A stretch of DNA of 64,000 nucleotides from Bacteroidales bacterium. GTDB taxonomy: Bacteria > Bacteroidota > Bacteroidia > Bacteroidales > Marinilabiliaceae. The notes below the pieces were generated by a model. That model was given only the letters and a program-made list of their open reading frames with translations. It searched no databases and had not been told where the DNA came from. The translations under genes and the position numbers were made by a program. Positions 1 to 64,000 of the stretch are shown here, piece after piece (position 1 is the first letter of the stretch; every line of letters begins with the position of its first letter). The stretch covers positions 62,001 through 126,000 of the forward strand of contig JAKSLE010000004.1 in the NCBI GenBank assembly GCA_024401365.1, in the 5' to 3' direction.

Positions 1-513
1 TATGCCGAGGTGGAATCTTTGGTCCCCGGTATAAATCTGGGCATCATTACAGACTTGCGAATAGCTAAACACCTCAACTTACGTGCTCTCCCAGGAGTAA
101 GCTTCGGAGAGAGAAACTTGACTTTCTATGATGAGTTCGGTAATAAAATAGACGAGGATCCCGTACGTATCAAATCTACTTACCTCGACCTCCCTATCAT
201 GGTCAAGTATAGCGCTTACCGCTTGCGTAATGTACAGCCTTTCGTAGACGCTGGCACATCTTTTAAGTACGACTTGGCTCGCGACAAACAGAGCCATTTC
301 CGTATGAAATCTTTTGACACTTGCCTCGATGTCGGAGCCGGAGTGGATTTCTACCTCCAGTATTTCCGCTTTTCTGTCGAACTTAAGAGCTCTTTTGGTC
401 TGACTAATATATATAGAGCTCAAGTCGAACCAGATATCGAGGACCTTCCTTATCAGCAGGCTCTCCGAAGCCTCAAGGCAAGAATCTTTTGCATCAATTT
501 CTTCTTCGAATAG
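1..513 (+). CDS. porT: PorT-like outer-membrane protein, 5' end cut by window edge
   Basis: The reading frame is open from base 1 (Tyr-Ala-Glu before the GTG at position 10), so this is the C-terminal ~170 residues of a longer gene whose start lies outside the window. The alternating beta-strand pattern, the PGINLGIITDLR segment, the FVDAGTSFKYDLA strand, the FDTCLDVGAGVDFYL strand and the terminal aromatic INFFFE are those of PorT, a beta-barrel component of the type IX secretion system in Bacteroidota. It would sit in the outer membrane and take part in export of proteins carrying a type IX C-terminal signal; such a protein is encoded at 46384-54534. Identification is from recalled family pattern; a generic OmpW/porin-like barrel is the alternative. 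Confidence 0.75.
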   Translation, partial: YAEVESLVPGINLGIITDLRIAKHLNLRALPGVSFGERNLTFYDEFGNKIDEDPVRIKSTYLDLPIMVKYSAYRLRNVQPFVDAGTSFKYDLARDKQSHFRMKSFDTCLDVGAGVDFYLQYFRFSVELKSSFGLTNIYRAQVEPDIEDLPYQQALRSLKARIFCINFFFE

Positions 514-548
514 TACTTCTATTTGACTGTCTCTTTCTGCACTCTAAT

Positions 549-567
549 TAAAAAAACTGCGAGCAAC
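549..567. repeat. 19-bp dispersed repeat, copy 1
   Basis: TAAAAAAACTGCGAGCAAC here is identical to 15793-15811. It lies in the short gap between the convergent porT and MFS/acyltransferase genes. Read on the - strand it ends in a run of seven T, as a terminator tail would, but I see no strong stem before it. Confidence 0.6.
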
Positions 568-613
568 CTTATATCAGCATTGTATCTGCCTATACCCTCA
601 GACCTATCACAAA

Positions 614-2485
614 TCACTCATAATCATTGTATACGCCTTCAAGCCAATGGTTAAAATCAACCCTGCTCATATTTCTCGATTGCGCCTTTACTTCTTCTGT
701 CTTTTCTTCAAAAACAAATTCCACATCTCTCCTCTTTCTGAGAAATATAGTAAACGTTAATATCTGAACTAGACTTAGCAGTAACAATCGCACAATCGAA
801 GGGGTACTCTTCCTCCCATAACGACTCCACGAACTGCCCCACAACCCCTTGATATGAACCAAGAGTACTCGCGTATACTCAGGCAATTCTTTGGCTGTAT
901 TATAGGCCAACTGCCTTGTACCTATACTCTCCTTGCCGTCTGTGGTAATATGCCCCGATGGATAAAAGAGCACATTGGTCTTGTCTTTCAACGCATCGCT
1001 TATTATGTCACCTAATTGCATAGCTTGCTCAACTCCCTTGCGCGATTTTCTCAAGTCGGGAACCCTAATGGCATTAAACATCGATAGCACATGGCCTATT
1101 ACCGGTATCTCAAAATATTCTTCGTCTACCAGTGGACGGAATTTCTCTTTATAAAAGGTACCGAAGAGCATTATAGGATCTATAACTGCCACATGATTTG
1201 GCCATATCAAAAGATTCTCCCCTTCTCGGGTCTGCAACAATTCTTCATTTTTAATTACTATGTTGTAGTGCCACTTCATAAAGAATAAACCTACCCAACT
1301 GGTCACTTGCCTGCACGCAAATACAAATATCAGCGAGGCTATCACAAATACTATTCCTAATAATAGGAATACATAGCGCGACGAAAAACAGGCCATCATA
1401 ATATAGTTGCTGGCCGAAGCAACAAAAATATACACGAATGATATCAGATTGAAGTAGGCTAATACCATGCCTTGCTTGTTCTCTGGCACATTCTTCTGTA
1501 TATACGCATCCAACGGTATCTTGAAAATACCTCCTACTATGGCTACTACCATCAATAGCGCTACAAACAAATGCAGATTGCCTCCTAATACAAAGAGGAG
1601 TACCAACGCTATCGACATCAATATTCCTAGTAGCGGCGTCATCCCTATCATGAAGAACTTGCCGTCCAACTTGCCGCCTAACAGACAGCCTATCGTAATG
1701 CCTACCGCCATCAAGGCTAGCAAAAGGCCTGTCTCAGTGTGCGTCAGCGACAATGGCTCTTCTTCACAGTATATTATAAGTAGCATCTGTATCGATGCAC
1801 ATAGCCACCAGAAGAGCGAAAGATAATGTACCACCTCATTCACCCCAGGGTATTGCTTGAGCGTATTGTGCGAATCTCGTATAAACTTTATGGGATTTAT
1901 CGATGTGTCGTCACTTTGAATACTCTCTTTAACCTTGATCGTCAACGAAAAGCCATATCCTAGTACCGCCAACCCCATCAACGTGGCATACCATAACATG
2001 GGATTGTCAAAATCTGCCATGTAACTGGCAACTACCGTACCTATAAGCATACCCAAAAACGACACGGCTTCCATGCCTCCCATGCCACTGGCTACACCTT
2101 CTGTTCCTCCAATGTCCCTTATCAATGCATATTTCGATGGCGAATAAAGAGCACTCTGCAATCCCATCAACAAAACACTGCTTATCGCAAGTATAATGGA
2201 GTGCTGAACAAAAGCACATATCGCTAGCGCCATAATGCCTATCTCGGCCAACTTCGACCAACGCAGGGTCTTTTGCTTGCCTATAAGGGCAGGCAACTTG
2301 GATGCTAATGGCGAAAATAATAGATATGGTAATACCAACGCCCCAGCCGCTAAGCTTACCAACATCGGCTTGTATTCTGGATCTACCCAACTGACAGCTA
2401 CAAAGCTTGTCAATATCTTGAGCACATTGTCATTCATCACACCACAGTAGTTGGTGGCGTACAACTTATAAAATTCTTTCTTCAT
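614..2485 (-). CDS. MFS transporter fused to 1-acylglycerophosphate acyltransferase
   Basis: A 623-residue two-domain membrane protein. Residues ~1-400 are a 12-helix major facilitator domain resembling LplT lysophospholipid flippases. From ~410 there is a PlsC-type acyltransferase with the HX4D motif in NHVAVID and a second motif FYPSGHITTDG that replaces the usual FPEG-type block. The organisation matches the first two parts of the LplT-Aas fusions, but the protein ends without the AMP-binding acyl-ACP synthetase domain. The likely role is import of lysophospholipid across the inner membrane and re-acylation; the acyl donor must come from elsewhere. ATG start with a TATATTTG -7 box 38 bp upstream. 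Monocistronic in this window and convergent with porT. Confidence 0.85.
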   Translation of the reverse strand: MKKEFYKLYATNYCGVMNDNVLKILTSFVAVSWVDPEYKPMLVSLAAGALVLPYLLFSPLASKLPALIGKQKTLRWSKLAEIGIMALAICAFVQHSIILAISSVLLMGLQSALYSPSKYALIRDIGGTEGVASGMGGMEAVSFLGMLIGTVVASYMADFDNPMLWYATLMGLAVLGYGFSLTIKVKESIQSDDTSINPIKFIRDSHNTLKQYPGVNEVVHYLSLFWWLCASIQMLLIIYCEEEPLSLTHTETGLLLALMAVGITIGCLLGGKLDGKFFMIGMTPLLGILMSIALVLLFVLGGNLHLFVALLMVVAIVGGIFKIPLDAYIQKNVPENKQGMVLAYFNLISFVYIFVASASNYIMMACFSSRYVFLLLGIVFVIASLIFVFACRQVTSWVGLFFMKWHYNIVIKNEELLQTREGENLLIWPNHVAVIDPIMLFGTFYKEKFRPLVDEEYFEIPVIGHVLSMFNAIRVPDLRKSRKGVEQAMQLGDIISDALKDKTNVLFYPSGHITTDGKESIGTRQLAYNTAKELPEYTRVLLVHIKGLWGSSWSRYGRKSTPSIVRLLLLSLVQILTFTIFLRKRRDVEFVFEEKTEEVKAQSRNMSRVDFNHWLEGVYNDYE

Positions 2486-2840
2486 TATTCCAACTTAGCT
2501 ATAAACGCTACGCTAAACACTGCAAATATAACGTAATTCACACAAATATTATGCAATTTTCATACCATCTCTACTCCACAAAAACTAAAAACTAATTGCC
2601 TATACATTATTATATACACTCACAAAAAGACAACACTCCACTTACAATACGCCACAAAAATAGGTACCCCAACTTACAAATCGACGATTTTTATGCCAAC
2701 TACAACCGCAAATATCAGCCTATTAACAAATATTTAATATAAAACCACTATGCCGATTATATACATATCAAAATTATTACGTAATTTTGCTCCGTTAATT
2801 CCTTCCCTAAAAAGAAGGGCAATATTAAACCTCTATTTTC
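2486..2840. promoter_or_regulatory. Divergent intergenic region with two promoters
   Basis: 355 bp, AT-rich, between divergent genes. On the - strand the box TATATTTG (2530 to 2523) would drive the MFS/acyltransferase gene. On the + strand TAATTTTG at 2782-2789 fits the -7 consensus and would drive the SusC operon. A small palindrome AAATCG-A-CGATTT lies at 2678-2690. After the SusC -7 box an inverted repeat CCTTC...GAAGG (2801-2805 and 2814-2818) would form a hairpin in the 5' leader, 22 bp before the ATG. There is no clear Shine-Dalgarno sequence, only an A/T-rich stretch, as is usual in Bacteroidota. Confidence 0.6.
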
Positions 2841-5800
2841 ATGCGTAAACTAATAACCTTGATGTCGTTCATGGTTATCGCGGTTGTTGCATTCGCACAG
2901 TCTCGAACCATTTCCGGTACAGTTATCGGAGACGACGGGCTCCCTATCGTGGGAGCAACAGTAGTTGTTAAAGGCTCAACTACAGGTACAGTTACCGACC
3001 TCGATGGTAACTATTCTCTCTCTGTTCCAGCTAACGCTGAAACTCTCCAGTTCCGTTACATCGGTATGCAGGACCTCGAAGTTCTAATCGGTGGTCAAAC
3101 CAAAATCAACGCTACTCTCAAGAGCGATACTCAGGAGGTTGACGAGGTTATCGTTGTCGCTTACGGTACAGCAAAGAAATCTTCTTTCACAGGTTCTGCT
3201 GCTCAGGTCAATGCCGAGAAACTCGCAGAGCGCTCTGTATCTAACGCAACTAAGGCCCTCGCTGGTCAGGTTCCTGGCGTACAGGTAATATCAAGCAACG
3301 GTCAGCCAGGTAATTCAGCTAAAATCCGTATCCGCGGTATCGGCTCTATGTACGCTAGCAACGCTCCTTTGTATATCGTTGACGGTGTACCTTACGAGGC
3401 TGAAATCTCTTCTATCAACCCTTCTGATATCGAGAGTATGACAGTCCTCAAGGATGCTGCTGCTTCCGCTATCTACGGTGCACGTGGTGCCAACGGCGTT
3501 GTCCTTATCAATACTAAGAAAGGTAAGGCTGGCGAAGGCAAAATCGTTTTGGAGGCTAAATGGGGTAACAACCAACGCGGTGTACCTAACTACGACGTGA
3601 TGACCGACCCTCGTATGTACTACGAGACTCAGTATCGCGCCCTCTACAACTACGCTCTCCTTAACAGAAAAATGTCAGAGGCTGAGGCTCACAATTACGC
3701 AAACGCTAACCTCATTAAGTCTTTCGGTGGTTATCAGATCTTTACAGTTCCAGAGGGCGAGAATATCGTCGGAACTAACTTCAAGATGAACCCTAAGGCT
3801 ACTCGCGGTTACTTGAGCGAGGCTTCTGGCAACTACTACATCAACGACGATTGGTACAAGGAGATGTTCGCTACCGACAACATGCGTCAGGAGTACAACC
3901 TCTCTGCAAGCGGTAATACTGAGAAGATAAACTACTACCTCTCTCTCGGCTACCTCGAGGATACAGGTATCATCAACCGCACAGGTTTCACTAGATACAC
4001 TGCTCGTATCCACGCCGACTACCAGGCTAAGGAGTACCTCAAGATGGGTACAAATATGTCCTACACAAATTCTAATACTAAGGCCGACGACGATACATTC
4101 GAAGATAACTGGGGTGGCGGCGGCAACGCTTTCTGGGTTGCTAACAACATCTCTCCTATCTACCCTATGTACTATCGCGACGCTAACGGCAACATTCGTA
4201 GAGATGCCGCAGGCAATATCCTCTACGATTTCGGTGCTAACGTAGATGCTAAGCGTCCAAACCCTTCTCAGTCTAACCCTAAGGCTGATTACGATTTGAA
4301 CGACCGCAACAAGGAAATCGACAACTTCAACGGTAAGTGGTTCATCACAGCTACTCCTATCGAGGGCCTCGATATCACAGCTACATTGGGCGCTACCTCT
4401 AACAATAGCCGCTCTAATGAATTCTGGAACCCTCTCTACGGTTCAGCAGTATCTGTAAATGGTGCTGTATCTGTAAAGCAAGAGCGTATGATGGCTGTCA
4501 ACCAGCAGTACCTCGCTACCTATCGCAAGTCTATCAAGGATGTACACAACTTCGATATCCTCTTAGGTTACGAGTCTTTCCAGGTTAAGAGACAGAAATT
4601 GAACGTGTACAACGAAATGATGTACAACCCTACAGTAGCTGAAATCGGCAACACTGTAGGTGATAAGCCTCAAGTTGGTTCTTATACTTATTACTACGCT
4701 ACAGAGGGTATCCTCGGTCGCGTTCAGTATGACTACAATGGCAAGTACTTCCTCTCAGGTTCTTTCCGCCGCGATGCTTCTAGCCGCTTCCACCCAGATT
4801 CTCGTTGGGGTACATTCGGCTCAGTAGGTGGCGCTTGGTTGATGAGCGAGGAGGATTTCATCAAGTCTATCGACATCATCCACATGCTTAAGCTCAAGGC
4901 TAGCTACGGTGTTCAGGGTAACGACGATTTGCTCGACTCTAACGGCGACCCAACATACAAGCCTTACGAGGATTCTTATATAGTTAAGTATACTGGCGAA
5001 GCTAGCAATCCTTTCAGCGTTTCTTTCGACAGAAAGGGTAACAAGAACATCACTTGGGAAACTAGCCACGCATTCAACGTAGGTGCCGACTTCGAGCTCT
5101 TCAAGGGCCGTATCTCTGGTGGCGTTGAGTACTTTTATCGCGAAACTTCTGATATGCTCTTCAACCAGCCTGTACCAAAGGTTCTTGGTTACTCTACGTA
5201 CCCTACTAACGTAGGTACAATGGAGAACAAGGGTATCGAGTTCAATATTGAGGGTACTATCATGAAGACTCCTGTTCTCGAATGGACAGCTAACTTCAAC
5301 GGTACTCATGTTAAGAACGAGATTACCGACTTGGCAGACTCAGTTAAGAAGAGCGGTATCAAGTTGTCTTCTCGTATCTACAAGATCGGCAGCTCAGTTT
5401 ATCAAGCTTATATCCCAATGTCAGCAGGTATCGACAAGACCGATGGTCAGGAGCAGTACTATGTTGACCCTGATAATGGCGACTGGACAATTACTAAGGA
5501 GTACAATGAGGCTCAGCAGGCCGACTGCGGTACAACAATTCCTAAGATCTATGGTGGTTTCGGTACTCAGGCTCACGCTTTCGGAATCGATTTGTCCCTC
5601 CAGTTCTCATACCAGTTGGGTGGCAAAATCTACGATGGTACTTACGAGGAGTTGATGCATACAGGTCAATCTGATTGCTCTAACAACTGGCACAAAGATA
5701 TCCTTAAGGCTTGGAGCCCTGAGAATCCTAACGGTACTAAGCCTCGTATCTCTACAGGCGATAACCGCCGTCAGTTGACTAGCGACCGATACCTCGTTAA

Positions 5801-6041
5801 GTCCGATTACTTGAGCTTCAATAGCATCGTCCTCGGTTATACTCTTCCAAAGGATCTCACAAAGAAATTCTTCGTAGAGAAACTCCGCGTATATGGAACA
5901 TGCGACAACGTTGCTTTGTTCTCTTATCGTAAGGGTCTCGACCCTCGTCAGACGATGGCTCCTGGAAGTTCTACAACTTCTGGTAACTTCAACTATTCTG
6001 CACTCCGCACTATTTCAGGTGGTATCCAGATAGAGTTCTAA
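2841..6041 (+). CDS. SusC/RagA-family TonB-dependent outer-membrane transporter
   Basis: 1066 residues. Signal peptide 1-20 ending AFAQ; a carboxypeptidase-regulatory-like domain (~22-95); a TonB box DEVIVVAYG at 101-109; a plug domain with VPGVQVISSNGQPG, IRIRGIGSM and YGARGANGVVLI; then a ~800-residue barrel ending in the aromatic GGIQIEF. It imports an oligomeric nutrient across the outer membrane with energy from TonB/ExbBD, using the SusD-like lid encoded 19 bp downstream. No glycosidase, peptidase, sigma/anti-sigma pair or hybrid sensor sits in the cluster, so the substrate cannot be inferred. Length and domain order are normal for the family. Confidence 0.97.
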   Translation: MRKLITLMSFMVIAVVAFAQSRTISGTVIGDDGLPIVGATVVVKGSTTGTVTDLDGNYSLSVPANAETLQFRYIGMQDLEVLIGGQTKINATLKSDTQEVDEVIVVAYGTAKKSSFTGSAAQVNAEKLAERSVSNATKALAGQVPGVQVISSNGQPGNSAKIRIRGIGSMYASNAPLYIVDGVPYEAEISSINPSDIESMTVLKDAAASAIYGARGANGVVLINTKKGKAGEGKIVLEAKWGNNQRGVPNYDVMTDPRMYYETQYRALYNYALLNRKMSEAEAHNYANANLIKSFGGYQIFTVPEGENIVGTNFKMNPKATRGYLSEASGNYYINDDWYKEMFATDNMRQEYNLSASGNTEKINYYLSLGYLEDTGIINRTGFTRYTARIHADYQAKEYLKMGTNMSYTNSNTKADDDTFEDNWGGGGNAFWVANNISPIYPMYYRDANGNIRRDAAGNILYDFGANVDAKRPNPSQSNPKADYDLNDRNKEIDNFNGKWFITATPIEGLDITATLGATSNNSRSNEFWNPLYGSAVSVNGAVSVKQERMMAVNQQYLATYRKSIKDVHNFDILLGYESFQVKRQKLNVYNEMMYNPTVAEIGNTVGDKPQVGSYTYYYATEGILGRVQYDYNGKYFLSGSFRRDASSRFHPDSRWGTFGSVGGAWLMSEEDFIKSIDIIHMLKLKASYGVQGNDDLLDSNGDPTYKPYEDSYIVKYTGEASNPFSVSFDRKGNKNITWETSHAFNVGADFELFKGRISGGVEYFYRETSDMLFNQPVPKVLGYSTYPTNVGTMENKGIEFNIEGTIMKTPVLEWTANFNGTHVKNEITDLADSVKKSGIKLSSRIYKIGSSVYQAYIPMSAGIDKTDGQEQYYVDPDNGDWTITKEYNEAQQADCGTTIPKIYGGFGTQAHAFGIDLSLQFSYQLGGKIYDGTYEELMHTGQSDCSNNWHKDILKAWSPENPNGTKPRISTGDNRRQLTSDRYLVKSDYLSFNSIVLGYTLPKDLTKKFFVEKLRVYGTCDNVALFSYRKGLDPRQTMAPGSSTTSGNFNYSALRTISGGIQIEF

Positions 6042-6060
6042 CCTTAATCAGACAAATCGT

Positions 6061-7713
6061 ATGAATCTAAAATATATTTCATCTCTATCTATCCTCGCTT
6101 CTCTTGGTTTCGGTGCTTGTGCCGACTTGGACAAGGAGTTTGAGGACAATATTATGATGGAGTCTACCAAGAATTCAGTGGTAGAAAAAATGCCTTCTCG
6201 AACATCTGGTGAGTTGAATGGCATGTACAATATCATGGCTAGTCCAAACCCTATGGGTTATAGTTCAGGCACAGCTGATGATGGTGGTTATCCTCTTATG
6301 TGTGCTTTCTTCGACATGAATGGTCCTGATAGCGCAGGCGATGATAGTGGATACAATTGGTTGTCGACTCCTTCAGAATGGTCAGACAGACATGACAATT
6401 ATCGCAACCCATATATGCGTTGGGCTCTGTTCTACAAGCAAATCAAAGCAGCAAACGACATTCTCAATTCAACTGATCCAAATGAGAGTGAAGCGAAAAG
6501 ACATCTATATGGTCAGGCTCTTTGTGTTCGCGCCTTTGATTACCTCAATCTAGCGCCATACTACCAGTATAGTCCGGTTGAGAAACCTTCAGAACTTTGT
6601 GTTCCTATCGTCGACGGTTCTAAAATGTTGACAGAGGTAGCTCGCAACACAACTACCGAAGTTTACGATTTCATTATTGCAGATCTCACGAAGGCTATCG
6701 AGCTACTTGATGGTTACAAACGAACATCTCAAGCGAATGCCGATCAGTCTGTGGCTTATGGCCTCCGCGCTCGTGCTAACCTCGTTCTCGAAAAGTGGTC
6801 CGACGCAGCATCAGATGCTACTAAGGCTATAGAGGTATGCGATGGTGCCTATTGTGATGGCACACCATACTCAATGAAGGAAGTTTCTAGTCCTACTTCT
6901 TCATTCTATAAGTTCGACCACAACTGGATGTGGGGTATCAAGATGACCGAAACAATGGTTAACGGCGCTTACGCTTCTTGGCCTTCTTGGATCGGTTCAT
7001 TCTCTACTAACGCTTACTCAACAGGTGTAGCTGTATACGACCGTATCAATGTTCTCCTCTGGAGCATCATTCCTCAGTCTGATATCCGTAAGGGTTGGTG
7101 GGTTGACGAAAACCTCCACTCTGATCACTTGAACGGTGTTACGTGGTCTTGCGCTTCTGCTACCCTCACAGGCGACGAAATCGCTACAAAAAATATCGAC
7201 GATATCAAGATGCCTTACATCCCTTACACAAATGTTAAGTTCGGCTTCGATCCTCAGGGCGACCTCTCAAAGAATGGTGGCGACTGGCCTATCATGCGCG
7301 TAGAGGAGATGATCCTTATCCAGGCTGAGGCTTACGCTAAGGCTGGTGACGAGGCTAAGGGCAAGCAGATTCTTTCCGACTTCGTTAAGCAGTATCGTAA
7401 CCCTGAGTATACTCAGTATTGTAAGACTTTCTCTGACGAGGTATGGATGCAGCGCCGTATCGAGTTGTGGGGCGAGGGCTTCTCAATGTTCGATATCATG
7501 CGTCTCCGCAAGCCTGTCGTTCGCGTTAATAGCCGAATCCCTTCTAACTTCCCTGACGCATTCCAGTTCAACTTGGCTCACGAAGATCCTATCATGTTGG
7601 CTATCATCCCTCAGTCTGAGATGACATCTAACGCTTTGATGGTACAGAACCCTATCGGTCACGAGCCTACAACTGGCGACGGCGAGGGCTTGTTGGATGG
7701 TGTAACAGATTAA
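6061..7713 (+). CDS. SusD/RagB-family nutrient-binding lipoprotein
   Basis: 550 residues. Lipobox LGFGAC puts the lipidated cysteine at residue 20. The SusD TPR-rich core is visible: KQIKAANDIL, the ALCVRAFDYLNLAPYY helix pair, TTEVYDFIIADLTKAIELL, and near the C-terminus ELWGEGFSMFDIMRLRKP, the conserved SusD tail. It is surface-exposed and caps the SusC barrel, binding substrate. Codon use changes along the gene: the first ~800 bases look less optimised than the rest, which matches SusC and the next gene. Confidence 0.96.
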   Translation: MNLKYISSLSILASLGFGACADLDKEFEDNIMMESTKNSVVEKMPSRTSGELNGMYNIMASPNPMGYSSGTADDGGYPLMCAFFDMNGPDSAGDDSGYNWLSTPSEWSDRHDNYRNPYMRWALFYKQIKAANDILNSTDPNESEAKRHLYGQALCVRAFDYLNLAPYYQYSPVEKPSELCVPIVDGSKMLTEVARNTTTEVYDFIIADLTKAIELLDGYKRTSQANADQSVAYGLRARANLVLEKWSDAASDATKAIEVCDGAYCDGTPYSMKEVSSPTSSFYKFDHNWMWGIKMTETMVNGAYASWPSWIGSFSTNAYSTGVAVYDRINVLLWSIIPQSDIRKGWWVDENLHSDHLNGVTWSCASATLTGDEIATKNIDDIKMPYIPYTNVKFGFDPQGDLSKNGGDWPIMRVEEMILIQAEAYAKAGDEAKGKQILSDFVKQYRNPEYTQYCKTFSDEVWMQRRIELWGEGFSMFDIMRLRKPVVRVNSRIPSNFPDAFQFNLAHEDPIMLAIIPQSEMTSNALMVQNPIGHEPTTGDGEGLLDGVTD

Positions 7714-7740
7714 TCCTAAATCGATAAAGTATTACGAAAT

Positions 7741-9189
7741 ATGAAAAACATATTCAAATATATATATCTTGCTGCCATCTCAGCTTTGACTATGACAGCT
7801 TGTAGTGAGGATGGCCCAGATTATGCTGGTCCAGGTGAGGTATCTGATGCACCAGGCGTAGTTTTCGCAGCAGCCAGCGCATATTCCCTCAATCCTACCG
7901 AATCCGTACTCAACGTACCTTTGACTCGTACCAATGCTCAGAGCGCTGCATCATACGACGTAACTGTAGTTACTAACGAAGACAACGCTTTCGAGGTTCC
8001 AACACAAGTATCTTTCGCTGCAGGTGAGAAAAAAGCTATCCTCCCTGTAGGCTTGGCTTCTACTTTCGAAATCGGTTCAACTAAGCAGTTGGAAATCTCT
8101 TTGTCTGAGTCTCTTAAGAGCCCATATACAAATGGCAACTCGGTTCTCAGCACTAAGGTAACTCGCGATTATATATGGAACGATCTCGGCGTAGCTTATT
8201 TCGACGAGGGCTTCCTCGGTGTTCGTCTCGAGTCTCACCTCCTCCAACGTTCTGATGACGCTTCTTACTATCGTCTCGAATACCCTTACACCGAAGATTC
8301 ATATATCGAGGCTGAGGCCGAAGATATGATCGGTGGTACTACTCAGGATTTCATCGAGTTCACAGTAAATGATGGCAAAGTAACATGGGAACAGTGGTAT
8401 ACAGGTCTTCTTTATGATGGTACAGCTGGTCAGGATATCATCGCTTTCCAGCCAACATTCTTGAATGAGACTCTTAATGACGACAATACTGTTGTAGAGT
8501 TCAACGAGGATGGTACTATATCTTACATCACTTTCAGCCCATACTACTACATTCCTGGTCTCGGTGGTTTCGGCGAAATAGAGGGCGTTCTTTATTTCCC
8601 TGGCTACGAGTTCCCTGAGGAACCAGCAGAGGAGGAGGAAGTAGGTAAGGACTTCGCAGTAGGTGCAGCATTCTCTGATTACCTCGGAACATACGAAATG
8701 ACATACAATGGAAAGGTAACAGAGGTTGTTACTATCACTGACAACGGTGATGGCACAGCAACTCTCGCTTCTTTCGACGAGGGCGTTAGCTTCGTTGTTG
8801 AGTACTTCGGTGGTCTTCTCTACCTCGGTTCTCAAAAGGTAGTTATCCCAGGTTTGGAGGAATACAACTTTAGCTTGTACCCTTCTGATGGCGACGCTAT
8901 CTACGATGACGTATACCTCTACGCAGGCTTCGATGAGGAGGGTGTTCTTAAGTTCAAGAACTATCCTTACAACGTAACTTCTCAGGAGGATGGCTCATTG
9001 GCTCCTGCTCCAGAGATGAATTGCTTCTACATCTACGACCTCGAGGCTGGTGCTTATGGTAAGTATTCCGACCTCACTCTCGTAAAGAAAGAGGCTAACA
9101 AGTCTGCTAGCATCAAGAAAGCAAACTACAAGAAGCGCTTTACAAATGCTAAGAATCTTGGTAAGGTTTCTGGCAAGATGATTCGGTAA
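7741..9189 (+). CDS. Surface lipoprotein of the SusCD operon (Calx-beta-like N-terminus)
   Basis: 482 residues, 27 bp after susD and followed by the operon terminator. Lipobox MTAC with Cys21, followed by SEDGPD, an acidic stretch of the type that directs lipoproteins to the Bacteroidota cell surface. Residues ~37-145 look like an immunoglobulin/Calx-beta-type fold; the remainder is beta-rich with many Gly, Tyr and acidic residues, an acidic EEPAEEEEVG linker (~300) and a basic tail rich in Lys and Asn. It probably binds the same substrate as the SusCD pair. No catalytic motif is seen. Confidence 0.8.
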   Translation: MKNIFKYIYLAAISALTMTACSEDGPDYAGPGEVSDAPGVVFAAASAYSLNPTESVLNVPLTRTNAQSAASYDVTVVTNEDNAFEVPTQVSFAAGEKKAILPVGLASTFEIGSTKQLEISLSESLKSPYTNGNSVLSTKVTRDYIWNDLGVAYFDEGFLGVRLESHLLQRSDDASYYRLEYPYTEDSYIEAEAEDMIGGTTQDFIEFTVNDGKVTWEQWYTGLLYDGTAGQDIIAFQPTFLNETLNDDNTVVEFNEDGTISYITFSPYYYIPGLGGFGEIEGVLYFPGYEFPEEPAEEEEVGKDFAVGAAFSDYLGTYEMTYNGKVTEVVTITDNGDGTATLASFDEGVSFVVEYFGGLLYLGSQKVVIPGLEEYNFSLYPSDGDAIYDDVYLYAGFDEEGVLKFKNYPYNVTSQEDGSLAPAPEMNCFYIYDLEAGAYGKYSDLTLVKKEANKSASIKKANYKKRFTNAKNLGKVSGKMIR

Positions 9190-9210
9190 TTATCACAATC
9201 ATCATAATAC

Positions 9211-9248
9211 ACCTCCCTAGCGGTCTTCCTCTAGGGAGGTTTTCTTTT
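9211..9248 (+). terminator. Intrinsic terminator of the SusCD operon
   Basis: Perfect 10-bp stem ACCTCCCTAG (9211-9220) and CTAGGGAGGT (9231-9240), 10-base loop, then TTTTCTTTT. It sits 21 bp after the lipoprotein stop codon. Confidence 0.93.
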
Positions 9249-9347
9249 GCCCACCATCCTCAACATTTTCTCCCTTCCCCATCGCTCCATTTTATCGCTA
9301 CCCTCAATAATTTCACAACCACAAGCGCCAAATCTCAAAACATTTGT

Positions 9348-9355
9348 TACATTTG
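9348..9355 (+). promoter_or_regulatory. -7 promoter box TACATTTG before yicC
   Basis: Matches the Bacteroidota TAnnTTTG consensus, 65 bp before the yicC start and after the preceding terminator. No good -33 TTG at the standard spacing. Confidence 0.55.
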
Positions 9356-9420
9356 CATCTAATCTTCCGCATCTTCCGTCTTAAACTATTTCTTTTAATC
9401 TAAAGTAATAAACATCTGTT

Positions 9421-10296
9421 ATGATTCTATCAATGACGGGTTATGGCAAGTCTGTATATGAAATGCCTAACAAGAAGATTGTAGTGGAGCTTAAGTCGCT
9501 CAACTCTAAGCAAATGGACTTGGCTACACGTATTTCTAACATCTACCGCGAGCGCGAATTGGATATGCGCGCAATGATTACTAATAAGCTTATCCGCGGT
9601 AAGGTGGATGCTAGCATCTACGCCGAAGTTACTTCCGATGAGCGCACAGCTCAAATCAATCGCCCCGTAGTAGAATCATATTTCGCACAGCTCCTCGATA
9701 TCGCCAACGGCCTGGGCGTAGATGATAAGTCTATGCTCCTCCGCCTCGCTATGCCTCTCCCTGATACCATCAAGACCGAATCCCCAGTCCTCTCAGAGGA
9801 CGAGTGGAACATCCTCCAAGGTGTCATCAACAACGCTTGCGATGCTCTTATCGACTTCCGCAAACGCGAGGGCGAGTCTCTCCATAAGGATCTCGAGTCT
9901 CACGTGGCTAAAATCGAACAGTACCTCGGCGAGGTCCCTCAATACGAACAGGCTCGCATCACTAAGGTTCGCCAACGTATCGAGGCTAGCCTCAACGAAA
10001 TAGTGGGTAGCGCCAATATCGACCGCAACCGCTTGGAGCAGGAGATGATCTTCTATATCGAAAAACTCGATATCAACGAGGAGAAGGTTCGCCTCGCTCA
10101 ACATATAAAGTATTTCCGCGAAACTATGGTCAACGAACCAGAGCCTGGCAAGAAACTTGGCTTCATCGCTCAGGAAATGGGACGCGAAATAAATACTTTG
10201 GGCTCTAAAGCTAATGAGGCCAACCTCCAGCGTCTCGTCATCCAAATGAAGGATGAACTCGAGAAAATAAAGGAACAGGTACTTAACGTACTCTAA
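9421..10296 (+). CDS. yicC: YicC-family endoribonuclease
   Basis: 291 residues, full length. The N-terminal SMTGYGKS, ELKSLNSKQMDLATRI, and the C-terminal QEMGREINTLGSKAN block followed by KDELEKIKEQVLNV are the diagnostic YicC/YloC motifs. Members cleave RNA and affect small-RNA turnover. The gene is followed by gmk with a 12-bp gap, the usual yicC-gmk pairing across bacteria. Confidence 0.95.
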   Translation: MILSMTGYGKSVYEMPNKKIVVELKSLNSKQMDLATRISNIYRERELDMRAMITNKLIRGKVDASIYAEVTSDERTAQINRPVVESYFAQLLDIANGLGVDDKSMLLRLAMPLPDTIKTESPVLSEDEWNILQGVINNACDALIDFRKREGESLHKDLESHVAKIEQYLGEVPQYEQARITKVRQRIEASLNEIVGSANIDRNRLEQEMIFYIEKLDINEEKVRLAQHIKYFRETMVNEPEPGKKLGFIAQEMGREINTLGSKANEANLQRLVIQMKDELEKIKEQVLNVL

Positions 10297-10308
10297 TTCA
10301 CTAGATTT

Positions 10309-10875
10309 ATGAACAAAATCCTCATCTTCTCTGCTCCTTCGGGATCGGGCAAGTCTACTATCATCAATTACCTCCTTAAGCAGGGTCTCCCCCTGGGATT
10401 CTCTATCTCTGCTACTAGCCGCGCGCCTCGTGGCGAGGAGAAACATGGCGTGGAGTATTATTTCCTCTCTGCCGATGAGTTCCGCGCTCGTATAGAAAAG
10501 GGCGACTTCATCGAACACGAGGAGGTATACGCCGGGTGCTTCTATGGTACCCTCCGCTCCGAAATCGACCGCGTGGCAGCCGAAGGCAAAACTATCGTTT
10601 TCGATGTCGACGTAAAGGGTGGTGAGAACATAAAACGCCAATTCGGCGACAACGCTCTGAGTATATTCATCATGCCTCCTTCCGTAGAGGAACTTCGCAA
10701 ACGCCTCATCGGCCGAGCTACAGACTCTATGGAGAAAATCGAACAGCGAGTGGCTAAGGCTGCCGAGGAGATTACTCACGCACCTAATTTCGATAGGGTC
10801 ATAATCAATGACGACCTCGATAAGGCGCTGGCCGAGGCTTACTCAACTGTTACCAATTTCCTTGGTATAGAGTAA
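10309..10875 (+). CDS. gmk: Guanylate kinase
   Basis: 188 residues. P-loop APSGSGKST at 9-17, the GMP-binding SATSRAPRGEEKHGVEYYF segment and the lid region GRATDSMEKIEQR are intact. It phosphorylates GMP to GDP in the cytoplasm. It lies between yicC (12 bp) and nadD (4 bp) in what reads as one transcript. Confidence 0.97.
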   Translation: MNKILIFSAPSGSGKSTIINYLLKQGLPLGFSISATSRAPRGEEKHGVEYYFLSADEFRARIEKGDFIEHEEVYAGCFYGTLRSEIDRVAAEGKTIVFDVDVKGGENIKRQFGDNALSIFIMPPSVEELRKRLIGRATDSMEKIEQRVAKAAEEITHAPNFDRVIINDDLDKALAEAYSTVTNFLGIE

Positions 10876-10879
10876 TATC

Positions 10880-11440
10880 ATGAGTAGAATAGGTCTATAT
10901 TTCGGGTCGTTCAACCCCGTCCACAACGGACACCTCATGCTCGCCCAATGGATTCTCAATAATGGATATGTCGACGAGATATGGTTCGTCGTCTCTCCTC
11001 AGAACCCATTTAAGGTGAACAAGGAGCTTATGCCTGGCGGATTGCGACTCAAAATGTTGCAACTTTCCGCCGAGAACGACCCCCGCATGCACGCTTGCGA
11101 TATAGAATTGTCCCTCCCTACTCCTTCTTATACCATAAATACCCTCCGCGCTTTGACCAAACAATACCCCCATTTCCATTTTACTATGATAATGGGAGCC
11201 GACAACGTCCCAGGTCTTCCTCATTGGCGCGAGGCTCAGGCAATATTCAATATCTGCGATATCTTGGTATACCCTCGCGATAATATGCCTATACCCCACG
11301 TCGAGGGCGCCCGAATAAGGGTAATGGACAACGCTCCTCAGTTCAACGTCTCTTCTACCCAAATCCGAGAGTGGCTTAAAGAGGGTAAACCTATATCCCA
11401 TTACGTACCATCACAAATATTATCATTATGCTCTATATAG
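10880..11440 (+). CDS. nadD: Nicotinate-nucleotide adenylyltransferase
   Basis: 186 residues. The nucleotidyltransferase motif GSFNPVHNGH (HNGH at 15-18) and the C-terminal VSSTQIREWL are both present. It converts nicotinate mononucleotide plus ATP to deamido-NAD in NAD synthesis. The stop codon lies inside the first unit of an 11-bp tandem array (11433-11476). Confidence 0.96.
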   Translation: MSRIGLYFGSFNPVHNGHLMLAQWILNNGYVDEIWFVVSPQNPFKVNKELMPGGLRLKMLQLSAENDPRMHACDIELSLPTPSYTINTLRALTKQYPHFHFTMIMGADNVPGLPHWREAQAIFNICDILVYPRDNMPIPHVEGARIRVMDNAPQFNVSSTQIREWLKEGKPISHYVPSQILSLCSI

Positions 11441-11476
11441 GATCTATATACACTCTATATAGACAGTATATAGACA
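11433..11476. repeat. Four 11-bp tandem units with palindromic core
   Basis: CTATATAG, CTATATAC, CTATATAG and GTATATAG begin at 11433, 11444, 11455 and 11466, exactly 11 bp apart. CTATATAG is its own reverse complement. The array overlaps the nadD stop codon and precedes the ABC-F gene. Confidence 0.8.
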
Positions 11477-11517
11477 GAGCCTATCACCTATAATAGCATA
11501 ATATTATATTTTTAAAC

Positions 11518-11535
11518 AATTCCCTTCTAGGAATT
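11518..11535 (+). promoter_or_regulatory. Hairpin just before the ABC-F start codon
   Basis: AATTCC (11518-11523) and GGAATT (11530-11535) flank a 6-base loop, ending 3 bp before the ATG at 11539. A hairpin here could limit ribosome access or hold a leader regulatory structure; ABC-F genes are often controlled through leaders, but nothing more is shown. Confidence 0.45.
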
Positions 11536-11538
11536 ACA

Positions 11539-13413
11539 ATGAACTATCTTTCAGTAGAGAACCTAACATACCACTGGGGCGATATCCGCCTCTTCAACGA
11601 CCTCAACTTCGGTATCAACGAGGGACAGAAGGTGGCTCTCGTAGCTCGCAACGGCACGGGCAAAACTACCCTCCTCCGTATCCTCTTGGGACAAATGCAG
11701 GCGGACACAGGTCGAATAGTCTATAACGATAGCATCAAGGTGGGTATGCTCGAACAGAATCCTTACTTCGAGGGCAATAAGACTGTCATCCAACAGGTCT
11801 TGGGCATCCCTAGCCCTACTACCGAGGTCATAGCAATGTACGAGAGCGCTATCGAACGTGGCGATAATGAGGCTATCGGCAACCTCGTGGAGCGCATGGA
11901 TGCCTTGAATGCTTGGGATTATGAACAGCGTATCCGCCAGATTCTGGGACAACTGAAAATTCATAAGTTCGACCAGCCCATATCTTCGCTTTCTGGCGGT
12001 CAGCAGAAACGCGTGGCCCTCGCAGCCCTCCTCATAAGCGAACCTGATTTCATTATCCTCGATGAGCCTACCAACCACCTCGACCTCGAAATCATCGATT
12101 GGCTGGAGGATTATCTCACAAGGTCCAACGTTACACTTTTAATGGTGACGCACGACCGCTATTTCTTGGATCGCGTATGTAATACTATCTTCGAATTGGA
12201 TAATCAGCAGATCTACCAATACGAGGGCAACTATACTTATTTCTTGGAGAAACGCCAACAGCGCCTGGAGTCTTCTGACGCCGAGGCCGCTAAGGCACGC
12301 AACCTCCTCCGTAAAGAGCAGGATTGGATGAACCGCCAACCTCAGGCTCGCGCAGGCAAGGCTCAATATCGTATCGACGCCTACTACCAACTGAAGGAGC
12401 GCGCAGCTAAACGCCAGGAGGAACGTAACATAAATCTGCAGTTCTCTCATTCCCGCCTGGGTAATAAGGTGGTGGATGCCTACGAAATAACTAAGGCTTT
12501 CGAGGGGCGCGGAACCGTCATAGAGAATTTTTCCTACAAATTTGCCCGCGGCGAAAAGGTGGGTATAGTGGGTAATAATGGTAGCGGTAAGTCTACCCTC
12601 CTCAATATGCTCACCGGTTACCTCACCCCCGATAGCGGCCATATAGATACCGGCGATACCGTCGTCCCTGGCTACTACCGCCAGGAGGGTATCCAAGTGG
12701 ATGAAAATAAAACGGTCTTGGAGGTGATTTCTGATATCGCCGAGAATATATACATAGGCGATAAGGGTATGAATGCCCCAGCCTTCCTCCGATATTTTCT
12801 CTTCCCCAACGAAATGCACCACGTCCGCGTGGAGAAACTTTCGGGTGGCGAGAAAAAACGTCTCTACCTCCTCACCGTCTTGGTGAAGAACCCTAATTTT
12901 CTCATCCTTGACGAGCCAACAAACGACTTGGATATTCTTACCCTCAATGTCCTGGAGGATTATTTGGTTAATTTCGGCGGTACAGTGCTCATAGTTTCTC
13001 ACGACCGCTTCTTCGTGGATAAAATTGTCGACCATATCTTCGTCATAGAGGGTAATGGCAAGGTGCAGGATTTCCCAGGCAACTATTCTGAGTGGATCGC
13101 TTATAGCAAATTGCCTCAGAAAGAGGAGAATGCCGATAAGAAGACTGCCCCTAAGGAGGATAAAAAGGATATCAAGCCAAGAAACAACGACCAACAGCGC
13201 CCTCGTAAACTTTCTTTCGCCGAACAACGCGAACTGGCTCAACTGGAGTCCGATATGCCCGTAGCGGAGGAACGTAAGGCCGAAATCGAACAGAAACTTT
13301 CTTCGGGTACCGTGTCCGACCCTACCGAACTTTCTAATCTATCTAAGGAGTACGAGGAGCTGTCGGCTAAACTGGATGAAATGGAGACCCGCTGGCTCGA
13401 ACTCCAAATCTGA
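11539..13413 (+). CDS. ABC-F ATPase, Uup-like
   Basis: 624 residues with two ABC cassettes and no membrane segments. First Walker A ARNGTGKTT (36-44, with Ala in place of the first Gly), signature SLSGGQQKR and LDEPTNHLDL; second Walker A GNNGSGKST, signature LSGGEKKR and LDEPTNDLDI. A charged linker (~535-565) leads to a C-terminal coiled coil, the Uup/DNA-binding-type tail. ABC-F proteins act on ribosomes or at replication/repair sites. No antibiotic-resistance-type extended interdomain linker was recognised, so a housekeeping role is favoured. Confidence 0.92.
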   Translation: MNYLSVENLTYHWGDIRLFNDLNFGINEGQKVALVARNGTGKTTLLRILLGQMQADTGRIVYNDSIKVGMLEQNPYFEGNKTVIQQVLGIPSPTTEVIAMYESAIERGDNEAIGNLVERMDALNAWDYEQRIRQILGQLKIHKFDQPISSLSGGQQKRVALAALLISEPDFIILDEPTNHLDLEIIDWLEDYLTRSNVTLLMVTHDRYFLDRVCNTIFELDNQQIYQYEGNYTYFLEKRQQRLESSDAEAAKARNLLRKEQDWMNRQPQARAGKAQYRIDAYYQLKERAAKRQEERNINLQFSHSRLGNKVVDAYEITKAFEGRGTVIENFSYKFARGEKVGIVGNNGSGKSTLLNMLTGYLTPDSGHIDTGDTVVPGYYRQEGIQVDENKTVLEVISDIAENIYIGDKGMNAPAFLRYFLFPNEMHHVRVEKLSGGEKKRLYLLTVLVKNPNFLILDEPTNDLDILTLNVLEDYLVNFGGTVLIVSHDRFFVDKIVDHIFVIEGNGKVQDFPGNYSEWIAYSKLPQKEENADKKTAPKEDKKDIKPRNNDQQRPRKLSFAEQRELAQLESDMPVAEERKAEIEQKLSSGTVSDPTELSNLSKEYEELSAKLDEMETRWLELQI

Positions 13414-13419
13414 AACATC

Positions 13420-13929
13420 ATGCACTATTACCAGTATTGCCCCCACTGCGGAGCCAAATCTTTTGCCTTTCATGGCGCCGAGCATTTTTCTTGCTCTTCT
13501 TGCGGCCACGAGTTGTTCCTCAACTCGGCAGCAGCAGTGGTGGCTATAATATATAATAGTAAGGGCGAAATAATGCTCGCCCGCCGAGCTCGTGACCCTT
13601 GGAAGGGGACTCTCGACCTCCCGGGTGGCTTCGTCGACCCAGGCGAGAGTTTCGAAATGGCAATGAGCCGCGAAATCAAGGAGGAACTCAATCGCAACTT
13701 ATTGAGTATGAAGTATATGACTTCTACATTCAATACCTACCCTTATAGCGGACGTAATGTCTATACTACCGACGCAGTGTTCGAATGCCAACTGGATAGC
13801 ATAGACAACATATCCCCAAGCGACGACGTGGCAGAAATATTATGGATGAACCCCAAGGATGTCGATACGTCTGCTATCCCATCCGATTCTATGCGCCGAA
13901 TTATCGATTTCCTCACCAAAAATAAGTAA
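13420..13929 (+). CDS. Nudix hydrolase with N-terminal zinc ribbon
   Basis: 169 residues. CPHC (8-11) and CSSCG form a four-cysteine zinc ribbon like that of NudC-type enzymes, followed by a Nudix box GGFVDPGESFEMAMSREIKE that continues ELN. The residue normally Gly after REUXEEX is Asn. The substrate is likely a nucleoside diphosphate derivative. It starts 6 bp after the ABC-F stop codon, so is probably co-transcribed. Confidence 0.88.
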   Translation: MHYYQYCPHCGAKSFAFHGAEHFSCSSCGHELFLNSAAAVVAIIYNSKGEIMLARRARDPWKGTLDLPGGFVDPGESFEMAMSREIKEELNRNLLSMKYMTSTFNTYPYSGRNVYTTDAVFECQLDSIDNISPSDDVAEILWMNPKDVDTSAIPSDSMRRIIDFLTKNK

Positions 13930-13960
13930 CTTTACATTCCGTCAACCACACTAAAAGAAT

Positions 13961-13968
13961 TATCTTTG
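13961..13968 (+). promoter_or_regulatory. -7 promoter box TATCTTTG before fumarase
   Basis: Fits TAnnTTTG, 48 bp before the fumarase ATG, in an 87-bp gap. Confidence 0.6.
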
Positions 13969-14016
13969 TGGCTGATATACATCAATAATAAAAACAAATA
14001 ACACAAAACATACAAT

Positions 14017-15621
14017 ATGGCTGAATTCCAATACCAGAAGACCTTTCAGGTTTTGAAGGATGACACCGAGTACGAGTGCATCTCTAAGGATTATGTCTCT
14101 ACTATCGAGGTAGAGGGTCGTAAAATCCTCAAGGTAGATCCTAAGGGTCTCGAATTCCTTTCTAAAAGAGCTTTCTCCGACGTGTCGTTCTACCTCCGTC
14201 CAGCTCACCTCCAAAAGCTTCGCAATATCCTCGAGGATCCTGAGGCTTCAGACAACGACCGCTTCGTCGCTCACACAATGTTGATGAACCAGGTGGTAGC
14301 AGCCGAGGGCCAGCTCCCTACTTGCCAGGATACAGGTACAGCTATCATCATCGGCCATAAGGGCGAGTGCGTATGGACTGGCGCCAACGACGAAAAGCAC
14401 CTCTGGAAGGGTATCTGGGAGACTTATCAGGAGCGCAACCTCCGCTATTCTCAGGTCGTTCCTTTCAATATGCTCGACGAGAAGAACTCTGGCAACAACC
14501 TCCCAGCTCAGACTGATATCTACACCGAGGAGGGTAACGAGTACGAGTTCCTCTTCATCACTAAGGGCGGTGGTTCAGCTAACAAGACATATTTCTTCCC
14601 TATGACTAAGGCTCTCCTCACAGAGGAGGCTCTCACTAAGTTCCTCACAGAGAAGGTTAAGAGCCTCGGTACAGCGGCTTGCCCTCCTTACCACTTGGCT
14701 ATCGTTATCGGCGGCACTTCTCCTGAAACCAACATGGCTACTGTTAAGAAGGCTTCTGCTGGTTACTACGATAACCTCCCTACAAACGGTAACGAGGGTG
14801 GTCAGGCTTTCCGCGATCTCGAGTGGGAGAAGAAGGTTCTCGAAATCTGCCAGAAGAGCAACATCGGTGCTCAGTTCGGTGGTAAGTATTTCGTTCACGA
14901 CGTACGCGTTATCCGCCTCAGCCGTCACGCCGCTTCTTGCCCTGTTTCTATCGGCGTAAGCTGCTCGGCCGACCGTAACATCAAGGCTAAGATTACTCCA
15001 GAGGGTATCTTCCTCGAGAAACTCGAGAAGAATCCAGCTCGTTTCTTGCCTGCTCAGGCTCCTAACATGGCTCCTCCAGTGGAGCTCGATATCGATCGCC
15101 CAATGGCCGAGGTTTGCAAGGAACTCTCTAAGTATCCTATCAAGACTCGCTTCTCTCTCAAGGGTACCCTCATCGTAGCTCGCGATATCGCTCACGCTCG
15201 CATCAACCAGATGCTCAACGAGGGTAAGGAGATGCCTGAGTACTTCAAGAATCACCCTGTATACTACGCTGGCCCTGCTAAGACTCCAGCTGGTATGCCT
15301 TCAGGCTCTTTCGGCCCTACAACTGCTGGCCGTATGGACCCATACGTAGATCGCTTCCAGAAGGCTGGCGGCTCTATGATCATGGTGGCTAAGGGCAACC
15401 GCTCTCAGGAGGTAACCGACGCTTGCAAGGCCAACGGCGGCTTCTACCTCGGTTCTATCGGTGGTCCTGCAGCTATCCTCGCCAAGAACTCTATCAAGTC
15501 TATCAAGGTGGTGGATTTCGAGGAGCTCGGTATGGAGGCTGTACGCGAAATCAAGGTCGAGAACTTCCCTGCATTCCTCCTCGTGGATGATAAGGGTAAC
15601 GACTTCTTCAAGCAGCTCTAA
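14017..15621 (+). CDS. Class I (iron-sulfur) fumarate hydratase
   Basis: 534 residues, full length for a single-chain class I fumarase. Cluster and active-site regions are visible: [10 protein letters not shown], the [15 protein letters not shown] loop, [15 protein letters not shown], and [11 protein letters not shown] in the beta domain. It interconverts fumarate and malate; in anaerobic Bacteroidota it serves the reductive branch that makes succinate. Strong use of CTC, GGT and AAG codons suggests high expression. It has its own promoter box and a strong terminator. Confidence 0.95.
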
Positions 15622-15635
15622 TTGAATCTATTATC

Positions 15636-15674
15636 ACAAAGGTCCGGGCATCGTTCGGACCTTTGTTCTTTTTC
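15636..15674 (+). terminator. Intrinsic terminator of the fumarase gene
   Basis: 11-bp perfect stem ACAAAGGTCCG (15636-15646) and CGGACCTTTGT (15656-15666) followed by TCTTTTTC. Confidence 0.93.
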
Positions 15675-15679
15675 TATCT

Positions 15680-15737
15680 GGGCTGATAACATAATAGCCC
15701 TACTAAACAACTCCCACTTGACGTTGGTCAGGCGGGA
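15680..15737. other. Two further hairpins after the fumarase terminator
   Basis: GGGCT...AGCCC (about 15680-15701) and a larger stem CTCCC-a-CTTGAC / GTCAGG-c-GGGAG (15711-15738) followed by TATTTTTAT. The second could be another terminator. The rest of the 15622-15947 gap has no gene I can support; it holds the second copy of the 19-bp repeat and the cvfB promoter. Confidence 0.55.
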
Positions 15738-15792
15738 GTATTTTTATACCCCATCCACCTTCTCTTTTACTGCAATATTACCTCTCACAAAA

Positions 15793-15811
15793 TAAAAAAA
15801 CTGCGAGCAAC
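15793..15811. repeat. 19-bp dispersed repeat, copy 2
   Basis: Identical to 549-567 over 19 bases in the same orientation, again intergenic. Confidence 0.6.
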
Positions 15812-15932
15812 AACTACTCTCTCCCTTATCAGAGACTACCCTCACAATGCCCTCCAACCAACTATCCTGATAATCTATGCTCATCGAAACCCTAATTATT
15901 CCTAAAATCAAATATTCCCCAAACAAAAACAT

Positions 15933-15940
15933 TATCTTTG
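15933..15940 (+). promoter_or_regulatory. -7 promoter box TATCTTTG directly before cvfB ATG
   Basis: The box ends 7 bp before the ATG at 15948, so the expected transcription start falls at or within a few bases of the start codon, giving a leaderless or nearly leaderless message. Confidence 0.6.
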
Positions 15941-15947
15941 CAAGAAT

Positions 15948-16820
15948 ATGAAAGATGCAAAAAACATAGGCCTCAAAATCGGCCAGTATAATACCTTGAA
16001 GGTTAAACGCTTCGTCGATTTCGGAGCTTTCCTTTCTCCCGTCAAAAGCGATGATAAGGAGTCCGAAATACTTATGCCTCAGAAGTACCTAGAGGACCTC
16101 AACCTCCAGGTGGGCGACCTAGTGGACGATTGCTTGGTTTATACCGATTCGGACGACCGCCTCATCGCTACCCGCGAAAAGCCCCTCGTCTTGGCCAACC
16201 AGTTCGCATCTCTCGAATGTACAGCCGTTACCCAGTTCGGAGCTTTCCTCAACTGGGGACCAATAAAGGATCTCCTCGTTCCTTACAAACAGCAACGCTC
16301 TCGTATGCAGATAGGCGACCATTACATCGTTTTCGCATACGCCGATGAACAGTCTGGCCGTATGGTGGCTACAGAGTATTTCGAAAAATTCCTCAACAAC
16401 CTCGCCCCTACTTACAAACAGGGCGAAGAGGTCGATGCCTTGGTATTCCGCCAGACTCCTATGGGATACCTCTGTATCATCAATAACCTCCATACCGGTA
16501 TGGTCTATAATTCCCAACTTCACGGCAAACGCTTGCAGATTGGCCAGCGCCTCCCTCTCTATATCGAGAAGGTTCGTGAGGATGATAAAATCGACCTCAT
16601 ACCTACCCCTATAGGTCATGACAAGGCAACAGCCCTCCATGAACAGATACTCCAACAGCTACATATCAACGGAGGATCTATCGCACTCGGCGATAAAAGC
16701 CGCCCAGAGGATATCGAACTCCTCTTCCGCTGCTCTAAAAAGGCCTTCAAAATGGCTATCGGAGGTCTCTATAAGCAGGGTAAAATCAAAATCGAGGATT
16801 ACCGAATAACTGAATTGTAA
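15948..16820 (+). CDS. cvfB: CvfB-family S1-domain RNA-binding protein
   Basis: 290 residues. Tandem S1-like OB folds (VKRFVDFGAFLS near the N-terminus, AVTQFGAFLNWG near 90, and a third around VDALVFRQTPMGYLCII) followed by a C-terminal winged-helix segment (ELLFRCSKKAFKMAIGGLYKQGKI), the layout of CvfB/YitL. These proteins bind RNA and affect expression post-transcriptionally. First gene of a tightly spaced run to 24193. Confidence 0.9.
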   Translation: MKDAKNIGLKIGQYNTLKVKRFVDFGAFLSPVKSDDKESEILMPQKYLEDLNLQVGDLVDDCLVYTDSDDRLIATREKPLVLANQFASLECTAVTQFGAFLNWGPIKDLLVPYKQQRSRMQIGDHYIVFAYADEQSGRMVATEYFEKFLNNLAPTYKQGEEVDALVFRQTPMGYLCIINNLHTGMVYNSQLHGKRLQIGQRLPLYIEKVREDDKIDLIPTPIGHDKATALHEQILQQLHINGGSIALGDKSRPEDIELLFRCSKKAFKMAIGGLYKQGKIKIEDYRITEL

Positions 16821-16823
16821 ATA

Positions 16824-17846
16824 ATGGAAGCACTTTTCGGCAAAGATATACACGATCTCGAGGCTGTAGCAGCTAAAGTCGGCCTCCCTAAATTCGCCGC
16901 TAAACAGATGGCTCAGTGGCTCTACGCTAAGGGGGTTACCGATATCGACCAAATGTCCAATATCTCCCTTAAGGCTCGTACCGCCCTCAAGGAGAATTAT
17001 AACATAGGACGTTACCAGCCCATACGCTACCAGGAGTCTGTCGACGGTACCCGTAAGTATCTGTTCTATACGCCAACTGATAGGTATGTTATCGAGACGG
17101 CTATGATTCCAGATGCCGACCGCCGCACTCTTTGCGTCTCTTCTCAGGTGGGATGCAAAATGCGCTGCGAATTCTGTATGACGGGTAAGGGGGGCTTCGA
17201 AGCACAACTTACAGCTACCGATATCCTCAACCAGTTTGCCTCTATTGAGGAGACTAACGATATAACTAATATCGTCTTCATGGGAATGGGTGAACCTCTG
17301 GATAATATAGATAATGTCCTTAAGGCTCTGGATATTCTCACTGCTCCTTGGGGCTACGCTTTGTCTCCTCGCCGTATTACCGTCTCTACTATCGGCGTAC
17401 AATCCCAATTGCCTCGCCTACTTAACGAGACCCAAGTGCATGTGGCTATAAGCTTGCATACCCCTTTCGGCGACGAACGCCTGGAACTGATGCCTTCAGA
17501 AAAGGCATTCCCTATCGTCGAAACTGTTCGTATGCTGAAAAAATACGATTGGTCAGGCCAACGTCGACTCTCTTTCGAGATGACCCTATTCCACGGCGTC
17601 AACGATTCGCCTCGCCACGCTAAAGCATTGGCAAGAATGCTCAAAGGCCTGATATGCCGCGTCAACCTCATCCGTTTCAATAGCATCCCAGATACCGATC
17701 TCCAGGGTTGCACCCCTAAACAGATGGAGGCTTTCCGCGATTCTTTGAACGATCTCCACGTGACAGCTACTATCCGTAATTCTAAAGGACAGGATATCGA
17801 CGCCGCTTGCGGACTCCTTAAAGCAACAGAGAAAGAACAACAGTAG
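16824..17846 (+). CDS. rlmN: Dual-specificity rRNA/tRNA adenine-C2 methyltransferase
   Basis: 340 residues. Radical-SAM cluster motif CKMRCEFC with Cys111, 115 and 118; conserved Cys104 and the methyl-carrying Cys329 near the C-terminus (DAACGLL). It methylates A2503 of 23S rRNA and A37 of some tRNAs. The start is 3 bp after the cvfB stop codon. Confidence 0.96.
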   Translation: MEALFGKDIHDLEAVAAKVGLPKFAAKQMAQWLYAKGVTDIDQMSNISLKARTALKENYNIGRYQPIRYQESVDGTRKYLFYTPTDRYVIETAMIPDADRRTLCVSSQVGCKMRCEFCMTGKGGFEAQLTATDILNQFASIEETNDITNIVFMGMGEPLDNIDNVLKALDILTAPWGYALSPRRITVSTIGVQSQLPRLLNETQVHVAISLHTPFGDERLELMPSEKAFPIVETVRMLKKYDWSGQRRLSFEMTLFHGVNDSPRHAKALARMLKGLICRVNLIRFNSIPDTDLQGCTPKQMEAFRDSLNDLHVTATIRNSKGQDIDAACGLLKATEKEQQ

Positions 17847-17868
17847 ACACACCTAATAGCAGACTATA

Positions 17869-18729
17869 GTGAAATCTTCTAGAAATAGTATCGTAGCATA
17901 TTGTTCTATCTTCATAGCACTTTCTGGTGCTCTCTCTTCTTGCTCCCCTTCTCGCGAGCAAATGGCCAACGAGACTTTGGAGAAAGCAGTAGAGCTCTAC
18001 ACTAAACGTCAGTACAATAGCGCCAAAATATTGCTGGATAGTATCATATTCACCTATCCCGACCTCAAGCAGATCGTACGTAGCAGCAAGGATATGATGA
18101 ACGTCGTATACCTGACCGAACAGGAACGCAACCTCCAGTTCTTGGACTCGCTCCTTAATATCCGCGAGGCCGAAGTGGAACCTCTCTTGAAATATTTCCA
18201 GGAGGAGGACCCTCAGGCATCTAACCCTATACTGATCAGCAAAAAACAGTCCGTAGGTAGCTCTTTCGATCGCGCCCTAGTAAAAGCTCACACCGATCGC
18301 AATGGCCAGTTCTTTATCTCTACCCACTACACAGGCACCTCCCCTATTCACCACTATGCCGTAAAGGCCGAGGTGGATGAACTGTACGCACTTTCGGATA
18401 CCATCACAGACGATGCCCTCAACCATAGCTTCTCCGACGGAAACGAGTACTGGGAATCTATTCGCTTCAAAAACGCAACGGATAACGGCGTGGGCGAATT
18501 TATCGCGTCTAATGCCGACCGCAAAATACGCATCTCTTTCATTACCCCAAAGGGTACAGGCTATAAGTTCTTGCTTACCGAAACGGATAAACAGGCAATA
18601 AGCGAGACTTACTACTTGGCAACCCTCCTTCGTGAAACAATCCATATCAAAGGACAAATACGCAACGTGCGTACTGCCCTCAAACATCATAGATCAGCAA
18701 GTAACAATTCCGCAATAATCAAAAAATAA
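17869..18729 (+). CDS. Lipoprotein of unknown function with TPR-like N-terminus
   Basis: 286 residues from a GTG start, 22 bp after rlmN. Lipobox ALSSC followed by SPSREQ. The segment ETLEKAVELYTKRQYNSAK looks like one TPR helix pair, then a coiled stretch, then a beta-rich C-terminal part. No enzymatic motif is visible. Its place between rlmN and ddl in the transcript suggests a constitutive periplasmic or outer-membrane role. Confidence 0.75.
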   Translation: MKSSRNSIVAYCSIFIALSGALSSCSPSREQMANETLEKAVELYTKRQYNSAKILLDSIIFTYPDLKQIVRSSKDMMNVVYLTEQERNLQFLDSLLNIREAEVEPLLKYFQEEDPQASNPILISKKQSVGSSFDRALVKAHTDRNGQFFISTHYTGTSPIHHYAVKAEVDELYALSDTITDDALNHSFSDGNEYWESIRFKNATDNGVGEFIASNADRKIRISFITPKGTGYKFLLTETDKQAISETYYLATLLRETIHIKGQIRNVRTALKHHRSASNNSAIIKK

Positions 18730-18731
18730 CA

Positions 18732-19709
18732 ATGAACGTAGCACTAGTATATGGCGGCTACACCTCCGAAGCAGGTGTATCTGAACGAAGCAAAGATGGT
18801 CTCATGACCATGATGGACCGCAACACACATTTCATTGTACCTGTACGTATCACAGAATCTAAATGGACTGCCGAGCCTGTAGGCGAACCAGCATCAGATA
18901 TCAATCGCGACGACTTCTCGTATACTAATTCCAAGGGCGAGAAGGTCTCTTTCGATTGCGCTTATATCACTATCCATGGTAACCCTGGCGAAAATGGCCA
19001 ACTTGGTGGTTACTTCGAAATGATAGGTATGCCTTACTCTACTTGCCCTAGCCTCACTTCGGCTATGACATACGATAAGTTTATTACTAATACTTTCCTC
19101 CGTAACCTCGGCGTCAACCTCGCTAAATCTATTATGGTGGAGAGCACTTCCCAATATTCTCCTGCCGAAATAGTCAAGGAGATCGGCTTGCCTTGCTTCA
19201 TCAAACCTGCAGCTGGAGGATCTAGCTTCGGCGTCTCAAAGGCTAAGGCAGAATCGGATATCATCCCAGCTATCGAAAAAGCTCTCAAAGAAAGCCCATT
19301 CGTCCTCATCGAGTCCCTACTCACTGGCACAGAGGTAACTTGCGGTCTATATAAGGCTAATGGCAAAACTACCGTCTTCCCTCTTACCGAGGTCGTTCCT
19401 GCCAACGAGTTCTTTGACTACGAGGCTAAGTATACCCCAGGAAAGGCTCAGGAGATAACCCCAGCCCGCGTACCTGACAACGTGCGCGATAAGGTGCAGG
19501 CTACTGCTTCTCGTATATACGACCTCATGCACATGCGCGGTATCGTACGTATCGATTTCATCATCTCCCCAGAGGGTACCCCTTTCATGCTCGAGGTTAA
19601 TACTACCCCAGGTATGACTGTCACAAGCTTCATCCCTCAGCAGATTCGCGCAGCTGGCCTCAAGACAGAGGACGTGTTCAACGATATCATATCTTCTCTC
19701 AAGAAATAA
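18732..19709 (+). CDS. ddl: D-alanine--D-alanine ligase
   Basis: 325 residues, ATP-grasp fold. YGGYTSEAGVSERS at the N-terminus, IHGNPGENGQLGGYFEMIGMPY, KPAAGGSSFGVSKA and the metal-binding EVNTTPGMT are all in place. It makes the D-Ala-D-Ala dipeptide for peptidoglycan. It starts 2 bp after the lipoprotein stop codon. Confidence 0.96.
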   Translation: MNVALVYGGYTSEAGVSERSKDGLMTMMDRNTHFIVPVRITESKWTAEPVGEPASDINRDDFSYTNSKGEKVSFDCAYITIHGNPGENGQLGGYFEMIGMPYSTCPSLTSAMTYDKFITNTFLRNLGVNLAKSIMVESTSQYSPAEIVKEIGLPCFIKPAAGGSSFGVSKAKAESDIIPAIEKALKESPFVLIESLLTGTEVTCGLYKANGKTTVFPLTEVVPANEFFDYEAKYTPGKAQEITPARVPDNVRDKVQATASRIYDLMHMRGIVRIDFIISPEGTPFMLEVNTTPGMTVTSFIPQQIRAAGLKTEDVFNDIISSLKK

Positions 19710-19718
19710 TACTTAGTA

Positions 19719-20282
19719 ATGAAATACTTGATAGTAGGACTGGGTAATATCGGCGACGAGTACGCTCATACACGACATAATATCGGTTTCGATATCGTTA
19801 CCGCCCTCGCCGCTAAAAACGACGCCCCTTGGGAGGGTTGCCGCCACGGCGAAATGGCTACATACCGCTTCCGTGGTCACCAGATATTCCTCCTTAAGCC
19901 TAATACTTACATGAATTTGTCGGGTAAGGCTGTCAACTACCACTTGCAGGACCAAAAGATTCCTGTCGAGAATCTCTTCGTATGCGTCGATGACTTGGCA
20001 TTGCCTTTCGGAGCCTTGCGCCTCAAAGGTAAAGGCTCCGACGGTGGTCATAACGGCTTGAAGAATATCAACGCCCTCATAGGTACTCAAAACTATGCCC
20101 GACTCCGCTTCGGTATAGGTAATGAGTTCGCCCGCGGTGGCCAGATCGATTTCGTCCTTGGCTCATGGACCGAGGAGGAACAAAAAACTATCAAGGAGCG
20201 TATCGACCTCGCTACCGAAATCATCCCTTCTTGGATTAGCGTAGGCCTGGAACGTACCATGACTCAGTTCAATAATAAGTAA
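19719..20282 (+). CDS. pth: Peptidyl-tRNA hydrolase
   Basis: 187 residues. [20 protein letters not shown] carries the catalytic His and binding Asn residues; [13 protein letters not shown] and [13 protein letters not shown] are intact. It releases tRNA from prematurely ended peptidyl-tRNA. Gap to ddl 9 bp and to the next gene 5 bp. Confidence 0.97.
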
Positions 20283-20287
20283 TCCCT

Positions 20288-20731
20288 ATGGACGCACGTA
20301 TAGATAAATTCCTCTGGTCAGTACGTATATATAAAACACGTACCATCGCCGCCGAGGCTATCAAGAAGGGACGTATAAGTATGGGCGGTACCCAAGTCAA
20401 GGCTTCTCGTACCGTCAAAGCTGGCGATACAGTGGATGTCCGCGTCCCTCCAGCTACACGCTCTTTCAAAATCATCGATATCCCTCGTAGCCGCGTGGGC
20501 GCTAAACTTGTGCCTAACTATATTACCGAGGTTACGGCTCCCGACCAATTGGAAATAATCGAACTGCAGAAATTGGCTGCTTCCATGAACCGCCAGAAGG
20601 GTCTGGGCCGACCAACAAAAAAGGATCGCCGAGATATCGATTCTTATTTCGGTGATATCGCCGATGATTTCGCTCCCGATTTCGATTGGGACGATGACGA
20701 CGATGACGATTTTGACGAAAACGAAGATTAA
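20288..20731 (+). CDS. hslR: Hsp15-like S4-domain RNA-binding protein
   Basis: 147 residues. RIDKFLWSVRIYKTRTIAAE starts an S4 domain of the Hsp15 type, which binds 50S subunits carrying stalled nascent chains. The adjacent pth gene has a related role. The C-terminus carries a strongly acidic tail with seven consecutive Asp followed by FDENED, longer and more uniform than in typical Hsp15 proteins. Confidence 0.92.
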   Translation: MDARIDKFLWSVRIYKTRTIAAEAIKKGRISMGGTQVKASRTVKAGDTVDVRVPPATRSFKIIDIPRSRVGAKLVPNYITEVTAPDQLEIIELQKLAASMNRQKGLGRPTKKDRRDIDSYFGDIADDFAPDFDWDDDDDDDFDENED

Positions 20732-20745
20732 TCCCAACTAGCATT

Positions 20746-21315
20746 ATGCTGATAGCTCAGAAAAGACGCAAGGAGAATATAGTAGAGTATCTCCTATATA
20801 TGTGGCAAATCGAAGACCTCATACGCGCCAATCAGTTCGATATCAACCTCATAGATGAACGAGTAATAGCCCAGTACGGCGTTACCGACCCTGCCATACA
20901 CAACCAGATGCGTGAGTGGTGGGAAAACCTCATCGAAATGATGCACAACGAAAAGAAGGAGTCTTCTGGTCATATCATGATCACTACCCACCTGATGAAT
21001 GATATGTACAATTACCACCTCTACCTCCTTACTCTGGAGTCTGAGATCCCTTATCAGAACGCTTTCCAGAATGCTTGGCCCGACCTAGAGGCTCTGATGG
21101 CTAAAATACCTAATGGCGACAAAATGCACCACGTGGAGTTGGCTCTCACTGCTATCTACGATTATTTTCTTCTCAAGCTTCAGAAAAAAACTGTCTTGGC
21201 AGATACCACCAACGCACTTATGCGTATCAGCCACTTCATGGCAATCCTAAGCCAGAAATACCTCAAGGCCGAGGTCGACCTGGATAACGATATTAATAAT
21301 ACCCATCGACTATAA
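20746..21315 (+). CDS. DUF4924 family protein
   Basis: 189 residues, all-helical by composition. MLIAQKRRKENIVEYLLYMW and the HNEKKESSGHIMITTHLMND region are typical of DUF4924, a family I know only from Bacteroidota. Function unknown. Gaps of 14 bp on both sides indicate co-transcription. Confidence 0.85.
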   Translation: MLIAQKRRKENIVEYLLYMWQIEDLIRANQFDINLIDERVIAQYGVTDPAIHNQMREWWENLIEMMHNEKKESSGHIMITTHLMNDMYNYHLYLLTLESEIPYQNAFQNAWPDLEALMAKIPNGDKMHHVELALTAIYDYFLLKLQKKTVLADTTNALMRISHFMAILSQKYLKAEVDLDNDINNTHRL

Positions 21316-21328
21316 CCTACCCCTAGTT

Positions 21329-24193
21329 ATGATAAAGTCGCACATACTGCTTTTGTTGTTTTTTTGTCTCTCCGTCTTGTCTTCGTGCAGGAAGGAACAG
21401 CCAACATTCCGCGAATACATCAACTTGAGCGATGTATGGTATACCGACCTGGGGAGCGTACAACTTCCAGGAACAACAGACGAGGCTTGCCTGGGCGATA
21501 CTATAGCTAATCTTAACGAAACAGGTCGTCTCTCCCGCCGCCATTCTTTCGTGGGCGAACTGACCTACGAACACCTCATAACTATCCCCGAGTCTTTCCG
21601 AGATAAGCATATATCTCTCGTCATGGAACGTACAAAGCCTTCTTCTTTGTGGATCGATGACGATTCTATAGGCTCTTTCCGTCACCTATACGCTCCTCAT
21701 ATCTACGATATTTCTGGAATCTCTCCAGGTGAACACCGCATAAGAATACATATCGACAACAGCAATAGCGCTATCTTACCTCAGATAGGTGGATCCCACG
21801 CCGTGTCAGAACATACCCAGACTAACTGGAATGGCATCTTGGGTCAGTTCTATATAGAGGCAACTGACAACGCTTATATCCACTCGGTCCAAGTCTACCC
21901 CAACGTCAAGGAGAATAATATCAGCATTCGTACCATCGTATGCCGTTCTCCTCGCGCTATGGCAGCTTCTGAGGTCAACCTCTCTTTCGAGTTTACTAAC
22001 TTGGCCGATTCTTCAGCTACTATATTGTCGTCATTTACCATAAGCGATACTCTCCGTACTTCTCAGGATACTATTTTCTCTACTATCCCTACCCCTAAGG
22101 GTATCGAATTGTGGTCCGAATGGCACCCTAACGTCTACCGACTTTCGTCTACTTTATCGGCAAAGAATAAGGACAACTCTGTCAAATCGTCCGACCGCCT
22201 ATATACTACTTTCGGCGTGCGCGATTTCCATACCGAGGGTTCTCAATTCGTAATCAACGACAAAAAGACATTCCTCCGCGGTAAACACGATGCTTGCGTA
22301 TTCCCTCTCACCGGATACGCCCCCATGGATGTGAACTCTTGGCGCAAAGTTTACCAACAGGCTAAAAAGTTCGGAATCAACCACTACCGATTCCATTCCT
22401 GGGCTCCTCCTCGCGCTGCTTTCGAGGCGGCCGACTTGGAGGGTATCTATTTGCAACCTGAACTTCCTTACTGGGGATGCCTGGAGAATAGCGATTCTCT
22501 ATTGCTCAATTTCCTCCACAACGAGGGTGAGATGCTCTTGGATTTCATAGGCAACCACCCTTCTTTTACCATGATGGCTCACGGTAATGAACTTTGCGGC
22601 GATACGGCTATCATGCACCAGTGGGTACGCGACTTCAAAAAGCAGGATCCTCGTCACTTGTATTCTTTCGGCTCTAATAACTTCTTGGGCTGGATGGGAC
22701 AACTTAATGGCGAGGATTTCTGGGTTACCTGCCGCGCAGGTGGCGAACGCCATAATGAGTACAATACCCACGTCCGCTCTTCTTTCTCTTTCGCCGACGC
22801 CCACGATGGGGGCATCCTTAATGGCTCATACCCTAATACCCTCCGCAACTACGAGGAGGCTATAGCTAATATATCAGTACCTGTTATCAGCCACGAGTCT
22901 TGCCAGTTCCAAATCTACCCCGATAAAAAGGAAATGGCTAAATATACTGGAGTACTCCGTCCCCTCAACCACGAGATATTTCACCGCCGTCTCCAGGAGG
23001 CTCACCTCGATAGCTTGTCTTATAAGTATCACATGGCTTCTGGTATGTTGTCTATGATATGCTATAAGGCCGACATAGAGATGTGCTTGCGTACTCGCGG
23101 CTTCGGAGGATTCCAATTGCTCGACTTGCAGGATTACCCAGGACAGGGATCAGCCCTCTGCGCCCCTCTGGATGCCTTTATGGACCCTAAGGATTTTATC
23201 TCCGATAAGGATTTTTCTTCTTTCTGCTCAGATATAGTCCCTATGGCTCTGCTCAATTCCTACGTCATGCCCGCAGATAGTATCTCTTTCGGTGTGGCTA
23301 TTGCTAATTATTCCGAAAACGACCTGAATTCCGAGGTCATCCGCTGGGCTGTCCGCGATAGCCTCAATAAGGTTCTCACTAGCGGCTCCCTCTCTATCAA
23401 TGCTCCCCAGGGTAATACAACCTACCACCCTAAGCATCTCTTGGAGAATGTGTCCGACTACCTCCCCGAGGGCATGACTCGCCTTTCGCTCAACGTCAAC
23501 ATCGCTCGCCATACTAATACCTATAATATATGGGCGGTCAAGTGTTCTCCCGATACTCTGGCTATCGACCCATATATCGTCCGAGAACTTACTTCCGATG
23601 TGGAGAAACGTCTAAATAATGGCGAAACCATAGTATTTTGCCCACAACCTAATGTCTTGGATAGCATCTCCGTCGGCGGATTGTTTACCCCGGACTACTG
23701 GAACTATGCTATGTTTAAGTCAATTTCCGAAAACAATGGCCAACCAGTCTCTCCGGGTACTCTGGGTTATCTTATCGATAACTCCCACCCTATATTCCAT
23801 AAGGAGTTCGCCTCTGATACTTATTCCGATTGGCAGTGGTGGTGCATCGCTAAGAATAGCCGACCTCTTATATTGGATAGCGCCAAGGTTCACCTCCCGG
23901 TCATAGTGCGTGCTATCGACAACGTGGAGCGTAATCACAATCTGGCTGTGCTGTTCGAGTGCCGTATAGGTGCTGGCCGTATGATAGTAACTACAACTAA
24001 CCTCGACTCAATATCTTCCTACCGCGAGGGTCGTCAGTACATAAAAGCACTTGCAGAATATTGCTCGTCTCCTATAAACGACAACATCCCGCAAGTCTCA
24101 TATAAGTCTATCCTCGATCTCTTCCATTGCCAAATCGTCGAAAAGGAGATTCGCGGCGTGAAGAACCGAAGCAATTATAAACGCAAGAAGTAA
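21329..24193 (+). CDS. Glycoside hydrolase family 2-type lipoprotein
   Basis: 954 residues. Lipobox VLSSC with Cys20. N-terminal jelly-roll sugar-binding domain (~50-190), an Ig-like domain (~190-290), then a TIM barrel with INHYRFHSWAPP and YLQPELPYWG. The probable acid/base is Glu421 in AHGNELCG, and Glu523 in ISHESCQF is the candidate nucleophile. It resembles GH2 beta-galactosidase/glucuronidase-like enzymes; the exact specificity is not readable. It ends the housekeeping transcript rather than a polysaccharide-utilisation cluster. Its stop codon directly abuts that of the convergent mltD gene, with no spacer. Confidence 0.85.
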   Translation: MIKSHILLLLFFCLSVLSSCRKEQPTFREYINLSDVWYTDLGSVQLPGTTDEACLGDTIANLNETGRLSRRHSFVGELTYEHLITIPESFRDKHISLVMERTKPSSLWIDDDSIGSFRHLYAPHIYDISGISPGEHRIRIHIDNSNSAILPQIGGSHAVSEHTQTNWNGILGQFYIEATDNAYIHSVQVYPNVKENNISIRTIVCRSPRAMAASEVNLSFEFTNLADSSATILSSFTISDTLRTSQDTIFSTIPTPKGIELWSEWHPNVYRLSSTLSAKNKDNSVKSSDRLYTTFGVRDFHTEGSQFVINDKKTFLRGKHDACVFPLTGYAPMDVNSWRKVYQQAKKFGINHYRFHSWAPPRAAFEAADLEGIYLQPELPYWGCLENSDSLLLNFLHNEGEMLLDFIGNHPSFTMMAHGNELCGDTAIMHQWVRDFKKQDPRHLYSFGSNNFLGWMGQLNGEDFWVTCRAGGERHNEYNTHVRSSFSFADAHDGGILNGSYPNTLRNYEEAIANISVPVISHESCQFQIYPDKKEMAKYTGVLRPLNHEIFHRRLQEAHLDSLSYKYHMASGMLSMICYKADIEMCLRTRGFGGFQLLDLQDYPGQGSALCAPLDAFMDPKDFISDKDFSSFCSDIVPMALLNSYVMPADSISFGVAIANYSENDLNSEVIRWAVRDSLNKVLTSGSLSINAPQGNTTYHPKHLLENVSDYLPEGMTRLSLNVNIARHTNTYNIWAVKCSPDTLAIDPYIVRELTSDVEKRLNNGETIVFCPQPNVLDSISVGGLFTPDYWNYAMFKSISENNGQPVSPGTLGYLIDNSHPIFHKEFASDTYSDWQWWCIAKNSRPLILDSAKVHLPVIVRAIDNVERNHNLAVLFECRIGAGRMIVTTTNLDSISSYREGRQYIKALAEYCSSPINDNIPQVSYKSILDLFHCQIVEKEIRGVKNRSNYKRKK

Positions 24194-25567
24194 CTACTTA
24201 ACCCTCTTGGCCATCCCTTCATATCTGTCTGCCTTACCCTTAGGTACATAAATATGGAGCTTCTGCCCTATTCGGATAATATTCTTGCGCATTCCATTCC
24301 AATACTTCAAATCAGATAACCTAACACCAAACTTCTTGGCAATCGAGCCAGGCACATCCCCATCTTTTACTGTATAGATAAAGTGTACACTGTTCGCCGG
24401 CACATACCCTCCGTATGTAGCTTCCGATACAGGTACTATCTTGTTGTCAGGGAAGTACTTCGCCCTCTCACAGGCATATACCGAGTCTTCTTGCTGCGCA
24501 AACGCAAAGGTCATCTCCACTGGCAACCTCAACGCATAACTCTTTCCGCCTTCTGTAGCAGGTATAATATCATGCCTGTACTGCGGATTCAACTCTCTTA
24601 TCACGTCTAGGCTGACCTTCAATGTCTTGGCAATTTGCTCCAAATGAAGTGGCTTTACTACCATTACCGTGTCTGATACCGGTGGCAACATGCTTGGCAA
24701 TGCCTTTATCTGGTGCTCGTTGGCGTAGGTCATAGCGTATGCCGCAGCTATAAAGGCCGGAACATACCCTCTCGTCTCCCTTGGCAAATGGTAATATATC
24801 TTCCAAAAGTCTCGCTGTCCACCACTTCTGGCTATGGCCCTGTTTACATTGCCCGGACCACAGTTGTATGCCGCAATGGCTAAATACCAGTCACCAAATA
24901 TCGAGTACAAGTCTCTTAGAAACTTTGCCGCAGCTTGCGACGCCTTATATGGATCTCTTCGCTCGTCCACAAAAGATGTTATCTCTAGGCCATGCTGCTT
25001 GCCCGTGTAGTACATAAACTGCCAAAGCCCAGATGCACCAACACGCGACAACGCCCTAGGATTGAGCGCACTCTCTATTATAGGGAGAAACTTCAACTCC
25101 AATGGCATATCATTGGCATCTAAGACTTCCTCAAATAATGGAAAGTAATACCTCGACATGCCTAGCATCCTCTCTACTTGCTCTCTTCTCCTTACTATAT
25201 ATAGTTCAATGAACTTCTTAACCTGACTGTTGTATGTCATGGGAATGGGCGACTGCAATGCCTGCAATCGCTGTACATACACATCGTCCGATACTCCCAT
25301 AATGATACTGTCCGACAGTACAAGGGTGTCTGGCACTAGGTCATTCGTGGCTACCATAAGCTGCGTGTGACTCTTATACCATTCTGTCAACATGCTGTCC
25401 AACTGCATCTGACTGTCCGCCAATTCATATAGCAGACTGTCTTCTTCAGCCGACCCCTCGTCGTATGCCAAATCTTGTATCAACTCTCCGTCTGCCTCTT
25501 CTTGCGCATAAATACCCACACAAGGCATACCGATGGCTATTATCAATGCAATGTCTCTTAATCTCAT
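24194..25567 (-). CDS. mltD: Membrane-bound lytic murein transglycosylase D
   Basis: 457 residues with a signal peptide (1-22). The SLT catalytic domain (~130-290) includes FLPIIESALNPRALS with the catalytic Glu, VGASGLWQFM and AIAAYNCGPGNVNRAI. Two LysM-like modules follow (~300-345 and ~400-448), the last being YTVKDGDVPGSIAKKFGVR. It cleaves peptidoglycan glycan strands in the periplasm. It is third in an operon behind a histidine kinase and a LytTR regulator (gaps 15 and 14 bp), which points to cell-wall-linked signalling. Confidence 0.93.
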   Translation of the reverse strand: MRLRDIALIIAIGMPCVGIYAQEEADGELIQDLAYDEGSAEEDSLLYELADSQMQLDSMLTEWYKSHTQLMVATNDLVPDTLVLSDSIIMGVSDDVYVQRLQALQSPIPMTYNSQVKKFIELYIVRRREQVERMLGMSRYYFPLFEEVLDANDMPLELKFLPIIESALNPRALSRVGASGLWQFMYYTGKQHGLEITSFVDERRDPYKASQAAAKFLRDLYSIFGDWYLAIAAYNCGPGNVNRAIARSGGQRDFWKIYYHLPRETRGYVPAFIAAAYAMTYANEHQIKALPSMLPPVSDTVMVVKPLHLEQIAKTLKVSLDVIRELNPQYRHDIIPATEGGKSYALRLPVEMTFAFAQQEDSVYACERAKYFPDNKIVPVSEATYGGYVPANSVHFIYTVKDGDVPGSIAKKFGVRLSDLKYWNGMRKNIIRIGQKLHIYVPKGKADRYEGMAKRVK

Positions 25568-25581
25568 CTCTGTTTTTTCTC

Positions 25582-26385
25582 TTACTGCTCAAATAACTTA
25601 CTTTGTACTATATCTTTATACGACTTGCCAATAGGTAAATAGTCTTTCACCCCTTCTACCTTTATCTGATTGCCATATAATGCCCGTATCAATTCTATAC
25701 GTACAATGTACGATTTGTGTACACGCATAAATTCAGCACTCGGCAAGGTCTCTTCTAGATTCCTTAGGCTCTCAAGCGTAATATACCTCTCACCACTCTT
25801 GGTGTATACGGTTATATACTCCCTCAACCCTTCTATATACATTATCTCGTCATATCTTACCCTTATTATCTTGTGGTCGGCCTTTATCAACATTACCCCC
25901 GCATTGTGCGAGATATTGTCATTGGCAACCACTACACTCTCTTCGTCCAAATCTTCACTCGTCTTACCACTTTCTGCTTTCGATTCTATAACCACATTCT
26001 GAACCGCCCCCTTCATGGCTTCTCTCTGTGATATCCTCTGCATGGCCTTGCTGACCGACTGCATGAACCTGTCAAACGAGAATGGCTTGAGCAGATAATC
26101 AAGAACGTCCAACTGGTAGCTCTCTATCGCATACTCCGAATATGCTGTCGTAAAAACTACCAATGGCTTCTGCACCGAGAGCATCTTCAAAAAGTTTACC
26201 CCAGTTATGTCGGGCATCTGTATGTCTAGAAACATCAGGTCTATACCTCCCGCCTGAACCACAGGCAAGGCCTCTAAACCACTCTTGTAACTGCCTACCA
26301 ATTCTAACGTCGGCACCTTCTCAATGAATTCCTTCAAAAGTATTCTTGCCGGAAACTCATCATCTACTATGATACATCGTAACAT
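25582..26385 (-). CDS. LytTR-family response regulator
   Basis: 267 residues. Receiver domain with acidic pocket DDE (8-10), phospho-acceptor Asp54 in FLDIQMPD and a conserved Lys in YLLKPF. A Ser/Glu-rich linker (~135-160) leads to a LytTR DNA-binding domain (IMYIEGLREYITVYT, FMRVHKSYIV). It works with the histidine kinase immediately upstream. Confidence 0.94.
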   Translation of the reverse strand: MLRCIIVDDEFPARILLKEFIEKVPTLELVGSYKSGLEALPVVQAGGIDLMFLDIQMPDITGVNFLKMLSVQKPLVVFTTAYSEYAIESYQLDVLDYLLKPFSFDRFMQSVSKAMQRISQREAMKGAVQNVVIESKAESGKTSEDLDEESVVVANDNISHNAGVMLIKADHKIIRVRYDEIMYIEGLREYITVYTKSGERYITLESLRNLEETLPSAEFMRVHKSYIVRIELIRALYGNQIKVEGVKDYLPIGKSYKDIVQSKLFEQ

Positions 26386-26400
26386 ATATATCCTCCTGTT

Positions 26401-27231
26401 TTAAGTATCAATCTTCATATAGACCGAAAATGCACTGTCGGTCGTAGTTATCTTCAACTCATATCTGTCAGGATACAGAATGTCTAGTCGCTTCCTCACA
26501 TTCTCTACCCCTATTCCTCCTACAACATCCTTGTTGATGGCTATCGTAGGCAACGAGTTCTTGACTTGGAATATCAATATCGGCCCAAGCGTCTTTATCT
26601 CCATCTGCAACCACCCCTTCTTGCTGTTCTCTATATTGCCATGCTTGAAACTGTTCTCTATAAACGGAATAATCAACATCGGCTCTATCAGCAACTCTGG
26701 ATTGCAGTTCTGCGTGTCTATCGTAATGTTGGGCTCCGAGTCCATCTTCAACTTCTGAAATTCTATGAAGTTCTGTATGTACTCTATCTCTTTGCCCACT
26801 TTTACCTTCTTGTTCTCCGACCCGTAGAGCGTATACCTCAACATGTCGGACAACTTCAATATCATCTCTGGCGTCCTCTCATTCTTAATGACCGACAACG
26901 CATAGATATTGTTCAACGCATTGAACAGAAAGTGCGGATTAATCTGAGATTTCAAAAACTTCATCTCAAATTCTATGTTCTGATGCGTCAGGTCTATCTC
27001 CCTCTTCTGCGATCTGGCATCGCGCTCTAAGTAAAAATATACCATGCTCACCAAAACAATGCCAAGTATCTCCATAGCCCACGACATTACCCTGACGTGA
27101 GTCTCTATATTGACACCCTTGCCCAACGAGGCCGTCACACCCCATGTGACAAGCTCCACTACAGCTATTACCGCTATAATGCCTATCGCATAGTATATCT
27201 GACGACGACTTATCTTCAGCTTTTCTCTCAC
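26401..27231 (-). CDS. LytS/YehU-type sensor histidine kinase
   Basis: 276 residues from a GTG start two codons after an in-frame stop, so the start is well bounded. Two membrane helices (~13-35 and 49-68) with almost no periplasmic loop, so the stimulus is probably membrane-borne. The His_kinase motif QINPHFLFNALNN places the phosphorylated His at 100; ATPase boxes are FIENSFKHG and GGIGVENVRKRL. Partner of the LytTR regulator downstream. Confidence 0.93.
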   Translation of the reverse strand: MREKLKISRRQIYYAIGIIAVIAVVELVTWGVTASLGKGVNIETHVRVMSWAMEILGIVLVSMVYFYLERDARSQKREIDLTHQNIEFEMKFLKSQINPHFLFNALNNIYALSVIKNERTPEMILKLSDMLRYTLYGSENKKVKVGKEIEYIQNFIEFQKLKMDSEPNITIDTQNCNPELLIEPMLIIPFIENSFKHGNIENSKKGWLQMEIKTLGPILIFQVKNSLPTIAINKDVVGGIGVENVRKRLDILYPDRYELKITTTDSAFSVYMKIDT

Positions 27232-27242
27232 TTCTGCTCAAT

Positions 27243-27287
27243 AAAAAACCCCAGCACGCAATTATCAAGTTGCCCTTGCTGAGGTTT
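27243..27287 (-). terminator. Terminator between the Kelch gene and the kinase operon
   Basis: On the - strand AAACCTCAGCA (27287 to 27277) pairs with TGCTGGGGTTT (27256 to 27246), with one G-U, followed by TTTTTTAT. It ends transcription of the Kelch lipoprotein gene just before the histidine kinase start. Confidence 0.85.
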
Positions 27288-27347
27288 ATTCTCTATTTTA
27301 CCCCCTTCCTTGTTCAAGGGAAGAAGAACGATTAATTCTCTTTTCTA

Positions 27348-28550
27348 CTAGTCTCGTGGCTCAAATGGCTCGTATGGACGGAAGTAATGTGTATCTGTAA
27401 AGAACTCACCACCAGCACCTGTTACAGTAATATCTCCACTGGCACCTGTAGTTACAAATGGAATATCCAACTCGCCTGGACCATAAGGATTAGGGAACTT
27501 CAACACAAATGATACAGCAAACTTACGTGGGTAACTCTCAAAACTTGTCTTCTGCAACCAGTAGTCATAGTATGGATTGTACTCCCAACATGCTGTACCA
27601 GCACCACCCTTGGTACTGCCTGTAGCAATGTACGCACGCTGACCCTCTGCATTAGGACTGTTGACTACAAACGATACACCACCATACAATGGCAATCCCA
27701 AATAGTCATCATCAAAGTCGTATGCTGTATGGTCTCCTAGTCGATTCAAGTGCTCCCAGTCATCTGTCATGGCATTGTATCTCTGGAACCAGTCTATACT
27801 ACCACCATTGTTACCGCCTGCTACATAGCCATACTGCTGAATCTGACCGTCTCTGTTGTAGCCCTCTGCAACAAATGCCTGTGCCTGAGCACGTGGCTGA
27901 CCAATCGCTGTAACAGGCTCCCATGTCTTGCCATCAAATGCAAAGAAGTGCGATTTCTTCTCACTCAGGAAGTCCTCACCTGTACCTACATAGGCCATAT
28001 CCTTGCCAAACTTGTTGTACTGCGCTGGAATAACAAATGCTACAGCATAACGACATGTATCACCTGGATAATCATCTATCTGTGTCCATGTATTAGCCTC
28101 TGGATCATACTCCCAGAAGTCTTTGAGATATGTCTTGCCATTGTATCCAGTACCTACATAACCCTTGCCATTCAACGAGAACGCTACAGCACCGTTACGC
28201 GCCACATTCTGCCCATCACGGTTCACCTTTGGCATAGATGCTACCTCACCTACTGCCGACCACTTAAGTGTACCGTTCGTACCAGCAGGTGTATTCGCTG
28301 TACAGTAAAAGAAGTCCACAAATCGCTCGCGGTCCTCAGTATTTTTTGTATTAGCACCAGTACCTATGTAGGCCTTATTGTCTATTACGAAGCACACAGC
28401 ACCACCTCGAGATGTTCCAGGGAAGTTAACACCTGCCTCAACCCAGTTGCCCATCTTTTCTTCGTTGTCCTCGTCCTCGCATGACGTAAAACACACCGCT
28501 CCCAATGTCAAAATCGCAAGAAGTGCGAAATACTTTGAGTGTCTTGTCAT
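27348..28550 (-). CDS. Kelch-repeat surface lipoprotein
   Basis: 400 residues. Lipobox VCFTSC with Cys24, followed by the acidic EDEDNEE, a surface-export-type signal. Repeated Kelch blades are visible as GGAVCFVIDNKAYIGTG, GAVAFSLNGKGYVGTG, FWEYDPEANTWTQI, AYVGTGED and CWEYNPYYDYWLQK, enough for a beta-propeller. It has its own promoter box and terminator. Likely a surface binding protein; no ligand can be inferred. Confidence 0.85.
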   Translation of the reverse strand: MTRHSKYFALLAILTLGAVCFTSCEDEDNEEKMGNWVEAGVNFPGTSRGGAVCFVIDNKAYIGTGANTKNTEDRERFVDFFYCTANTPAGTNGTLKWSAVGEVASMPKVNRDGQNVARNGAVAFSLNGKGYVGTGYNGKTYLKDFWEYDPEANTWTQIDDYPGDTCRYAVAFVIPAQYNKFGKDMAYVGTGEDFLSEKKSHFFAFDGKTWEPVTAIGQPRAQAQAFVAEGYNRDGQIQQYGYVAGGNNGGSIDWFQRYNAMTDDWEHLNRLGDHTAYDFDDDYLGLPLYGGVSFVVNSPNAEGQRAYIATGSTKGGAGTACWEYNPYYDYWLQKTSFESYPRKFAVSFVLKFPNPYGPGELDIPFVTTGASGDITVTGAGGEFFTDTHYFRPYEPFEPRD

Positions 28551-28586
28551 ATTCTACTTATTTGTCTTTTTAATTTTTTAATGATG

Positions 28587-28594
28587 CAAAGCTA
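28587..28594 (-). promoter_or_regulatory. -7 promoter box TAGCTTTG for the Kelch gene
   Basis: On the - strand TAGCTTTG lies 37 bp before the ATG and fits TAnnTTTG. Confidence 0.6.
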
Positions 28595-28655
28595 CTAACT
28601 TTTCTCCAATACCATTGCATATTTCTGCAAAGGTTCAATATTTTTTTGCAAATGG

Positions 28656-29708
28656 CTACAATTTTAAGTCAAACAGTCCCGACATATTCTTCTTCTTGCC
28701 AAAATAAAAGGAGACATCAAACATCGGATATGCCATAGCAAGGGTTTTGACTCCCACAAAATTGCCCAAACTGCCTAATGCTCCCAACGATACCGAAACC
28801 CTAGGCGTCAAAAAGACTTCTGCTTCTACCCTGGCTTCCAACGATACTGGATGCTTGAGCGTAGGCGAACATTGTAGCCACATGCCACCATGAAGGGTCA
28901 ACCACGAGTTGATATACCCGTCTGCCCATCCCTTGAGGTGCATCCTAAACCCCTTGTTACCATACGTACCGCTCCTTTGAGCTAATATATGATACCCCAT
29001 GGGTGGCATGACTTCATCTTGCATCTGACTGACCAGAAAGTCTCCAAGCCCTATTACCTTGTTTGCCCCCCTCTCTCTTCTCTGCGCTATTATACGGTAA
29101 TCTATGGGCGACATGACGTCATTCGATAACCTAATACCCCAATAGGTACCAAATCCAAAACTCAAAACCATATATGGATTGCCTGTCGAACAGTTGGGGT
29201 CAGACGACCAGATGTGCGAATAGATAAACTCATGTCCCAACTCTAGTACTTTGATAACATGCGTATTTTCATCACAAATCTTCTCCATCCCAGCCTTCCG
29301 TGCTATCAGATACCCAGGATAAAACGTGGAGAGCGATAGCGCTGATGAGAAAATGTTCAACTTCCCCCATTGCCCCCACTCTCTCTTGGCACCGACTATA
29401 GGTCTGAAGGCGTCTTCTCCTATGTTGGTGCTTATCTCTATGTCGTGACCTATGCCAAATCGAGAGTACTTGAGCAACGAATAGTTGCCTCTGTCATCTG
29501 GCGTAACATAGGCCGACTCCGAGTGATATAGCAAATCATCTCTGTATAGATTGGCCTTGGGTATCCCCTTGTCTTTGTCCAGCGATCTGTTGAACGAGTA
29601 TTCCAAATCTGGCTGGTAGGAGTATACCTTCTGGTCTTTATTACGCTGCGCCGATATGCCTACACTCACCAACGCCGTCAGTAATATTATTATTCCTCTC
29701 AATATCAT
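28656..29708 (-). CDS. Exported beta-barrel-like protein, unknown function
   Basis: 350 residues with a signal peptide (1-21, ending GISAQ). The mature part alternates polar and aromatic residues, as in outer-membrane strands (GHDIEISTNIG, YMVLSFGFGTYWGIRL, MFDVSFYFGKKK). A central segment has HVIKVLELGHEFIYSH; it lacks HExxH and I do not call it a protease. It is 6 bp after prmA, at the end of the PPDK-N/DUF493/prmA group. Confidence 0.65.
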   Translation of the reverse strand: MILRGIIILLTALVSVGISAQRNKDQKVYSYQPDLEYSFNRSLDKDKGIPKANLYRDDLLYHSESAYVTPDDRGNYSLLKYSRFGIGHDIEISTNIGEDAFRPIVGAKREWGQWGKLNIFSSALSLSTFYPGYLIARKAGMEKICDENTHVIKVLELGHEFIYSHIWSSDPNCSTGNPYMVLSFGFGTYWGIRLSNDVMSPIDYRIIAQRRERGANKVIGLGDFLVSQMQDEVMPPMGYHILAQRSGTYGNKGFRMHLKGWADGYINSWLTLHGGMWLQCSPTLKHPVSLEARVEAEVFLTPRVSVSLGALGSLGNFVGVKTLAMAYPMFDVSFYFGKKKNMSGLFDLKL

Positions 29709-29714
29709 ATATTC

Positions 29715-30557
29715 TTATCTCTTTGCCAATTTTAATGCTCGCCACTCTTTGCGCTCTTGCTTCTCTATTAGTTCCATCCCCAATTCTCTTGCCTTGCCTA
29801 CCAGCTTCTCTACGTCTTCTTCATAAAAGCCACTCAGAAGCAATGTCGACGACTTCCCCATACTGCCACAGTACCTGCCCATATCTTCTATAAGTATATT
29901 CCTGTTGATATTGGCTATGAATACGTCAAACTCATCTCCCTCTTTCAACGCCTCTGCTCCTCCTAGTCTGACCTCTACCAACTTTTCTACTCCGTTGAGC
30001 TCGCAGTTTTCTATGGTATTGTCTACGCTGAATTGGTCTATGTCTACCGCTACCACACTCTTGGCTCCTTCCTTGGCAGCTAGTATGCCTAGTATTCCTG
30101 TGCCACAACCCATATCGGCTACTCGCTTCCCCTTCAGTTCCATACCCAACAGAAAGTGCATCATCATGCCTGTCGTCTCATGATGCCCCGCCCCAAAAGC
30201 ATTCTTCGGGTCTATTATCACCTCCTTTGGTATGCTGGGATGCTTCTCGTGCTGCGGTCCCCTGACGTAGTATGTGGCATCTACTTCTATGGGCTTGAAG
30301 TAGTTCTTCTCCCACTCTTCATTCCAGTCGGCATCTTCTACCTCACTGGCTTCTGCCTCATACCCTACCCCCTCTATCATGGGGTCTATCGTGCATATCA
30401 CCCCCTCATCATAGAACTGGTCTTGTATGTAGGCCTCAAAACCGTCTTCTGTCTCAAGAAACGACTCATACCCAAGCTCGCCCAACTGCGATATCATTAT
30501 ATCACAGGCGTCTTCCGAATAGGGAGTGAGCTTATATGTAACCTTGTAGTAATGCAT
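29715..30557 (-). CDS. prmA: Ribosomal protein L11 methyltransferase
   Basis: 280 residues. N-terminal substrate-recognition ferredoxin-like domain, then KNAFGAGHHETTGM, the SAM-binding VADMGCGTGILGILAAKEGA and VFIANINRNIL. It trimethylates L11. It starts 7 bp downstream of the DUF493 gene. Confidence 0.95.
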   Translation of the reverse strand: MHYYKVTYKLTPYSEDACDIMISQLGELGYESFLETEDGFEAYIQDQFYDEGVICTIDPMIEGVGYEAEASEVEDADWNEEWEKNYFKPIEVDATYYVRGPQHEKHPSIPKEVIIDPKNAFGAGHHETTGMMMHFLLGMELKGKRVADMGCGTGILGILAAKEGAKSVVAVDIDQFSVDNTIENCELNGVEKLVEVRLGGAEALKEGDEFDVFIANINRNILIEDMGRYCGSMGKSSTLLLSGFYEEDVEKLVGKARELGMELIEKQERKEWRALKLAKR

Positions 30558-30564
30558 ATCTCTT

Positions 30565-30840
30565 CTACAACGACATCACTCCTGGTATCGATGCTGCTTT
30601 GCTGGTCAACTCTACTATCGAGTCCGCACTGGGCATCATAGCTACACAGGTCATAGCCACATACTTGCCATTCGCACTGTCTTTGTACGACATTACTCCG
30701 TCTGTCGGCATCAGCGCCCTCACCTCTGCTATGGTGTGAACGTCATTGGGCATGACAAACTTAAACATGTACTTCAATGGCCATCTCTTGGTCTTGAGCA
30801 ACTGCGCTCTGAGACCTTCCAACTGCTTGTCTTGTTGCAT
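30565..30840 (-). CDS. DUF493 (YbeD-like) small protein
   Basis: 91 residues. KYMFKFVMPNDVHTIAEV and the SKDSANGKY-like KDSANGKYVAMTC strand match the ACT-like DUF493 fold. Its role is unclear. It lies 30 bp after the PPDK-N protein and 7 bp before prmA. Confidence 0.8.
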   Translation of the reverse strand: MQQDKQLEGLRAQLLKTKRWPLKYMFKFVMPNDVHTIAEVRALMPTDGVMSYKDSANGKYVAMTCVAMMPSADSIVELTSKAASIPGVMSL

Positions 30841-30870
30841 CTATTTCTCTTTTCTCGTTCTTTTTGTTTC

Positions 30871-33800
30871 CTATATTTCTGCTATCCTGGAGTCAAGGGC
30901 AACTACCGATTTCCTGTCCTTTCCGTTCATCTTCACTACCAGCGGCTCACTGGCCCTTACATGACGGAAGAATGGAGTGCGCTCTACTTCGTCCAATTTC
31001 TTTATATTGTCCCAGGCTATATAGTCTATGGTACTGCCGTCTTGAACACTTAAATACCCAATGTTCATCGATGTCACATTGTGGAAGAAGTGCGAACCAA
31101 GCGACGAGTCTAACGGGAAGTTTGGCAACGACATCTCTACTATCATCTTGGCCATCGATATCTGCGCCCATTGTACCGGTATGCCTATAAACTTGTCTCG
31201 AGTACCCCAACGTCCTGGACCTATCAGCACATAGTGCTTGCCGGCTGATATCATCTTGTTGTTCAGATACTCTATCTCTTTGGCCATCGCCTCCGTCTGC
31301 ATATGGTCAAAGGTCTCTGGATCTACATATATAATGTCGGTAATATCCTTTACCTCTCCATTGCCTAGACTCGAGGTCGTATATAGTATGGCACTCTCCC
31401 TGGCTGGCTTGTCTACTATTACCGACGACCCCTGCAGCTCACTTACTATAGGCTTCATCTGCAATAGATAGAACGATGGCAGGTCATTCGGACCGTCTTC
31501 TAGATCCAATGCCCACTCTATCTCAACTGGCGAACCCATGGCCTCTTTGGCTGTTACCAGCAATTGCGAGAGCAACTTGGCTAGCGGCACATAGTCAAAC
31601 TTGAGTATGTCCGCAAAGTTCACTATACGTGGACCATAAGCATTCAATCCAGGCTCTATCGTATCATTGTCTGGATTATATACCGAGGCACAGTGCTTCA
31701 GCGTCCCATGTTTCTCTGCTTCACTGATGTCTAGTGTGGCCAACGGCGCCTGCTCTCCATTGTTCACGTAGTCCAAATCATGCTTGTCTAAGTCTACGGC
31801 CAAAAACTCTACCTGCGTGGTCTTTACCATGTCTGCCGTCGACATAATGGCAATATTCGGCCACGCTGGCGAGAACCTGTAGGCCTTTGATCCTCCTACT
31901 ACATAATACCCTAAGCCAAATCCGGCTACAGCAAAGCCTTCGTCTGGCTTCATGTGGGCTACTGGATAGTAGTTGTAACTTTGTGCCGTTCCTGCCGCAT
32001 GAGGATAGAAGTAATGGTCGTACTTGTTGCCTACCAACGCCTGAAGTACCACCGCCATCTTCTCTTCTTCTATATTGTGGTGTATCGTCTGGAAATAGGC
32101 CCTCGACGAGTCACTGTATATAGATGCATATACCATCCTGATGGCATCTGCCAACGCCTTGACGTTCAATTCGTCTGTCTGCTCGTTATTTGGTACCAGA
32201 TAGGTGTCAAATACTCCGGCAAATGGCTGATTCATGGAATCTTCCGATAGACTTGACGATCGTACGGCTATAGGCGTCTTGACTTGCTTCACATAGCGTC
32301 TGAGCCTGTCCATCAACTGGTCCGACAGCGGCACATTGGCAAATACACTCCTCAACTTCATGTAGTCTGTCTCTTCGCCTATATAGGCATATAGATCTCC
32401 TCGCTCCATAAATCGCGAGAACTCGTCGGTGCCTATTATGGCTGTCATCGGCATTCGCAGATTGATATAGTCCGAGAACTTCGATGTGTCTATATTCTGT
32501 ATCAGCGTGTTGATAAAGGCTAATCCTCTACCCTTGCCTCCAAGCGAACCACTGGCCATGGAGATAATGCTTCGCTCATCTAGCGTATCTACCTCGTCAA
32601 AGTCCAACTTCTTGCCTCGCCTCCTGTCCGCAGTGTGCTGCCCTATAGTGTCAAGTACCTCCTTGCGGAATACTTCCATCTCGTCTTTCTTATAGTCTTC
32701 TACCCTGATGGTGCTGAGCTTGTGCGCCAATGGTATCTCTCCTCGCGACATAATCCACGACGATATACGGTTGCCTCTGCAGTACTTGGGAAGCATATCA
32801 ATTGGTATATTCCTGAATATCTTCTCAAATTCTTTCATCCCCTTGGCCTTGGCCAACGGCTTGCCACTGCCCGACCTGAAGAAGAAGTCTCCAAATCCGA
32901 GTCGCTGTGTCAAAAAGTCCATAATCTCGGCTTGCATGGTGTCTGAGTTCTTGTCTAGATACTCTACACCCAACTTCTTCGCTATGGCCTTGCCGTCTGG
33001 ATCGGCTGTCTGCAATATCATAGGTACTCCTGGAGAATTGGTGGTCATGTACTGCAATAACTCTTCTCCAGCCCTGTTGTCTGCCTTGCCATTATGGTCA
33101 AATTCTAAGTCGGATATCACACAGAGCAGAAAGTCTTTGTACTTCTCATACATGAACATCGCATCTTCATAGTTTCGCGCATGAAGTATCTTCGGACGCT
33201 GACGCATCTTGGATATCTTGTTTATCTCATTCCTCTCTTCTTCACCGAGCAACTTCTGTACTTGCCCAAACACAATGCCAAAGAGTATCTGCAAATACTT
33301 CGAATAGTATATAGGTGAGTCTTCTATCAAAAGTATGACTCGCACAAGTCCTATCGCCGTGTCATTCTCTACATTGGCATTGTCTTCTATCGACTTTACT
33401 ATAGAGAAGAGTATCTGCGAGTTGCCACTCCATACAAATAGCTTGTCTATCGAGGGCAGACTCATCGTCAACTGCTCAAAGTATTTTATGTTGTTGGTCT
33501 TGTTGAGCAACAGAAAGACTGGAAGGTCCGACTGCCTGGCTTTTATGTTTTCTGATAGGTCTATGACCGACTTGGAGTCAAGGCCAACCATCAGAATGGC
33601 TAGGTCAAATCGCGTCGATTCCATCAACTCTAGTGCCTCTGCAGCCGACGAGACTCCCGTAATTCGTGGCAGCGAGAAGAGACTGTACTGATATATCTCT
33701 CCCATAAACTGCTCAAAAAACGAGTCGTCATTCTCTAGCGTGAAGGCATCATATAGCGTCGCCACAAAGAGTATGTTCTTTACCTTGTACTTCATCATGT

Positions 33801-34662
33801 CTAGGTAGACATACTTCTCTATCATCTGCTTGTTGAAGAACAACTGCAGCGGCTTCTTGTCTTTTGTCAATGTCTTGCGGAAGTCCTCACTTACCGCCGT
33901 CGATGCCTGCTTCGGATAGTTGTTGTACAACTCCCTGCCTTTGTAGTTATTGATGTAACCACAAATGAGGCGCGAGAGATTCATCAGCAACTGATACTCT
34001 TCTTTCAAGAACGGTCCGTCAAACTCATTTGGCCTCTCTTCCAGATAACATACCTGTATTATGCCGTTCTTGTTGTCAAGAGAAACAAAAGATTCCGACA
34101 TCGACCACCTCGTCTCTTGATACCCCTTTGTCCTGATATCATAATTCTCATACACAATCCTCACCCTCGTAATGTCAGGATACTGCCACGAGGCTGGTAT
34201 CACATCCGCTATCTGCTGCAATGTGTCTTGTATATGTACATCCTTGGCTATAATCTGCGACGACATATTGATGCCGTCCAACTCTTTCTTCCTCTCCCTG
34301 TGCTCGTACGATAGAGTGTCGAACAACTGCCCTAATATGCAACTCTTCACCAGCGTCAACGCCAAGTCCAACGAACCGTCTTTCTCCGCAACATCAAAAA
34401 ACGTCGACCCAGGACTGCTGTAATAGGCTTCCAATATCAACCCCACTCGCTCATTGACCATCATGGTCTTACTCTTGCGAAATGGCGTGAAAGTAAACGA
34501 GTCCGATGTAAACCACATCTCATCAAACCCTACTCTTAGTGCATTTGTCTCTAGATATTGCGACAATAACGCACACATCTGCGACATGGCGCCTTGCAGG
34601 CCTTCTACACGAACCGTATTGCCCGCCGTAACAATCCCCGAATATAGTGTCTCCTTTGTCAT
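30871..34662 (-). CDS. Large sensor/receiver-like protein with PPDK N-terminal domain
   Basis: 1263 residues from the ATG at 34662. An upstream in-frame ATG at 34707 exists but lies ahead of the TATCTTTG box (34694-34687), so would not be in the transcript; AGAAGG precedes the 34662 start. Layout: an N-terminal unknown/sensor-like region (~1-290), two receiver-like segments (the first around DLAILMVG, the second beginning VILLIEDSPIYY with ISDLEFDHNG), then a pyruvate,phosphate dikinase ATP-binding domain (SGSLGGKGRGLAFI, TPIAVRSSSLSEDS, IEWALDLEDG). The PEP-utilising phosphohistidine domain and C-terminal barrel are absent, so it is not a complete PEP synthase. It probably forms a regulatory or phosphotransfer module; automated names such as PEP synthase would mislead. 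Confidence 0.8.
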   Translation of the reverse strand: MTKETLYSGIVTAGNTVRVEGLQGAMSQMCALLSQYLETNALRVGFDEMWFTSDSFTFTPFRKSKTMMVNERVGLILEAYYSSPGSTFFDVAEKDGSLDLALTLVKSCILGQLFDTLSYEHRERKKELDGINMSSQIIAKDVHIQDTLQQIADVIPASWQYPDITRVRIVYENYDIRTKGYQETRWSMSESFVSLDNKNGIIQVCYLEERPNEFDGPFLKEEYQLLMNLSRLICGYINNYKGRELYNNYPKQASTAVSEDFRKTLTKDKKPLQLFFNKQMIEKYVYLDMMKYKVKNILFVATLYDAFTLENDDSFFEQFMGEIYQYSLFSLPRITGVSSAAEALELMESTRFDLAILMVGLDSKSVIDLSENIKARQSDLPVFLLLNKTNNIKYFEQLTMSLPSIDKLFVWSGNSQILFSIVKSIEDNANVENDTAIGLVRVILLIEDSPIYYSKYLQILFGIVFGQVQKLLGEEERNEINKISKMRQRPKILHARNYEDAMFMYEKYKDFLLCVISDLEFDHNGKADNRAGEELLQYMTTNSPGVPMILQTADPDGKAIAKKLGVEYLDKNSDTMQAEIMDFLTQRLGFGDFFFRSGSGKPLAKAKGMKEFEKIFRNIPIDMLPKYCRGNRISSWIMSRGEIPLAHKLSTIRVEDYKKDEMEVFRKEVLDTIGQHTADRRRGKKLDFDEVDTLDERSIISMASGSLGGKGRGLAFINTLIQNIDTSKFSDYINLRMPMTAIIGTDEFSRFMERGDLYAYIGEETDYMKLRSVFANVPLSDQLMDRLRRYVKQVKTPIAVRSSSLSEDSMNQPFAGVFDTYLVPNNEQTDELNVKALADAIRMVYASIYSDSSRAYFQTIHHNIEEEKMAVVLQALVGNKYDHYFYPHAAGTAQSYNYYPVAHMKPDEGFAVAGFGLGYYVVGGSKAYRFSPAWPNIAIMSTADMVKTTQVEFLAVDLDKHDLDYVNNGEQAPLATLDISEAEKHGTLKHCASVYNPDNDTIEPGLNAYGPRIVNFADILKFDYVPLAKLLSQLLVTAKEAMGSPVEIEWALDLEDGPNDLPSFYLLQMKPIVSELQGSSVIVDKPARESAILYTTSSLGNGEVKDITDIIYVDPETFDHMQTEAMAKEIEYLNNKMISAGKHYVLIGPGRWGTRDKFIGIPVQWAQISMAKMIVEMSLPNFPLDSSLGSHFFHNVTSMNIGYLSVQDGSTIDYIAWDNIKKLDEVERTPFFRHVRASEPLVVKMNGKDRKSVVALDSRIAEI

Positions 34663-34686
34663 CCTTCTATTCTTATTGACAAAGGA

Positions 34687-34694
34687 CAAAGATA
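34687..34694 (-). promoter_or_regulatory. -7 box TATCTTTG that fixes the downstream start
   Basis: On the - strand, 25 bp before the ATG at 34662. A start at 34707 would lie upstream of this promoter. Confidence 0.65.
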
Positions 34695-34707
34695 ACGTAT
34701 TTATCAA

Positions 34708-34927
34708 TTACACACTAAAACATCCCCCCCTTTTATCTCTCCTTTATCCTATTCTTTCGCCTTTTTATACCTTTTGCCATCTCCGTGTGCAACTCCCTAG
34801 AATTGCCGCATGATACTCTTCTACACCCCCCACGATAATACAACATCAAACATATCCATTCAACAATTCTGGAATGTTTGCGACCATACTTTCCCCAGTA
34901 ATACCAAGGCCTATCACCCTCCAAACA
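34708..34927. other. Intergenic, no gene seen
   Basis: Pyrimidine-rich on the + strand with no supported ORF. It precedes the 11-bp tandem array and a bidirectional terminator, and forms the left border of the accessory patch. Confidence 0.5.
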
Positions 34928-34971
34928 CATACGCACGTCATACGCTCGTCATACGCTCGTCATACGCACAC
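34928..34971. repeat. Four 11-bp tandem units CATACGCTCGT
   Basis: Units at 34928, 34939, 34950 and 34961: CATACGCACGT, CATACGCTCGT twice, then CATACGCACAC. It ends 9 bp before the stem of a bidirectional terminator. Confidence 0.85.
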
Positions 34972-34973
34972 AA

Positions 34974-35016
34974 TAAAAAAGCTACCCACGACATTCAATC
35001 TTGGGTAGCTTTTTTT
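34974..35016. terminator. Bidirectional intrinsic terminator
   Basis: AGCTACCCA (34980-34988) and TGGGTAGCT (35002-35010) with an A-run before and a T-run after, so it can stop transcription from both sides. Confidence 0.9.
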
Positions 35017-35161
35017 CTTTTGCCTTAGCTTTATTGCTCTGTTCTTTCTTAACCTTGTGCCAACTAGTGTAAAATGCGGTTAATATATAATCCGCTGAAT
35101 CCGTGTATCAGACTCGTTCATATTTCATCAAAATATTTTACTATTTTTTTTGAGCCGTCTA

Positions 35162-35191
35162 TTGTTTGCATTCAAAAAATACGTAATTTTG
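35162..35191 (+). promoter_or_regulatory. Strong + strand promoter with no gene downstream
   Basis: TTG (35162-35164), exactly 19 bases, then TAATTTTG (35184-35191), the best -33/-7 match in the window. It points at the 3' end of a - strand gene. The expected start is near 35198. Confidence 0.65.
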
Positions 35192-35197
35192 CATCGA

Positions 35198-35259
35198 GTT
35201 CATCCCTCATTCGAGGGAAGGAAATCGAAAAACGCAAGCCAAGAAGCTCTGCGTTTTTT
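35198..35259 (+). ncRNA. Candidate ~60-nt small RNA
   Basis: Downstream of the promoter at 35162-35191 the transcript would hold a hairpin TCCCTC-attc-GAGGGA (35203-35218) and then a terminator-like stem AAAAACGCA (35228-35236) / TGCGTTTTT (35250-35258), with inner AGC/GCT pairing and a T-tract. This is the anatomy of a small RNA gene. The same stem also serves as the terminator of the - strand gene ending at 35265, so the RNA is only a candidate; an orphaned leader of a lost gene is the alternative. Confidence 0.35.
35228..35259 (-). terminator. Terminator of the RNase-like toxin gene
   Basis: The stem lies 6 bp past the stop codon of the 35265-35765 gene; on the - strand it is followed by TTTTTCG. 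Confidence 0.7.
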
Positions 35260-35264
35260 GCGTT

Positions 35265-35765
35265 TTATAGGATATTGGGAAGTTTCCTCCTGTACTTCTT
35301 CATCATTTTATCTCTCTCCCTGTCTTTACCTTCAATATGATATGCTGTTAGAAGATAATATCCGCTTCCATTTCTTAAAGGTTCAAGAACTATTACATAT
35401 TTTTCATCCTTATCGTATATATATGTCTTTACTCCATCTGGTTCATCTACCGAAAAGACAAGCATATTTTCCGCCTTGTTTCCTTCTATATGATACTTGA
35501 TCCAATGAAGTCTAATCGACCGAGCCCTTTCAAATTCTCTTTTGTTTGTGCTTTTATCTACAATGACTGTAGTTAAATGCCTGAACAATCGCTCCATTTT
35601 ATCTTCTGTATCAGAAGTGGTTGGATGAACTGTTTTGTTCATGAATTCCAGCCCTGGAACAATGTCTTTGTTGAATACTCCTTTAAGCGACTTTATTCTT
35701 TCGCTTTCCGTGAAAGAATCAATATCTAGTAAGGTATTATATTTCTTTAATAAGTTTAATGGCAT
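35265..35765 (-). CDS. Putative barnase/RelE-like RNase toxin (PBECR type)
   Basis: 166 residues, AT-rich. The C-terminal half (ERARSIRLHWIKYHI, VKTYIYDKDEKYVIVLEPL, GYYLLTAYHIEG, then a basic KMMKKYRRK end) has the pattern I recall for phage-type Barnase-EndoU-ColicinE5/D-RelE nuclease domains. The N-terminal half is helical and may be a partner-binding part. It follows a DUF3800 gene with a 3-bp gap. Together they could be a toxin-antitoxin or phage-defence pair. The fold assignment is from memory and needs a profile search. Confidence 0.5.
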   Translation of the reverse strand: MPLNLLKKYNTLLDIDSFTESERIKSLKGVFNKDIVPGLEFMNKTVHPTTSDTEDKMERLFRHLTTVIVDKSTNKREFERARSIRLHWIKYHIEGNKAENMLVFSVDEPDGVKTYIYDKDEKYVIVLEPLRNGSGYYLLTAYHIEGKDRERDKMMKKYRRKLPNIL

Positions 35766-35768
35766 ATT

Positions 35769-36440
35769 CTATTGTAGTTCGATGTAAAACAGATTGAGTT
35801 TTTCTGAATAGTTTGTCTTGCAAAGATCTATTGTATCAGCGTGCTTTTTTATCCGATTTATAATCTGAACTTTTGCATCATTCTGCTTGTCTTCCATATT
35901 GGCATTATATGCTATTGCACCCATGATAAGGTCTGTCAATTGCAATAATAAACTCTCCTCAGAACGTATATTCTGTACGTTCCTGAAAGCGCTATATTTC
36001 ACGTTGAGTATCTCTTTGAGTTTTCTGACTTTGCAAGCACTTAACGAATCTTTGATGTCCAGATATACATTATAGTTGTTTGTATTGCTGATTTTGTGGT
36101 TCAATAGTTGGTAATACATCTTGTAATAGAAATCATCATAGGTATTGCCTGCATCACATTTTATGCGCGACTTATCTACACCTACAACTCTAAAACGCAA
36201 ATCGGTATCAAAGAAATAATCAATCAAGTCAATGTAAAATTTTAGTTTTGACATTGACACATTCGACCATTTGATTTCCGCATAGAAGTTGTGCTTTTTC
36301 TTAAACGCCTTGATGCGCATTACATGTCGTTTTACTTGTGGGTACGCACAGCTTATCGAACCCAAGAACATGTACTTCTTATGGTCGTGCTCTATATGGC
36401 AACTCTCATCACAATATATATTGAATGTCTTATTCTCCAT
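35769..36440 (-). CDS. DUF3800 family protein
   Basis: 223 residues. N-terminal FNIYCDESCHIEHDHKKYM with the early Asp-Glu-Ser, a FRVVGVDKSRI strand, and a C-terminal SLLLQLTDLIMGAIAYN helix with Asp match DUF3800, a putative RNase H-like/nuclease family common in defence islands. It is AT-rich and rare in the flanking housekeeping style, so is probably acquired. Co-transcribed with the RNase-like gene. Confidence 0.75.
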   Translation of the reverse strand: MENKTFNIYCDESCHIEHDHKKYMFLGSISCAYPQVKRHVMRIKAFKKKHNFYAEIKWSNVSMSKLKFYIDLIDYFFDTDLRFRVVGVDKSRIKCDAGNTYDDFYYKMYYQLLNHKISNTNNYNVYLDIKDSLSACKVRKLKEILNVKYSAFRNVQNIRSEESLLLQLTDLIMGAIAYNANMEDKQNDAKVQIINRIKKHADTIDLCKTNYSEKLNLFYIELQ

Positions 36441-36449
36441 ATTCTCTTT

Positions 36450-36557
36450 TTATTCAAAGTTGAAAAAAAATTTCCTCTTATTCAAATGTCTCTCGTAAGA
36501 TAATGCTTGTTTCAAAGCATCATACTCTGCAATCTCTTTTTCACAGCTCGCTTGCAA
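36450..36557 (-). CDS. Possible 35-aa ORF ahead of DUF3800
   Basis: An open frame from a TTG codon (36557) to a TAA at 36450, ending 9 bp before the DUF3800 ATG. The peptide is helical and charged (CEKEIAEYDALKQALSYERH, then NKRKFFFNFE). No ATG is available because a stop lies six codons upstream. TATTTTTG (36582-36575) matches the -7 consensus just upstream. It may be a small antitoxin or leader peptide, or the remains of a larger gene. Confidence 0.25.
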   Translation of the reverse strand: MQASCEKEIAEYDALKQALSYERHLNKRKFFFNFE

Positions 36558-36908
36558 AGCCTGACATTCCTAAGCAAAAATAACAAAAAAGCTTCAAATC
36601 CCACTCATCCGTAAAATCCGTATCAATCCGTATGCAACATAAAACACTACCCTCTATCCCTTAACCTAGCGAAGCAACCGATCCCTCCAAACCCCTCCAA
36701 ACCTCTCCCAATCTCGTCACATCTCGTCAGCGACCTCCCAGCTCTCCGTAACTTTGCATTGTCAAACGAAAGGGATGGCACTCAAGCCAACAGCCCAGTC
36801 ATAAGTCGGAATAACTATACAAGACTCATCAAAACGCATTCCGCAGCCGCTCTTGACTTAGCGCCCCCCTCTCGCTATTGACATCTCACATTACAAACCA
36901 TCCAAAAT
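36558..36908. other. Degenerate intergenic stretch with short repeats
   Basis: No supported gene. It holds short imperfect direct repeats (ATCCGTA near 36610-36640, CCTCCAAAC near 36686-36705, ATCTCGTCA at 36712 and 36721). A + strand TAACTTTG box at 36749-36756 is followed by AAAGGG and an ATG at 36775 that opens only nine codons. It looks like debris of a former promoter and gene start. Confidence 0.4.
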
Positions 36909-37504
36909 TCAATCACATGGGAAAAATTTGTACACCATCTTATCTCCGCGACATCCACGGAAAGGTAGGCTCGGAAATCCGTATGTGGTAACCAAGGTCG
37001 TGTGGATGGCTGTGCGTCTGTCCACTTGCTCCAACAGGACGTTCTGCCGATGAGCCAACTTTGCATGATAGGCTTTGTCAACAGCGAATTCTTCACTATA
37101 GAATTTCATCTCGCACATGTTCACAATGTTGTCATTTCTTTCTATGAGCAAGTCGATTTGTGTACCTTCAACATCCTCACCTCCACGAAGGCTCCATGCT
37201 GACTGCGTAGTCGCTACCCCCATGATGCCCAGCGCTCGCTTTATCTGTATGATATGCTTGAAGCATACTTCCTCAAAGGCTAATCCTCGCCAACTGACAA
37301 CACTTTGCGAACATTGATTCCTTGTCCAAAAATCCGTCTCAATAGTATGCTGACCACGAACAAACTTCTGGTAGAAATAGCAGAACGGGTCAACTAACTT
37401 GTAGTGGACGTTGCGTTTGCTTTCACCGAAGGGAACGTATTCCACAATGAATAAACCTCGTTCAGTTCTGCAATTTCTTTATGTCGTCCAATTATTGAAG
37501 CCAT
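36909..37504 (-). pseudogene. Core-deleted DUF234-type AAA ATPase
   Basis: The ATG at 37504 opens MASIIGRHKEIAELNE, the family's usual N-terminus, which should continue into the P-loop (GRRRxGKT). Instead, about 16 codons in, the sequence jumps, in another frame, to the C-terminal part (YVPFGESKRNVHYKLVDPF, then GLAFEEVCFKHIIQIKRAL, TQIDLLIERNDNIVNMCEMK) ending at 36909. The nucleotide-binding core, on the order of 250 residues, is missing and the frame is shifted, so no ATPase can be made. The extreme C-terminus also looks frameshifted. The promoter region is intact. Confidence 0.8.
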
Positions 37505-37515
37505 AAACTACACCG

Positions 37516-37563
37516 TTTATTTTTCGGTAAAGGTAGCAAAAATACAACTCACCGAAAAATAAA
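37516..37563. promoter_or_regulatory. 13-bp perfect inverted repeat around the ATPase promoter
   Basis: TTTATTTTTCGGT (37516-37528) and ACCGAAAAATAAA (37551-37563) are perfect inverted copies. They flank the - strand -7 box TATTTTTG (37544-37537). The geometry suits an operator for a dimeric regulator, perhaps the ATPase itself when intact. Confidence 0.6.
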
Positions 37564-37693
37564 AGGTAAAAATGGTGCGTTTTTTTTGCAACATTTCTCC
37601 TATCGTAGTGACACTCACCGGCATGCGCTGAGCATAAACCGTCATGCCCAGTATCCAAAAGACTATTATGCCGACTATCCGTTTCAAGCCCAT
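37517..37693 (-). pseudogene. N-terminal remnant of a third toxin-like gene
   Basis: The ATG at 37693, directly after the FN3 gene's stop codon, opens MGLKRIVGII, then ILGMTVYAQRMPVSVTTI, matching residues 1-29 of the 1231-aa protein at 42662-46357. DNA 37601-37688 aligns with 46271-46358 with about six mismatches in 88. After that the frame runs 27 codons into unrelated promoter DNA of the ATPase pseudogene and stops at 37517. The signal peptide is kept and everything else is lost. Confidence 0.88.
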
Positions 37694-39715
37694 CTATCTA
37701 TATACACCCGACTCCGTGCCGTCTGAATATACAATCTTTATAGCATAAAAATATTTTCCGCCAGTTGTTACATCCAGATCTTTGAAACTCTGCTCAGATG
37801 TCCTGGCAACAATACGCATCGTACCATTTTCTTCTCCCCTATACACTATATACTCCGATATACCTCTCTTCGTATCCACCGTCCACGTCACACGATTGCC
37901 TTCTGCAACCTTATTGCATCTGATCTTTACCTTGTCCAATACCACCACATCTGTATGATAATAGGTTGAAGACAATACCGATCTGTTGCCCGAACGGTCT
38001 TCTGCCATTACTGCATATACATAATCCTGACCTTCAGTGGCCATCTTATCTTCATAATTGTGCTGCAACTCTGCAAATACCGCTATAGTATCATACTTCT
38101 CAGCCCACGGCTCTTTTCGCAGCAGATAATGCTTTGCTACATCAATACTGCTACTGCATTCCCATTCTAGCAATGGCCTGCCACGATTCTCCTTAACTTG
38201 TTTCATTAACGGAGATACTGGTGCTATGGTATCCGGACGCATCAACATAAGCGACTCCGAAGGCTCTGAATGGTTGTTGCGCTTGTCTACTGCCCTCACC
38301 CTATAAAATATCTCATGCGTTAGCGTATTCAGATTCACTTTGTGAGTAAATACAGTGTCTGCCAACATATCTCCTGTCAGCAACGCATACGAATCATCAT
38401 CTCTTATATTAGCAGTGTATATTCTGTATCCTGCAATGTCCGATTCTTTATTCGCCTTCCATCTTATTGTGGCTATACCCGTAGTGTCTATCCTTCCCTC
38501 TAACCCCACAGGAGCCTTCGGTGGAATACTGTCTATCAATGCCGCAAAACTTACTGTCGGCATCATGTTTTCTCGCTCCTCATTGTATGCCGATACCTTA
38601 TAGTAGTTTGTTAACCCTGGTAATCTGTCCACATATTTTCTCTGCCCGCCATCTTTCCCCTCATATATCATCTTTAGCCTGCTCTTGGGACTACTCTGCT
38701 TATATACCCTGAATCCTTCTGCCGAATGTGTTAGACTGTCTGGAAATTCCCACTCTATCTCCACTCTGTTGTTGTCCACTGGTTCACAATATATTATAAT
38801 TGGAGTGGCCGTAAGCGGTATCGCTCCATGCCCCTCATCCGAATCCGATGGATCACTCTTGCGCCCAAAACAGTCTGTACCATAAACCCTATAGATGAAA
38901 TTAGTAGCGTTATCTGGCAGAGAGTCTCTTCTGAACAATGTGTAATTCCTCTCTTCTGATGGAGAAATGCTTATTGTTGGCGCTTCTGATATTGACGTGA
39001 AACTTTTCCCTCCATCCGACGACCGCTCAATGTCATATGATGTATATACACCATCTAATACCATTAAGTCTAACGATATCTCTGCAATCTTGTCCCCCCA
39101 CTTAACTTTAGGTTTGGGTAGCCTGTACATTGGCGTGGGATATGAAGCGTCCAGAAATACCATGGCAGTATCCTGTGGAATAGTGTCGTTGACAAATACC
39201 TTATATAGATACTTCTCTCCGCCTACTACCGACTTATCACTATATGATAGGCCCGACAGCCATGCTACCTCTGGCGACATATCTGCCGCATATAATGCAA
39301 ACGAATACTTCTGCCTATTACGCATATGTATCTGATACGCAACGTGGGGAGTCAACGCCCCCAATCCGTCATTCTCACCATATATACATTCCGCAGCTAT
39401 AGCAGCATACTTCTCGTCCGAATACTCTTCCCAATCGGCCAATGGAGCTGGCCTCATCTCACTCATCAGCACCTTATGCTCTTTCTTCATATCTTCTGGC
39501 GACAATATCTCTCCTTCTCGCATAATGGTGTAACGCTCTATGGTATAGCCTCGCTTTATACCCGCCTGCCATGTGTCATAATCTGCTGGCGCCCAGCGAA
39601 GGTCTATCCTGCCTTCTCCTACACATCCTTGCATCTTGGTATCATGCCTCTGTGCCGTCGCCATGATGCCCGTAAACAGCATGGCTATAATTATTGCTTT
39701 TCTCATATTATTCAT
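37694..39715 (-). CDS. Exported multi-FN3 protein of the surface locus
   Basis: 673 residues with a signal peptide ending MATAQ. A unique N-terminal domain (~22-200) is followed by about four fibronectin type III modules, seen as repeated YxVxAYNEE, YRVRAVDKRNNHSEPS, YVYAVMAEDRSGNRSV and YFYAIKIVYSDG strand patterns. It overlaps the preceding barrel gene by one base (TAATG), so the two are translationally coupled and likely work together at the surface. From memory, such FN3 proteins neighbour TANFOR-type large exported proteins in Bacteroidota. No type IX sorting domain. Confidence 0.75.
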   Translation of the reverse strand: MNNMRKAIIIAMLFTGIMATAQRHDTKMQGCVGEGRIDLRWAPADYDTWQAGIKRGYTIERYTIMREGEILSPEDMKKEHKVLMSEMRPAPLADWEEYSDEKYAAIAAECIYGENDGLGALTPHVAYQIHMRNRQKYSFALYAADMSPEVAWLSGLSYSDKSVVGGEKYLYKVFVNDTIPQDTAMVFLDASYPTPMYRLPKPKVKWGDKIAEISLDLMVLDGVYTSYDIERSSDGGKSFTSISEAPTISISPSEERNYTLFRRDSLPDNATNFIYRVYGTDCFGRKSDPSDSDEGHGAIPLTATPIIIYCEPVDNNRVEIEWEFPDSLTHSAEGFRVYKQSSPKSRLKMIYEGKDGGQRKYVDRLPGLTNYYKVSAYNEERENMMPTVSFAALIDSIPPKAPVGLEGRIDTTGIATIRWKANKESDIAGYRIYTANIRDDDSYALLTGDMLADTVFTHKVNLNTLTHEIFYRVRAVDKRNNHSEPSESLMLMRPDTIAPVSPLMKQVKENRGRPLLEWECSSSIDVAKHYLLRKEPWAEKYDTIAVFAELQHNYEDKMATEGQDYVYAVMAEDRSGNRSVLSSTYYHTDVVVLDKVKIRCNKVAEGNRVTWTVDTKRGISEYIVYRGEENGTMRIVARTSEQSFKDLDVTTGGKYFYAIKIVYSDGTESGVYR

Positions 39716-41427
39716 TATTCTTCTGTTGTTCGCTTGGCCGACTTGCGCTTTATGCTATACCCAAGCGACAGATTGTAGGTAATGTTCGCCGTGTACTGTG
39801 TCCCCCTGCCGTTCGCATCATTATTGAGCGCAGTTAGACTGCAATTGAGCGAATGGTATTTCAGAAAAGAGTACGACAACGACAGTCGTGCATTTATAAT
39901 GCGATAGTCAGTTTGAGAATCTACCACACTGTAGTTCACCGAAACGTTAGTCCTCACTTTCTTAACTATCGGTATACCCACCGAGGCTGTCAACGTCAGT
40001 ACATTGCTTTCTGCTTCGGGTGTCTTGTTTATATTGTAGTTCACACCCATCGACCCCGACAGCTTCGTAAGTGTATGCGTCGCCTGATAGTTGGCATTGA
40101 GGTTGTGAAGCCGGTTGTTTACAAACCGCTGACTGTTCTCTTGCTCATGAGAGGCTTTCTGGTATGTATAACTGCTGCTTATATTCTGCAGCAACCTCTC
40201 CTTGTCACCAAATCGGTAGTTGCCATTGGCCGATGCACTGAAATTGAGTTCTGTGAAACTGAGCGTATCCAGATTCTGATACTGCGTCGTCTGCGTCACT
40301 TGCTCTAGTATGTCTTTGATATGGACATACGACTGCACATTGGATACTGTTCCTCCTACCGATATTCTTTCACTCGGCGACGCATTGGCACTTACCGAAT
40401 ATATCAACTGCGAGTTGGTGTTCACCTCTTGCTTGTTCAGATTGTCCCTCTGCCATCCCACATTGGCATTCAGATTTACCTTCTGCACTATGTCAATGGC
40501 AAAATTCGCCATCACATTCTCAAAATTATTGGTGTTGTAGTACGATGCAAACGACCTGTACGATGGCGATACTCTTTCGTACGTCACACCTACTGAACCT
40601 GTGCCAAACGACTGACTTATTGATACCTTGCCCGCTGTATGACGTGATATGTCTGTGTTGTCCTCAAAAAAACTCTCTGTGTGCCCTAGCGTATCTGCCT
40701 TGCAGTTCATATTTACTATACTCATGGCATACTCTCCCTCTATCGACGTCTGGTCAAATGGCCGCACCATCGCACTCACTCCCCCCACTAGGTTGCTCTG
40801 CGGTGCTATATATGTCGTGTCTATCCCTTCAGCAAAAGTTAGCGAACTTGCTACATCTTTGCATATCGACAGATTGGCCGTTACCGTGATTTTTTCGCCT
40901 TTGTATCCGCCCATCACACCACCACCCATGCGCTTGTATATTGGTTCAGTATTTATGCTGTCGCGCCCCACTGCCTTATTCAGTCTTCCAAAGAAAACTG
41001 CTGCAGTCCATGGCATCTCAGTCGGAGTCAACTCTACTCCTCCTCCCAGAAAATCATGCCCACTCATCGTATAGGGTGAAAAGGTCATCTGCGAGTAGCC
41101 TATGTGCAGCCTTACCCACTTCCACGATGGCGTGAGCGTAAATCGGTTAAACGGATACGTGACTGTTGAACTGAGCTTATTATTTGTATACGCAAAACTT
41201 ATAGGCACACTCACCACTCCCAATACCGTCGTATTCAGACTGCCCGAGATATAATACGAATACCCCGGCACCTGCCTTGCACTGTCCTTCGGCCATGTAA
41301 GGATATTACTCCACGTCACGCCCCCACTCCACGACACCGGATCTGCCTTCGCCAGCTGCTCCACATCTTGAGCATGGGCCGTTTGCACTATAGCAAATAA
41401 TATTATCGATATGATGTATTTACACAT
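39715..41427 (-). CDS. Outer-membrane beta-barrel of the surface locus
   Basis: 570 residues with a signal peptide (1-20, ending AHAQ). Nearly the whole mature protein is long alternating strands (VTVTANLSI, GSVGVTYERV, LSFTELNFSASANGNYRFG, TNVSVNYSVV, INARLSLSYSFLKYHS) typical of a large outer-membrane barrel; I estimate well over 16 strands. Coupled to the FN3 gene. It is a candidate export or anchoring channel for the large neighbours, by position only. Confidence 0.75.
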   Translation of the reverse strand: MCKYIISIILFAIVQTAHAQDVEQLAKADPVSWSGGVTWSNILTWPKDSARQVPGYSYYISGSLNTTVLGVVSVPISFAYTNNKLSSTVTYPFNRFTLTPSWKWVRLHIGYSQMTFSPYTMSGHDFLGGGVELTPTEMPWTAAVFFGRLNKAVGRDSINTEPIYKRMGGGVMGGYKGEKITVTANLSICKDVASSLTFAEGIDTTYIAPQSNLVGGVSAMVRPFDQTSIEGEYAMSIVNMNCKADTLGHTESFFEDNTDISRHTAGKVSISQSFGTGSVGVTYERVSPSYRSFASYYNTNNFENVMANFAIDIVQKVNLNANVGWQRDNLNKQEVNTNSQLIYSVSANASPSERISVGGTVSNVQSYVHIKDILEQVTQTTQYQNLDTLSFTELNFSASANGNYRFGDKERLLQNISSSYTYQKASHEQENSQRFVNNRLHNLNANYQATHTLTKLSGSMGVNYNINKTPEAESNVLTLTASVGIPIVKKVRTNVSVNYSVVDSQTDYRIINARLSLSYSFLKYHSLNCSLTALNNDANGRGTQYTANITYNLSLGYSIKRKSAKRTTEE

Positions 41428-41477
41428 ATAAATTTCCTATCATTTCGTCTCCACCACAACTTCACCAGTAATTGAAA

Positions 41478-42656
41478 CTAATCGTCCGGTAATTTCTCTA
41501 AAACATACTCTCGTCGAAGTTTTTTATTGTTTGATTCCCAAGTGCCTTTTATTGTTTTTGTTTTTCTCTCAATGGTATAGTTGAACACCCCATTCCACGC
41601 TGCTGTATCTGGTTGCTCCACCATTTGAACTTCTATTACATCTCCCTTGTCAATAAAACTGCCTGTCATCGGCACTAAGTGTCTGTCATTCTGCCCAACG
41701 AATTTACTTTTACCTCGCAACTTGTGTTCTGGGTTTAGATTATCGTCATCGCAAGACACTCTAAAGTCTATTGTTCTCTCTCCAAATTTTCCCTCCCACA
41801 TTCCTGACAGCACTATCCAATTTGCATTTTTGTCTATCGGGTGTGGATGTACTATCTGGATTTTATCTATCTGCTCCGCTGTATATGCACATAGTTCGTC
41901 TTTTTCTTGCATTAGCAAATAACGCAAATACTCTATTTTTCGAATATATATTTCACTTGTTCTATCTTCTGAATAAACAAACTCAAATAAATCACTTGGC
42001 ACTACTGTTTCGAGCCACATACGAAAACTCTGTTCTAACTCTGGCTTACTTTTTATTATTTCAATAAGCCTTACGTCTTCAAGTAACAACATATCATACA
42101 TTATGCCCTTATCTTCGGGCGAAGGGAATCCTTTTTCCAATAATACTTTCACATAATCATTTGGCTTGTATCCATACTCATACATTGGTGGAGTGTTATT
42201 CAACGCAAAATCATATCCAATAGGATATTTATTGCTCAACTCTTCCTTATTCAGATTAAGAGTTGCCAAGAATAACTGCGACTCGAGAGGAACAACACCT
42301 GCTCTGTATGCTTTGGTCTGACTAAACAATGTCAAGCTGTCCATATACTGCACCCAATCTTGACGGAACTTCTCTTGAGAATCTAGTTTTTCAAGCAAAT
42401 AGTCTATTATCAAACAATATTCTGAAAGCGAATAGTTTGCAATGTTTCTTGATATGGACCTTCTAATCCCTTCAATAATATCCTTTTTCCCATTGATTAT
42501 GTAACTTCCCATATCCTTGGTGTCTTCTCGGTAATTCTTCCAATTCATATTAAGAATATTCACATCATTAGGAACCCCTTTGTATCTATTTGTTTGGCCA
42601 TAAGCATTTGTCAAAACAAATAGTATATAAACAATTGAAATCAATAGACACTTCAT
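41478..42656 (-). CDS. Exported protein, candidate immunity protein for the 1231-aa protein
   Basis: 392 residues with a signal peptide (1-21, ending AYGQ). The middle is helical; the C-terminal ~110 residues are a beta domain with SGMWEGKFGERTIDF and KGTWESNNKKLR strands. AT-rich, like the variable end of the gene before it, and only 5 bp after that gene's stop codon. The position and periplasmic targeting are those of an immunity protein against a periplasm-acting toxin. No known immunity family was recognised. Confidence 0.55.
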   Translation of the reverse strand: MKCLLISIVYILFVLTNAYGQTNRYKGVPNDVNILNMNWKNYREDTKDMGSYIINGKKDIIEGIRRSISRNIANYSLSEYCLIIDYLLEKLDSQEKFRQDWVQYMDSLTLFSQTKAYRAGVVPLESQLFLATLNLNKEELSNKYPIGYDFALNNTPPMYEYGYKPNDYVKVLLEKGFPSPEDKGIMYDMLLLEDVRLIEIIKSKPELEQSFRMWLETVVPSDLFEFVYSEDRTSEIYIRKIEYLRYLLMQEKDELCAYTAEQIDKIQIVHPHPIDKNANWIVLSGMWEGKFGERTIDFRVSCDDDNLNPEHKLRGKSKFVGQNDRHLVPMTGSFIDKGDVIEVQMVEQPDTAAWNGVFNYTIERKTKTIKGTWESNNKKLRREYVLEKLPDD

Positions 42657-42661
42657 GTTTA

Positions 42662-45600
42662 TTATCTATTAATGGTTATACTTATCTTTAGTTGAATGCC
42701 ATCAATACCAATGGCTTCAACTGCATTCTTCTTTTTTCTAACGTATGGTGACAATTGTCCGTTGAGAGCTCCAGATGAATTTAATACTTTCTTCATTGTC
42801 GTTCCCTTCGTATATGTAATCCGTAAATTCTTTTGTTCATGGTCTTTAAGTAATGTATAATTCTCATAACTTGTACCAGGCAAAAGACAGCCCGTTGCAT
42901 CCCAAACATAGTTTCCTGTATGAATTAATATTCCATCACGAGTTATTATTGCTCCATATTTATCGTTTTGTCCAAAAGTCTTTACCTTAAACTCATTTGA
43001 TGCATTACTTCGCGTAGATGATGGATTGCATTCATTGTACGGATAACAAACCTCATATGTACCTTCGGGAATGCGCATGCCAGTATTCGCAGTTCGCTCC
43101 TGCTCCGATGTACCTGCAGGTCTCTCCAATATGTATCCGTTTAGTGCACCATTATCAACGTTGTACGAACTGAGAGTATATAGACTGTCTGATTCAATAT
43201 TTGTCAACGTTATCTGTACGTTTGCCTTCTTATTATACAAGAATACATCAAAAATCCATTCATCATCTTCTTCAATAGTCAATTCCAACAATTTATATTC
43301 GGACAATTGTTGTGACCTTGGCACTTCTGGCTTTTCTTTCAATGCATGGAATGTATATTTTATAAAATCACCTGTCACATCTCCCGAATTAGATACTTTT
43401 TCTTTTGATACCTCATGCGGTTCTATCTTACTAGAAATATTGGCAGAAGAATTCAAAATTTTGTAAAGAGAGCTTCCTGTTAATGACACACTTATATTTT
43501 TAAATGTCTTGTTATTTATTTTGAATGTCTCTTTAAAAGTAGCTTGTCCCAAAGCAAATTTAGTCAACTCATATTGTTTTTCTCCTTTTATATTTTGCTC
43601 ACGTATCGCATACAATAACTCACTAAGAGCGGATTCGCTTGGAGACAAAATATTCTCGCTCTCCTCTTCCCCATCCAAGAAGCCCAACACATTCCTATGC
43701 TTCTCATGGCTCCACTGCCACTGCTTGTGGTTCAAGGCTGTGCCACCATTGTAGTCCATCAGGTTGTCAGTCTTTACCGTAGTGTGGAACGACTCACTAT
43801 CCTCAGAGAAGGTATGATGCAGCACGTTCACACCGTGGCCCAACTCATGAGCTATGGTTCTAACATTATCATACTGATTGTAAATAAAGCCGTAATGTCT
43901 GCCTGCTGGCATGTAGCCACTTACCGCTTCTCTGGAAACCATTCCCGCCGTGTCTAGTCGGTCGTAACAGTCTACAAAGAATAGGTAATAATCATTCTCA
44001 TCCACTCCCTCCGGTAATGCCCGGATAGCCGACTTCTGGTCTTCATTGTAGTTCTGGAACGTACCCTTGCCTCCATGCACAAACTTCTCTCCATCAGCGT
44101 AGCTGATACTTACAGGATCTAGCTCGTCAAACGTGTATCTGACCACTGCCTGCTGCCATATCTCATTGACCCCCTTTTCTATCTTGCTCAGGTCAAGTGG
44201 CTTCGTGTTATTCACTCTCACCAGATGCACTTTCACCTCCTTGTAGCTGTAGGCCTGCACGTTCAGCTTGCCTACAACGGTTGTGTCGTCATACGCATAT
44301 ATAGCCTGCTGGTCCGACATGCCGGCGTTGAAGGTCAGTGTATTGTTCTCTTTGTCGGCAATCAGTGGAACGCCTCGCTCATTCTTGAAGGTCAGGCCTT
44401 TTGTACGGCTTGCCTTTATCTTGACTTCTTCTCTCTTCTCTATGCCAAGGTAGGCAGGGCGGTAGTCGTTGTGTTCGGTGATTGTCGGATACTGGTCCTT
44501 GTCATAACTATTCTCTCGCCACTTGTCAAATCCATATTCTTCTCCATCTATCTTCTCAAAGGTTACATTGCCTGATGTTGCCATCAGGCTGTCTTTCTCG
44601 GCGTTGTACTGTTTAAGCAGCAAACTACTCCCTCCACAACTCTTGTACTCTTCCACTCCCATCACGTCTCCTTCCTTGTCTATCACCAGCTCATGACCTT
44701 TCTCGTCCTTCACCAATACTCGCCTTTCACCATTTATCATCGAGGTTATCTCTTCCCTCTTGCCGTCACTCGTCACCGCATAGTATCTGTTGTCTTCTCT
44801 TTCTATGGTCTCAAAGGTCACTCCATGGTCTATCTTCACAGTGTCCTTGATACTGCTGTTGTACGTCGCCCCGGCTATGTTCAGCGCCAACTCGTCTGCC
44901 CAGGCTACCATTGCTTCCGGGTCGACTACCAGCTTGTCCGACTTGACGGATCTCCACGTAAAGGCTCCCAGCATAACCCCGTCAGTATTCACCTTCAGGT
45001 GGTCATACTCCCCTAGTATCTTCACTCCCCATATGCTGAGCTTCGCGTACGACAATCCCCTGAACGTGCCGTCTTCATTCTTCACTGCTGTATGTATGAT
45101 GTACTTCGTCGTCCCTCTCTCGTTCTCCAGCGTGTCGCCTTTCGCCAGCGTCTCCCTCAACTCAAAGTTGGTTATCTTCCTTCGCTCTGCAAATTCTCCG
45201 CACTCGTATGGCTTGCCGTTCTCGTCGGTCAGTGGCTTGAAGGCTTCTGGTACCTTGAAGTCTGCCCACTCGCTCCACTCGCTCTCTACGTTGTTCTTGC
45301 ATATGCCTTGTACCCTCACATGCCACGTGTTGCCGTGGTCTCCGCCCATCTTGGCCGTGTAGTTCATGCCGCCCCACAACGTCTCCCTGTAGGTGCCTCC
45401 GTCGTCATATATCTCCACATTGTATCCGCCTACGTGTCGAAGGTCCATTTCCCACTTGCCTCTGCCATAGATGTCTTCTTGCTCTATCGTCACTCCGCAT
45501 ACCTCGGGACACTTGTCCAGATACTGGAAGGTCCTTACATCCGATTCGCCCTTGTTCTCTATCGTTACCATACCCGCAGGGTCATAGGCTGTCACCCTCC

Positions 45601-46357
45601 AGCAGTAGCGCATGCCTGCCTCCAGTGCCAGCGCTGCCTGAGGTATAGATACCGTCGTACCGGCTGTCTCTGTCGTATATATAGGTGGCACCGCCGCCAC
45701 TACCGCCTGCGCTGGTACCCCCTCCACACGCCTCTCCCACAGCTCTAGTCGGTACATGAGCGCATCCGTGCCGCCCGTGTGCTTCGATGGCTGCCAACTG
45801 AAGGTCAGCGGAAGCGAGATATTGCTCGGCTCATGCGCATTCTCCCTTGGATATACCAGCTCAGGTGGCTGATACGTGGTTATCCACGCAGTGACTGTGC
45901 CTACATTGGATATGGTCTTGTTGGTATAGTAGTGCCTAACACTTACCGAAAACTTCCATAGCCCCGCAGGAAGGTGTCCGCTCTTGAGGTAGGCCGACTT
46001 GCTTAGTCCCTTGAAACTGAGATTGTCTAGACGCAGACTCTGAGCCAGATCATCTCCTGTCAGTACCATCGCTTCGCCTCCTCCCACAAATAGAGGAGAA
46101 ACGGCTTGCGTAGCCAGACTCTCTATCGTTATGCCGGCACTCTCCATCTTGATGTGAAGCTTCACAGGCATCTCACTGACCGTCAGGTCATTAACCAGAA
46201 GATTCACCATCAGACGCGTCGACCCACTCTCCGCCATCGCCGACAACGACGTCGTGTACGGCGGAGTAAGTATCGTAGTGACACTCACCGGCATGCGCTG
46301 GGCACAAACCGTCATGCCCAGTATCCATATGAGTAATATGCCGACTATCCGTTTCAA
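42662..46357 (-). CDS. TANFOR/FN3-zincin protein with DUF5675-like variable tip (toxin A)
   Basis: 1231 residues from a TTG start; no in-frame ATG lies between it and the preceding gene's stop. Signal peptide 1-20. An N-terminal domain resembling TANFOR (VTTILTPPYTTSLS, LRLDNLSFKGLSKSAYLKSG), FN3-like domains (~148-255 and ~260-370), then a beta-rich middle. A zincin has HELGHGVNVLH with His837, Glu838, His841 and His847 (Asn844 where metzincins have Gly), and a Met-turn NLMDY at Met867. Up to Asp895 it is near-identical to the protein at the right edge; residues 896-1231 are unrelated to it. The tip contains a DUF5675-like segment (MRIPEGTYEV, RDGILIHTGN, DATGCLLPG), with a His and Cys reminiscent of L,D-transpeptidase folds. 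Probably a polymorphic toxin whose tip acts on peptidoglycan. No type IX sorting domain. Confidence 0.75.
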   Translation of the reverse strand: MKRIVGILLIWILGMTVCAQRMPVSVTTILTPPYTTSLSAMAESGSTRLMVNLLVNDLTVSEMPVKLHIKMESAGITIESLATQAVSPLFVGGGEAMVLTGDDLAQSLRLDNLSFKGLSKSAYLKSGHLPAGLWKFSVSVRHYYTNKTISNVGTVTAWITTYQPPELVYPRENAHEPSNISLPLTFSWQPSKHTGGTDALMYRLELWERRVEGVPAQAVVAAVPPIYTTETAGTTVSIPQAALALEAGMRYCWRVTAYDPAGMVTIENKGESDVRTFQYLDKCPEVCGVTIEQEDIYGRGKWEMDLRHVGGYNVEIYDDGGTYRETLWGGMNYTAKMGGDHGNTWHVRVQGICKNNVESEWSEWADFKVPEAFKPLTDENGKPYECGEFAERRKITNFELRETLAKGDTLENERGTTKYIIHTAVKNEDGTFRGLSYAKLSIWGVKILGEYDHLKVNTDGVMLGAFTWRSVKSDKLVVDPEAMVAWADELALNIAGATYNSSIKDTVKIDHGVTFETIEREDNRYYAVTSDGKREEITSMINGERRVLVKDEKGHELVIDKEGDVMGVEEYKSCGGSSLLLKQYNAEKDSLMATSGNVTFEKIDGEEYGFDKWRENSYDKDQYPTITEHNDYRPAYLGIEKREEVKIKASRTKGLTFKNERGVPLIADKENNTLTFNAGMSDQQAIYAYDDTTVVGKLNVQAYSYKEVKVHLVRVNNTKPLDLSKIEKGVNEIWQQAVVRYTFDELDPVSISYADGEKFVHGGKGTFQNYNEDQKSAIRALPEGVDENDYYLFFVDCYDRLDTAGMVSREAVSGYMPAGRHYGFIYNQYDNVRTIAHELGHGVNVLHHTFSEDSESFHTTVKTDNLMDYNGGTALNHKQWQWSHEKHRNVLGFLDGEEESENILSPSESALSELLYAIREQNIKGEKQYELTKFALGQATFKETFKINNKTFKNISVSLTGSSLYKILNSSANISSKIEPHEVSKEKVSNSGDVTGDFIKYTFHALKEKPEVPRSQQLSEYKLLELTIEEDDEWIFDVFLYNKKANVQITLTNIESDSLYTLSSYNVDNGALNGYILERPAGTSEQERTANTGMRIPEGTYEVCYPYNECNPSSTRSNASNEFKVKTFGQNDKYGAIITRDGILIHTGNYVWDATGCLLPGTSYENYTLLKDHEQKNLRITYTKGTTMKKVLNSSGALNGQLSPYVRKKKNAVEAIGIDGIQLKISITINR
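43676..44860. repeat. Long direct repeat, copy A
   Basis: About 1.18 kb aligned with 62804-64000 at very high identity, offset 19128 bp on the left part and 19140 bp on the right. The 12-bp difference comes from a divergent patch near 44185-44285. The copy B alignment continues beyond the window edge. Confidence 0.95.
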
Positions 46358-46383
46358 GATTCTTTTTCTTCTATAGACCTTTT

Positions 46384-49300
46384 CTACCTAGTAGATACTA
46401 CTTTTACTGCACGCCGCTCATCTCCTACAAATACCGATAGTACATACATACCACTGCCCCAGTCTCTTATATTCAGTCTGTGGTTATATTTGTCTGCACC
46501 TTTCAACTCTAGTTTTTCAATCTGTTGCCCCGTGTTGACACTGTTTATAGTGACTGTTACATCATACTCTTCTCGCAACTTGACAATCAGATTGAATTCG
46601 CCGTCATTCGGATTTGGTGTCGCTTTTACAGACTGGATAATAGGATCATAGCCTATCTCAAAATCAGCATCCTTGTCAAGCGCCTCACAAATATCAATAT
46701 GCTTGTCCTCAAATGACTCACAACCGCCGGAGTACGCCCACATGGTTATATAGTAACTTCCCGTTTCCCCTGCCAGTATATCTAGTCTGTCTCTGCCTGC
46801 ACCATATGGTGTCACATCACTGAAAATGTCAGTATTGTATACCCACCGCAGACTATCTATAGGCATATTTGATAATTCTATGAGTTCTATAGTATCATTC
46901 ACTGCCGCATCAGATGCCATGAGGAAATTCGCAATAAGCGCATTCTCGCCTATACTCAGGTTCACCGTATCCCTGGCTATACAGCCTATAGCATTGGTAA
47001 CCTTTATAGCATAGTCTCCCTCTTCACCTGTCGCCATATATCTGCCAGTCTCTATCTCTTCTCCAGTGGCAACTTTTCTCCACGAATATGTAGTATACTC
47101 TCCGCCGTCAAACACATGTACTCCTTTCGGACATATCAATACATCTTCTCCTAAGTATACCTTCAACTCTTCTGGCTCAGTAATCTCATAAGACGCAACA
47201 TGCTCACATCCATGCGCATCTTTGACTACCACCGTGTACTCCCCAGCTTTTATGCTGTCTAGATAGTTAGTAGTCTCCCCAGTGTTCCACAAATATGAGT
47301 AGCCCCCCACTCCTCCAATGGTAGCAGTCTCTATTCGCCCATCACTATATCCATAGCATAGTGCATTGCGAAGTCCCACTAATCGGTTCGATACTGAATC
47401 TGGCTCTTCTATCGTGAATTCAGATGTAGTATGGCAGTTGTTATCATCTCTTATCTCTACCTCGTACCTGCCTGCTGGCAATGTATTTACCTTCATCACT
47501 CCGCTCTGTCCTTGTGGCCACATCAACTTGAATGGGGATGCTGGTATACCAATTATTATATCAGTCGAATCTACAAATGCCGTGCCATCAGAAGAATTCT
47601 TACACAGGGCATCAATAGTCTGCACTCCATCTTGCTTTATACTAGGGTTATGCGACTCTGCTATGCGTACATCTTCTGTCTTGGCATAACAATCATGAGA
47701 GTCCCTTATCTCTACTCTATAGAGACCATTTTGTAACAGACCTTCGGCTTGCGTGAGCGTCAGACCTATATTCTTGTTCTTCGTATATACCTCTCCATTC
47801 TCCGCCCATTCATATTTGTATGGAAGCGAACCGCCTTTCATCCGTATCGATATCTTGCCGTTGTCTAGTTCACATGTCGTATGTACTACATCCATCAACG
47901 CCACCTCTAGTGAATCAGGTTCAGGGATATAGAATTCTATGGTGTCAGGTGTCTCACACCTGTTGTAATCCGTAAACGTGGCTGTATAGTGCCCCGATAA
48001 AAGATTGTCCCATCCTACCTGATCTCGCATGTCATAGGCTATCCCGTCTTTCAACATCAATGTCTTATATCCTGGTGTGCCTCCTGTAACATCAAATAGT
48101 ATCTTGCCATTACTGTCGCCTTTGCACTTCACACTGTCTATCGCCGCTACCGTCGCTCTCAACTCGTCTGGCTCTGTCAACCTCACAAATATACTGTCTA
48201 CTACACCATATTTGTCTATTACATAAAACTTACGCCTGCCAGCTGGAAGTTCTGTAAATATATTCGAGTTCTTATATACTCCTTCTTTAGCATCGGCATA
48301 CTGGTAGCCCGGCCAACCTCCCTCCGCCATTATCTTTGCTTCCGCACTTTTCTCATTGTAGCAGTTCGCTCGCTTGTCTGTCGAGGTTACCTTTATTGGT
48401 GCAGGCTCTTTTATCTCATAATTCTCTAATGTCAAGACATTTTCAGTACTGTCAGTTATTGATAGTGTATATATACCTGCTTGCAGATTGTCTATCTGTA
48501 ACCTTCCTGCCGTCTCCATCTCGTCCCCTACATTATCTCCTACTTCCGTGGAAATTCTTACTGTATACGGTGCAATACCCCCTGTTACATCCACGTTTAT
48601 CACTCCATCACTGTATTTCGGCCTGCTTACATGCCTCAATATCACTACATCGGCATCCATCTTTTCATATGACTCAATATGAAAATCAGCCAATACCTTG
48701 CACCCGTTTGCTAATATCCCCTCTACCGAATAGTCTCCTCCTGCTAAATCGTCAATAATATAACTGCTGCCGTCTTTCTTCACGTCTTTCAACTCTTTCT
48801 TCTCCTCGCCTATATATATGTATAGTCTCTCTACCGTTATTTCGTCTTCTTCACAGCGTAGCTTTACCAATCCATCTTTTTTCTCAAATGCCGTCTCCCT
48901 ATGTACTTCTTCTACTATAAACCTACGGTCTCCCTCTAACAGCAGTGAGTGTGTCTTCTCTCTTGTACACCCATTGGCATCTGTCACAGTTAAATGGTAT
49001 ATGCCATTCTTGTCTGTCGCAAAAGAGCTCTCCGTCCCCATCTCATTGCTGCCCGACATGTACTCCCATTTATACATATATGGCGCTGCCCCGTGGTCAA
49101 CTACTGCCGACATAACTCCCTTGTTGACCTCATATCTGTCTTCTATGCTCACTGTCATTTTGTTGTCTGGCACCTCAAATGTCAACTCCGACTCACATTC
49201 GTTCTTGTCTACTATCGTCATCACATAGCCACCAGCCTTATTGCTGCTCAGATTTTCAAACCTTATCTCCCTCTCCTCAACATCATATTCTTGTCCGCCA

Positions 49301-52300
49301 AAGAATAATTTGCATTGTGGATCTTCATCTTCAAATTCTATTTTTATAACACCTGTGTTCTCTTCGCATACCTCTGGAGTTATATCATATGTATATGAAA
49401 TCGGCTCTGGCGACGATATCACCAATACAGTATCCAACGTCACACCCATATCATCGGTCACATGCAACTCATATTTGCCTGCATACAGCCCCTCATAGGT
49501 AACTGTCTTACCTACAGTGCTTCTCGTCTCATGTTCACCTACCAAATCTATCTTGTAGTCACTCCACCCTCCTTCTACAGCAACCGTCGCACTGCCTACT
49601 CGGGAACGGCACAACGCAGCTGTAGTATTTATCTCTACCTTAAGCGGAGTCAATGGCGCAACTAATTCTACATCAACACTATTACTTGGACAGTTCTTGT
49701 TGTCTGTCGCTATAACAGTATACTTTTGGGCCGACAAATTACCTATACTATTGTACGTGCTTGTAGGTACCTGAGTAGTATTGGCTTCTACTATGACATA
49801 TTTATACCCATAGTTACCCCCATCTACGCGTACCTTTATCTCACCATCATCTCCTCCATAGCTCTTTATCTTTCCCTTTTCTGTACCATCTTCCCCATAA
49901 TACTTGTACTTAGGTTCTACAGCCAACTGTATTCCATCCGGCTCTTTTACTTCTATCGAATATTCGCCACTCTCACATTCATTATTGTCTTTCAACAATA
50001 TTTTGTATGTTCCCGCTTTCAAATCATGTATCGACTCAGAATATGGAATCCACCCCTTTTCATCAGACTTTTCCAACTCGGCATCCTTTTCTCCCTCCGC
50101 TGCATCTTCCTTCCCTACCTTCCAATACTTCATCTCCGTCACAGATACAGCATTACCATTTAGAGACCCATTAGTCTTCACCTCAATCCCCTTTATCACA
50201 CCATCACTCAACCCATAACATGATACTGAGTCTGTCTGCGCACTCAGGACAGATGGGTTGGTATATTTTTTAAGAGTTATATCTTTAGTATATTTACAAA
50301 AATTCCCATCTATCACATAAATATAGTATGTGCCAAAAGGTAGACCACATTTCTCATACCCTTCTTTGCTTGCCAATCCTTGATATGTATCTTCTGTAAC
50401 ATTACTGCTTTTTAGTATGTCATCTATCTTTTGGTCTGATATTTCGTATATGTAACCAATTGATTTGCCATCTTCATCTAGTCGATTGGAACCTCCCGAT
50501 GCCTTAATCTGGATCTCGCCATTTCTTCCATCGATGCAATACGGATCTAAATGATTTTCAACAACCGATATTGGCGTAGGTTTCTTTACGGCAAATCTCC
50601 CTATATTCTCCTGCGGACATCCATTCTTTACATCTTTTAAATACAAAACATATTCACCTTCATTTACCACATCTATAGCCGCTTTACTATTACATGTTTC
50701 TAATTCCCCAATACTCTCTTTCCCATCGGCTTTTTTCAACCAATACTGCAACTGCGTATCATTCCTTCCACCTGCTATATTATTTATCTCAATGGTAGCA
50801 TAGTCACTATAACTACATTGGAAAGAAACTATTTCATCAACAGATGCACTTATCTTTTCCACTGTTGGGATATCTTCTGTATACGATCTAGCAGTGGAAT
50901 ACTTTATTAACAATGAAGAAGTAGATTTAATTCTCTCATCGGTACCGCTAGTTTCCTTGATAACATATGAAACACTTCCTGATTCTGTTCCCCCCAAAAA
51001 ATCATCATATTCATGTCCATTATGGATTATTTTTACTTTATCATTTGTAGCATTTATCTTATACTGTGCCACGTCACCGGGGCAATTATGTGGCTTAGGA
51101 ATATAAAATGAATGATTATTGGCAGTAAAAACATCTTTGACCTTTATTTCAGACAAAACCCATCGTTGCTCTGACTTTTCGCCATAGACATATTCTATCT
51201 TATGCACTAAATTTTCGTTAAGTTCTTTAAAATTCAAACCTTTGTTTCCATCAACAACAAAATAAGGTGTTATTTCCTGAACTGTTGTCGTACACTCTCC
51301 TGCGTTACTAATTTTTATTTCGCATCTACTCCCTTCTTTTTGGTCCTTGTCATATATTATTTCAACTTCAGCTTTGCAATAAGGTTCATTGATTGTTTCC
51401 TGTTTCGAAAGACTACATCCGTCCCATCTTGCATCAATTCTGTATTGTCCAGCAGGTTTCTGCAACTGTGAATAATAATTTGAAAATGGTTGATTATTGC
51501 ATGTCCACGACACATTATCAGGTATATTTTCTCCAGAAATTGCAATAGTTCCATTCCCTCCTATAGTATATGCATCATTTTTTATAATATTATACGAGAA
51601 TATTTTACTCCCTATAGAATATGATTCGCTTTCCAATTCACACGTACGACCTTTCCCATCTTCAATTTCAACTCTTACACTATAATTAGACCCCACATCA
51701 AGGCCATCGAATCTTATTGTATTATCTTTTGTCTTTATAGATTTCCCCCTTACACTATTATTATACAATACGTATGTTTTCTCTATATTTGAATTATTAT
51801 TAAAATTGACAACGATTTTACCATTCGATTGACTATCACATGTAACATCATGCGGAATAACACTCGTTATACCATTGAATGTATTACTATTCTTGAAGGG
51901 TGATGGATATGAATATAAAATACCAAAATCATCCATTACTACAATGTCATTAATACCGATATTAGGCAAAATGACTGGCCCCTCTTCTATTGTAATAACT
52001 TGTTGCTGAGATACCATATAATATAATGGCATGTTCCCCTTGTTGTCATTATTAATTTGAACTGTGACCGTTCCGTCATTAGAACAGACGCTACTAGGAT
52101 TTGTATTAGGGACAAATGAAAGACTCGGCTTTATAGGCTGTTTAACATTGACTGAAATATCAGTATTTTCAGTTCCTGTCTCATAAGCAGGACAGCCATC
52201 GTTGTCGTTGATGCTGATAATATAGTCTGTATTCGCTTTAATATCGTCGATTCTATAACCATGCTTAGTTAGCAAATAGTTCTGGAAAGAACTTTCCTTG

Positions 52301-54534
52301 TACTCTTCTAATAACTTATCATAATTATCCTTGTTTCGCAAATATAATTCCCTATAGTGATACTTATCATCGTTGTTGAGAATCATTTTTTTGTAGATAT
52401 TCCCATTCTTATCTTTGTAATAAACATAATCTCCAGAAACACTAAGTAAAGTATTTACAGATTCGGCATCACCCAACTTCTTCCCATTGCAATATAACAT
52501 CCCATTACACACGTATGCACATTTGTCTCCTTTATATGACATAACATATTTTGCCGTATTACTAAAATCTTTCAACTCGAAACTAAACAGACTATAGCAA
52601 TTAACTAGGTAATAGCCATTGTCTTTTTTTGCCAATACGTATTGTTCTGCTTTATCAAAATAAACAAATTGTCCTTTATCTTCTATTGTCAAGCCAGAGT
52701 AAAACGAATCATCTAGAGTAAATACATAGTGAGAAGATGATGTGTAATTTTGGTTGATGTAAGGATTGTCCGTATAGTATGTTGTTTTAGAATCTTCTAT
52801 TTTATCTATAACAATACTAATAGATGATTCATTATAATACTTTTTCACTCTAGTCTTAATATAACTCCAAGCATCATCAGTAACATTATTAATAGTGATA
52901 TACGAAATGCCGTTATTCTCCCTTTGGCCATTTTTATTTTTAATATTTGACATTGTAAAACGATATAATTTTACTTTATTACCGTTTCGTGTCACAAGTA
53001 TTAATGGATAATTACTAACATCCGTCCAGGGGTTGTCACACGAATTATCCTTGACACAGTCATTAACTTTTTGTGGAAATATGAGTTCATTAAAATAATT
53101 AATGAAGTGAGCCTCTAAAAACATTTTCCACTTTGCAAGTCCTTCAAAATATGAATTGTCTTTATCTTTAAAATATTCATCACGCGACTCTTCGTCACTT
53201 ACTTTATTTTTGCTTTTGTAAATTTGTACTTGTTTAGCAACATTGTTGTCTGTCCATCTTACAGTATATGGTATTCTATGGTACAAATCCTCTTTCTCCA
53301 TAAGTAATATAGCGTATGGATTGTTTTCAGTCTCCAAATGGTATTTAGGCTCATCTATTGGGTATATCGTGCTAGATTGTTTAAAACGCAGCGGCTCCGG
53401 TTTTTCGGGAACTTTAAACGATTGTGTGTATGGATGAAGAAACTTTACATTTTCTTGATACTCTTCTGTTATTTCGCTAATAGGTACACCTGCACGAATT
53501 GAAATTTCTTTATCCGTTTTGGGGGTAGTTTCATAATAACTAAAACTTATTGAATTTCCATTATAGCTCCAATTGTAAATTGGCAGGTCTCCTGCTGATA
53601 TTTTCAGTTCATTGTTTTTTAAAGCTTTAATAGTTATAGGATCAACATCATTTAGCACTAGCGACAGATTGCCACATGAACTTAAATACAATGACGATTC
53701 TTCAATCTTAAATTCAGCATGATCTTGAAAGAAATTTTTGCATACAGTTTTACTTTGTACTTTAGTTCCGTCCAATAACCTTTTCTCTATCAAAAACCAA
53801 ACACGTCGCCCAAGGTTATCATAATAATCAGAATTAACAGAAGAATACTCTCCAACTATATCAGAATAACTAATGGAAATTTGACCACCAGAAGTAAATT
53901 CTCCATTATACGATTTTACCGGGAGCCAAGAGTCAATGCCATTTAATGAATATTTCAGCTCTATATCATCATTCTCTTTGTAAAACTCATTCAGGTGAAA
54001 AACTAAATTTTGATTTGTAGTTACAAAGTTTTCAGCTTGATTCCCTATACTTTTTTCACCGACTACTTCTGTTGCATCTATCTCTATAGGATTGTCAATA
54101 GTAATAACAGGACGAAACTCATATCCCTCTTTATGAAATGGATTACAATAGTCAGAGCCACTCTTCTTTAGATAATTTTTCCCTATTTTTAATCTTTTGT
54201 CATCACCAATTATGTCTGACGAACCAATGGTTATCTTATTTTCACCGTCAAAATGACCGATTGTCGCAATAATCTTTATGGTCATCTTGTTTATGTCTTT
54301 GACATTTATAATACATTCGTTACCATATTGTATATTGCATGCCTCAACATCATCTATCTTTACCTGCCAACTTTTCAACACTGGCTTATAATTATCTCCT
54401 ACATTGCAATTGTTATAGCTTGAAAAATTAGGGGCTACTTTAATAGCATAGTAAGATTCACTTTCAGTTTCTTGGGCATTTACTCTTATGGACAATGCAA
54501 GAATCAACAATATGGCAACAAATGTCAGCTTCAT
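46384..54534 (-). CDS. Giant SprB-repeat adhesin with type IX sorting domain
   Basis: 2716 residues with a signal peptide (1-21). After an N-terminal unknown region (~22-800, AT-rich), many SprB-type repeats follow, each built around C-x-G-x-S/N-DG and GG-x2-Y motifs (CKGDSNGKILFDVTGGTPGY, CELDNGKISIRMKGGSLPY, CYGYSDGRIETATIGGVGGY, with closing HGC or NNC). Residues 2638-2716 form a type A type IX C-terminal signal (ATPNPNDGEF ... GMYVLSVF ... KVVS). It should be exported by the type IX system and attached to the surface; SprB itself is the gliding adhesin, but here adhesion is the safer reading. 1 bp after the FISUMP gene and 26 bp before toxin A. Confidence 0.9.
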   Translation of the reverse strand: MKLTFVAILLILALSIRVNAQETESESYYAIKVAPNFSSYNNCNVGDNYKPVLKSWQVKIDDVEACNIQYGNECIINVKDINKMTIKIIATIGHFDGENKITIGSSDIIGDDKRLKIGKNYLKKSGSDYCNPFHKEGYEFRPVITIDNPIEIDATEVVGEKSIGNQAENFVTTNQNLVFHLNEFYKENDDIELKYSLNGIDSWLPVKSYNGEFTSGGQISISYSDIVGEYSSVNSDYYDNLGRRVWFLIEKRLLDGTKVQSKTVCKNFFQDHAEFKIEESSLYLSSCGNLSLVLNDVDPITIKALKNNELKISAGDLPIYNWSYNGNSISFSYYETTPKTDKEISIRAGVPISEITEEYQENVKFLHPYTQSFKVPEKPEPLRFKQSSTIYPIDEPKYHLETENNPYAILLMEKEDLYHRIPYTVRWTDNNVAKQVQIYKSKNKVSDEESRDEYFKDKDNSYFEGLAKWKMFLEAHFINYFNELIFPQKVNDCVKDNSCDNPWTDVSNYPLILVTRNGNKVKLYRFTMSNIKNKNGQRENNGISYITINNVTDDAWSYIKTRVKKYYNESSISIVIDKIEDSKTTYYTDNPYINQNYTSSSHYVFTLDDSFYSGLTIEDKGQFVYFDKAEQYVLAKKDNGYYLVNCYSLFSFELKDFSNTAKYVMSYKGDKCAYVCNGMLYCNGKKLGDAESVNTLLSVSGDYVYYKDKNGNIYKKMILNNDDKYHYRELYLRNKDNYDKLLEEYKESSFQNYLLTKHGYRIDDIKANTDYIISINDNDGCPAYETGTENTDISVNVKQPIKPSLSFVPNTNPSSVCSNDGTVTVQINNDNKGNMPLYYMVSQQQVITIEEGPVILPNIGINDIVVMDDFGILYSYPSPFKNSNTFNGITSVIPHDVTCDSQSNGKIVVNFNNNSNIEKTYVLYNNSVRGKSIKTKDNTIRFDGLDVGSNYSVRVEIEDGKGRTCELESESYSIGSKIFSYNIIKNDAYTIGGNGTIAISGENIPDNVSWTCNNQPFSNYYSQLQKPAGQYRIDARWDGCSLSKQETINEPYCKAEVEIIYDKDQKEGSRCEIKISNAGECTTTVQEITPYFVVDGNKGLNFKELNENLVHKIEYVYGEKSEQRWVLSEIKVKDVFTANNHSFYIPKPHNCPGDVAQYKINATNDKVKIIHNGHEYDDFLGGTESGSVSYVIKETSGTDERIKSTSSLLIKYSTARSYTEDIPTVEKISASVDEIVSFQCSYSDYATIEINNIAGGRNDTQLQYWLKKADGKESIGELETCNSKAAIDVVNEGEYVLYLKDVKNGCPQENIGRFAVKKPTPISVVENHLDPYCIDGRNGEIQIKASGGSNRLDEDGKSIGYIYEISDQKIDDILKSSNVTEDTYQGLASKEGYEKCGLPFGTYYIYVIDGNFCKYTKDITLKKYTNPSVLSAQTDSVSCYGLSDGVIKGIEVKTNGSLNGNAVSVTEMKYWKVGKEDAAEGEKDAELEKSDEKGWIPYSESIHDLKAGTYKILLKDNNECESGEYSIEVKEPDGIQLAVEPKYKYYGEDGTEKGKIKSYGGDDGEIKVRVDGGNYGYKYVIVEANTTQVPTSTYNSIGNLSAQKYTVIATDNKNCPSNSVDVELVAPLTPLKVEINTTAALCRSRVGSATVAVEGGWSDYKIDLVGEHETRSTVGKTVTYEGLYAGKYELHVTDDMGVTLDTVLVISSPEPISYTYDITPEVCEENTGVIKIEFEDEDPQCKLFFGGQEYDVEEREIRFENLSSNKAGGYVMTIVDKNECESELTFEVPDNKMTVSIEDRYEVNKGVMSAVVDHGAAPYMYKWEYMSGSNEMGTESSFATDKNGIYHLTVTDANGCTREKTHSLLLEGDRRFIVEEVHRETAFEKKDGLVKLRCEEDEITVERLYIYIGEEKKELKDVKKDGSSYIIDDLAGGDYSVEGILANGCKVLADFHIESYEKMDADVVILRHVSRPKYSDGVINVDVTGGIAPYTVRISTEVGDNVGDEMETAGRLQIDNLQAGIYTLSITDSTENVLTLENYEIKEPAPIKVTSTDKRANCYNEKSAEAKIMAEGGWPGYQYADAKEGVYKNSNIFTELPAGRRKFYVIDKYGVVDSIFVRLTEPDELRATVAAIDSVKCKGDSNGKILFDVTGGTPGYKTLMLKDGIAYDMRDQVGWDNLLSGHYTATFTDYNRCETPDTIEFYIPEPDSLEVALMDVVHTTCELDNGKISIRMKGGSLPYKYEWAENGEVYTKNKNIGLTLTQAEGLLQNGLYRVEIRDSHDCYAKTEDVRIAESHNPSIKQDGVQTIDALCKNSSDGTAFVDSTDIIIGIPASPFKLMWPQGQSGVMKVNTLPAGRYEVEIRDDNNCHTTSEFTIEEPDSVSNRLVGLRNALCYGYSDGRIETATIGGVGGYSYLWNTGETTNYLDSIKAGEYTVVVKDAHGCEHVASYEITEPEELKVYLGEDVLICPKGVHVFDGGEYTTYSWRKVATGEEIETGRYMATGEEGDYAIKVTNAIGCIARDTVNLSIGENALIANFLMASDAAVNDTIELIELSNMPIDSLRWVYNTDIFSDVTPYGAGRDRLDILAGETGSYYITMWAYSGGCESFEDKHIDICEALDKDADFEIGYDPIIQSVKATPNPNDGEFNLIVKLREEYDVTVTINSVNTGQQIEKLELKGADKYNHRLNIRDWGSGMYVLSVFVGDERRAVKVVSTR

Positions 54535-54535
54535 A

Positions 54536-55963
54536 TTACTCTATTTCTTTAACACCACGAATGGAACAACGCTCACCCATATCAACACCATGCGTATATG
54601 TTATAATACCATCATTTCCTGTCCAAATACCTACAACAATAAGAGACGTATCATAGGTGTAATAGAATGCAGCAGAATTCACAGAATAATTGATGCCGTT
54701 GTTGCTAATCATACCAAATGGCTTCGCATTAAACTGTGAACCTTCACCAATGATTTCACTACCATCTTCTGTATTATACCAACCATACTGACTTCGTAAT
54801 CTAGCACCAACACCCTGATCCTTATAATGCTCTGTATTATATATCAATTGGTTATATCTATCTATATATTCTTCTTTGCTTTCATAATTTAATGCGTTAA
54901 CTATAGACGAAATATAGGGCACTTTATCATCAAGTGGCTGTGCTCCATAATAAGACAACAAGTCATCCCAATCTTCTTTTTTTGACAGCTTGTAACCTTC
55001 TGGAAGAATTTTGTTAATTGACGCTAGATGAGAACATGTTGTAAATATTGGATACAAATAGCCTTTTTGTCCAGATTTTAGAACAGACTCTTCGGAATAG
55101 GGCGTTGGAGGTTCATGATATTCTTTTGGATTGTAGTAATAATATATACTATTAGAGTTGTAATATTCATAAGCTTTCTTATATCTCAAATCGTCGACCA
55201 TCCAAGTTTTATTGCCAATCTTTTTTACTCGATAAACATTATATTGTGCATCTCTGACTTGCTTTGATTTATCAAGGAATATTTCTTTAGTAGTCTGAAC
55301 TGCTTCACATACCTTATCCCCGACTTGCAGATCTGCAGATACCTTTACGGTATATAATATTGGTTCATAATAAAGGCCATTCTTGTCATCCCAATCTTGC
55401 CAAAAAGCATCATAGTTTTCCTGATTAACCGTATATTCTGTCTGACTCTTAGGAAGTTCAATATTTAAATTAACTGTATTGAAACCAGTAGTGTCTGCAA
55501 TAACGGACAATCTGAGATTTGTATATTCACTATCAATTTTATCACTCCATTTAATAATCATTGCAGATTCGCCTTCGCCATTGTCTGTCGACAACCCGAA
55601 ATCGACATCTGGGACACAATAAAAAGTCCTTATAGGCGACTCAGTATAGCTATGACCTGTTGATACTTTCACATACCAAAAATATTGTGTATATGGAGTT
55701 AATTCTACTTTACCAGACACTCGCTCCATATCATCAACTGATTTACCCAAATAATAATGGTAATATATATCCAAACTTTGATCTTCAACTATGCTTCCCG
55801 ATGCTGAAAGACTAATTATAGTATCTCTTACTACTACTCCGTCTTCAAGACTAAATGTTGTAGGAATGGAAGGAACGTTACTTGGTCCCTCGTCTTTGCA
55901 CGAGTAAAAATTGACCGCCATAACAATGCTTGCTAAAGCATAAAGTAATTTCTTTAGTTTCAT
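54536..55963 (-). CDS. FISUMP-domain lipoprotein
   Basis: 475 residues. Lipobox NFYSC with Cys22, followed by KDEGPS. An Ig/FN3-like N-terminal half (TPYTQYFWYVKVSTG) and a C-terminal Fibrobacter succinogenes major paralogous domain: VKKIGNKTWMVDDLRYK, LPEGYKLSKKEDWDDLLSY, GARLRSQYGW, FNAKPFGM, CSIRGVKE. FISUMP proteins are surface lipoproteins of unknown role. It sits between the 1496-aa protein (6 bp) and the adhesin (1 bp), so is part of the same transcript. Confidence 0.85.
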   Translation of the reverse strand: MKLKKLLYALASIVMAVNFYSCKDEGPSNVPSIPTTFSLEDGVVVRDTIISLSASGSIVEDQSLDIYYHYYLGKSVDDMERVSGKVELTPYTQYFWYVKVSTGHSYTESPIRTFYCVPDVDFGLSTDNGEGESAMIIKWSDKIDSEYTNLRLSVIADTTGFNTVNLNIELPKSQTEYTVNQENYDAFWQDWDDKNGLYYEPILYTVKVSADLQVGDKVCEAVQTTKEIFLDKSKQVRDAQYNVYRVKKIGNKTWMVDDLRYKKAYEYYNSNSIYYYYNPKEYHEPPTPYSEESVLKSGQKGYLYPIFTTCSHLASINKILPEGYKLSKKEDWDDLLSYYGAQPLDDKVPYISSIVNALNYESKEEYIDRYNQLIYNTEHYKDQGVGARLRSQYGWYNTEDGSEIIGEGSQFNAKPFGMISNNGINYSVNSAAFYYTYDTSLIVVGIWTGNDGIITYTHGVDMGERCSIRGVKEIE

Positions 55964-55969
55964 ATCTTT

Positions 55970-58900
55970 TTATTTTTGTTTGATTTCTGCGTTAAGTTTA
56001 TATGTTGAAGTTACACCCTTGCCAGGTAAAACATATTTGAATATTACAGGATATTGACCGTATACCAAATTGGGTATCTGGTCGTATGATAGTAGCTTGT
56101 CTATACTCCCCGAAGATGTATTCCCCTTACTTATATGATTCGCCAATTTTTTGCATATATCATCGAAATCTTCATTAACAAACGTCATTGAGCAATCAAT
56201 CAAAATGCTACTATTATAAACAGAATATAACGATCCTGTTCTTAAGCTGCTATCCTTAAGTTTATGATCTGTATTCTGAATATCAAAGTCTAGCACTTCT
56301 CTAGTTTTATATCGATTCAAATAATCACCTACAATCGTCACTATATCGGTATTTTTATACATCAATGGATTTAACCTATAGACAAACCAACTATTATTGT
56401 CATGATCAGGAAACATCTGAATCAAACTCTTACTCAGATCATCTTTCCGATACTCATAACTGTCAAAAGATTCGACAATGTTGTTGTTATCAACAATATC
56501 TGTCAGCAGTTTAAATATAGGTCCACAAACTTGCCCTGCTCTAATTTCTCCCACACTCATCCTCCCCATCTTCTCCACAAACGTCTCATACGAACTAGTC
56601 CTAAAATCAATCGAATAAATCTCCGTCTGTTCTAATTCTTCCAGATTTCCATGCGCCTCATGCTTCGTCTCCGTTATATCTCCTCCTTTTATTTCTTCGG
56701 CTATCTTGCTAACTTTGTCTTGAATATTGGCATCCTTCTCTACAATCTTCCTTGGCACATTGACTAGCGCCATATTGTAGATCTTGTTCTTTTCTAAATT
56801 GACACCCCCTATAGGTATGTCTATCTCAAACGCTACATCTTTAATGTCACTTACATTTCTATACTTAAATGGCACTTTTATCTGATCTCCTTCTAATGTC
56901 GTAAACTGTACCTCCTGATCAAACCCTTCATGATTCTTACTTTCAAATAGATACCCATAATCCTTCGAAACCAAAACATACGCCTCTCCATACTCCTTTG
57001 TCAAAAAGTTGTACTGACGATTGGCAGGATACGCATACTTAATATGTTTAGCCTCAATATGGTCTGGCCGTTCTCCCGACGTGAACGTAATCGTCTTGTC
57101 TTCATAATACGGCTTGCCATCTTCCCCCATCACCGATACCCACTTTTTGCCATCCCATCGCTCAAATGTTACTTTTGCATATATACTATACTCTGTCTTG
57201 CTCTCTAGCGGCTTTTCTGTATCATACGTCCATACTCGCTTGTCTTCACTGCTCGTGACAGTAAACTGAATGATTTTTCCTCCCTTTTCTTTTACTGTAA
57301 AATCCGAAATCCCTACCTTGTACGTCTCTCTCTTGCCATTCTCTTCCTCAATGGTCATTTGCTCATTCGCAGGTATGTTGAGTACCAACTGTGGCGAAAC
57401 AAATACATTCACATCACTGGTTCTGTCCGCTGGCGTAAGTTGCGATATCACATCTTCTCCAAATGGAGAACCTCCAATTATTTTACACTTGTCTCCAATC
57501 TCAAAATCAAAGTTGCAATGTCCCTTGATAAGCCCTCCTAATAACTTGAAACTTCCTCCTACAGCTCCAGTGAAATACATTGGATTTGGTCCCGCTCCCT
57601 TTAGAAACGCTGCCATGTCTCCATTGATTATGTCAAATTTGCGCTCTTTCTTGAATAACTTTACTCTCATACCAATGGCTGCATGAACCCATGCCCATGC
57701 CTGTGCTTCTGCATACCACCCATTTACTCCTATAGAACCCGACATGCCTTCACAATGTGCCAAATTGGGCATCTTCTTCAGTAGCATTTCGGTTCCCATC
57801 CCTATACCCAACTGCGCATAAAAAGGTATGAGCTTTGCATCAAGGTCTAATTTCAAATCTGCGCCAAACGCTAAACCTTTACCAGCCCCTAATAATCCTG
57901 CATCTGTTCTGTTCTCAAGCTTACTTACTTGGCTCGGTGATAGTTGGCTCCTGACTTGTTCTGGCAATGGCGAAAGTCCTTTTATTCCATCGCCTACCAT
58001 AAAATAGCCTTGCGCTGTCGCTAATTTTACAGATCCAAGCTTGAGATCCAATCCCACTTTTTCTTCCGAAGTCCCTACATAGGTATACCACTTGTCTTTC
58101 GAAAAATAGGCAGATGCCCTTCCTACACTATTGTCGGGCCCCGAGCCTGTCAAAACACCTGCTACATCTAGATACGCCTTCATGTCAGCCGTAAATACAT
58201 CATTGTCTAAATCGTACTTCATGCCCAACATGGCCGTAAGCGCTTCTTTACTAGCTGGCTTCGTGTCTAGGTATCTCTCGTCATATTGTATTATATCCCC
58301 ACTCTTGGTCTTGGCACCGGCCAACATCCCCTTCATTCCATCTATTATCGACGATTGCTGCTCTCTTCCAAGCATCTTCGCCAGACCTCGCAACTGTATG
58401 AATTTCAATCCCCACGTATTGCTGAATTGCATCTCAAAATTCACATCAGCATCAAATAACGTAGGCGATCCTGTCAGACAAAACTTTGTCCTAGCCAAAA
58501 AGCCCATGCCAATATTCTTGTCAGGGACATAGTTTATTCCCGATAATGTCTCGCCAAATGAACTGCTGGGATTGCCCATGTTCTGCTGCATATGATTATA
58601 CATTCCTCCTCCAAAACCATAAAAACTCAAGGCTGGCGGAACTTGTATACCCGCAGCTGGCGTCGTCATGTACAACATGTCCGTAAGAAAATATTTGTAC
58701 CCGTCTTTGCGTCCAAACACCCCTACTGCAGCAATCTCAAATTTTTTTATAAGATTAAACTTGATATCTCCTCTGAACCCTTTGCCATATATTTCATCCC
58801 CATCAGCAAAAACAACTGTACCATCAACCGAAAATACTTCCGAATTGCTGGAAATGTGAACTTTGTCTACATCTACTTTCTTGAATCTCCACGTCCTGTC

Positions 58901-60460
58901 GTCTCCATATAGATTAATCCCAGTTCTGCTATTAAATATTTCATGAATATCTAACGCAGCATCAACATGAATCCCTTGCCCATCTCCATTCTTGAAACTG
59001 CTTATCTTTGATAACGTCAACTTAAACCCAGCCATGCTCGGTGTCTCCATTTCCCCATTTAGAGAAACCGTGCCAAGGTCAAACTTTTCGCGACTTATTA
59101 TCATATTCTCAAAACGCAGACTTGGCAACTTCAACTTACTGTTTATCGTGTCTTTGCTTATCGGAGCGTCTACACTCAATATTCCATTGGCATTAATAGT
59201 CGGATATATACCGTCAGAACCCAGACTTAACGATACTCGCGTGGTATTATCTAATGATAGTTTCGCACACAACATAGGAAAGTCTAACGTCTTTCCTAAA
59301 CTCGACATCAAAACAAATTTCCTTCGCTCTATATCATAATTCGCCGAATAGTCCAACATCGAACTCTTGCCTAAGGGCGGAATGTTGACCTTTCCTCTAA
59401 ACCCAACTTGCGAAATTATACCCTTATGTATCTCAAGTAGAAAATCATTGACACTTATAGCCCACGATTGCGGATCTATACTGCCATCACTTATTACCTC
59501 CCTCGCCTCGGCACTGCCCGAAAAACCATTGCCGTCTATCAATACATTTTCAAGCTGTAGTGTCGTTCGCTCCTTCCTGCCATTATCTTCTCTCGACATA
59601 TGCTCGGGAAGCGTAACACTCGCCCGCGCTATGGCTAACCCTTGCCAGTTGTTGCGACTCATCTCTGCATCTGCCCCTCCAAAATAGTTGCTCGGGAAAT
59701 TAGCCGATACTGGCGTACTATGTATACTGTGGTCAAGCGTAATGTTGCTAATGTTAAAAACAAAGCCTTCTAACCCCTTTATCGCAAACTTCTCTTCTAT
59801 ATTCAACGCCACTGTAAAATCATCTAGATTCGAAAACTTCACCTTCGTCGCAAACGTAAGCGCCCCTAAATCTTCGTTTCCAGTACGCGTCACATATATA
59901 TTCGCACTGTCTAATACAAATGCTATGCTAGCATCAACCTCTTGAAAACCATTACAACCAAAATGCAACAAACTGCCTTCCCTAAAAATCAACGAACTGC
60001 CATGGCCTAACTTCTTTTTCTTAGGTGCAATAAGTTCCAACTTACCATGCGTCCCCACTCCATTTTCTCCCTCTATCATCGCAATACCTTCAAATGCTAT
60101 AACATCGTTATTCCCCATAGGGATAACACATACTGCCTTGATATATAGCCTCTGCTCTTCATCATTATACATCTCTTCTATGCATATCGTATAATCTTTA
60201 GATTTTAGACCTACTGGAAGAGGAATACTATTGTCCCTGACTATCTCTACTAGTGAACTTATATAGCTTTTCGTCTGTTCAACCTTCTCTAACAAAGCTA
60301 AGGCATTCCCCATACGCTTCTCCTGCTCCGGTGTCATGTCAAGAGAGGCTACAACATTCTGCGTAATTCCCGCTGAAACAGTAGCGTCAGAAGACTGCGC
60401 CCGCAAAAAAATCGCAGACGTCAATATGACAAACAATATACAGGAGACAATCCTAAACAT
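55970..60460 (-). CDS. 1496-aa exported protein of the surface locus, unknown function
   Basis: Signal peptide 1-22 ending LRAQ. Long beta-rich protein: ~100-560 holds repeated strand-turn units (LENVLIDGNGFSGSAEAREV, LRFENMIISREKFDLGTVSL), ~560-1000 is glycine-rich and barrel- or solenoid-like (IQVPPALSFYGFGGGMYNH, TKFCLTGSPTLFDADVNF), ~1000-1130 an Ig-like segment (KPLESKTEYSIYAKVTFERW), and a mixed C-terminal part. From memory, similar giant proteins lie beside TANFOR-type proteins in other Bacteroidota. No enzymatic motif or type IX signal. First gene of the transcript that continues through toxin A. Confidence 0.6.
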   Translation of the reverse strand: MFRIVSCILFVILTSAIFLRAQSSDATVSAGITQNVVASLDMTPEQEKRMGNALALLEKVEQTKSYISSLVEIVRDNSIPLPVGLKSKDYTICIEEMYNDEEQRLYIKAVCVIPMGNNDVIAFEGIAMIEGENGVGTHGKLELIAPKKKKLGHGSSLIFREGSLLHFGCNGFQEVDASIAFVLDSANIYVTRTGNEDLGALTFATKVKFSNLDDFTVALNIEEKFAIKGLEGFVFNISNITLDHSIHSTPVSANFPSNYFGGADAEMSRNNWQGLAIARASVTLPEHMSREDNGRKERTTLQLENVLIDGNGFSGSAEAREVISDGSIDPQSWAISVNDFLLEIHKGIISQVGFRGKVNIPPLGKSSMLDYSANYDIERRKFVLMSSLGKTLDFPMLCAKLSLDNTTRVSLSLGSDGIYPTINANGILSVDAPISKDTINSKLKLPSLRFENMIISREKFDLGTVSLNGEMETPSMAGFKLTLSKISSFKNGDGQGIHVDAALDIHEIFNSRTGINLYGDDRTWRFKKVDVDKVHISSNSEVFSVDGTVVFADGDEIYGKGFRGDIKFNLIKKFEIAAVGVFGRKDGYKYFLTDMLYMTTPAAGIQVPPALSFYGFGGGMYNHMQQNMGNPSSSFGETLSGINYVPDKNIGMGFLARTKFCLTGSPTLFDADVNFEMQFSNTWGLKFIQLRGLAKMLGREQQSSIIDGMKGMLAGAKTKSGDIIQYDERYLDTKPASKEALTAMLGMKYDLDNDVFTADMKAYLDVAGVLTGSGPDNSVGRASAYFSKDKWYTYVGTSEEKVGLDLKLGSVKLATAQGYFMVGDGIKGLSPLPEQVRSQLSPSQVSKLENRTDAGLLGAGKGLAFGADLKLDLDAKLIPFYAQLGIGMGTEMLLKKMPNLAHCEGMSGSIGVNGWYAEAQAWAWVHAAIGMRVKLFKKERKFDIINGDMAAFLKGAGPNPMYFTGAVGGSFKLLGGLIKGHCNFDFEIGDKCKIIGGSPFGEDVISQLTPADRTSDVNVFVSPQLVLNIPANEQMTIEEENGKRETYKVGISDFTVKEKGGKIIQFTVTSSEDKRVWTYDTEKPLESKTEYSIYAKVTFERWDGKKWVSVMGEDGKPYYEDKTITFTSGERPDHIEAKHIKYAYPANRQYNFLTKEYGEAYVLVSKDYGYLFESKNHEGFDQEVQFTTLEGDQIKVPFKYRNVSDIKDVAFEIDIPIGGVNLEKNKIYNMALVNVPRKIVEKDANIQDKVSKIAEEIKGGDITETKHEAHGNLEELEQTEIYSIDFRTSSYETFVEKMGRMSVGEIRAGQVCGPIFKLLTDIVDNNNIVESFDSYEYRKDDLSKSLIQMFPDHDNNSWFVYRLNPLMYKNTDIVTIVGDYLNRYKTREVLDFDIQNTDHKLKDSSLRTGSLYSVYNSSILIDCSMTFVNEDFDDICKKLANHISKGNTSSGSIDKLLSYDQIPNLVYGQYPVIFKYVLPGKGVTSTYKLNAEIKQK

Positions 60461-60780
60461 CTACCTAATGTGCTGACTATGTGAAGAAAGCGTCGTAAAA
60501 TTAACAAAATAATACAATACAGCAATATTGTTTACCTTTTTTTGCAATATTTTCTCAATACAATAATCCATCCTAAATAAAGGTACCCATAATCAATCCA
60601 CCCTTTACCCGGTCTTGAATTATAAATGCTATGATACATTCTCTATTTAGCATAATCTTAAATTGTACGATTTTTAGGGAAGCATACATAGGCCACATAC
60701 GAATTTTCCACTAGCACAAACGCTGTAGTTAGGATTATGCGTAACAGCAATATGTGAATGGTATGTTTCAAAATAATATT
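60461..60780. other. 320-bp AT-rich intergenic region
   Basis: No gene seen. It separates the candidate immunity gene on the right from the 1496-aa gene. On the - strand an imperfect -7-like TATTATTTTG occurs near 60513-60504, and GCAATATT is directly repeated at 60523 and 60544. The promoter of the downstream operon should be here, but I cannot place it firmly. Confidence 0.4.
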
Positions 60781-61356
60781 TTACTTAAACGGATTAAAAT
60801 TTTTATCACCAAAGACTTGCTCGCGTTTCTCGTCGGTAGCAAAGATTAAGAGATACATGTAGCGCAAAAGCAATATGGCGCAGATTGCGCCTATCGTTGC
60901 AAATATAGCAAAGGGCATCGGACCTTGATGGTAATTTTTCTCAACAAATGAAGACTGACGAATATATGTAAAACTACTATCAACAAGTTCCAATGACCTT
61001 ATATAGTCATTTTCTTGCCAATAATTAATTTTTGCATATTTGTTATTTAGTAACCTTTGCCACGTTTTTTCATCTTTCATCTTTCCATCAATTTCTCTTA
61101 TTTTTATTGTCTTAACACTACCATCATTTAATTGTATTTTAATACGATAATAAATATCAACACCCTTTGCTCCTCTTACATGATTATAGTATTGTCTATC
61201 TTCATAAAATTCTTTAATTAAAGCTGTTGTACTTATTGGCGTTAAGTGATATGGTTGATACATATGAGATAAAACACCACTAACTAAAAACAAAATGAAA
61301 ATATACTTACGTCTAACCCTGCATAAAACCTTATCAATAAACAACATTTTCATCAT
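60781..61356 (-). CDS. Two-helix membrane protein, candidate immunity protein for toxin B
   Basis: 191 residues. Membrane helices ~17-33 and ~146-172 frame a ~110-residue extracytoplasmic domain (VDIYYRIKIQLNDGSVKTIKI). Its start codon lies inside the 3' end of the preceding toxin-like gene: ATG at 61356, toxin stop at 61334, a 23-bp overlap. A nearer ATG at 61347 is possible. AT-rich like the toxin tip. Overlap with a variable toxin end and membrane localisation suit an immunity protein; no family recognised. Confidence 0.5.
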   Translation of the reverse strand: MMKMLFIDKVLCRVRRKYIFILFLVSGVLSHMYQPYHLTPISTTALIKEFYEDRQYYNHVRGAKGVDIYYRIKIQLNDGSVKTIKIREIDGKMKDEKTWQRLLNNKYAKINYWQENDYIRSLELVDSSFTYIRQSSFVEKNYHQGPMPFAIFATIGAICAILLLRYMYLLIFATDEKREQVFGDKNFNPFK

Positions 61357-64000
61357 TCATAATAATTTGTAACTCGGCAATTAATTGCTTGATTTTTTCT
61401 TTTTCATTATCAGAAATATCTTTTTTATCTGATTGGTATGTTGAAATTAAATTTAATCCGTTAATAACAGAACTAATTACATCACGACTTAGCAAATCAT
61501 TTACAACCGATTTTTGTGTTGTAACTGCTTGATAAGATTCATAAATAACTTTCCACTTTGATCTAAATATTTCATAATTGAAAGAATCACTTTCTTTACT
61601 CTCCAAATACTCTTTCATATCATCCATATCGATAATCTTATCAACACTCGACAGTGAAAAATCAGTCAATTGCACAAAGTCGGCAACGGTAAGGACTTTG
61701 ATGCCGCCTTGCAGTACTTTTATGGTCTTAATCGCTGCTACACAATAGAGTGCATTATCAAGTATATCTACCTTGAACTCAGAAAGTTTTGTATTGAGCA
61801 TATAGGCATGGAAGAACACGGGCATATTTACCGTCGTGCCTGCTTGAAACCCAAGCACATCGGTTTCAAAATGAACTGCAATTATGTCGGACGGCAATAG
61901 CTGCGTGCGTCCTTGCGTTTGCAACAGCCATCGTTCTACTTTTGGAATGTATCTATATGTCTGACACCAAACATTATATTTACCATCGATTAGTGGCACG
62001 TCATCGCCCTTCAGTTCCGACTGCCATTCTCTAAAATAGCAATTTGGGCTAATGCTAATATTACCAACTGATATTGGCTGTATGTAACCTCGCTCTAAAT
62101 CAGCACCATACGCTTTAACATAAAGGTCAACCATCACTTTAATGAACTCAGAATAATTGGCTTGTCCATTAAAGTTATCGATTGCATGCGACAATGTTTC
62201 GTACAATTCTGATTTGTTTTTGAAAAGATATTCTAATGCTTTACGGGCATCATATTCGTTTGCAAGCGACACCCGTAACAAATTGATTATCATATCTTCA
62301 TAATTCTCACCAACTATAAATTTTTCACTCAATGCGGTAATGAGCGCATTTCGCTCATTGATATTGAGCGATTCGTAAACGCAATATGAGTTATTGTACA
62401 ATGCGTCAATGGCTTCTGAGGTTTTGCCTTGTTGAATCAAATTACTAATTATCTCACGTTGTGCGTCAAAATTATTATTATTCAAGTATTTTTCAAAATT
62501 CAAATCATCTATCTCATTTACAAGGAAATAAAACTCACCAAAGTCGTATTTTACTTTCGTATTGTTATATGTTGTTTTGGTGTATGGCAATTTGATTTCG
62601 TAGGTTTGGTATCGTTTATGTGTGTCGCCGAAATAGCACTCTGCGTAACAATTAGTTAATGAATGTTTCGCATTCACATACGTGTAAGGCGAATTCATAA
62701 CAACCATCGTGCGTTTTGTTGCTATGCAACAACGCAATTTTTCAATAATTTCAGTTATAAGTTCCGTCTTGTCGATTTTTATCTCACTCTCCCCCTCATC
62801 ATCCAAGAACCCCAACACATTCCTATGCTTCTCATGGCTCCACTGCCACTGCTTGTGGTTCAAGACTATGCCACCGTTGTAGTCCATCAGGTTGTCAGTC
62901 TTTACCGTGGTGTGGAACGACTCACTATCCTCAGAGAAGGTATGATGCAGCACGTTCACACCGTGGCCCAACTCATGAGCTATGGTTCTAACATTATCAT
63001 ACTGATTGTAAATAAAGCCGTAATGTCTGCCTGCTGGCATGTAGCCACTTACCGCTTCTCTGGAAACCATTCCCGCCGTGTCTAGTCGGTCGTAACAGTC
63101 TACAAAGAATAGGTAATAATCATTCTCATCCACTCCCTCCGGTAATGCCCGGATAGCCGACTTCTGGTCTTCATTGTAGTTCTGGAACGTACCCTTGCCT
63201 CCATGCACAAACTTCTCTCCATCAGCGTAGCTGATACTTACCGGTTCTAGCTCGTCAAACGTGTATCTGACTACTGCCTGCTGCCATATCTCATTGACCC
63301 CCTTTTCTATCTTGCTTTGGTCTAGCACCCGTTTGTCTTGACCATCTTTCTTTATGCGAACCAGATGTACCTTAGCCTCCTTCGGGTCATAAGCCCTCAC
63401 ATCTAGCTTGCCTACAACCACAGTGTCTTCATACGCATATATAGCCTGCTGGTCTGACGTGCCGGCGTTGAAGGTCAGTGTATTGTTCTCTTTGTCGGCT
63501 ATCAATGGCACGCCACGCTCGTTCTTGAAGGTCAGGCCTTTTGTACGGCTTGCCTTTATCTTGACTTCTTCTCTCTTCTCTATGCCAAGGTAGGCAGGGC
63601 GGTAGTCGTTGTGTTCGGTGATTGTCGGATACTGGTCCTTGTCATAACTATTCTCTCGCCACTTGTCAAATCCATATTCTTCTCCATCTATCTTCTCAAA
63701 GGTTACATTGCCTGATGTTGCCATCATGCTGTCTTTTTCAGCGTTGTACTGTTTAAGCAGCAAACTACTCCCTCCACAACTCTTATACTCTTCCACTCCC
63801 ATCACATCACCGTCCTTATCTATCACCAGCTCATGACCTTTCTCGTCCTTCACCAATACTCGCCTTTCACCGTTTATCATCGAGGTTATCTCTTCTCTCT
63901 CGCCGACACCCGTCACCGCATAGTATCTGTTGCCTTCTCTTTCTATAGTCTCAAAGGTCACTCCATGGTCTATCTTCACAGTGTCCTTGATACTGCTGTT
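61334..64000 (-). CDS. Second TANFOR/zincin-type protein with different variable tip (toxin B), 5' end outside window
   Basis: Open to base 64000; the first codons in view (SSIKDTVKIDHGV) match the interior of toxin A, so the N-terminus lies beyond the edge. The zincin HELGHGVNVLH has its first His codon at 62977, and the Met-turn is present. Identity with toxin A stops at the Asp codon 62803-62801. The remaining 488 residues are unrelated to toxin A: a helical middle (NINERNALITAL, NYEDMIINLLRVSL, NYSEFIKVMVDLY) and a segment around DNALYCVAAIKTIKVLQG that resembles the helical pre-toxin region of other Bacteroidota polymorphic toxins. No recognised nuclease or other catalytic motif in the last ~100 residues. 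No type IX sorting domain. Confidence 0.75.
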   Translation of the reverse strand, partial: NSSIKDTVKIDHGVTFETIEREGNRYYAVTGVGEREEITSMINGERRVLVKDEKGHELVIDKDGDVMGVEEYKSCGGSSLLLKQYNAEKDSMMATSGNVTFEKIDGEEYGFDKWRENSYDKDQYPTITEHNDYRPAYLGIEKREEVKIKASRTKGLTFKNERGVPLIADKENNTLTFNAGTSDQQAIYAYEDTVVVGKLDVRAYDPKEAKVHLVRIKKDGQDKRVLDQSKIEKGVNEIWQQAVVRYTFDELEPVSISYADGEKFVHGGKGTFQNYNEDQKSAIRALPEGVDENDYYLFFVDCYDRLDTAGMVSREAVSGYMPAGRHYGFIYNQYDNVRTIAHELGHGVNVLHHTFSEDSESFHTTVKTDNLMDYNGGIVLNHKQWQWSHEKHRNVLGFLDDEGESEIKIDKTELITEIIEKLRCCIATKRTMVVMNSPYTYVNAKHSLTNCYAECYFGDTHKRYQTYEIKLPYTKTTYNNTKVKYDFGEFYFLVNEIDDLNFEKYLNNNNFDAQREIISNLIQQGKTSEAIDALYNNSYCVYESLNINERNALITALSEKFIVGENYEDMIINLLRVSLANEYDARKALEYLFKNKSELYETLSHAIDNFNGQANYSEFIKVMVDLYVKAYGADLERGYIQPISVGNISISPNCYFREWQSELKGDDVPLIDGKYNVWCQTYRYIPKVERWLLQTQGRTQLLPSDIIAVHFETDVLGFQAGTTVNMPVFFHAYMLNTKLSEFKVDILDNALYCVAAIKTIKVLQGGIKVLTVADFVQLTDFSLSSVDKIIDMDDMKEYLESKESDSFNYEIFRSKWKVIYESYQAVTTQKSVVNDLLSRDVISSVINGLNLISTYQSDKKDISDNEKEKIKQLIAELQIIMNDENVVY
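62804..64000. repeat. Long direct repeat, copy B
   Basis: Counterpart of 43676-44860 in the same orientation; it begins exactly where the two encoded proteins become alike and runs off the right edge. Confidence 0.95.

What the first reader, a model, noticed from the sequence alone, without database searches (positions are those of the whole stretch)
42662..64000. Two tandem polymorphic toxin-like proteins with one conserved body and two unrelated tips
Proteins encoded at 42662-46357 and 61334-64000 are near-identical through a zincin domain, then diverge completely after the same Asp (codons at 43675-43673 and 62803-62801). The tips are 336 and 488 residues long, AT-rich relative to the body, and each is followed within 5 bp or by overlap by a small unrelated exported or membrane gene. 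Constant carrier plus swapped tip plus adjacent small gene is the hallmark of polymorphic toxin/immunity systems. The body (TANFOR-like, FN3, zincin) and the companion barrel, FN3, FISUMP, SprB and 1496-aa proteins suggest a Bacteroidota-specific surface system whose delivery route is not established.
Basis: partly seen in the sequence, partly recalled or inferred. Interest (0 to 1): 0.9.

Follow-up and report, generated by a model that had tools for sequence, protein, structure and literature searches.

The report
Swappable-tip toxins with address modules
Two almost identical secreted bacterial proteins carry different ends that look like toxins, each beside its own likely protective gene, and comparison with relatives suggests that an exchangeable middle piece decides whether the end works on the victim's wall, membrane or interior.

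Summary
A (1231 aa) and B (1387 aa; it starts outside the window) share a body (97% DNA identity) through a zincin and part about 6 residues later, after an acidic motif (GEEESE / DEGESE). The tips are unrelated, and each is followed by an unrelated exported or membrane gene.
Among 176 tips, pairs with similar tip ends share the next gene far more often than other pairs (37 of 103 versus 23 of 13,592). One relative (L124) carries A's tip and A's next gene together. Other tips carry M23, GH108, CHAP, EndoU, ART or TNT domains.
The class is in print: TANFOR polymorphic toxins (Jana 2020). TIGR02542 misses these proteins, but profile comparison joins them to it.
What looks new: many tips are a middle module plus an effector end, and the module tracks the predicted compartment of the immunity protein. 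Modules A/D: 21 of 21 exported. E: 8 of 8 membrane. B: 30 of 33 not exported. A held-out set agrees. The rule covers 65 of 176 tips.
I read the modules as entry domains, like those of CDI toxins: A would be a wall-targeting DUF5675 toxin, B a membrane-active one. Delivery, cleavage and toxicity are inferred.

The parts
42662..46357 (-). Toxin A, 1231 aa, TTG start, signal peptide, TANFOR-like/Fn3-like body, zincin, tip
45488..46300 (-). TANFOR-like N-terminal region of A (about residues 20-290)
   Evidence: profile-profile match to N-termini of four loci found with TIGR02542 (E 4.4e-45; reversed control probability 0.5 percent); TIGR02542 itself misses it
43673..44290 (-). zincin domain of A (HELGH, later H, NLMDY turn)
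   Evidence: alignment A1 of 30 sequences; weak TIGR03952 hit over the motif in A only
43655..43672 (-). acidic junction motif of A (GEEESE), possible processing or crossover site
   Evidence: E(x)[GS]E in the first 40 residues of 90 of 176 tips versus 9 of 860 control pieces
43232..43627 (-). middle module A (tip residues 16-147)
   Evidence: shared with 8 other tips of 103 and 3 of 73 held-out tips
42863..43165 (-). DUF5675 effector end of A with HxGN...GC conserved in L124
   Evidence: PF18925 E 1.6e-8, above cut-off; alignment with L124
41478..42656 (-). putative immunity gene of A, 392 aa, signal peptide
   Evidence: 5 bp after A; L124 has a 46% identical gene after a 46% identical tip end
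61334..64000 (-). Toxin B, part inside the window (whole: 1387 aa, L004:5335-9498)
62801..63430 (-). zincin domain of B
62783..62800 (-). acidic junction motif of B (DEGESE)
61613..62800 (-). middle module B, wide extent (tip residues 1-396; core 15-228), with weakly hydrophobic stretches near residues 306-390
61337..61612 (-). last 92 residues of B, aligned with the ends of other short module-B tips
60781..61356 (-). putative immunity gene of B, 191 aa, membrane protein, overlaps B by 23 bp
46384..54534 (-). SprB-repeat protein, 2716 aa, with T9SS C-terminal sorting domain
   Evidence: PF13573 and PF18962 above cut-off; homologues upstream of toxins in 21 of 80 named loci
54536..55963 (-). 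FISUMP (Fib_succ_major) protein, 475 aa; perhaps not part of the system
   Evidence: PF09603; found in 1 of 196 related loci, many with short flanks
55970..60460 (-). 1496-aa probably exported protein without known domain
   Evidence: no Pfam or NCBIfam family; homologues in 18 of 80 named loci
39715..41427 (-). 570-aa presumed outer-membrane barrel (presumed from its sequence, no Pfam family)
   Evidence: homologues in 41 of 80 named loci; co-occurs with the toxin body across 71 genomes; one match in own, incomplete genome
37694..39715 (-). 673-aa Fn3-like protein
   Evidence: homologues in 22 of 80 named loci, mostly downstream
37517..37693 (-). 58-aa stub: third copy of the toxin signal peptide, body lost

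Best explanation
A and B are two polymorphic toxins of a divergent TANFOR type, each with its own immunity gene. Shown from sequence: a signal peptide, a TANFOR-like/Fn3 body, a zincin, an acidic junction motif, an exchangeable middle module, an effector end, and a next gene that tends to co-vary with the tip. Inferred: the protein is shown on the cell surface with the help of the type IX system and the SprB/barrel/Fn3 neighbours; the zincin cuts at the junction; and the freed tip enters the victim, where the middle module acts as its address. Module A (toxin A) or D leaves the effector in the periplasm: A's DUF5675 end would damage peptidoglycan, and its exported 392-aa neighbour would guard the producer's periplasm. 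Module B (toxin B) inserts into or crosses the inner membrane. In long tips it carries a cytosol-acting enzyme inside. In short tips such as B it has no such passenger and is itself membrane-active, which would explain why B's immunity protein is a small membrane protein.
For: Tip/next-gene co-variation, 37 of 103 versus 23 of 13,592 pairs. L124 carries A's tip and next gene together. Toxin-type domains on the same body. Module versus predicted immunity location over 166 pairs: A/D 21 of 21 exported; E 8 of 8 membrane; B 24 cytosolic, 6 membrane, 3 called exported. Of these, the held-out set, with the prediction noted before its sequences were analysed, gave A 3 of 3 and D 4 of 4 exported, E 4 of 4 membrane, B 8 of 9 not exported. 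Held-out material is not a repeat: 1 of 73 tips and 0 of 68 next genes reach 70% whole-length identity to the first set. Within the window's order alone: A/D 19 of 19 exported, B 1 of 14. Similar effector ends occur behind A and behind D (14 pairs) but in no A/D-B pair (permutation mean 5.9; 7 of 2000 with none). All 40 A, D and B tips of the first set were scanned with Pfam. Above cut-off, A/D tips show DUF5675 x2, M23 x2, GH108, CHAP, C39 (7 of 16 tips); B tips show ART-type x2, EndoU, Endonuclea_NS_2 and PT-HINT x3 (7 of 24). Module-B tips of 488-571 aa: 7 of 8 next genes have a TM-type segment; 0 of 25 longer ones do. SprA and CTD proteins in the genome.
Against: TIGR02542 does not match and A/B lack a CTD. 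The location caller is home-made: on 1041 pseudo N-termini it called 99 exported and 83 membrane, and it found no export signal in 9 of 59 full toxins; it also calls two homologous next genes differently (L144 exported, L161 cytosolic). The first caller scored one D case (L158) cytosolic. 111 of 176 tips carry none of modules A, B, D or E, and their next genes fall in all three compartments. 66 of 103 tip-similar pairs show no detectable next-gene similarity. L135 is a short module-B tip with a soluble next gene. Modules A and D are not related to each other by profile comparison. B's next gene has no match to the other 165 at E 1e-3. 9 of 16 A/D and 17 of 24 B tips have no Pfam family above cut-off.
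Confidence: 0.72

Rival explanations
1. The proteins are polymorphic toxins, but the middle module is not an address. It is a wall-binding domain or spacer that travels with wall enzymes, and module B is a structural neck; the link with immunity location only reflects which effectors happen to travel with which module.
For: A, D and no recognised module all precede similar ends (C39-like end also in the module-free L057_1455), so A/D may not be needed for periplasmic action. No Pfam family covers the modules and no structure is available.
Against: Modules A and D are unrelated yet both go only with exported next genes (21 of 21). Short module-B tips go with membrane next genes and long ones do not, which a passive neck would not explain.
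Confidence: 0.25
2. The proteins are surface-bound or secreted peptidases or adhesins; the zincin is the effector and the tips are antigenic variants, not toxins.
For: Conserved zincin motif; SprB and Fn3 adhesin-like neighbours.
Against: M23, GH108, CHAP, EndoU, ART, TNT and nuclease ends; tip-specific next genes; zincin degenerate in L052, which still has a long tip.
Confidence: 0.04
3. B is an enzyme toxin of unknown kind in its last 92 residues, with an immunity protein that is membrane-anchored for another reason, not a membrane-active toxin.
For: The hydrophobic stretches of B are weak (best 19-aa mean 1.27); no structure.
Against: Seven short module-B tips align along their length and all seven next genes carry an N-terminal or internal hydrophobic segment; longer module-B tips do not show this.
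Confidence: 0.3

Closest known systems
TANFOR polymorphic toxins of Bacteroidetes (Jana, Salomon, Bosis 2020, PMC7073777; parts 1-3 of 6 read, plus a word search)
   Same: Signal peptide, N-terminal TANFOR-like region with Fn3, variable C-terminal toxin domain, next-gene immunity, SprB/CTD and Fn3 neighbours, T9SS-bearing genome
   Different: TIGR02542 does not hit. The words peptidase, zinc, protease, orphan, barrel and entry do not occur in that paper's main text, so the zincin, orphan cassettes, the barrel and entry-type modules appear not to be described there; its supplements were not seen
Contact-dependent inhibition CdiA-CT toxins, including ionophoric ones (PMC11630599; abstract and passages seen)
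   Same: Modular entry domain plus toxin domain; ionophore-type toxins with small hydrophobic immunity proteins; a short motif at the variable junction (VENN, recalled)
   Different: Different carrier; here a zincin sits before the junction; similarity of module sequences to CDI entry domains was not tested
Polymorphic toxins with peptidase domains before the tip, e.g. PVC-metallopeptidase (Zhang 2012, PMC3482391; start of abstract and passages seen)
   Same: Peptidase as part of a polymorphic toxin with a variable tip; recombination with standalone toxin cassettes
   Different: Other carriers; a term search for TANFOR as a domain name listed only Jana 2020 in the library
DUF5675 (PF18925)
   Same: A's effector end matches above the cut-off
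   Different: The held library has 2 papers with the term, both on Vibrio phages (listing only); no toxin role seen

Membership tests
TANFOR polymorphic toxins | Match to the TIGR02542 model | tested here: not met
   No match at E 1 in own genome; none for A or B in the NCBIfam scan at E 0.1
TANFOR polymorphic toxins | Homology of the N-terminal region to TANFOR proteins | tested here: met
   hhalign E 4.4e-45 over 261 columns against 4 of the 5 loci found with TIGR02542 (L079, a partial hit, left out); all 5 are below the model's curated cut-off
TANFOR polymorphic toxins | Polymorphic C-terminal toxin domains on a constant carrier | tested here: met
TANFOR polymorphic toxins | Immunity gene next door that co-varies with the tip | tested here: met
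   (partial co-variation; protection not tested)
TANFOR polymorphic toxins | SprB/CTD and Fn3 neighbours and a T9SS in the genome | tested here: met
   (of the T9SS machinery only SprA was searched)
T9SS substrates | C-terminal sorting domain on the toxin itself | tested here: not met
   No Por_Secre_tail on A or B
T9SS substrates | T9SS-dependent secretion | not testable with these tools
   needs a sprA deletion strain
CDI (CdiA) | TPS secretion domain on the toxin | tested here: not met
   No such Pfam family on A or B at E 0.1
CDI (CdiA) | CdiB partner in the genome | not tested
   none among the scanned neighbours; genome not searched
CDI-like entry-domain logic (works like, not member) | Exchangeable domain before the toxin that goes with the target compartment | tested here: met
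   (correlation; entry itself not tested)
DUF5675 | PF18925 above gathering cut-off | tested here: met
   34.8 bits versus 26.7

The most novel reading that the evidence does not exclude
TANFOR-type toxins of Bacteroidota carry a second exchangeable layer, an 'address' module between the zincin and the effector, which sends the released tip to the periplasm (modules A, D), to the inner membrane (module E) or through it (module B). Module B is at once an inner-membrane entry device and, when it has no passenger, the toxin itself.
Probability: 0.5. Interest if true: 0.78.

Novelty: new variant of a known kind. Interest (0 to 1): 0.66.

Why it matters
In the papers seen, type IX-linked antagonism is a hypothesis without a described entry step. 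If the modules are entry domains, the compartment in which an unknown toxin acts can be read from its module, unknown effector families such as DUF5675 gain a predicted site of action, and the route across a victim's inner membrane becomes testable in laboratory strains. Because the rule is a simple statement about sequences, it can be checked on further Bacteroidota genomes.

Tried and rejected
Single-model test for TANFOR (TIGR02542): negative; followed by a profile-profile test.

PDB sequence search with A's DUF5675 end: one chance match at E 0.56. Viral-contig search for relatives of A's end: 92 pattern matches, none confirmed. Profile comparison of modules A to F with each other: none related.

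Solitary adhesin or peptidase reading: rejected because of toxin-type ends and co-varying genes. FISUMP neighbour as part of the system: set aside, homologue in 1 of 196 loci, many with short flanks. Taxonomy as the cause of the module rule: the rule holds within the window's order alone; orders were assigned by hand from record titles and kinship.

Not Pfam-scanned: the 73 held-out tips, and the first-set tips outside (all 9 A, 7 D and 24 B tips of that set were scanned, some through a copy of the same contig fetched under another locus number; three of four E tips were not). E limits were 0.1, 0.01 and 0.05.

Rows dropped before counts: in the held-out set, 10 truncated zincin ORFs, 8 repeats (same last 60 residues) and 3 tips under 60 aa; in the first set, ORFs cut at their 3' end, tips under 60 aa and repeats. 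Module hits were taken at E 1e-3 in the first set and at E 1e-5 with at least 40% of the model covered in the held-out set.

Full report
The observation. A lies at 42662-46357(-), 1231 aa. B leaves the window; on the contig it is 1387 aa. The bodies match at 97% DNA identity over 2641 bp; body nt 200-1500 are identical and nt 1500-2200 vary between 59% and 100% per 100 columns, as after recent duplication or gene conversion. Both keep a short acidic motif after the shared Asp, then the tips differ; BLASTP finds no link between them at E 1e-3. Bodies have G+C 0.51-0.52, tips 0.35.

The body. In alignment A1 (30 sequences) the zincin has HELxHG, a later His and an NLMDY turn, with a degenerate row in L052; likening this to metzincins is recall. 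The N-terminal 270 residues of 17 homologues match the N-termini of four TIGR02542-detected loci with E 4.4e-45 over 261 columns, while a reversed control gives a probability of 0.5 percent. TIGR02542 alone finds nothing in the own genome and hits 3 of 247 phylum genomes, none above its cut-off. The carrier is therefore a divergent TANFOR relative. The body occurs in 31 of 71 genomes of the family; the zincin in 37 of 393 sampled genomes of the order and 11 of 395 of the phylum, the own genome included.

The tips are polymorphic. From family genomes and 80 named loci, the best 80 of 324 relatives, 103 non-redundant tips were taken, 98 with a next gene within 150 bp. With 73 held-out tips the set is 176 tips, 166 with a next gene. 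Of 103 pairs with similar tip ends, 37 also have similar next genes; of 13,592 other pairs, 23 do. Shuffling gives a mean of 0.43 and a maximum of 5 in 2000. Against perfect co-variation: 66 of the 103 pairs show no detectable next-gene similarity. A's own pair recurs in L124, a contig of a MAG labelled Firmicutes, with 46% identity in the last 150 residues and 46% over 392 aa of the next gene.

Cassettes. Of 92 zincin ORFs in the named loci, 53 have at least 480 aa before the zincin, 17 start inside it or within 100 aa before it, 6 start 100-480 aa before it, and 16 are cut at their 5' end. Of 94 in the held-out stretches the numbers are 1, 24, 10 and 59; there the 5' cuts come mostly from the short stretches I took. 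Starts are mechanical, and some such ORFs may be frameshifted genes (L195 looks so). In the single-contig genome G673 one 15.8-kb stretch holds five zincin ORFs in a row, each with a tip (L197). Four contigs of two related genomes end inside the body (L066-L069), as multi-copy repeats would cause.

Two layers in the tips. Tip A is a 130-residue module (A) plus a DUF5675 end. Tip B is a long module (B) plus about 92 residues. Modules were defined from tip sequence only. In the first set module A was found in 9 of 103 tips, D in 7, B in 24 and E in 4, beside further groups and 20 singletons; over 176 tips the counts are A 12, D 11, B 34, E 8 and 111 with none of these four. Similar effector ends occur behind A and behind D (14 pairs) and behind neither (29 A/D-none pairs), but in no A/D-B pair (permutation mean 5.9, 7 of 2000 with none).

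Module and compartment. The first caller gave A 7 of 7 exported, D 6 of 7, E 4 of 4 membrane, and B 21 cytosolic, 2 membrane, 1 exported. A second caller gave A 7 of 7 and D 7 of 7 exported, E 4 of 4 membrane, and B 20 cytosolic, 2 membrane, 2 exported. The prediction was then written down and the second caller applied to held-out loci: A 3 of 3 and D 4 of 4 exported, E 4 of 4 membrane, B 8 of 9 not exported (Fisher p 0.0014). The held-out set is largely independent: 1 of 73 tips and 0 of 68 next genes reach 70% whole-length identity to the first set, and 14 of the 20 held-out module-bearing loci with a next gene have a next gene with no match to the first set at E 1e-3. Combined, A/D 21 of 21 exported against B 3 of 33 (p 4e-12). 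The caller's count of 'exported' on 1041 pseudo N-termini was 99, about the rate seen for B, and it found no export signal in 9 of 59 full toxins. Within the window's order alone: A/D 19 of 19, B 1 of 14. Counted by next-gene family in the first set: 12 exported and 0 not for A/D, 2 and 22 for B. Tips without these modules have next genes of all kinds (49 exported, 42 cytosolic, 13 membrane), so the rule covers 65 of 176 tips.

Effector types agree. All 9 A, 7 D and 24 B tips of the first set were scanned with Pfam. Above cut-off, A/D tips show DUF5675 (A, L124), M23 (L093_3532, L105), GH108 with PG_binding_3 (L103_3149), CHAP (L050) and C39-like peptidase (L047); CHAP in L112 and C39 in L087_2172 are below cut-off. 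B tips show ART-type enzymes (L102, L149), EndoU (L134), Endonuclea_NS_2 (L114) and PT-HINT (L122, L145, L147); TNT in L144 is below cut-off. TNT above cut-off sits in L048 and C39 in L057_1455, both without these modules. That M23, GH108 and CHAP act on peptidoglycan and nucleases and ARTs on cytosolic targets is general knowledge. The remaining A/D and B tips gave no family above cut-off.

Short and long module-B tips. Of 33 module-B tips with a next gene, seven of the eight of 488-571 aa have a next gene with a TM-type segment (L135 is the exception); none of the 25 of 621 aa or more does. The seven short tips align along their length, and most of their next genes share a TM - soluble part - TM layout. 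B belongs here, though its next gene has no significant BLAST match. I therefore read B as a membrane-active toxin and module B as an inner-membrane entry domain; this is inference.

Neighbours and delivery. Homologues of the 570-aa presumed barrel occur in 41 of 80 named loci, of the 673-aa Fn3 protein in 22, of the SprB protein in 21 (all upstream; SprB repeats are common, so some may be unspecific) and of the 1496-aa protein in 18; 49 of 67 loci with more than 3 kb of flank on a side hold at least one. Across 71 genomes, barrel and body co-occur (20 both, 4 barrel only, 11 body only, 36 neither; p 2e-6). The genome has SprA and ten CTD matches, five above cut-off. A and B have no CTD, so how they pass the outer membrane is open.

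Comparison with print. Jana et al. 2020 (PMC7073777; parts 1-3 of 6 read, and a word search) established TANFOR toxins and immunity and proposed T9SS export. Searches for 'TANFOR domain' (1 paper), 'polymorphic toxin' with type IX or type 9 secretion, type IX with interbacterial, toxin and SprB, 'polymorphic toxin' with Bacteroidota or metallopeptidase (12 of 83 listed) and with zincin or autoprocessing (10 of 26 listed) showed no title or abstract start that describes these middle modules; subscription journals are mostly not held. Passages of two recent papers (PMC13288982; PMC12419801) did not describe them either. CDI toxins (PMC11630599, passages) are the nearest functional model: entry domain plus effector, with small hydrophobic immunity proteins for ionophores.

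Verdict. The class is known. The zincin with acidic junction, the cassette arrays and above all the module-to-compartment rule look new, and the last held on held-out loci. Toxicity, cleavage, entry and secretion remain untested.

Noticed in passing
window 37517-37693 (-): A 58-aa stub with the toxins' signal peptide and first body residues, right after the Fn3 gene; an ATPase-like remnant (weak DUF234, below cut-off) follows. Similar N-terminal stubs occur in related genomes (G057, G055), as if toxin bodies are lost by recombination.
   Followed up: partly
L194, L195, L197, L208 (genome G673): In four of the five stretches of this complete genome a gene starting MQIPDIKKRLPI lies near the toxin cassettes; it looks like a CHC2-type primase (recall), so cassettes may travel with a mobile element.
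   Followed up: no
L124:2-1117: A's tip and immunity pair in a MAG labelled Firmicutes (UBA1065); the label may be a binning error or the pair may have moved between phyla.
   Followed up: no
window 30871-34707 (-): A 1278-aa protein joining a response-regulator-like segment (below cut-off) and a PPDK ATP-binding domain.
   Followed up: no
window 55970-60460 (-): 1496-aa protein with no family in Pfam or NCBIfam, with homologues beside these toxins in other Bacteroidota.
   Followed up: partly
G055, G057 contig ends (L066-L069): Contigs end inside the toxin body, as expected if several near-identical copies break the assembly; toxin counts in draft genomes may therefore be too low.
   Followed up: no
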